DNA of 26,737 nucleotides, taken from Mitosporidium daphniae. Its lineage: Eukaryota; Microsporidia. The stretch's first letter is position 1; the number at the start of each line of letters is the position of its first letter. Made by a program: the position numbers and the translations under genes. The stretch covers positions 1 through 26,737 of the forward strand of contig NW_013546158.1 of assembly GCF_000760515.2 (NCBI RefSeq), read 5' to 3'. The notes under the pieces are model-generated. The model did not search any database. It worked only from the letters and a program-made list of their open reading frames with translations, and had not been told where the DNA came from. Below, one piece after another: positions 1-26,737 of this stretch.

Positions 1-294
1 ATGATATGTTTCTTTCTTTTTAGAAGCGCAAAGCCAATATTAAATAAACGCAGTTATGATTGCATCTTTTGAGCTTTCTGTATTAACAAACGGACCTAAT
101 GGCATTTTTAGACGTTTCCCTGCGGTTTTTCATGATTTGTAAGCCCGCAAATCTCGTTCCACACTTGGAAATATAGATGTCCAGACTGGCAAATCAGGCC
201 CCTTCTTATAATGCATCCTTGAAGAGATACCATGTGCCATTAGCCTGTATATTAAATGCAATGCAGCGATTTTAAAAAGAAAGAAACATATCAT
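1..294. repeat. 22-bp inverted repeat pair bounding a 294-bp segment
   Basis: Bases 1-22 and 273-294 are perfect reverse complements; the next base inward differs. The left arm begins at the first base of the window. Either this is a terminal-inverted-repeat element of about 294 bp (MITE-like), or an assembly foldback at a contig end. No target-site duplication can be checked because the left flank is absent. The interior shows no open reading frame of note. Confidence 0.6.
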
Positions 295-854
295 TTCGTA
301 ATTCGGTTGCGGTATGGCTAACCGATAGGATTGGTAGCGAAAACTATCCTACCTCCCGCACGACAAATGTGCACTGATAAATGAAAAATCCGGCCAATGG
401 CCTTTAAAGGCAAATTTGGGCCGGAAATATCTTTTGCTTTTTGTGAAAATATTCGCAAATGCTAACCCTGCGCTACCTTGCTGTATGATCTTTTTTGTTG
501 TTCTTGTGCAAAAAAGATATCTGGCTTTCAAGCTAATCCTTGTCCAGTCTTGAGGACCGAGCCTTTGGACTTGCAACCCGAAATTTGTTGTCTCCATGTA
601 CATATGCAATGTTTCGCCGGAAAATCTGGAGCCTCTAATAAGCTCCTTCATGCAGCGTGCTTAAAGAAACTCCACATGCGCAGAAGTACAGATGGGTGGT
701 CGTCACTCGCATCATGCCGTGCATCATGATCATCAGGATTTTTAAATTGCACAAAATTTTAACGCAAGGCAACCCTAACGTGGTCAAATAGAATTCAAAT
801 TTGGGCGTACACAACACGCATGCCAACGTTCACGACGCAACATTGCTTTTAATT
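1..854. other. Contig-start region without a supported gene
   Basis: I see no convincing gene here. Open frames of 60-100 codons exist on both strands between about 349 and 826, but they overlap each other antisense, show no recognisable motif and cannot be joined to neighbours by the GT...TAG introns typical of this window. The stretch starts with an inverted repeat (1-22 against 273-294) and has several short hairpin-prone segments, for example around 390-425, where CCGGCC and GGCCGG flank a GGCC-containing core. It lies downstream of the ligase stop codon, so its right edge probably holds the ligase 3' UTR. Confidence 0.5.
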
Positions 855-3424
855 TCAATAAAACTCATCTTCAAATGCGCCGCCAATGCTGGTGGAGGAA
901 GATTTCACGGCATTCATCTGCAAATTGTACATCTCTGCAATCTAAATGCATAAGTGGTTTGACAGCAAAGCGAATTACCAAAGACGAACGAGTAGCATCT
1001 TCGGGCTTTTTGTCTTCGCGTATTCTAATGAACCTCGGAAAGCGAAGCGAAATGCCTTTTGAAGGATCAACCTATAGGATAATCAAGCTATCAAATTGCT
1101 ACAAGGCCCCTAGCTGCGGTATACAGTGGTGAAATAGAAAGATCTGCCGTCTTAATTTCCCAGACCTAGGAATCAGAGGGGTTCTGGTTACTCTCTTTGG
1201 CTCAAACCATACATCTGGCTTTATATTTTCAGTGACATCATAGTGCAGAGGAGGAATGGGGATGATAAGATTTTTAAATTCGATCGAGTGTTGCTCCAGC
1301 TCTGCTTCCGAAAATCCGGTTCCAAGCTTACATATTGCTTGGAAGCGAAAGACGTCCATGTCATTCCCATCGGCAGGATCCTCATCTTCCGCGTGATCGG
1401 AAGAACCTTCAGCATCATGCGCCTGCCTTTTATCTGTTTTCCAATAATTGTTGTCATCATCCGCAACATCAATAGATGCAAGCAGAAAGCCACCAAACAC
1501 ACCTGCCCGTTTTCCTCTGCCAAAATAGCCTCCAATCACCACCAGGTCGAGTGAATCGCAGGCCGTAGAATTCAAGTAATCCTTCTTGATTTTGAGCCAA
1601 TTTCTGGATCGTTTTGAGGGCTCATACCAGGAGCACTCGTTATCGAGCGTCTTTACCATCAACCCCTCGCATCCGTCTAAAAATTAAAAGGTTCCAATAG
1701 CGAACACCTGTGATTGACCTTTCCAAGTATTCCTGGATTTGCTCTACCTTTGTGCAATCCAAATAGGAGGCGTGATAAAAACACCCTTCCTCGATGGGAA
1801 AATTCGAATGAAGCAGCTGTCTTCTTTCTCGAAAAGAGGTTCTAAGCAAAGGGGTTTCGTTCAAATAAAGTAAATCAAAAGCAAAAAGGACAACATGCAC
1901 CTGCACACTATCAATGGTAACATCCTAAAAGGAGAGAAAAGGGATACCTTTCTTTTTCTAGTGCTAAGTACTTGGAAGGGGAGGATCTTGTTACTGACCG
2001 GGTCCCAAGCAACCGCCTCGCAGTCTAATACAAAGGATTTCAACGGCATCTTGCAATTTTCCATGCTTTTGGACAAGTTGGAAATGATATCTGGATACTT
2101 TTGGGACATGTCCTCGAGATTCCGTGAAAACAAGGAGCATTTCATGGGCGAACTGTCGAGCTTTGAATAATGAACCTGACAGCGCTCTCCGTCATATTTG
2201 TATTCACAAGTGAATGGAATCGACTCGAATCGATCAAGAACCTCGGTAAGAGCAAAGGTTGGATGTGCCAGCATAGGGCGAATGGGACACCCTGGTTCCA
2301 TTTTGACCTTGCTGGTGATGGTTGCAATACCGCCCTCCGCGATATCCATCAAATGGGGAATAATTCTCTCATATGCCGGAATTTCACTAGCAAGAAGGGA
2401 AAAGTCGGCAAAGTTACCTGAACACAGACTTTATCATGGAGACGCCATCTTCAAGCGCGGCATCAAGGCCCTTTTTGAAAAAGGCCTTTTTAATTTCGAC
2501 GGGGCCTCCTTGAAACTGATGAAGAAACTGCACAGATGCCTGCGCAAGAGCAATCAGTACGGATTGCTCTGCAAGTCCAATACGAAGTTTTCCCTCAAGA
2601 GAGCGGATAAGATACTTGGGCTCGCTTCCCCTACATGCCACGAGTAGCGAGTGCACGCGATCTGTTTTCCGAGAAACAGCCTAAAAAGAAAGAATTGAAT
2701 TCCAACATTTGATCCAGAAATCTGAGCAACCTCTCTTAAAGTCTTGAACACATGAGAAAGGGTAAGTGGTTTTGGAGCCAACATGGTGGTTTGTGTGTGT
2801 CTGCTGCTCTAATGTCAATTATGTAAGCACTAAGGTACCTGCATCACCTTTCCCAGATCTCCCAACCGAGAAACATCTGCTTTGATGGAGGCAACGGATT
2901 TTCCAGAAGATGATGCAACTGCTCTGATTAGCAGAGACTCTCCAAGACCCAACTCCAAGCCTTCGAAAATAGGTCCCACCTACAAGTATCACCAAAAAAG
3001 GCGTTTACCCTATTGAGACACAAGTAAATCGAATACAGCAGCTGATTCCTGCATTTTCCCTCGCTTTCCTGCACCATCAGCTTGAAAAAGAATGCAGACA
3101 AAACGCCTTGGATAGCAAGCCTAGATGTAAGAAGCAAAAAAACCTCTTTGTTGTGGCTTCTATCTTTTCAAATGCCTCCGCAAGCTCAAGATATGGAATG
3201 CTTCCACTAAATCGTAAGAAGCTCAATACAAACGCCTCGTCATTTGCCGATACAGTATCATCAAGGGCAGCTTTATTTTGCCTGAAAAATGGCTGTATAG
3301 GTGTGTCCTTCTGAAAAGCAAAACTCAACCTCGGCTGGAGTATGTCATTGTGAATTTGAGACAAATTCTCGTCGGAAGTCACGACATTGTTGTCTGCAGT
3401 TCCCAATGGTACGTTTGATGACAT
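855..3424 (-). CDS. LIG1: DNA ligase I (ATP-dependent), 11 exons
   Basis: ATP-dependent DNA ligase that seals Okazaki fragments and repair nicks in the nucleus. The spliced product is about 760 aa (human about 919); the difference is mostly a short N-terminus. Residues 1-35 contain a degenerate PCNA-box-like IQPFF. The DNA-binding domain follows ([17 protein letters not shown]). The adenylation domain holds the catalytic motif EYKYDGER with Lys363 as nucleotidyl acceptor, then STRKRK and FAFDLLYLN. The OB-fold has [10 protein letters not shown], a KIKKDY lysine motif and, near the C-terminus, [20 protein letters not shown]. An acidic insertion of about 40 residues sits between LLASID and [10 protein letters not shown]. 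Ten introns, in plus-strand coordinates: 942-978, 1072-1102, 1166-1191, 1677-1707, 1925-1947, 2387-2417, 2681-2706, 2809-2838, 2980-3008, 3121-3143 (23-37 nt). Removing them gives 2283 nt, a multiple of three. The conserved family sequence is continuous across every junction. The start is the first in-frame ATG. Confidence 0.96.
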
Positions 3425-3700
3425 GGGCTTTCCAAAAAAACTCCTAAATTCATGATAAAGCGTGAAAAGCGTACAATAGGTTCTTATGATGCGACATTCG
3501 GCGAACTAGCAGTCGAAACGAATAACTCGGATTGATCCAAATTTTTGGACTTGCAAGTTGGTAACTCGATTAATTTTTATTAGCGTAACCAACCCTGATT
3601 AGGGTATTAAATTTTATGGCCAGTGGGTTCTGTGCATATACATATGGCAGCGGAACCACAACGCGAATATTGGAATGCTGCCAGGTGCAACCGGAATAAT
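3425..3700. other. Intergenic gap between FANCJ 3' end and ligase 5' end
   Basis: A gap of 276 bp between two minus-strand genes. It should contain the ligase promoter (right next to 3424) and the FANCJ 3' UTR. An AT-rich TTAATTT tract lies near 3568, and a palindromic CCCTGATTAGGG sits at about 3591. No gene or RNA is recognisable. Confidence 0.4.
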
Positions 3701-6700
3701 TTAAAATTTATTGAGCAAATTTTTCCAGGGCGAAAATGAGTTGTGTTTGATGGCAGGGGGCTTTGTTTCGCTTTCGGAAATCGGAAACACATCTATAAAT
3801 CGAGACCCTAGAAAAAGGAAACAAAAGTACCTTTTTTGGCATTGTCCTTGTCACCACCCTCATCGTCGCTAATGATTGTTTCAATGGGAGCGCAAAAAAT
3901 CCCCTCACACTGGGAGTCCTCAATCTGAATGTAGTCTTTTTCGCAATGTGGTTCCTCCGTATTTTCCTGCATTTCCTCCAGCAAACGGGGCATTTGAAAC
4001 ATTTCTTTTATCTCTTGATGGATCATATTATCACTTTTTGGCATCTGATGCCGATCATCGGCTTTGAGCTCGTCCTTTTTTGCACTGAAATTTCTCCAAT
4101 TATTCATAAAAGTCGATAGCGAGGCAGTACTGTCCGCATAGCTGGGATATACCTTGACATTGTTTCTAACCCACTTTGAAAGTTGCTGCTGGTTCCTAGC
4201 ATTTACAAATCGCTTTTCCAATAGGATAATAGCACCCCAATCATTGCGATGCCGAAGACACCTGCCTAAAGCCTGATTCAATGCCCGATATGCTTGAATT
4301 TCGTACCTAAAAAATCAATCGTCATTGGGCACCATTGGCTGCCCGTAAGAAGGCCCTTGCTCAATGCGTATCTGGTATTGAAATCTTTTTTCGCGGTGAT
4401 CTGAATATCTTTAGCAGAGGGAAATGGAATCCCAATCGCTATAACGGCCCGGGCGTTATCATCGATAAAATCAAGCCCCTCAGATACTTTTCCTCTGTAA
4501 ACGGCAATCAAAATGGCACCGCCGCTATCTTTTCCCGTCTTCTTTGCTTGTAAAGTTGAGGCGGCAATCGATTCATAATACTCATCAAGAAGCTCTTGAA
4601 AGCCATTTCCAGACACATTCTGAGGCTCTACGACTAGAATATTGATTTACCTATCAACACCCGTTTTATCTGCGAAAGCTTCGCGAAAAGGCCAGTAGAT
4701 TTCCACCGTGTGATAGCCTTCTTAAGGAAAGAATACGAAGGGACAAAACACAAAACACCATGCGGAATAAGGGGAAGATATCCAAGAATCGCAAGCCCCA
4801 TTTCATCTTGGAACGAAAAGGAGTCCAGCGATCGATAAACGCCCTCGTTGTCAAGCCCATTTGGCGAGCGGGGAACAACACCAACCCAAACTTGGTTTGG
4901 CGAAATAACATGGTTCGCCTCCAGCCGATGCCCAAATGCCGTTTGCAGCTCAGAAGCAAATGAGCCCATCTACTGTTAGCATGNCACAGCATTACGGGGG
5001 AGAGGGTTCCGCTTGTAAGGATGATAGATTTGGCCTCCTGTGCCATGGGCCCAAAAATAATGCCCGGATTGAGACACCAAAACGAGAGCTTATATGCCCT
5101 CTTTGAGGTACCGTGATCGCCTACAATTATGTGATGGGGTGCCTAACCATGATGTACGATATAGTCATTAAGAGCCATCTTATAATCTGACAGGTGCTTT
5201 TGGTAGTTTTCCTCAAATACAAACTTGAGGATAAACAACAGCCCTGCGAGAACAGTTTGGGCCCCGCTGGATAAAAAGGACAGCTTTTCTTTCTCCTTTT
5301 GATCCAAGTCGCGCTCTAGCTCCTGAGAGCGCTCCATTTTCTTCTTAAAGTCGCTGTAATAGAAAATGCTAAAGCCAGCTGCATCGATGGTGGACTGAAT
5401 CTCGGAACCATCCCATCTATTGATAAACGGACAACAAATGCTTACAAGTAAATTTTGCTTTCATATTGAGCAATCGGTGCTTTCCCCTTGGGCGGCGATT
5501 TGAGGAACGTCAACATTTTGAAGATAATCTAAAAGAAAAGCCACCGTCACACTTACACCCTTCAAAAAAGTATAGATGTCTCGGAGCTCCGAAGAAACCC
5601 CTTCAAGTGTGTGGGAATTGTTTTTCTTCCCATAAACCATGCTTAGATTGACGAGCTCATTTTCGATCACTGAAATAAATAAAAATGCCTACTCTCCAGC
5701 CGATCATTAGTAACCTCATAGCTACCCGCTTCTCTGGCGGTGTCTTCAATGTTGTGGGCCTCATCAATAATGACGACATTGTCCTTGATGTTGATTGCCA
5801 TTGCTGTCCTGACTTGCGGGTCACAAAGGTAATTGTAAGGTGCAAACACAACTTCTGCCTCTTGAGCAAGAGCCCTGGAAGCATAATATGGACACCCTGC
5901 CATTTGAGCAACCAAAAAATACCCTTCACATCGCGGCCATTTTCCACCAGATCTTCGATATCCCAGATGGTATCTTTCATCGCCTTTGCCAAGTTGTCTG
6001 CCCGATGGTAGTATTTGCAGGCACCATCTTTGACCATTTCCTTGCTGGAGGTAAACAAAAATTTTAGGTACCATTTTTCGTTCGGATCCGCTGAGTTCAA
6101 TGCTGCATTCTGAAGACATAAATGATTTCGGCTGCCTAGGACTGCCATTTTCGGCCTATAGGAAGTAGATCCAAGTTCTTTAACTAGTTGTGTAATTTGC
6201 CGATGTGTTCTAGAGCATATATAAATTTTTGAAACGCTAGGAGGCAGCTCTTTTTTGAAAAGAATTTCTTGTGGTAATTCCTCCGTCGAAAGCGACGCAC
6301 ATTTTGCGCCTTTTCGGGACTTTTGATGGTGGAGCCAACTCAGAACCGAGCATAAAAGTGAAAGGCTTTTGCCACTGCCGGTCGGGCTCTCGAGAAGAGC
6401 GTTTTCGCTGGTTGGCGCACTCAATGCACGAGTAATCTGCAGCGATAAGCGCAAAACTTGCCTACCTTATCCATCATATTGAGCTGGCATGCATATGCCT
6501 TGTAAGGGAAGTTTACACTGATCCCGTTGATCGTATAAACCTGCTGGTCTTGCTTCCTGTAATACTTTTCCTGCTTTTCATCGGCATTCTTTGGAGAGGA
6601 TTTGTCTTTCGCAGCCTTTGACTGCCCTAACTGAGGCCGCTTTGGAATAAACAGAAGATCAAGCTTTGATGCGGACTTTTTCTTGGCTGCAGAAGATGGC

Positions 6701-6753
6701 GGCAGAAACTCTCTCTTTCTTTTGACCTTGTCTTCATTCATAAAAGAGAGCAA
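3701..6753 (-). CDS. BRIP1: FANCJ/BRIP1-type Fe-S DNA helicase, 12 exons
   Basis: Superfamily 2 5'-3' DNA helicase of the XPD/FANCJ group, acting in interstrand-crosslink repair and G-quadruplex unwinding. About 921 aa (human 1249, mostly a shorter C-terminus). Motifs in order: NFPYKAYACQLNMMDK (Q-like), Walker A ESPTGSGKS near residue 115, four Fe-S cysteines (203, 218, 227, 260), DEAH box VIIDEAHN near 303, LTSGTLSP, VYRGKVSEGLDF, and motif VI QALGRCLRHRNDWGA. QWYEIQAYRALNQALGR and the EPQ...ELLDEYY stretch separate it from DDX11, XPD and RTEL1. Introns: 3808-3830, 4307-4332, 4628-4650, 4970-4995 (contains the N), 5121-5147, 5417-5445, 5529-5556, 5670-5692, 5897-5922, 6045-6071, 6437-6465. 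Spliced length is 2766 nt, a multiple of three. Cys218 is encoded across intron 6045-6071. The start could also be the second Met four codons in. Confidence 0.94.
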
Positions 6754-6793
6754 AAAATTAATTTATAAAATCGGCGGATTAATTGCCCTGCCA
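6754..6793. promoter_or_regulatory. 40-bp bidirectional promoter region, FANCJ / TIP41
   Basis: The start codons of the two divergent genes are only 40 bp apart. The gap contains TTAATTT and a second ATTAAT, the same AT-rich element seen near other starts in this window. Promoter activity is inferred from position. Confidence 0.4.
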
Positions 6794-7703
6794 ATGGAGC
6801 TAAACTCGCTGAAATTGCCAAACTCAATACTTGTACAGTATGGTGCAACAGGTTGCATGGCTACTTCGGTCGAGCGCGAACGGTATTTGCATCCATTTAT
6901 CATACCGTAGCTTGCAAGCAGAGCTGGCATTTCCGCCTCCGGACATAATATTTTTAAATTCTATTTTAAAGATCTCCTTGCACGGAAAAGAAATCCTGTC
7001 ATGGAGCCCCTACTTAATTTTAAAGGATATCCTGAAGGAACCCCCTGCCCTATTTAATAGTCCTCAATGTTTGGACAAAATTTCGCCCAAATGGAGCCCT
7101 ATAGCTTCAATTGCACCCTCGCCGTTCAAATATGATTGGACGTTTTCGTCCATGTATAATGGGATGGTCAATTCCGACACACGTCATGACGCGTTTATTG
7201 GCAGCCAACAGTTGGACCTGGTATTTGATAAAAAAATACTCCAAAAAAACAGGGATGACCCCATCGCCACGGCATTGTCCTTTTTGGTCTACGAAGATGA
7301 ACTTGGCGATATGGGAAAAAGCGTATTTTCGTGTCGAATCAGAATTACCACGAGATACATGTTCATCCTTACAAGATCATGGCTGGAGCTGCCGATGCAA
7401 GGCATATATCGGTCAATTGAAAATCGATGGATGTGCTATGTTGACATGTGCCCGCCTTCGTTTCGACATGAATTTTGCATAAAAGAGCTCGTCAATACAA
7501 ATTGCCACCTAAATCGTGAAAATGTCGACGATGTTTTCAGAGATGCCGAAGCCGCCAAGTTGGATGTGATCCGTGAGCACATTAAAATTGTAAACTTTTG
7601 CTTTTTGGCGATCTTTAAATTGACAAGGGTTGCACCAATGCTATTTATGTTCCTTCCCCATTGGTATCAGGGCATTCGATTGATTGTGCAAAATCATTAT
7701 TAG
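6794..7703 (+). CDS. TIP41/TIPRL-like PP2A-phosphatase regulator
   Basis: TIP41-family protein of about 293 aa. Family members bind PP2A-type catalytic subunits; yeast Tip41 antagonises Tap42 in TOR signalling. The family core is visible: PPPDIIFLNSILKI, FKYDWTFSSMYNG (family consensus YDWTYTTDYKG), then SFLVYEDELGDMGKSVFSCR, matching the family EDELHDHG...VKIRVMP signature. One intron at 6883-6910 (28 nt) joins an N-terminal exon (MELNSLKLPN...) to LQAELAFPP; without it the frame upstream is lost. Spliced length is 882 nt, a multiple of three. The C-terminal 40 residues (after about DVIREHIKIV) do not resemble the family and could hide a further intron. It is followed after 33 bp by a kinase gene on the same strand. 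Confidence 0.85.
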
Positions 7704-7736
7704 CGCCTATTCGATGAAGTTTGATTTTTTGCTTTA

Positions 7737-8888
7737 ATGAGAACGATTTGTGACCGGCCTCACAAAGCCTGTAGCAATTTAATAATTCCAACCGAACTAA
7801 GTAATTCGCCGATTATCGAATCGGCAACCATAAGTCACACAATCTCAAAAGAGAGCTTTATTAAACGGCCCTCGCGGCTACTTGGCTTGATTCGAAGCTT
7901 TTTTTCGGTCGTCAAAGCATCAAGTCAATTCCACGAGCACAACCAGGATTTCGCCCATTTTGTCGTGATCTCCGGAAACAGCGGTAGCAATCAGATGAAT
8001 ACGCATTCTGGAATTCCTCTACTAATGAGATACCCGGAGTTTCTTTCAAAATACTCGCTGCTTCCCAAAAAAGTAATTGGAAAGGGCACTTTTGGAAGCA
8101 TCCACTTGGCATCGAGTAAGTGTGACCCGTCAAAGCTGTTTGCCGTCAAGATTTTCAACAAATGCAGAAGCAAGGCTGCAGCAGAGGCTTACTTCACACA
8201 TCTTTCATCGGAATTTCTGATCGGAGTCTCTTTGCACCACAAAAATATTGTTGAAACTTATGAGCTGGTAAGGTATGGGCCAACATGGCTAGAAATCATG
8301 GAGTATTGCAAAGGAGGTGATCTTTTTGAATCAATTCAAAAGAAGCGCCTGTCGCAAAAGGTTGCCGACTTTTTCTTTACAGAGCTCCTTTCTGGGATCC
8401 ATTACCTGCATTCGCTGGGCATAGCCCATTGTGATTTGAAGCCAGAAAATATTCTCATCTCTTCAGACAACCATGTCAAAATTGCCGATTTTGGAGCCTC
8501 TTGCCACTTTTCCATATTAGATAAAGACTGCATTCAACAAGGTGTCCATTCAATTGAAGAAGAATTATGTAGGGGTGTATGCGGCTCGCTCCCATATACA
8601 GCGCCGGAGATTTTAACAATGGGGCCATATGATCCCGCTCCAGTTGATATCTGGTCGTTGGGCATAATTTACTTTGTCATGATATTCCACAAAATCCCGT
8701 GGCATGAGGCTTCTGCGCAAAAAGACGAAAAATATTTAACGCAGCGAGAAAAGTTCGACCCCATTTCCAGACTCCCAACTCCAATGGCCAAAATCTTGTG
8801 CAAAATGCTAGAACCCCACCCTGCGTCCAGAATTACAATCAATGAACTGATAGGCAATACCTATATCCAGAACCTCAATTTTGATTAA
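7737..8888 (+). CDS. Ser/Thr protein kinase, HAL4/SAT4-NPR1 family
   Basis: Intronless 383-aa kinase. Residues 1-90 are a divergent leader. The kinase domain starts near residue 103: glycine loop GKGTFGSIHLA, VAIK lysine in LFAVKIF, family signature LEIMEYCKGGDLF, catalytic loop HCDLKPENIL, ADFGAS, then GVCGSLPYTAPEI and YDPAPVDIWSLGIIY. The combination of LSSEF...SLHH, MEYCxGGDL, GVCGSxPYxAPE and YDPxPVDIW matches fungal HAL4/SAT4/HRK1/NPR1 kinases, which control plasma-membrane transporters. The HRD arginine is Cys (HCD), making it a non-RD kinase, so activation-loop phosphorylation may be dispensable. AATAAA overlaps the stop codon. The start is the first in-frame ATG, 33 bp after the TIP41 stop. 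Confidence 0.85.
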   Translation: MRTICDRPHKACSNLIIPTELSNSPIIESATISHTISKESFIKRPSRLLGLIRSFFSVVKASSQFHEHNQDFAHFVVISGNSGSNQMNTHSGIPLLMRYPEFLSKYSLLPKKVIGKGTFGSIHLASSKCDPSKLFAVKIFNKCRSKAAAEAYFTHLSSEFLIGVSLHHKNIVETYELVRYGPTWLEIMEYCKGGDLFESIQKKRLSQKVADFFFTELLSGIHYLHSLGIAHCDLKPENILISSDNHVKIADFGASCHFSILDKDCIQQGVHSIEEELCRGVCGSLPYTAPEILTMGPYDPAPVDIWSLGIIYFVMIFHKIPWHEASAQKDEKYLTQREKFDPISRLPTPMAKILCKMLEPHPASRITINELIGNTYIQNLNFD

Positions 8889-8989
8889 TAAACTTGAGCA
8901 CACCCGGCAACATAATGCTCTTCATTTAAAAATAACCCAGCCAAGGCAAGTACCAACTTGGACGCAGTTGTGATTTATGATTACGCTAG

Positions 8990-10698
8990 CTAAATCGTTC
9001 CAAAGTAGCTGAGAAGATTGGCTTTTAACGAAGCCTGCTTTTTCTTCTTGAGATATTTGCATTCTTTTTCGTGAAAGGAATGGGCATCTAGCGAGAAAAA
9101 TTGTTCTTTTCCACAATGGATACATTTGACAACGCGAATGGGATCTGGAAGTTTCCTATCATTACAGCATTTAAAAGAATGGTCAACTCTCATCACCAAA
9201 GGGGGCTGCGTGGCAAAGTTTGAAAGCCGAAAGCCGATCAGTCGGAGTGGATAAAGCCCCAAAATTGAATCCAACAGCTAAAATTAACATTTGCGTAGCC
9301 TTTACCTGCTGAGATAGAGGTTCCAACTTCGAATACGAGCTCGATAAGTCGTCCAATGGAACAGGGTCTCTTGTCGTCTGGGATCTTGTAAAAACTTGAA
9401 AGGTATCGGTTTTTACACGAAGTGTTAGCGTACAACAAAGCATGTTAGCAGGCATTCGAGAGAGGGCATCAAAAATAACCTCCTTTAAAATTTCAATTGA
9501 AGTGTTTCTCAACACAGAAATATCGGTGGTAGGCTGAAAGGACCTATCAACACTAATGCTCTTCTGAATCCCCAAACAATTACCCTCCTCTTGATCGTCT
9601 TCAAAGCCATCTTGTTCATCATGATCATCACTCCTAGTCGAATACAGTCCCAGAGCAGAAAACAAAAGTCCTTGCCAATAGTTCGGGTCATCAGCATATA
9701 TCAGGGCCAGCTTGTATCGGTTTTGGAAAATGTCGCCACAAGTACGGATTTCAAATGCGGTGCCAAGAATTTGCTCCGAAACAGGGCCAATGCCAGGAAG
9801 TTTTCTTATCGACTGTGTTGATAGCCAGTCTTTAATGTATTCAAGCGACGATGGCAGCAAGAATTGCCCATTTGGTTTATTTACATTTGAAGAGATCTAC
9901 CATTAGGCATCATGCTGCAAACTATGTTACCTTTGCAAGGGTCCTACAGTAAGCCATACCAGCAGAGGAGACAAGGCCGGTTTCCAATAAAATCTCCTCC
10001 CTAATTTGAGTGACCAGTCTACTCCGGTCTTCTATGGTGGAATTTTTTAACAGATGCGATAGATTTAAGGATGCTTCGTCAAATGAATGCGAGCGAAGCT
10101 TAGGATCATACCTCTAAAATCAGCCACGCTATACACTTACTCGAAGAATTTGTCTTATGCGCATGCCATACGCTTCGTATATCTTCATGCGAACAGGAAG
10201 GATTACCAGATCCGGACATAGTCGCATTGCAATATATCCAGGCATTGCAGAAGCGATTCCGTATTTGCGAGCAGCATAATTTGCTGTGGATAGCATTGAT
10301 AGGTGGCCAACTGCCATCGGAATGGCAGCCAAACCGGGGTTAAGCAGCTCTTCAATGGAGGCGTAAAACGCGTCCATATCCAAATGCATAAAGTATGTCT
10401 CTGATTGCAGAACAGACTCGCTTTTTGCAGTTGCCTTTTTTATGGCTGCTTCCACAGTCGAATCATTGTGGAGACACTGGGTTTGCCTGATGTTTATAAG
10501 TCTCATTTTCAAGTCTTCAACTTGCGCAGAAATCCGTCTTGCCTTTGCATCTATCGAGTGCTGGAACTTTGACCCCGCTGTGATGGACTTGATCAACGAG
10601 CTTATAGATGACTTGTCAACATTTTGAACACCAGACTTGTGTAGAAACGACTGTTCAAATCCATAAATGGGCTTCTGAACGCCTTCATTGGGTTTCAT
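8990..10698 (-). CDS. POLK: DNA polymerase kappa (Y-family), 4 exons
   Basis: Translesion DNA polymerase of the DinB/kappa branch, about 539 aa (human 870). An N-clasp-like helical region occupies residues 30-100. Catalytic acidic residues lie in HLDMDAFYASIEE (Asp107, Asp109) and HSFDEASLNL (Asp198, Glu199). Further family signatures are STANYAARKYGIASAMPGYI, KLPGIGPVSEQIL (HhH) and NVNKPNGQF. The C-terminus carries a UBZ4-like zinc finger (Cys496, Cys499, His513, Cys517) and a final KANLLSYF resembling the KxxLxxFF PCNA box of human Pol kappa. An acidic insertion (about residues 320-345) precedes SISVDRSF. Introns: 9278-9305, 9897-9930, 10114-10140; the spliced frame is 1620 nt. It converges on the kinase gene with a 101-bp gap. 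Confidence 0.94.
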
Positions 10699-10879
10699 TT
10701 TACGTTGCCCTGTAAAAATCGACCGTAATTTTAATTGTCAATTTGTGCGGCGCACCAAATGCCAACCCTTCTCAACGGGGCCAATGCATGGAGGCAATTT
10801 AATTTCAAATGCAACAGTTGGAAAATAGTTTGCAAACCGGACATCCAAGTTTTTAATTTCAAATCTTTTAATCATTCTC
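10699..10879. promoter_or_regulatory. 181-bp bidirectional promoter region, POLK / TBL1-like
   Basis: Gap between two divergent starts. It contains several AT-rich copies of the TTTAATT/AATTAAA type (about 10725-10740, 10797-10806, 10849-10858), including one within 35 bp of the TBL1-like ATG. Promoter role is inferred from position. Confidence 0.4.
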
Positions 10880-12926
10880 ATGTCCATTTCAAGTGAGGAG
10901 GTAAACTACCTCATTTACCGGTATTTGCACGAAGCTGGTACGGTTTCGTTGGCGCTCATTAATTTTAGGCTTCCTGCACTCTGCATTTACATTTGGACAT
11001 GAGTCCTTGATTTACAAGAGCCATTTGAAGGGAGATACTGACGACTATGCTGGTCTATTGGTCTCTCTTCTTCACAAAGGGCTGTTGTACTTCAAACTGG
11101 AATACCACTTATCGGAGGCAAGATACCTTTCCGTTGATCCTTTAGGATGGAACTTCAAAGTCTTGCAATAAGCCATTTGAATTATTTGAGAGCCATGTGT
11201 GTGGAACTGAGGCCGTCATTGACCTTGATTCTGATGACCAACGGAAATCACCTTTGGAACCGACTGCCAAGTCTACGAAAAAGCCTAAAAGCGATCGTAA
11301 AAAGCGGGCAGAGGACGATGTAATAAAAAAGGAGCCGCAACCGTCTTCTTTATCCATGGGGCCATCATTAACGGAGCCAAAAAAGCAGTCAAAAATGCCT
11401 GTCATCGAGCCGCTAAGGGACCAAGATCTGATTGCGGCATCAAAAGAGCCTTTTAATGAGGTAATTTCGTCCTCCCAGGAGCTTATTGTCTCCTCTCCAT
11501 TGCCAGAGGAGCTTCAAATAACATCGCCGGTTACCACCCCAAATAGCCATTTCCAAGCAGAAGCCTTGACCCAATCTGAAATGGAAAAAAGCACATCTAT
11601 GGACTTGGACCATAAACGTGAAATGGAAGTCCAAAACAACGACCAAAGCGCTCCTGTGCAAACGCCATGTGATCTTGAGCTCAAGGTGCAAACCCTAACG
11701 CGCCATTCAAAAGGAGTATTTTCTGTTGCCTTTAACCAGTCAACGCCCTCCTTATTGGCTTCGGCGTATGTTTTTCTATGCTTTATTTTCCTAGTTCTTC
11801 AGATGGCACTGCCGTTATTTGGAAGATCGATGACACGGCCAATGGTATGCTTGACAATCCACCTGTTCCCTCATCTGCCTCGATTGTTGCTGTTCTTGAG
11901 CATGTTGGCGAAGATGGATCTCCAATTGATGCCACAACTGTCGAATGGAGTGTAAGACGAGTCTTCCAATTTTTCCCTTAGCATTCTGGAAAGCTTCTTT
12001 CAACAGGCACATACGATGGTTCGGTGAATATTTGGAATGCACAGGGATCTCTTGTTTGCAAATTGACGCACCATACGAGGCCTGTTTTTACTGTCAGATG
12101 GAACCCCAAAGATACGTTACTTCTTGCAGCCTCATTTGACAAGTCTGTTTCTCTCTGGAATGTGGCTTCTGGAAATAGCTCTTTGTCGACTGCAAATGGA
12201 TTTTCAAAACCAGTTCCGCATCAAATCTACACGTGCTTCTCAGGGCCTGTGGTATGTGTTTAACCGATTTCTAATATCTCCAAATAGCTCGATGTGGATT
12301 GGAAAAATCCTACCATCTTTGGAGCAGCTTCTGATCATTACATTTACATTTGTAAGGTCGGCGAATCGGCGCCATTGATGGTTTTTGATGGGCACGTGGC
12401 CGAGGTAAACTCGCTTCGTTGGGATCCAACGGGGTCGCTTTTGGCCACCGGTTCGGATGACAAAACGGCGAAAATTTGGAGCATGACTCAGGACACGCCT
12501 CTTTTGACTCTTTCCGGGCACACCAGAGATGTATACTCCGTGGCATGGTCGCCTTCCCGCGCGTCCTTGCTGGCAACAGCCTCATTTGACGGCAGCGTTC
12601 GGATATGGTCCACTCTTGACGGCTCATCTCTTTTGCTATTTGCCAACCACAAGTTTCCCGTGTACACAGTCTGCTTCTCCCCAGATGGGACCTATTTGGC
12701 ATCTGGATCCTACGACAAAAATATACATATTTACAGGCTTTCTATTGAGGAGAGGAACTCTACCTTTGCAATCTCTGCAAACACAGCATGCCCCGATGCT
12801 ACGTTCCAAGATACCGGCGGAATATACGATCTTTCTTGGCATCCCTCTGGGCGGATTCTTGCGGCTGGAAGCGACTCTGGAAACGTTCAGGTTATCAGCC
12901 TTGTCTCTAATGGTCGATCGTTGTAA
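10880..12926 (+). CDS. TBL1/Sif2-like LisH and WD40-repeat protein
   Basis: About 630 aa, related to TBL1X/TBL1XR1 and yeast Sif2, the WD40 scaffold of HDAC3/Set3-type corepressors in the nucleus. Residues 1-69 form a LisH plus F-box-like region (SSEEVNYLIYRYLHEAG, HSAFTFGHES). Residues 70-248 are a charged Lys/Glu/Ser/Pro linker. Residues 249-630 hold WD40 repeats with TBL1-type wording: SSDGTAVIW, STGTYDGSVNIW, NSLRWDPTGSLLATGSDD, SPDGTYLASGSYDKNIHIY, GGIYDLSWHPSG. Introns: 10938-10968, 11118-11145 (GC-AG), 11766-11794, 11952-11981, 12252-12287. Spliced length is 1893 nt. The LisH/linker junction HLSE|DGTS only works with the GC-AG intron; no GT donor restores the frame there. AATAAA lies a few bases after the stop. 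It converges on the next gene. Confidence 0.9.
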
Positions 12927-13006
12927 ATGAAATAAATCCAGCAAGTTGCCACTACGTAGCGCGGACTTGATGTGAAGCCGATGCACATGTCAAAAAAGTT
13001 GTCTTT

Positions 13007-14084
13007 TTATTGCTTGCATGCCCGTCTGGCCTTGAGGCGACGGATTATAAACATTGGGACTGGAAGAACCACAGACGACAATATGGGCAAGTATATGGAA
13101 AGATACATCAAATCCGGCTGTGGTCGATCATTCAGCAGCTCCTTCTGTGCTAGCTCTTTTGTGTCAATCAATAATTGGCAGTAGTCGGCTAGCTCCATAT
13201 CATCGGACAGTTTGGAATGGATCTAGAGCCGTTGGAATGGGGAGACTTACCTGTTCATGTGCAGCGGCGGAAAGCCTATGATGTTCCAATGTCCTACCAA
13301 TAGCCACCTGAAAAAGCGATTTAACAAGAAAAGACGGCACAAAATCAGAAATGCCCGAACTTTGGCTGTGATAGTCGATGATTCCAAACCCATCGACAAC
13401 CTTAGTAGAAGGTTTGAAATGGGCATCATCAACAAACACATAGTGCAACGTATCGGAGGTGCTGTGTGTCCTCCCGGTTTTTTCGACAATCAGTGGAATG
13501 AGCTCGTTGATAAGTGCTGGCCTGTTGGTCCAATTCAAGCACAGAGTGTAAACTTGGAAATTGTCTCCCCAAATATGGGAGAGAATGGGTCGCTTGCTTT
13601 CAACAAACTCGGACAATTGCTTTGAAAAGACACTGTAGGAAATGGACGGCGAAGCAGAAGAAGACACATAAATGGCCACCAAATCTAGCGTGTTGAATCC
13701 CCTAGCTGGTACCAAATGACTAACCGGTTTTTCGGCCTTTTTTAGTTGTTCATAAATAAATTCGGGGTTTGTAGATAAGTGCGCTGGGTCAATCAAAGAA
13801 GATTGTATGATATGCCAAGATGTGAAAGCAAAAATAAAAATCTGCACCACTGCGATGATTGAGAAAAACTTTAAAACCAAGCCTCTCAGTTGGGGATCTT
13901 CAATTAGAAACGAACCAAAGTTACCTAAAAGAAAGCTTTCCTCAGCATTGCTGGCTGTATTTGATGAATTATCGTGCAATTCGACATTCCCGCTGTGAAC
14001 TTCAGTATCTTCGTCTTTGTTGTGATGGGAGTGCACACCATCACGATGAAGCTGGCGAGTACACGCAACATCGGGAGCTTCCAT
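13007..14084 (-). CDS. Two-pass membrane protein, possible PIG-S (GPI transamidase subunit)
   Basis: About 349 aa. Topology: a 50-60 residue polar N-terminus rich in His/Asp/Ser, a membrane segment KFFSIIAVVQIFIFAFTSW near residue 80, a lumenal-type domain, and a second membrane segment (SIYLPILSSVVLPVPMFII) followed by a basic tail RRLKARR. The terminal anchor and the helical segment before it resemble the C-terminus of PIG-S/Gpi17 (YLPLF-type anchor with Pro), and DFVPSFLVKSLFQ could correspond to the PIG-S FF/FVAQTL segment. The protein is much shorter than known PIG-S (about 530-555 aa), so the assignment is tentative. One intron, 13223-13250 (28 nt); spliced length is 1050 nt. The start is the first ATG downstream of a TTG-initiated extension. 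AATAAA overlaps the stop. Confidence 0.45.
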
Positions 14085-14110
14085 AAAAATTTTGTACACA
14101 GAAAGCAAAT

Positions 14111-14794
14111 TTAATTATCGCCCACCTCGCCAATGGATTTTAAAAAAGCCTCGTATTCCAAATCTATGTCGTCTTTGGATGGGGCATTTTTCTTTTGCAC
14201 AGCCGCCGATGGGATAAGGGATGGCGTTTCGGCTTTAAGAGAAGGGCGCGACTCGGACACCACGCCAGAGGCAATTTTCGACGAAATATATGGTTTGGGC
14301 ACCGGATGCTGATTTTGCTCCAACGTGGGTGGATGTTCCATTCCAAAGGGTCTGCGGATGGCTGCGGACGGTTCCTCGATTATGGGCGCCGGCTCTCCGC
14401 CAGCAATGCTACCATCCTTGGTAGGATTGCTTTCGACAGGCTCGTCGCCAATTCGGATCGGGTTGCATTTGACTGGAGCGAGCCCTTTTGTTTCTCGTTT
14501 CTGATTGTACACCACCAATTGGCCAGCCAAACGCTTCTTCTTCTCTTTTAGGGCCGAAGATAAGCCCTCTGCTGATATTAGTTTCTCTAGTTCATACACA
14601 AAGTTTGGGATGGCATCGCCGGATTTTCTCGATTTCGCGTGCTTCTTTTTTAGTGGCACCTCAGCATCGCCAGTTCTATCACTTATCTACAATTGAGAAT
14701 GCCATTTGGATACCTTTTTTTGTAGTGCCCTTTGTTTCTGCTTTTTCCAGTACACACCCATCGGTGTTTTCCCGAGCTTGTCCCCCTTGGCCAT
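14111..14794 (-). CDS. Basic nuclear protein resembling WBP11 N-terminal domain
   Basis: About 218 aa. The N-terminus, MAKGDKLGKTPMGVYWKKQK, followed by alternating Lys/Arg/Gln and a helical segment (FVYELEKLISAEGL, LKEKKKRLAGQLVVYNQKRE), resembles the WBP11 (Npw38-binding, spliceosomal) N-terminal pattern of a basic block then a leucine-rich helix. Residues 100-190 are low-complexity with many Pro, Ser and Glu (HPPTLEQNQHPVPKP), as in WBP11-like tails. One intron, 14687-14713 (27 nt), separates the first 27 codons from the rest; spliced length is 657 nt. If correct, it would be a pre-mRNA splicing factor. Its stop is 26 bp from the start of the next minus-strand gene. Confidence 0.45.
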
Positions 14795-14857
14795 AAATTA
14801 ATTTGTAATTGTGGAAAATAAAATTTATTCGAACCAACCAGGTGCCGTGCATGCTGT

Positions 14858-15822
14858 TTAAAAGTTTTCAATTGAAAGTGAGCCGGCAGCATAGGAAACC
14901 GAGGATTCATCCATGTCAGTTACTTTTGAAGACTGGGCGTATTTGACCCATTCGAGCCGGGCGCCGCATGCGTCCCGTAAAAAGCACCCCAAAAACATGA
15001 GCAGCCCCAAAGGATCTTTTCCGCAAATCGTGTTTCCGTATCTTTGCAAGTACGCATGCCATTCTTGAAGGCAAAATTTCTGCAGCACCTGCATCGCCTT
15101 TGTATCGAGTTCCTCTATTTGCATGTAAATGGGATCGCAACACCTAGGAGCTAGATAGCAGTACTGGAATCTTGTTCCCCAATGGCAAAAGTCGGAAGAG
15201 AACACAAACACGGTGGAGCTGGAGTGGCGCCATATTTTCTCGACCACAGCCCCATGGCTCCCATCATCTTTGCTAACATAAATGGGAAGGATTGGTATTG
15301 TTGAATGCCGCATCAAATACGAAATGAAGGGAAACATCATTTCTATCGAATGTTCGGCCTTGTCTTCGTTGATCGGCAACACGGGCAGCTTGAGAAGGCT
15401 CGCCAGGTCTGTGTCTACATACAAATTTCCAAGTGGCGATTGTTGCACTTTGTATTTGCTTGTCCATAGGGTAGCCTTCTCGCTGCGGAACTGATGCAAT
15501 GGGCCAACAAGCACGATTGTGGAAATCCTACCGAATCAAAATATCCTTTTACTGGCCTCGAAATCTCCACTTATCATCGTGTGTTTTTTCGCAAAGCTGT
15601 TTAAAGGCCGCTGCGGCAATTGCGCCGCTGTAACGGATCCCTGCATGCGGCGCCACTATTGCAACGACCGATCTGCCATTTTGGGGGATCAATTCGGCAT
15701 TCTTGAACAAGATTTCCATGTCACTTCTGAGTTGGTGCTCTAAATGCGTCAAAATTCAATAAGCAGGAACCATCGCTGGAATACCAAGAGCCGGCATGGG
15801 TGGCAGGCCTGACAGATGTCAT
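14858..15822 (-). CDS. MEMO1: MEMO1-family protein
   Basis: Member of the MEMO/AMMECR-associated family with a class III extradiol dioxygenase fold, about 302 aa (human 297). Conserved segments in order: ATHAGSWYSSD near the N-terminus, IVAPHAGIRYSGAIAAAAF (metal-site His), IVLVGPLHQF (second His), EHSIEMMFPFISYLM, VFVFSSDFCHWGTRFQY, GNTICGKDPLG (conserved Cys), VKYAQSSKV and SSVSYAAGSL. Human MEMO1 has been described as a copper/iron-binding redox protein. Two introns: 15528-15552 (25 nt) and 15740-15770 (31 nt); both restore the family alignment (WYSSD|EHQL and RGQ|ISTIVLVGP). Spliced length is 909 nt. It is divergent from the Urb2-like gene, with 70 bp between starts. Confidence 0.93.
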
Positions 15823-15892
15823 GAGACTGTTCCAAACGAAACTTTAATTTTTCGGAATTAATAAACTCGGTTTTTTAAAACTTTGCCCGCAT
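15823..15892. promoter_or_regulatory. 70-bp bidirectional promoter region, MEMO1 / Urb2-like
   Basis: Gap between divergent start codons. It is AT-rich in the middle (15841-15880), with TTTAATTTTT and GAATTAATAAA. Promoter role is inferred from position and the shared element. Confidence 0.4.
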
Positions 15893-17572
15893 ATGCTGCT
15901 CGACGACCAGCACATATGCGAAGCGTTTCGGGCTGTCGTTCGCAAATCGAGCGTCTTTGAGTTAAAGTTGTTGTTTGATTTGACACCAACCCATTATTTT
16001 GGAGTTGAGCTTTTGTCCGAAGTTTTGGAAAAGTTGCTTTTCAACATGGAGTCGACCGACCATCAAGTCCAACATGTGATGCCAATTGTTTTCTCCATCA
16101 TATTTCGAATGGAGTACTGCAGATTGGTGTTTAAACTTCCGCTTTCAACCCTTTTAGAACGGATATTTTGTTTGTATCCAAAATTTAAAGGCAACAGCCA
16201 ATTTTTGAGTGTTTTTAGGATCCTTTTTTCGTCGTATGTGCAGTTTTTGGAGAAGAGAAAGGACCATCTCGAAGGCCACGCCATCAATCGCATTTTAGAG
16301 TCGATTGTACCGGTTGAAGACTTTATGCCCATTGCTGACGCTATAATTTCGTCGTTAGCCTCGACGCGAGGCCCCATATCCCGCTCTCCAGCCGTTGTGA
16401 ATGCTCTCTCTTTGATAGTCGATTGCTTCTGCCGTAACCCGTGCCGATTTATCGAAAACAAGCAGCTACTTTATTTGTGCATCGATCTTTTGCCAAGTAA
16501 TTGTGCCGATATTTGTAGGCTATTTTGGGCTTTCCAGCAGCAGTTGGGATGTGTTTCTTTGGGCGCCTTTGAATTCCTACCGATGTATGTGAAAGTCTTA
16601 ATCTTGAAAGGGGAACCCTTCATGATATCACCGGATTTATTGAGAGAACTGTTCAAGCTGCCCAGCACCAAATACGAGCCCTCTCTATTGCTAGATGTCT
16701 TCAATGCAGTGCCAACTTTATTTAAGCAATCGGTTCTGGAGCTTTTTGGAAAAAATCCTAAACAAATTGGAAGCATATTGAATGCACTCTCGTGCGCATC
16801 TTGTGGTACAAAAGATGGAAGAGCCAATCAATCAAATGCTTCTTTAATTGATCTCCTCTGCCATGGATTATCGCTTTTATTTTCCACTCGTCCAGGAACC
16901 ATAAATTACGACAGCGAAGAAAAAGCACAGATCTTTGCATTGTATTTGGACTCGCTTCTGTATTCAGATGTGCTATTTTGGTCTGAGGAATCAAATATCG
17001 CCATTTCCGCACAGTTGCTTCTTATCATAGGAGCTTTGGACTCAATAAGTGTGCTTTCTGTTGAAAATTCAGAGGCTACGGCCATTCAAATGCTGATGCG
17101 CTGTTCTCGACTGTTGCATCTTTTAGTTAAAAGCCACTTTAATGCAGTTTTGAACGCCATCCCCCATTACGAGTTTGCTTTTTGCAGGCTGGTTTCGCAT
17201 GTGATCGAGCTATTTTCTTCGCAAAACGAGCGGCAAGGGGAGCCCGATGCCATCAAGGGTGTCCTCTGTGTTATTTCAAAGATATTTTCAGAAATCAGAG
17301 CACACTCGGAAAGTAATTTCATGAAGTACATGATTCCGCTGTGCGTGTCGCTGCTAAAGATCCTGATCAGAAAGGTCTCCGACTCTTCGAGCAGCAATTT
17401 GCTGCTCGTCCGCAACGTGGTTAGCGAAACCCTGTATGAACTGCTAAATTCGTTCACGGCGTTCGACAAAGAAGTGGTCTTTTCCCTTTTGTCCCCCGAA
17501 ATTGAAAGGCCGTTTTTTAAAGACCTGTATTCACGGTTCAACAATGAATTCAAGTATCATGGGAAGGTTTAA
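15893..17572 (+). CDS. Urb2/Npa2-like ribosome-biogenesis protein (tentative)
   Basis: Intronless 559-aa protein, predicted almost entirely alpha-helical and leucine-rich, with no catalytic motif. The last 40 residues (LSPEIERPFFKDLYSRFNNEF, then KYHGKV) match the C-terminal signature of the Urb2/Npa2 family, where a phenylalanine-rich helix ends in a K-hydrophobic-x-GK/GKV motif. Urb2 acts in early 60S pre-ribosome assembly in the nucleolus. Its length is about half that of yeast Urb2 (1174 aa). The convergent neighbour is Has1, also a 60S factor, with a 31-bp gap between the stops. The family call rests mainly on the C-terminus and the helical character. Confidence 0.5.
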   Translation: MLLDDQHICEAFRAVVRKSSVFELKLLFDLTPTHYFGVELLSEVLEKLLFNMESTDHQVQHVMPIVFSIIFRMEYCRLVFKLPLSTLLERIFCLYPKFKGNSQFLSVFRILFSSYVQFLEKRKDHLEGHAINRILESIVPVEDFMPIADAIISSLASTRGPISRSPAVVNALSLIVDCFCRNPCRFIENKQLLYLCIDLLPSNCADICRLFWAFQQQLGCVSLGAFEFLPMYVKVLILKGEPFMISPDLLRELFKLPSTKYEPSLLLDVFNAVPTLFKQSVLELFGKNPKQIGSILNALSCASCGTKDGRANQSNASLIDLLCHGLSLLFSTRPGTINYDSEEKAQIFALYLDSLLYSDVLFWSEESNIAISAQLLLIIGALDSISVLSVENSEATAIQMLMRCSRLLHLLVKSHFNAVLNAIPHYEFAFCRLVSHVIELFSSQNERQGEPDAIKGVLCVISKIFSEIRAHSESNFMKYMIPLCVSLLKILIRKVSDSSSSNLLLVRNVVSETLYELLNSFTAFDKEVVFSLLSPEIERPFFKDLYSRFNNEFKYHGKV

Positions 17573-17603
17573 GCTGGCCTTCGTTGGCGAAATAAAGTTT
17601 AAT

Positions 17604-19230
17604 TTAATAAGCACTGGCTTGGGGGTCCTTTTGGCGCTTCCATTTTTTGTCAGTCTGGTTGTTTTTGTAGGACGGCTGCTTCTTGCGATCCTTGGACGCC
17701 AAGGCGGCAACTAGCATTTAAAACAAAAGGCTTACCAATGTTAACGTTGGGCGGCACCGTAAAGCCAAACGAACGGCCCACTTTCAGCAAATCAAGAGTG
17801 TTGACGTTAAATATTTGTTTGAGCGAATGCGAGGCATATGCTTGCAGGTACGAGGCAAAGCCGTCTCTTGCAAGCCTGTTGAGATAGTAGTTTTTTTCAA
17901 CAAGGCCCTCAAGTTGGACCTGAATATTTGCGATCTTTGCAGAGGATGGCAAGTCATATTCATTTAGCGGGACTTTTGCCTCTTTCAGGAAGTGTAAAAA
18001 CCCAACCTCCGAGGGGAGAAGGAAGAGAAGCGCCTTTCCAGACTTTCCGGCGCGGGCCGTTCGGCCGACCCGGTGAATGTATTCTTTCGGATCATCGGGC
18101 GGGTCATATTGGATGATCCAATCAACTTGGGGGATGTCCAAGCCCCTCGCAGCAACGTCTGTCGAAAGCAGGATCCCCGTGTCCTTGTTGATGAATTCGA
18201 AAAACGTCGAGGTTCTCTTTGACTGTTTCTGCTTTCCGTGCAAATCCAACACAGGGATGTCAATGTAATTCAACAGGTCCGAATAAAACTTTACCGCGTT
18301 GCAAGACGAAAAAAACACCATGATTTTTTTCTTGTTCAGGTACTTTTTAAGGAATGTAAACAGGAGAAGGAATCGCTGGTCAGAGTCGATCACAACATAG
18401 CCCTGTTCGAGCGTAGAGTTGGTAGACACGCTTTCCTGGGCATGCACATTTACATAAAGAGGCGCACTGTTGAAAGAAATCCTGACAAGGTCGTCCACTT
18501 TCGTTGTCTGCGTGGCGCTAAACAGCAGTGTTTGACGTTCCTTGGGAAGGATCGACAGGATGCGCTTCATTTCGTCCTCAAACCCAACCTCCAAAATCCG
18601 ATCTGCTTCATCAATAATTAGCATCTGCGTATTGGAAAAGACAAACCCTTTGGTATTTTGCAGATGATCGAGCAATCGTCCTGGCGTGGCTATCAACAAA
18701 TTGACGCCTTTTGAGAGCTTTTCAGCCTCGGCTCGCCTATTGGCGCCCCCAATGACCAGGCCAAAGGTGTGAGAGTGGTGGGCAAATATTGTCTTTGCAA
18801 CCCCTAAAATTTGAAGGGCAAGTTCTCTTGTCGGGCTGATGATGATTGCTCCGGTGCCATTTCTAGGCCGAAATTTGACCTTGTAAAGGAGCTCGACAGC
18901 GGGAATCAAAAATGCCAGCGTTTTTCCGGACCCGGTTTTAGCGGCTGCAAGCAGATTTGTGCCAGTAAGGGCAGGTGGAATGCATCGTGCCTGAATTTCA
19001 GTCATGTTGTCAAACCCGAGCTCCTTGATACCCTTTAGAGTTGGCTCAGAGAGCGTTTCGATTTTATCGAAAGCGTAGTTGTGGACCTTGGCACCAGACA
19101 GATCGGCCTCGTTGATTGGGGAAAATGAATCTTTTTTTTCTTCGATCACATTATTGCGCGAAGAAAGATTTTCCATCGTGTGTTTTTCCTCCTCTTCATG
19201 AGGATGGGCGGAGGATTTTCTTTTTCGCAT
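17604..19230 (-). CDS. HAS1: DEAD-box RNA helicase Has1/DDX18
   Basis: ATP-dependent RNA helicase of 60S/40S ribosome biogenesis, nucleolar, about 533 aa (yeast 505). All DEAD-box motifs are present: Q motif [15 protein letters not shown], motif [11 protein letters not shown], Ia [22 protein letters not shown], motif [15 protein letters not shown], motif III SATQT, motif [11 protein letters not shown], motif [57 protein letters not shown] and [10 protein letters not shown] are Has1/DDX18-specific. One intron, 17711-17735 (25 nt), lies after VPPNVNI and leads into a short basic tail ([16 protein letters not shown]...) typical of Has1; unspliced, the frame would end in an unrelated tail. Spliced length is 1602 nt. 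It is divergent from GPI8. Confidence 0.95.
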
Positions 19231-19263
19231 TACGAAACCAAATAAAAATGCAAATTAAATTTT
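19231..19263. promoter_or_regulatory. 33-bp bidirectional promoter region, HAS1 / GPI8
   Basis: Only 33 bp separate the two divergent ATGs, the shortest such gap in the window. It holds AAATTAAATTTT immediately before the GPI8 ATG. Such a short gap means that the promoter of each gene must overlap the 5' end of the other. Confidence 0.4.
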
Positions 19264-20459
19264 ATGGCTAAAAATTCGGCATTGCTAGTAGGTCGACCGC
19301 CACCACCATCATTTTCAATGTAGGTCTCCACTTCCCGGTTCTGGTTTAACTACAGACATGCGGCAAATGTGCTTTCAGTATACTATATTTTGAAAAAATT
19401 TGGGTATTCCGACGATAGGATTCTTCTGATGTTGTCAGACGATATCCCGTGCAACTCGAGAAACAAAGAGCCGGGGTGTGTGTATAACCATTACAACCGA
19501 AACGCCGATCTATTTGACGATGCGCCTGAGGTCGATTATAGCGGGGACCAGGTGACGCTTGATTCGTTCCTCTCTGTGCTCAAAGGTGCGATTTCCGCTT
19601 TTACCGGGCAAACTAGATAGCTTTGATACGAACACCCCGCTTTCCAAAAGATTGGTAGCAGATGAGAATACGGACTTGCTAATTTATTTGACCGGTACGC
19701 CATCGAAATAATGCAATAGGCCACGGCGGTGAGGGGTTTTTGAAGTTCCAAGATTCCCACGAAATTACGGCTAACGAGCTTGCAGATGCCATTCTGCACA
19801 TGTACACCAATAGGAGATTTAAGTCCGTACTGCTGATCATCGATACATGCCAGGCCGAATCGATGACTCGGCTGATATCGGCTCCCCAAGTGATCAGCAT
19901 CACCAGCAGCAAAATCGGCGAGTCCTCATACTCGGTACATCATATGCGGGGTAACCCCAATTTAGCACCATGTTGACAGCCTGCTGGGTGTTCCGGTGAT
20001 CGATCGATTTACCAACCATTTGCATTCGTATCTTTTGAAGTACGTCAAGAACCCCGCATCCTCGCCCTCGCTGCACGATTTTGTGGCGTCTTGGGATGGG
20101 GTTGAGTTCCATTCAACGCCCACAATTATGCTCTCCGATGAGAACATTGACATTGAAAAGGTGTCTTAAATGGCGTTTAACGGTAGGTTGCCATGTCGAC
20201 GTTTTTTGTTCCCCAAAAGACCAGTTTGAGAAACGTCAAATTTGAAAAGTTCACAAGTGCGTCTCGATTTAATCCGATCGCCGCATATTCATACAGGCCT
20301 CTCGTTTGTGGACAGATTTCGGAAAGGCCATCGATCTCGTTTGTGCTTCAGGATCAAGATTTTTCCATGCTCTACTTTGCGTTTATCCAGCTGTTGGTGG
20401 CGATCATCACCATCGGGGCCGTGTGTGTTTTCGCATACTCAAAACATATTAAAAAATAG
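19264..20459 (+). CDS. GPI8: GPI8/PIG-K, GPI-transamidase catalytic subunit, 6 exons
   Basis: Caspase-fold cysteine protease subunit that transfers GPI anchors to proteins in the ER. About 348 aa (yeast 411). Family wording is strong: STSRFWFNYRHAANVLSVY, DDRILLMLSDDIPCNSRN, EVDYSGDQVTLDSFL, LLIYLTGHGGEGFLKFQD, SVLLIIDTCQAESM, GESSYSHH, VPVIDRFT. The catalytic dyad is His123 and Cys165, 42 residues apart as in human PIG-K. The last exon supplies a C-terminal membrane anchor (YFAFIQLLVAIITIGAVCVF, then AYSKHIKK). Introns: 19288-19323, 19586-19616, 19695-19719, 19935-19965, 20161-20186. Spliced length is 1047 nt. Oddity: the first exon encodes only MAKNSALL directly before the caspase domain, so no signal peptide is visible; an unseen upstream exon cannot be excluded. 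Confidence 0.92.
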
Positions 20460-20505
20460 AGAATTAATCGGAGCGGCTGCGTATTATTTTTACACACTTG
20501 GCCTT

Positions 20506-21322
20506 ATGATTTCAGCATTAAACTACATGATCTCCGTGGTCATTGCCATAGGCCCTGTGCTTACCTATTATCCCCAGATTTTAACGCTGACAAGGCGGCG
20601 GAGCGTGGGGAGCTTTTCCCCCGGCGTTTCTTTCATCCTGGTCGCCTCTAGCATGTTGCGAATATTCTTCTGGTACGCCCGTGGATCCATGACTTTGATA
20701 GGTTTTACAAGCGGTTTCAAATATCCCTGCTGATTCAAAGCATTTTGCTCATCATCCTTCACATAGCCATCTTGACGATAATTGTTTTCTTCACAGACTA
20801 TTTCAATAGCAAGGTATCAAATTCCGATGGCAGCGATCCTCTGGTTTCGAAAGGCCAAATCGAAAATAGGGCATTTCGCGACTGCAAAAGGTATCCCAAG
20901 TTCCACCACTTTATTTACATCATTTTGGCCCTTTTTGTTGTGGCCCTTGTAATAGTGCTGTTTGATTGCAATGGGTGTCCCATGTGTTGCTCCACAGATT
21001 CGGCCTCTTCCAAGACCGCTTCAATTTACAGACTATGGCCCGAGTTTCTTGGCATCTTGGCACTCTTCATTGAGGCCATGCTTCCAATTCCTCAACTCTA
21101 TGCAATAATCCAGCAGAAAAGCACGGAAAACCTCAGGTATGTGCATGTGATCACCACCTTAGTTTGGTTTTAATTCTTGGGTGGTTTTTTGGCGACTTTT
21201 TGAAGCTGATTTATTTCCATATAAACACGACGCCGTGGCAGTTCATAGCTTGCGGGATATTTCAGTTGAGTCTGGATCTGATCATATTGCTTCAATTTGT
21301 CAGGTATAAGGATCCGCTTTAA
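20506..21322 (+). CDS. PQ-loop repeat membrane protein (SLC66A2/Any1-like)
   Basis: About 253 aa with seven likely membrane segments and two PQ-loop motifs: VLTYYPQILTLTRRRSVGSF and EAMLPIPQLYAIIQQKST. SSMLRIFFWFYKRFQISLLI and GWFFGDFLKLIYFHINTTPW match the SLC66A2 (PQLC1)/Any1 group, Golgi/endosomal proteins linked to phospholipid scrambling and flippase function. A hydrophilic loop (about residues 93-125) lies between repeats. Introns: 20673-20701 (29 nt) and 21137-21162 (26 nt); both restore the family sequence (IFFW|FYKRF and TENL|SLVLILGWF), and spliced length is 762 nt. The start is 46 bp downstream of the GPI8 stop on the same strand; an earlier in-frame ATG would lie inside GPI8. Confidence 0.82.
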
Positions 21323-21408
21323 AATCTCATTTTGGAATATACGTCTTTCATCATCGCAAAAAGAGAGTCAAGGGACAGCTCCACATCCTCTACATCAAAT
21401 AAACTCAA

Positions 21409-22087
21409 TTAAATGTTGCCTGCTTTCGACTTGAGGGCGCCGGTCATGGCGACTTTGTGCGAAAGCTCGCTCACATATGCGTCTTGTAGCGTCGACATCT
21501 GGTCGGAGATCTTTTGCACCAGTAGATCGAGCGAATCGTATAATTGCGCTATGGTTTCTAAACGGGTTAGCCAAAAGCGGAGCCGTACTTTTAATCTTTA
21601 AATTAATTTGGAAGAACTCTGAAGAGTACGTTTCTAGAAGCTTATCGCCAGAATGGGCCACAGGCGCTGAAGAAGCCAGCTCAATTAGGTCCAAGTTTGG
21701 CGAGTTTGCTATCAAAAGATCCAAACTTGCATCGGTTTTGCAGCGAAAGTCGTCCACCTCATCAGTGTGTGCACTGGCCTCTTGATCTTTACAAAAAAGA
21801 TCCAAGGTGGCGCTCTTATTGGCAGGTGTGCTGTATTCCTCGTAGTTGGCGGCGCAGATCCTTGTGCTAAACGGAGTGCAAAAAATTTCTTCTTTCATCG
21901 GATGCATGGCAATAGGCTTTGCGGTGTCTGGATCATCGCAGCCACCCTGATTTGGGCTTTGTCGTTTAGCCGGCGCCGGTTTGATCTCTTCCGCAGGTTT
22001 GCGCTTTTTGGATGCCACTGGAAGAGAGCTGAGGATGGCATTGCCTTTCCTAAATCCAAACATTAAAAAAGAAGACATGAAGTGCAT
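21409..22087 (-). CDS. Unrecognised protein with basic N-terminus and C-terminal coiled coil
   Basis: About 215 aa; I do not recognise the family. An N-terminal basic patch (SKKRKPAEEIKPAPAKR) looks like a nuclear localisation signal. A polar middle follows, then from about residue 150 a helical heptad-like segment: GDKLLETYSSEFFQINLKIK, then AQLYDSLDLLVQKISDQM. One intron, 21558-21588 (31 nt, with a GGCTAAC branch-like sequence), switches the frame from an Arg-rich unlikely tail to this coiled-coil tail; spliced length is 648 nt. A second possible 27-nt in-frame intron begins just after the first four codons and cannot be decided by eye. Size and layout are reminiscent of small kinetochore or spindle proteins, but nothing specific supports that. 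Confidence 0.55.
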
Positions 22088-22198
22088 CAATAATGTGCAT
22101 GCATCAACTTATGCTGCATCATCCATTGATTGCCTGGAAATACGTGTGTAATTTGACAAATTTTAATTTTTCCCATTTCCAATTTTTAATTCTTAAAA
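22088..22198. promoter_or_regulatory. 111-bp bidirectional promoter region, coiled-coil gene / NOP16
   Basis: Gap between divergent starts. The NOP16 side (about 22160-22198) carries two TTTTTAAT/TTTTAATTTTT runs directly before the ATG. Promoter role is inferred from position. Confidence 0.4.
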
Positions 22199-22789
22199 AT
22201 GAAAAAAAGAATTCAAAAGCGCCGTCAGAAAGCGCCCACAACAAAAGTAACCCAAAGGCAGCGAAGAACGGTAAAGGTTGCACCAAAGATTACCGGGATC
22301 GATCCATCTTCAATTTGGAACAACGATAAAACAAACTCTGAAAACTACTCCACGCTTGGGATAATTTCCTCGCTCAACAAGCCTCTACATAATAAGCCGA
22401 TCAAATATCAGCTCAGCGGAATTGAGAATATGCTGTTTCCATCAAAACCGACCAGGGAGTCCGAAATATTCGATTCAAATGAGGTAGAATCGGGTGCAAT
22501 TGCGATAAAGTCATTTTTCTTGCAATCGTTTGGAGCCCTGCAAAAGGAGCCACCAAGCGAACAATCTCTTCTTTTTAACAAGCTTCCAAAGACGGATGTT
22601 GAAAAAGAAGCACAGAAAAAAAAGAAGCTTTCAACGTCCATGTGCGCGTATTTAGAAAAGCTCATCAAACTCCATGGAAGCTCTGAATCGGGCCTGAAGG
22701 CCATGCAAAACGACATTGAAAATAACCACCAGCAATTCACTGCGCCAAAGCTGGGCTCTCTATTGAGGCTCTATTCACAAAGTACATAA
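22199..22789 (+). CDS. NOP16: Nucleolar protein Nop16-like
   Basis: Intronless 196-aa protein. A very basic N-terminus (MKKRIQKRRQKAPTTKVTQR) is followed by the family segment around IDPSSIWNNDKTNSENYSTLG (Nop16 consensus: a Trp-containing WDKxxTxxxNYxxLGL). The C-terminal motif YLEKLIKLHGSSESGLKAMQ, then NDIENNHQQFT, corresponds to the Nop16 Y-x-LIxKHGDD-x-AMxRDxKLNxxQxT signature. Nop16 is a late nucleolar 60S assembly factor. With Has1 and the Urb2-like gene it makes a third 60S factor in 7 kb. It converges with the thioesterase gene, the stops being only 11 bp apart. Confidence 0.78.
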   Translation: MKKRIQKRRQKAPTTKVTQRQRRTVKVAPKITGIDPSSIWNNDKTNSENYSTLGIISSLNKPLHNKPIKYQLSGIENMLFPSKPTRESEIFDSNEVESGAIAIKSFFLQSFGALQKEPPSEQSLLFNKLPKTDVEKEAQKKKKLSTSMCAYLEKLIKLHGSSESGLKAMQNDIENNHQQFTAPKLGSLLRLYSQST

Positions 22790-22800
22790 ACTTTTAATTT

Positions 22801-23579
22801 TCATAATTTGTGCAGAAATGTCATAACGTCATTCTCCTCATGAGGGGAAATCGAATGGCCTAGCCCCTTGTACTCTTTGAACTCAACTGACCGGAAAAAG
22901 CTGGAGATTCTACGCGAGCTAACATGGGCCCATTAGATAGGAATAAGAAAATCGGCAGTTCCATGTCCCCAAAACACAGGGACATCAAGACGTATCTGGG
23001 GAGACTCCGAATTCATCGCCGCCGGTGAAAAATCGCTCTTTGCAAACGGTAAATAGGACGAAAGGATAATCAAAGCAGACGGTTTTATGTGGCTCTTCAA
23101 AGATGCATACAGGGAAACCGCACCTCCCTGGGAAAACCCGCCAACAACAAGTTGATTAGACGGGAATCTCTTGGAAAGTGTCTCAATTAAAGATGCAATC
23201 GCAATAGACGAGGATTCAAATCCCTTTCTATCTTCAATAGGCTCTACAGGATCCAAATGGACAATGTCATACCACGAGGGCATCCTCATGCCCCCATTTA
23301 GGGTTACCGGCTGAATTGGGCTATGGCATTAAAAAGGGAACCCCATTACGCATCTGGAAATATAAAGAGAGTATCCGGATGTTCTTTATGGTAATGCTCG
23401 AAAAACGGAGCCCAGCTGCTTCCCGTGTCACCAAGGCCGTGCATAAATACCACCATCTGCCTAAAGGAGCGGGCAGAGGGCAGCTCGGATAACTTTGGTA
23501 TCGAGGCATAAGAGAGACCCATACGCAAAATTGAAAAAAAAATTCCAATTAAAATCGCCATCATGCTTCTTGGGTGCAT
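22801..23579 (-). CDS. Acyl-protein thioesterase / lysophospholipase, interrupted by in-frame TAA
   Basis: Alpha/beta hydrolase of the APT1/LYPLA family, which removes palmitate from proteins. Segments: MVVFMHGLGDTGSSW, APIQPVTLNGGMRMPSWYDI, nucleophile VVGGFSQGGAVSLYASL, FWGHGTADFLIP (acid), then YKGLGHSISPHEENDVMTFL (catalytic His). The N-terminus has a hydrophobic stretch (AILIGIFFSILRMGLSYA) resembling a signal peptide, unusual for this mostly cytosolic family. One intron, 23321-23349 (29 nt). A TAA at 22933-22935 (codon 206 of 250) interrupts the frame between the catalytic Asp and His, yet the homologous sequence resumes in the same frame to a TGA at 22801. No GT-AG intron removes the TAA without deleting the Asp motif. 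It is therefore a nonsense allele, a pseudogene or a base error (Gln CAA would fit). Confidence 0.8.
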
Positions 23580-23702
23580 GATAATATGTATGGCGTTAGG
23601 GTTGGGCCTCGGGTGAATTTTAATTAAATTTGGGGCGGTAGCTCAAGCCTCAAGCTTCGGCTTCGATTGGGTTGCAATCTCAATTTGATTTAATAAAAAC
23701 TC
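23580..23702. other. Intergenic gap, thioesterase 5' side / SGT 3' side
   Basis: A 123-bp gap between two minus-strand genes. It contains TTTTAATTAAATTTGG near 23617-23632, close to the thioesterase start, and a small hairpin-prone CAAGCCTCAAGCTTCGGCTT. No gene is seen. Confidence 0.35.
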
Positions 23703-24572
23703 TTATTTTGGAGGCCCATTTCCCTTCATGCCACTTCCAAGGAATTGGGATGCAAGGTTTGCAATGTTGGGGTTATTTAATAACCCTTTTGCAGCATCAG
23801 AGCTCATGAAATTCTGCGCCATAGACATTAAATTTGGATCGGAAAGTAATGAAGATAGGTCGAATCCTGGAGCATTTGGAGCTGCGTCCTTACTTGAGGG
23901 ATGCTCATTTGATAACAAAGCCTTGGCCTCTGCTAGTTGCGATGTGATTGACTCGTTTGTCGGATCCGCCAAAGAGGCTTTTTCAAGGATATCCACAGCA
24001 GATTTATACTTTTTTTGTGCCAACAGAACAGAGCCCAATCGTACTTGGGCTTTTGTGTATTTGGGATCCAACTCGAGCGCCTTGAGACAGTCTTTTTCGG
24101 CGTTTGATAGTGCGTTAGCATCCTCTGATTTTAGGTGCATCCATGCTGCAGCTCTGTTAGAATAAAAAATAGGCTCGCATGGATTGAATTCTATTGCCTT
24201 TGTATATTCATCAATGGCTAGTTGATAGTTTTTCGACAGGAGAGCTTCGTTTCCTAAAAGAATAAGATCAGGCACTTATGGCTAACCTTTGGACTTGTGA
24301 ATGGACGCCATTTCCTTGTCGACCTGCTTTTGGCTAGCCACGTCTTTACCAGTGCCTTCTGGGCGCAACGAAGCATGGGTGAAAAGCGATTCAAGATCAA
24401 CCGTATGGCTTTCTGAGGCGGAAGAGAGATCGGAAAGGCATTGGATTGCAACTAGATAAAGCTAAATGCCGTCTCAAATACCTTCAAGAGATTCCCTTTT
24501 GTCGAGTGAAAGATTTTCGGCCAGACAAAGCTTTTTCAAATAAGCAATGATTGATGGAAGTAAAACTGTCAT
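23703..24572 (-). CDS. SGT2: SGT-type TPR co-chaperone
   Basis: Homologue of SGTA/yeast Sgt2, which captures tail-anchored proteins for the GET pathway and binds Hsp70/Hsp90. About 268 aa. The N-terminal dimerisation segment (LPSIIAYLKKLCLAENLSLD, ESLEVAIQCLSDL) matches SGTA; three TPRs follow (GNEALLSKNYQLAIDEYTKA, FYSNRAAAWMHL, KAQVRLGSVLLAQKKYKSAV), with a short SEDANALSN insertion. The C-terminus has the NPN/SMAQNFMSS repeat region but no long glutamine/methionine-rich tail. Introns: 24254-24286 (33 nt) and 24452-24481 (30 nt), both supported by SLE|VAIQ and KSKG|NEAL continuity; spliced length is 807 nt. It is divergent from the MscS-like gene. Confidence 0.9.
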
Positions 24573-24650
24573 TAAAAAAAGTTTATGTGAAAATTAAATT
24601 ATCGAAATGTAAAGTTTGTGTTGCCAGGAAGCTTGAAAATAAATTTTCTC
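24573..24650. promoter_or_regulatory. 78-bp bidirectional promoter region, SGT / MscS-like
   Basis: Gap between divergent starts; it contains AAAATTAAATTA at about 24590-24601. Promoter role is inferred from position and the shared AT element. Confidence 0.35.
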
Positions 24651-25286
24651 ATGCGGCAATGTGGCGGTCACCTGCAAGTGTCTTCTCCATTTCAAAATAA
24701 ATCCCACCATCTCGGCGGGAGATATTCGCCTTTAGGCGGCTTTTGCACTCAGCACTTCATAAGGTCGTATTGTTGGCGATTTTTCAAACGGTCTTCACCT
24801 CCCACGGAATCCCCGGATCATTTAGGCGATACAAAGCCAAAGGGATCCAGGCTTGCATTGGGGCCACCGATTGAGCGCCTGATTATCAGGTCCAGAATGA
24901 CGGCAGACACCGACTTGGCGCGGCTTGCTTCCAAAACCATCGCTGCACTTACTTATGGATTTTTAGGCGTTACGGTAATGGGCACGCTTGGAATAGATAC
25001 GACACCCATCATCACTGGAATTGGTGTTACCGGATTTACAATCGGGTTTGCCCTGAAAGAGATCGCAACAAATTTCCTTTCTGGGGTCCTTCTCATGTTT
25101 GAGAAGCCTTTTGAGAAAGGATGCCATCTAAAAATCCACGGGGGAGGAGGGGGTATTGAGGGAACCGTGACGGCGATTGATCTTCGACATGTGCATCTGA
25201 AATTAGAGAACAGCGAGGCTATTGTGCTGGTCCCCTCTTCAGTGGTATACTCAAATCCTTTGTCTGTGACAAAGCGCAATCATTAG
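24651..25286 (+). CDS. Short MscS-like mechanosensitive channel, probable mitochondrial leader
   Basis: Intronless 211-aa protein. Residues 1-50 are rich in Arg, Ser, His and Gly and almost lack acidic residues (for example SHHLGGRYSPLGGFC, RSYCWRFFKRSS), resembling a mitochondrial presequence. Two membrane segments follow (AALTYGFLGVTVMGTLGI; TPIITGIGVTGFTIGFALKE), the second being the pore-lining TM3 of MscS with the GFxxKEIxxNFxSGxxLxxxxPF signature (LKEIATNFLSGVLLMFEKPF). Only the beta domain remains after that (GTVTAIDLRHVHLKLENSEA, VPSSVVYSNP); the large C-terminal alpha-beta vestibule domain is absent. It is much shorter than E. coli MscS (286 aa). Mitochondrial MscS homologues are known in plants (MSL1). 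The start is the first ATG; a GTG-initiated extension of 11 codons is ignored. Confidence 0.8.
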   Translation: MRQCGGHLQVSSPFQNKSHHLGGRYSPLGGFCTQHFIRSYCWRFFKRSSPPTESPDHLGDTKPKGSRLALGPPIERLIIRSRMTADTDLARLASKTIAALTYGFLGVTVMGTLGIDTTPIITGIGVTGFTIGFALKEIATNFLSGVLLMFEKPFEKGCHLKIHGGGGGIEGTVTAIDLRHVHLKLENSEAIVLVPSSVVYSNPLSVTKRNH

Positions 25287-25395
25287 GTTTATAAATTTCA
25301 ATTTAGAGACCAACTTGATAGTTTATTGAATGGCTATCAAAAGGCTCCTGTGTATCTTGATGCTAAACGTGGTGAGTCCAGTTAAAGGGAAAATT

Positions 25396-25688
25396 TCATA
25401 CCACTCCGTTGGTAGAGGCAAGGGCCTTTTCGGCCGACGCCTCATTTACAAATGTTACAAATCCGAACGCACGTGAGCGTCTGTTGTTGCCGTCATAAAT
25501 GAGCTTGAAAGATTAGACATTGCCATATGGCTCGTAGATGTCTTGAAGAGTTTTCTCCGTGGTATACATGGAGAGACCAAAGATACCCAGCACATTCGAA
25601 ATCGGTCCAGTGGAGGTGGATTCGTTCTGCCGGCTTTCCGCCATCTCACCTTCAGCTTCAATTTGGGNATCAAATTCCGGTCACTCAT
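25396..25688 (-). pseudogene. RRM RNA-binding protein with disrupted frame (pseudogene or poor base calls)
   Basis: One RNA-recognition motif is readable: RNP2-like VLGIFGLSMYTTEKTL, then EPYGNV, SFKLIYDGNNRRSRAFGFV (RNP1) and FVNEASAEKALASTNGV, resembling Tra2-type splicing regulators. Two disruptions are seen. A TAA at 25513-25515 falls between GNV and SFKLIYD where homologues have an ordinary residue (GAA Glu would fit). Upstream, the likely start MSDRN is in a different frame from the RRM and the two would be joined by one extra base at the ambiguous N (25668). A second N at 25716 shows the base calls are weak here. The 3' end is uncertain: unspliced it ends at 25396, while a possible 39-nt intron (25363-25401) would extend it to about 25303. 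Confidence 0.6.
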
Positions 25689-25833
25689 TCCAAGTAGACT
25701 GAGTCTCGCTAAATTNGTATCGCATGAAGAGCTTGATAATGCATCGGGTAAGCCTCCTATTCACTGGCAAACATTCCAAAAACCCAATTTAAGTAAAATT
25801 TACGGCTGAATTAATTTTTCCAGTACAATAAGA
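25689..25833. promoter_or_regulatory. Probable bidirectional promoter region, RRM gene / small membrane protein
   Basis: A 145-bp gap between divergent starts. It contains GAATTAATTTTTC about 15-25 bp before the downstream ATG and one ambiguous base at 25716. Promoter role is inferred from position. Confidence 0.3.
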
Positions 25834-26229
25834 ATGCAAGGGTCTATGCTTTCAGTTTTTGGTTATGATAATCTTCCTTTGTCAAACGCCTTTTTTTACA
25901 CGTTTCTAGTCTATTTTATCCTCAACTTTTTGTTTCCAATAAGTCTCAAAAGAACTATTAACATATTATTTTATAATAAGAAAAAATCATCCTCGACTCT
26001 ATTTTGGAAAGATGACAAAGTCAAACGCAGCTTTTTTTGGGCATTCCTTTACGCACTCATGATCGTTATTATACAAGGCCTGGCGGGGGTTTTTGTTTCC
26101 GAAGCTCCTTTAAACCCCCAATATTTAATTCCTATTGTTGGATTCTTTAAAACTTTTATGTCCATCATACGCAAATTCATGCCCAATAAGGATGCCAACA
26201 ACCCTTCAGAGACTCCTAAAAAGTCTTAA
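25834..26229 (+). CDS. Small membrane protein of unknown function
   Basis: Intronless 131-aa protein; I do not recognise the family. Two clear membrane segments (AFFYTFLVYFILNFLFPISL and SFFWAFLYALMIVIIQGLAG) flank a basic loop (YNKKKSSSTLFWKDDKVKR). A weaker hydrophobic stretch follows (YLIPIVGFF), and the tail is polar and basic (KFMPNKDANNPSETPKKS). The positive-inside pattern puts the loop in the cytosol. AATAAA occurs a few bases after the stop. The clean ATG, length and composition support a real gene, but there is no functional evidence. Confidence 0.6.
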   Translation: MQGSMLSVFGYDNLPLSNAFFYTFLVYFILNFLFPISLKRTINILFYNKKKSSSTLFWKDDKVKRSFFWAFLYALMIVIIQGLAGVFVSEAPLNPQYLIPIVGFFKTFMSIIRKFMPNKDANNPSETPKKS

Positions 26230-26553
26230 AAAATAAACTTTGAGTCACGGTTAGATTTCATTAGGATGTTTATTGTATAAGCGGGTTAGGATTAGCGCGT
26301 TTACTAGGCCTGATGCCTTAACAAACGGAATTATGGAAATGGGCACTTGGTTTTGAGACTGCATCAAGTGAAAGCTGCAAAATGTGAGTAGACTGACGAA
26401 TCAGAATGCAAGTGGAATTAAATTTGGTAGTAAAAACATTAAATTCTGAGGCGAGACAAATGTGTATTTGGAGGTAACAAGGTAAAAAGGGGTTTCAAAG
26501 AGATCATATCAATGCAAGTTTAGAAGATAATCCAAAGGGGTATATTCCCTACC
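26230..26553. other. Gap of 324 bp without a supported gene
   Basis: No coding frame is supported. The stretch 26350-26508 contains, in SSU-rRNA order, ACTGCA...GAATCAGAATG...GGTAACAAGGTAA...GGGG...GATCA, which resembles the 3' end of a bacterial or mitochondrial small-subunit rRNA. However, the universally conserved decoding segment ACACACCGCCC is absent, so I do not call an rRNA gene. The remainder probably holds 3' UTRs of the flanking convergent genes. Confidence 0.4.
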
Positions 26554-26737
26554 TCAAGCTTTTAATTCACTCCTGGGTGTCTTTGGAAAACTCGAATACA
26601 TAGCAAATTCGATGTCATTCCCTTTTGAAAGGACCTGAAGAGTACCGTGTTGAGTCTTGACCCAGGAAAGTGGGTTAGCTAAACAAAAAATCAAAGAAAT
26701 GCCCCGGAATACTACAAAAAATTAGGCTCAGATCGGA
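26554..26737 (-). CDS. Possible 3' end of an unidentified gene, cut by the contig edge
   Basis: A partial reading frame entering from the right edge. A 37-nt intron with good GT...TTTAG borders (26679-26715) would join SDLSLIF from the edge to a final exon reading SNPLSWVKTQHGTLQVLSKG, then NDIEFAMYSSF, ending at a TGA (26554-26556). The exon composition looks coding and the intron has the size and acceptor of all the others, but only about 48 codons are visible and I recognise no family. The outermost eight bases may be sequencing adapter, so the first two or three codons are suspect. Confidence 0.35.
26730..26737 (+). other. Probable Illumina adapter remnant at contig end
   Basis: The last eight bases, AGATCGGA, equal the start of the standard Illumina TruSeq adapter (AGATCGGAAGAGC). 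Being exactly at the end of the window, they are more likely untrimmed adapter than genome. Confidence 0.6.

Follow-up and report, generated by a model that had tools for sequence, protein, structure and literature searches.

Candidate ultra-short spliceosomal introns are dense on a contig of Mitosporidium daphniae

Are the short segments that interrupt the genes on a contig of Mitosporidium daphniae, a basal microsporidian that parasitises water fleas, spliceosomal introns, and how would a spliceosome handle introns of only 23-37 nt? The window is the whole stretch analysed here, 26,737 nt of contig NW_013546158.1. On the sequence evidence, we consider it very likely that the segments are dense, ultra-short U2-type spliceosomal introns and that introns are tiny throughout this genome, and RNA would be expected to be spliced at them.

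Introns of the window

The curated set consists of 47 predicted introns in 14 genes of the 26.7-kb window, all shorter than 40 nt (mean 28.8, median 29), see Table 1. The first-pass annotation had reported the same number, the same range and a mean of about 29 nt, in 15 genes, which curation reduces to 14; its 11 introns in FANCJ are retained, while the 10 in LIG1 become 11. All 47 have GT-AG ends, including the four 23-nt introns given there as examples (LIG1 introns 2 and 7, FANCJ introns 4 and 11). The donors are 37 GTA, 5 GTT, 4 GTG and 1 GTC, and the acceptors are 42 TAG, 4 CAG and 1 GAG; the description of the donors as relaxed beyond GT holds for the bases after GT only.

Removal of the introns leaves an open frame in 14 out of 14 genes. 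In seven genes 32 out of 37 junctions are within matches to known proteins, 30 in printed alignments and two, in TBL1, by the matched range, which agrees with the earlier statement that removal restores both frame and family sequence. The remaining 15 of the 47 introns lie outside the counted matches; among these, the DDX18 intron is backed by two relatives, P0122 and P0123, in both of which the alignment breaks off immediately behind NIGK, whose codons the window donor provides; the predicted position of this intron is conserved in both.

Removal of LIG1 intron 1 gives a putative PIP-box-like N-terminus. In a ligase tree the LIG1 of the window groups with P0001 and P0002 on a long branch, and no full-length ligase was found by a protein search where proteins of the own genome may be hidden. 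For MEMO1 intron 2, the alignment to human MEMO1 was made with the 43-nt form, beyond the range of 23-37 nt. The contig contains three N, and two window genes hold an in-frame TAA without explanation.

Curation started from 52 initial introns; nine were dropped and four added (LIG1 intron 5, FANCJ intron 2, PIG-K intron 2 and the intron of gene 21409-22078). The call at LIG1 2631-2656 was wrong and was replaced by intron 5 on the alignment to P0001. Five others (5875-5895, 10183-10206, 15144-15164, 19552-19585, 21549-21588) were dropped after homology, frame or by-eye checks, and 20161-20186 because it holds the PIG-K stop and had fused two genes. Two with open frames were dropped by eye only, 13898-13924 and 9088-9123, the latter reading as a cysteine/histidine motif. 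FANCJ intron 2 is the sole stopless intron of length 3n among the 47, a class to which the gene finder is nearly blind. With a short-length prior the finder overcalls, as at 8569-8601 in a kinase and at three places within 15893-17714; it served only for sampling and for pointing to junctions that homology then confirmed, and did not supply the curated list.

Table 1. Predicted introns of the window. Where an alignment is named, the junction lies within it.
Intron	Length (nt)	Position	Strand	Evidence
LIG1 1	31	3444..3474	-	frame/stop and GT..TAG; outside alignment
LIG1 2	23	3121..3143	-	P0001 alignment
LIG1 3	29	2980..3008	-	P0001 alignment
LIG1 4	30	2809..2838	-	P0001 alignment
LIG1 5	26	2681..2706	-	P0001 alignment
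LIG1 6	31	2387..2417	-	P0001 alignment
LIG1 7	23	1925..1947	-	P0001 alignment; PF01068 match split here
LIG1 8	31	1677..1707	-	P0001 alignment; PF01068 match split here
LIG1 9	26	1166..1191	-	P0001 alignment
LIG1 10	31	1072..1102	-	P0001 alignment
LIG1 11	37	942..978	-	P0001 alignment
FANCJ 1	29	6437..6465	-	human FANCJ 9ej9 alignment
FANCJ 2	27	6045..6071	-	9ej9 alignment; NEKC restored
FANCJ 3	26	5897..5922	-	9ej9 alignment; CPYY restored
FANCJ 4	23	5670..5692	-	9ej9 alignment
FANCJ 5	28	5529..5556	-	9ej9 alignment
FANCJ 6	29	5417..5445	-	9ej9 alignment
FANCJ 7	27	5121..5147	-	9ej9 alignment
FANCJ 8, one N inside	26	4970..4995	-	9ej9 alignment
FANCJ 9	23	4628..4650	-	9ej9 alignment
FANCJ 10	26	4307..4332	-	9ej9 alignment
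FANCJ 11	23	3808..3830	-	frame/stop and motif only; past alignment end
TIP41-like gene	28	6883..6910	+	frame/stop and motif
POLK 1	27	10114..10140	-	pol kappa 3pzp alignment
POLK 2	34	9897..9930	-	3pzp alignment
POLK 3	28	9278..9305	-	3pzp alignment
TBL1-like 1	31	10938..10968	+	frame and motif
TBL1-like 2, GAG acceptor, low confidence	31	11160..11190	+	frame/stop only
TBL1-like 3	29	11766..11794	+	frame and motif
TBL1-like 4	30	11952..11981	+	TBL1XR1 5naf, matched range only
TBL1-like 5	36	12252..12287	+	TBL1XR1 5naf, matched range only
presumed PIG-S-like gene	28	13223..13250	-	frame and motif
gene 14111-14794	27	14687..14713	-	frame/stop and motif; public model P0241 shares acceptor
MEMO1 1	31	15740..15770	-	human MEMO1 alignment
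MEMO1 2	25	15528..15552	-	uncertain; 43-nt alternative 15528-15570, both in frame
DDX18/HAS1	25	17711..17735	-	relatives P0122 and P0123
PIG-K 1	36	19288..19323	+	GPI transamidase 9ub7 alignment
PIG-K 2	31	19586..19616	+	9ub7 alignment
PIG-K 3	25	19695..19719	+	9ub7 alignment
PIG-K 4	31	19935..19965	+	9ub7 alignment
PQ-loop gene 1	37	20423..20459	+	frame/stop and motif
PQ-loop gene 2	29	20673..20701	+	frame and motif
PQ-loop gene 3	26	21137..21162	+	frame and motif
gene 21409-22078	31	21558..21588	-	frame and motif
acyl-protein thioesterase	29	23321..23349	-	APT1 1fj2 alignment
SGT (TPR) gene 1	30	24452..24481	-	frame/stop and motif; Sgt2 9llv range, not counted
SGT (TPR) gene 2	33	24254..24286	-	frame/stop and motif; Sgt2 9llv range, not counted

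Boundaries and lengths beyond chance

Boundary definitions were compared in the window by coding score, combining a 2-nt donor with a 3-nt acceptor (1024 definitions) for segments of 18-45 nt. GT..TAG obtained the best score, 779.9, followed by 737.0 for the next definition (mean 644, SD 30). An earlier boundary test with a harsher intron penalty speaks against this, with GT..AG only 7th of 256 pairs, but was judged powerless.

Lengths were examined on a sample of 226.7 kb, 4.9% of the assembly, without splice matrix or length prior, allowing 15-120 nt and using ten boundary pairs. With GTA..TAG, 114 segments fall at 22-36 nt and 8 at 52-66 nt; for the nine control pairs the corresponding counts are 9-30 and 10-30. 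Only GTA..TAG has a strong short-length peak, the largest control being GTA..ATG with 30 against 16. Raw calls made without a length prior peak at 22-40 nt above a flat background reaching 150 nt; 51% of them are at most 40 nt, the remainder being this flat false background. When 21 contigs are pooled, the intron lengths peak at 27-28 nt. Beyond the window, 28 out of 51 junctions of six proteins are within Pfam matches, although four of the 28 come from one artefact spot. The genome-wide length survey proposed in the first-pass annotation finds, in the 4.9% sample, a short peak, and extrapolation would give several thousand such introns. The GC content is 0.38-0.48 per stretch, compared with the 43% published for M. 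daphniae.

The three N and the two unexplained in-frame TAA codons might suggest pseudogene decay, or insertions that arose in sequencing or assembly, instead of introns. Insertions would not have GT..TAG bounds in the coding-score and the length comparison, nor peak at 27-28 nt across 21 pooled contigs, recur at identical codons in two relatives (DDX18) or be flanked on either side by long stretches of conserved frame, as in the LIG1 and FANCJ alignments; we regard this explanation as extremely improbable. The introns could also be real in a genome where longer ones are common and were missed. One locus (L008) has four adjacent calls at a single spot, suggesting one intron of about 129 nt, and the raw calls reach 150 nt. 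However, the short peak appeared with up to 150 nt allowed and no length prior, and GTA..TAG segments of 52-66 nt are not above the controls, which makes a substantial class of long introns improbable.

Branch sites and the spliceosome

The branch motif is weak and YTNAY-like, with an EM log-likelihood of 142.7 compared with 77-93 for three shuffles run with fewer restarts. The CTAAC/TTGAC branch sites proposed earlier are predictions. The predicted donor-branch spacing has a median of 19 nt in the window and 17 nt in the sample, and pyrimidine runs are at most 5 nt in 29 out of 47 window introns; the small spacing and the minimal polypyrimidine tracts noted in the first-pass annotation are both borne out.

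That annotation also pointed to a specially adapted spliceosome and proposed a check of U1, U2 and U2AF. The data do not support such an adaptation, the recognition sequences of the U1, U2 and U6 snRNAs identified being canonical: U1 starts with GUACUUACCUG, U2 retains GUAGUA and U6 retains ACAGAG. The second-step factors Prp18 and Slu7 are present as well. A spliceosome of reduced or altered composition, for instance without U2AF65 and with PUF60/RBM39-type factors, would permit the small spacing. None of 30 U2AF_lg matches reached the cut-off, and searches run without a positive control gave no match for SF1 (SF1-HH), RED (RED_N) or, in the own genome, U12 snRNA. Among the U2AF65 candidates, the RRM protein on contig C78 and others on C92, C120, C136 and C64, none resembles U2AF65; the protein on C78 is presumably RBM39-like, and a half-pint/PUF60-like protein scores 152.8 bits, below its cut-off of 443.95. 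Since genes were read exon by exon and the named control genomes are prokaryotic, the missing U2AF65, SF1 and RED matches do not establish absence, and with U1, U2, U6, Prp18 and Slu7 all present we hold an altered composition to be possible but rather unlikely.

The preferred reading is that of U2-type introns with ordinary chemistry, shrunk to about 23-37 nt genome-wide. U1 would recognise GTA-type donors. About 17-19 nt downstream of the donor, U2 would pair with a branch site of degenerate YTNAY type, and the TAG about 9 nt past the branch site would be chosen by proximity. Recognition would be by intron definition. Because the donor-branch spacing falls short of that calculated for the human B complex, about 52 nt, the 5' splice site and the branch site may be handled in succession or via shortened helices.

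Public gene models and known systems

Since introns of this kind are not anticipated by standard gene finders, public models can come out truncated or fused. The NCBI entry 'Protein memo1 [Mitosporidium daphniae]' is identical to the window over its first 147 residues, has neither of the short MEMO1 introns and is fused to the next gene via a 213-nt intron. Judged by this comparison, the public MEMO1 model is a chimera, at least one public M. daphniae gene model misses the predicted introns, and the published gene list probably contains some errors. The 2025 reassembly has a BUSCO score of 37.6%, for which missed introns may be the explanation. In its main text the word intron is absent, and we found no mention of tiny M. 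daphniae introns in the accessible text of the literature, including PMC5701793 and PMC12449221. A universal 16-mer for SSU rRNA gave no match, and scans of viral and prokaryote contigs gave no eukaryotic relative.

According to the accessible literature, M. daphniae serves as an outgroup for tracing the microsporidian loss of genes, introns and mitochondria. An intron-dense genome near the base of the lineage, with canonical snRNAs, might already have had introns of 23-37 nt. Whether in microsporidia introns shrank before they were lost, with those of 22-23 nt in Encephalitozoon left as relics, and whether the published gene-content figures (2,840 genes, the BUSCO score, no CLK kinase) are partly artefacts of the unrecognised introns, is in our view evenly balanced. 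If thousands of introns of 23-37 nt are absent from the annotation, proteome-based comparisons of gene content need redoing, and M. daphniae would serve, on the fungal side, as a natural experiment on how small the donor-branch spacing can become for a spliceosome with canonical snRNAs.

The comparisons below rest on the accessible text of the cited papers. Encephalitozoon cuniculi is also a microsporidian with GT-AG introns, very short ones included, but has only 37 in its whole genome (22-76 nt) with strict motifs, and a reduced spliceosome in which U1 was not identified (PMC3629993). M. daphniae, with 47 introns in 26.7 kb, loose motifs and U1 present, departs from this canonical pattern of few introns with strict 5' splice site and branch motifs, and the far higher density claimed in the first-pass annotation holds. 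Paramecium and Nyctotherus have introns of about 25 bp but are ciliates and unrelated, and Paramecium shows selection on its 3n introns, which are rich in stops (PMC5014332). Stentor coeruleus has tiny GT-AG introns (15-16 nt) together with all major snRNAs; there the length is near-fixed, A/U is 75.6% and 18% of genes are involved (PMC9505925), whereas M. daphniae has 23-37 nt, an AT content of about 61% and introns in 119 out of 132 genes predicted by the overcalling short-prior finder. Mikrocytos mackini is likewise an intracellular parasite with extremely short introns (16-17 nt), but has 224 of them, of near-fixed length, and a strongly reduced spliceosome (PMC10245619). Ultra-short introns are already known elsewhere, and M. 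daphniae adds a case with consequences for microsporidian annotation.

Short introns of the window and their homology support

A small gene finder of our own, combining codon usage with GT..AG segments, was run on both strands of the window, and its raw prediction of 52 introns was revised by homology (nine removed, four inserted). The final set comprises 47 introns in 14 genes, with lengths of 23-37 nt (mean 28.8, median 29), the same total and range as in the first-pass annotation. That annotation had also claimed coding lengths divisible by three after intron removal, and in all 14 intron-bearing genes the coding sequence is open and divisible by three; for LIG1 its count of ten introns is replaced by eleven in the curated model. 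If retained, 37 of the 47 introns shift the frame. The lengths of the other ten are multiples of three, nine containing an in-frame stop and one none, a pattern that should not be taken for selection, as stopless introns of such lengths largely escape the finder.

For seven genes, 32 out of 37 junctions lie inside matches to known proteins. LIG1 in its corrected form can be aligned at 56% over 692 columns to P0001, a metagenomic ligase, and the alignment covers 10 of the 11 LIG1 junctions; in a ligase tree the window clusters with P0001 and a second metagenomic ligase, P0002, on a long branch. The corrected FANCJ matches human FANCJ with an E-value of 3.9e-164, also with 10 of 11 junctions inside; once two junctions had been mended, the score rose from 511 to 551 bits. 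All junctions are inside the alignments for pol kappa (3/3), PIG-K (4/4), MEMO1 (2/2, aligned with the 43-nt form of an intron) and the acyl-protein thioesterase (1/1), and for TBL1 two of five fall within the matched range of TBL1XR1, a statement about the range and not the alignment.

The remaining ten introns, in seven genes, are based on frame and motif, with extra support in SGT and DDX18. Both SGT junctions are within the Sgt2 matched range and were left out of the pooled count. Two DDX18 relatives, 87% and 80% identical, track the window to NIGK, whose codons come from the donor GGTAAG, and then diverge, as would be expected if both run into an intron at the same place. Elsewhere in the genome, six proteins were sampled from ten of 36 candidates, and 28 of their 51 junctions are inside Pfam matches, four of these 28 being a finder artefact at a single spot. 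The PSMD3/Rpn3 homologue among these six can in addition be aligned to the solved protein.

Tests against chance and abundance in the genome

The boundary test on the window allowed segments of 18-45 nt and worked without a splice matrix, on codon frequencies from four intronless ORFs. GT..TAG ranked first of 1024 boundary definitions by coding score (779.9; next 737.0; mean 644, SD 30). Under the stronger penalty of an earlier version, GT..AG did not stand out and was 7th of 256.

The wider sample consists of the window and 20 further 10-kb stretches, in total 226.7 kb or 4.9% of the assembly used (4.66 Mb, 147 contigs). Its length survey, with a learned splice matrix, 15-150 nt permitted and no length prior, shows a single peak at 22-40 nt over a flat background; 329 of 760 predicted introns are within this range (summed by hand) and 51% are at most 40 nt. 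In the cleanest control on the same sample, with neither splice matrix nor length prior and 15-120 nt permitted, GTA..TAG yielded 114 segments in the 22-36 nt class vs 8 in the 52-66 nt class. For the nine other boundary pairs the counts were 9-30 and 10-30, respectively, the largest control being GTA..ATG (30 and 16). The intron density is about 1.2 per kb in the survey, with the background subtracted by eye, and 1.76 per kb in the curated window; extrapolation from 4.9% suggests approximately 5,000-9,000 introns in the assembly. The cluster of calls in L008, a locus elsewhere in the genome, suggests one longer intron of about 129 nt.

Public gene models and other features

The NCBI entry P0241, "Protein memo1 [Mitosporidium daphniae]", is from a newer assembly, as it is carried on an 875,980-bp contig. 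The model takes an internal MEMO1 methionine as its start, is missing the first exons and both short introns, and exits the gene ahead of its end through a 213-nt intron into the adjacent gene. For DDX18, a single entry is listed as identical to the window: P0121, which stands for a cluster of two sequences and reads into the intron. No near-identical full-length ligase was found among the 120 best of 4757 matches, where records of the own genome may be hidden.

Features of the window and of one further stretch.
Feature	Sequence	Position	Strand	Remark
P0241 residues 1-147	window	15340-14900		identical
P0241 remainder	window	14686-14114		identical
213-nt intron of P0241	window	14687-14899		
In-frame TAA, thioesterase	window	22933-22935	-	apparently conserved sequence goes on beyond, same frame
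Mechanosensitive channel family gene	window	24651-25286	+	PF00924 match
In-frame TAA, RRM gene	window	25513-25515	-	close to two N of the contig
22-base inverted repeat	window	1-22 and 273-294		contig start
Intron call cluster	L008	5589-6908		four adjoining calls at one spot

No GT..AG intron accounting for the thioesterase TAA was found. The RRM gene is presumably Tra2-like.

The 2025 reassembly reports 2,840 genes and a BUSCO of 37.6%, where eight other species reach 83.8-99.5%, and points out that the reference set lacks specificity for basal branches of this kind; the main text, in the part available, does not use the word "intron" (PMC12449221). Taken together with the one chimeric and the one read-through model, these figures suggest that missed introns contribute to the low BUSCO. 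Due to the same problem, the absence of CLK kinase from M. daphniae, reported in the available part of another 2025 paper (PMC12795684), deserves rechecking. P0122 and P0242, the relatives nearest to DDX18 and MEMO1, are both on one 93,858-bp ENA contig, so that public data probably include a sister species in which these genes are linked.

Splicing machinery and comparison with known systems

Genome searches gave one match each for U2 (137 bits), U1 (84 bits) and U6 (91 bits). U1 starts with GUACUUACCUG, U2 contains GUGUAGUAUCUG and U6 contains ACAGAG. In the 226.7-kb sample, Rfam scans detected two tRNAs only. Slu7 matches at one place and Prp18 at three (L035, L036 and L037, on contigs C56, C80 and C118) with identical scores; these loci share the same sequence over at least 1.4 kb to the left and at least 1.8 kb to the right of position 1500 and are either repeats or assembly redundancy. 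According to the gene finder, the Prp18 and Slu7 genes themselves hold a 28-nt and a 24-nt intron. None of 30 U2AF_lg profile matches reached the cut-off, the inspected candidates being other RRM proteins, and genome searches for SF1-HH, U12 and RED_N, run without a positive control, gave no match, so that these components may still be present.

On average, the donors agree with CAG/GTAAGT at 5.4 of 9 positions. The branch A is predicted at a median distance of 19 nt to the donor for the introns of the window and of 17 nt for the 365 introns sampled, with 9 nt left to the intron end; the branch motif is weak, above three shuffled controls that were run with fewer restarts. In human B complexes, about 52 nt between the 5' splice site and the branch site were computed as needed, according to the available part of PMC6692369. 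The first-pass annotation had proposed a spliceosome adapted to almost no spacing: the predicted distance is small, as claimed, whereas the adaptation is not borne out by U1, U2 and U6, which are canonical in sequence, and M. daphniae may still have a specially adapted spliceosome. Given canonical snRNAs, the likeliest answer is that the two sites would be paired successively rather than simultaneously, or via shorter helices.

Ultra-short introns are already known in other lineages: the accessible parts of the respective papers describe them in ciliates (PMC5014332, which also mentions nucleomorphs in this connection), Stentor among them (PMC9505925), and in mikrocytids (PMC10245619). M. daphniae adds to these, and a prior description is possible. 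For E. cuniculi, the available part of PMC3629993 gives 37 introns, 22-76 nt long and with motifs that are relatively strict, and no U1 identified by then. In M. daphniae the ultra-short introns are dense and their motifs loose, and U1, U2 and U6 are intact.
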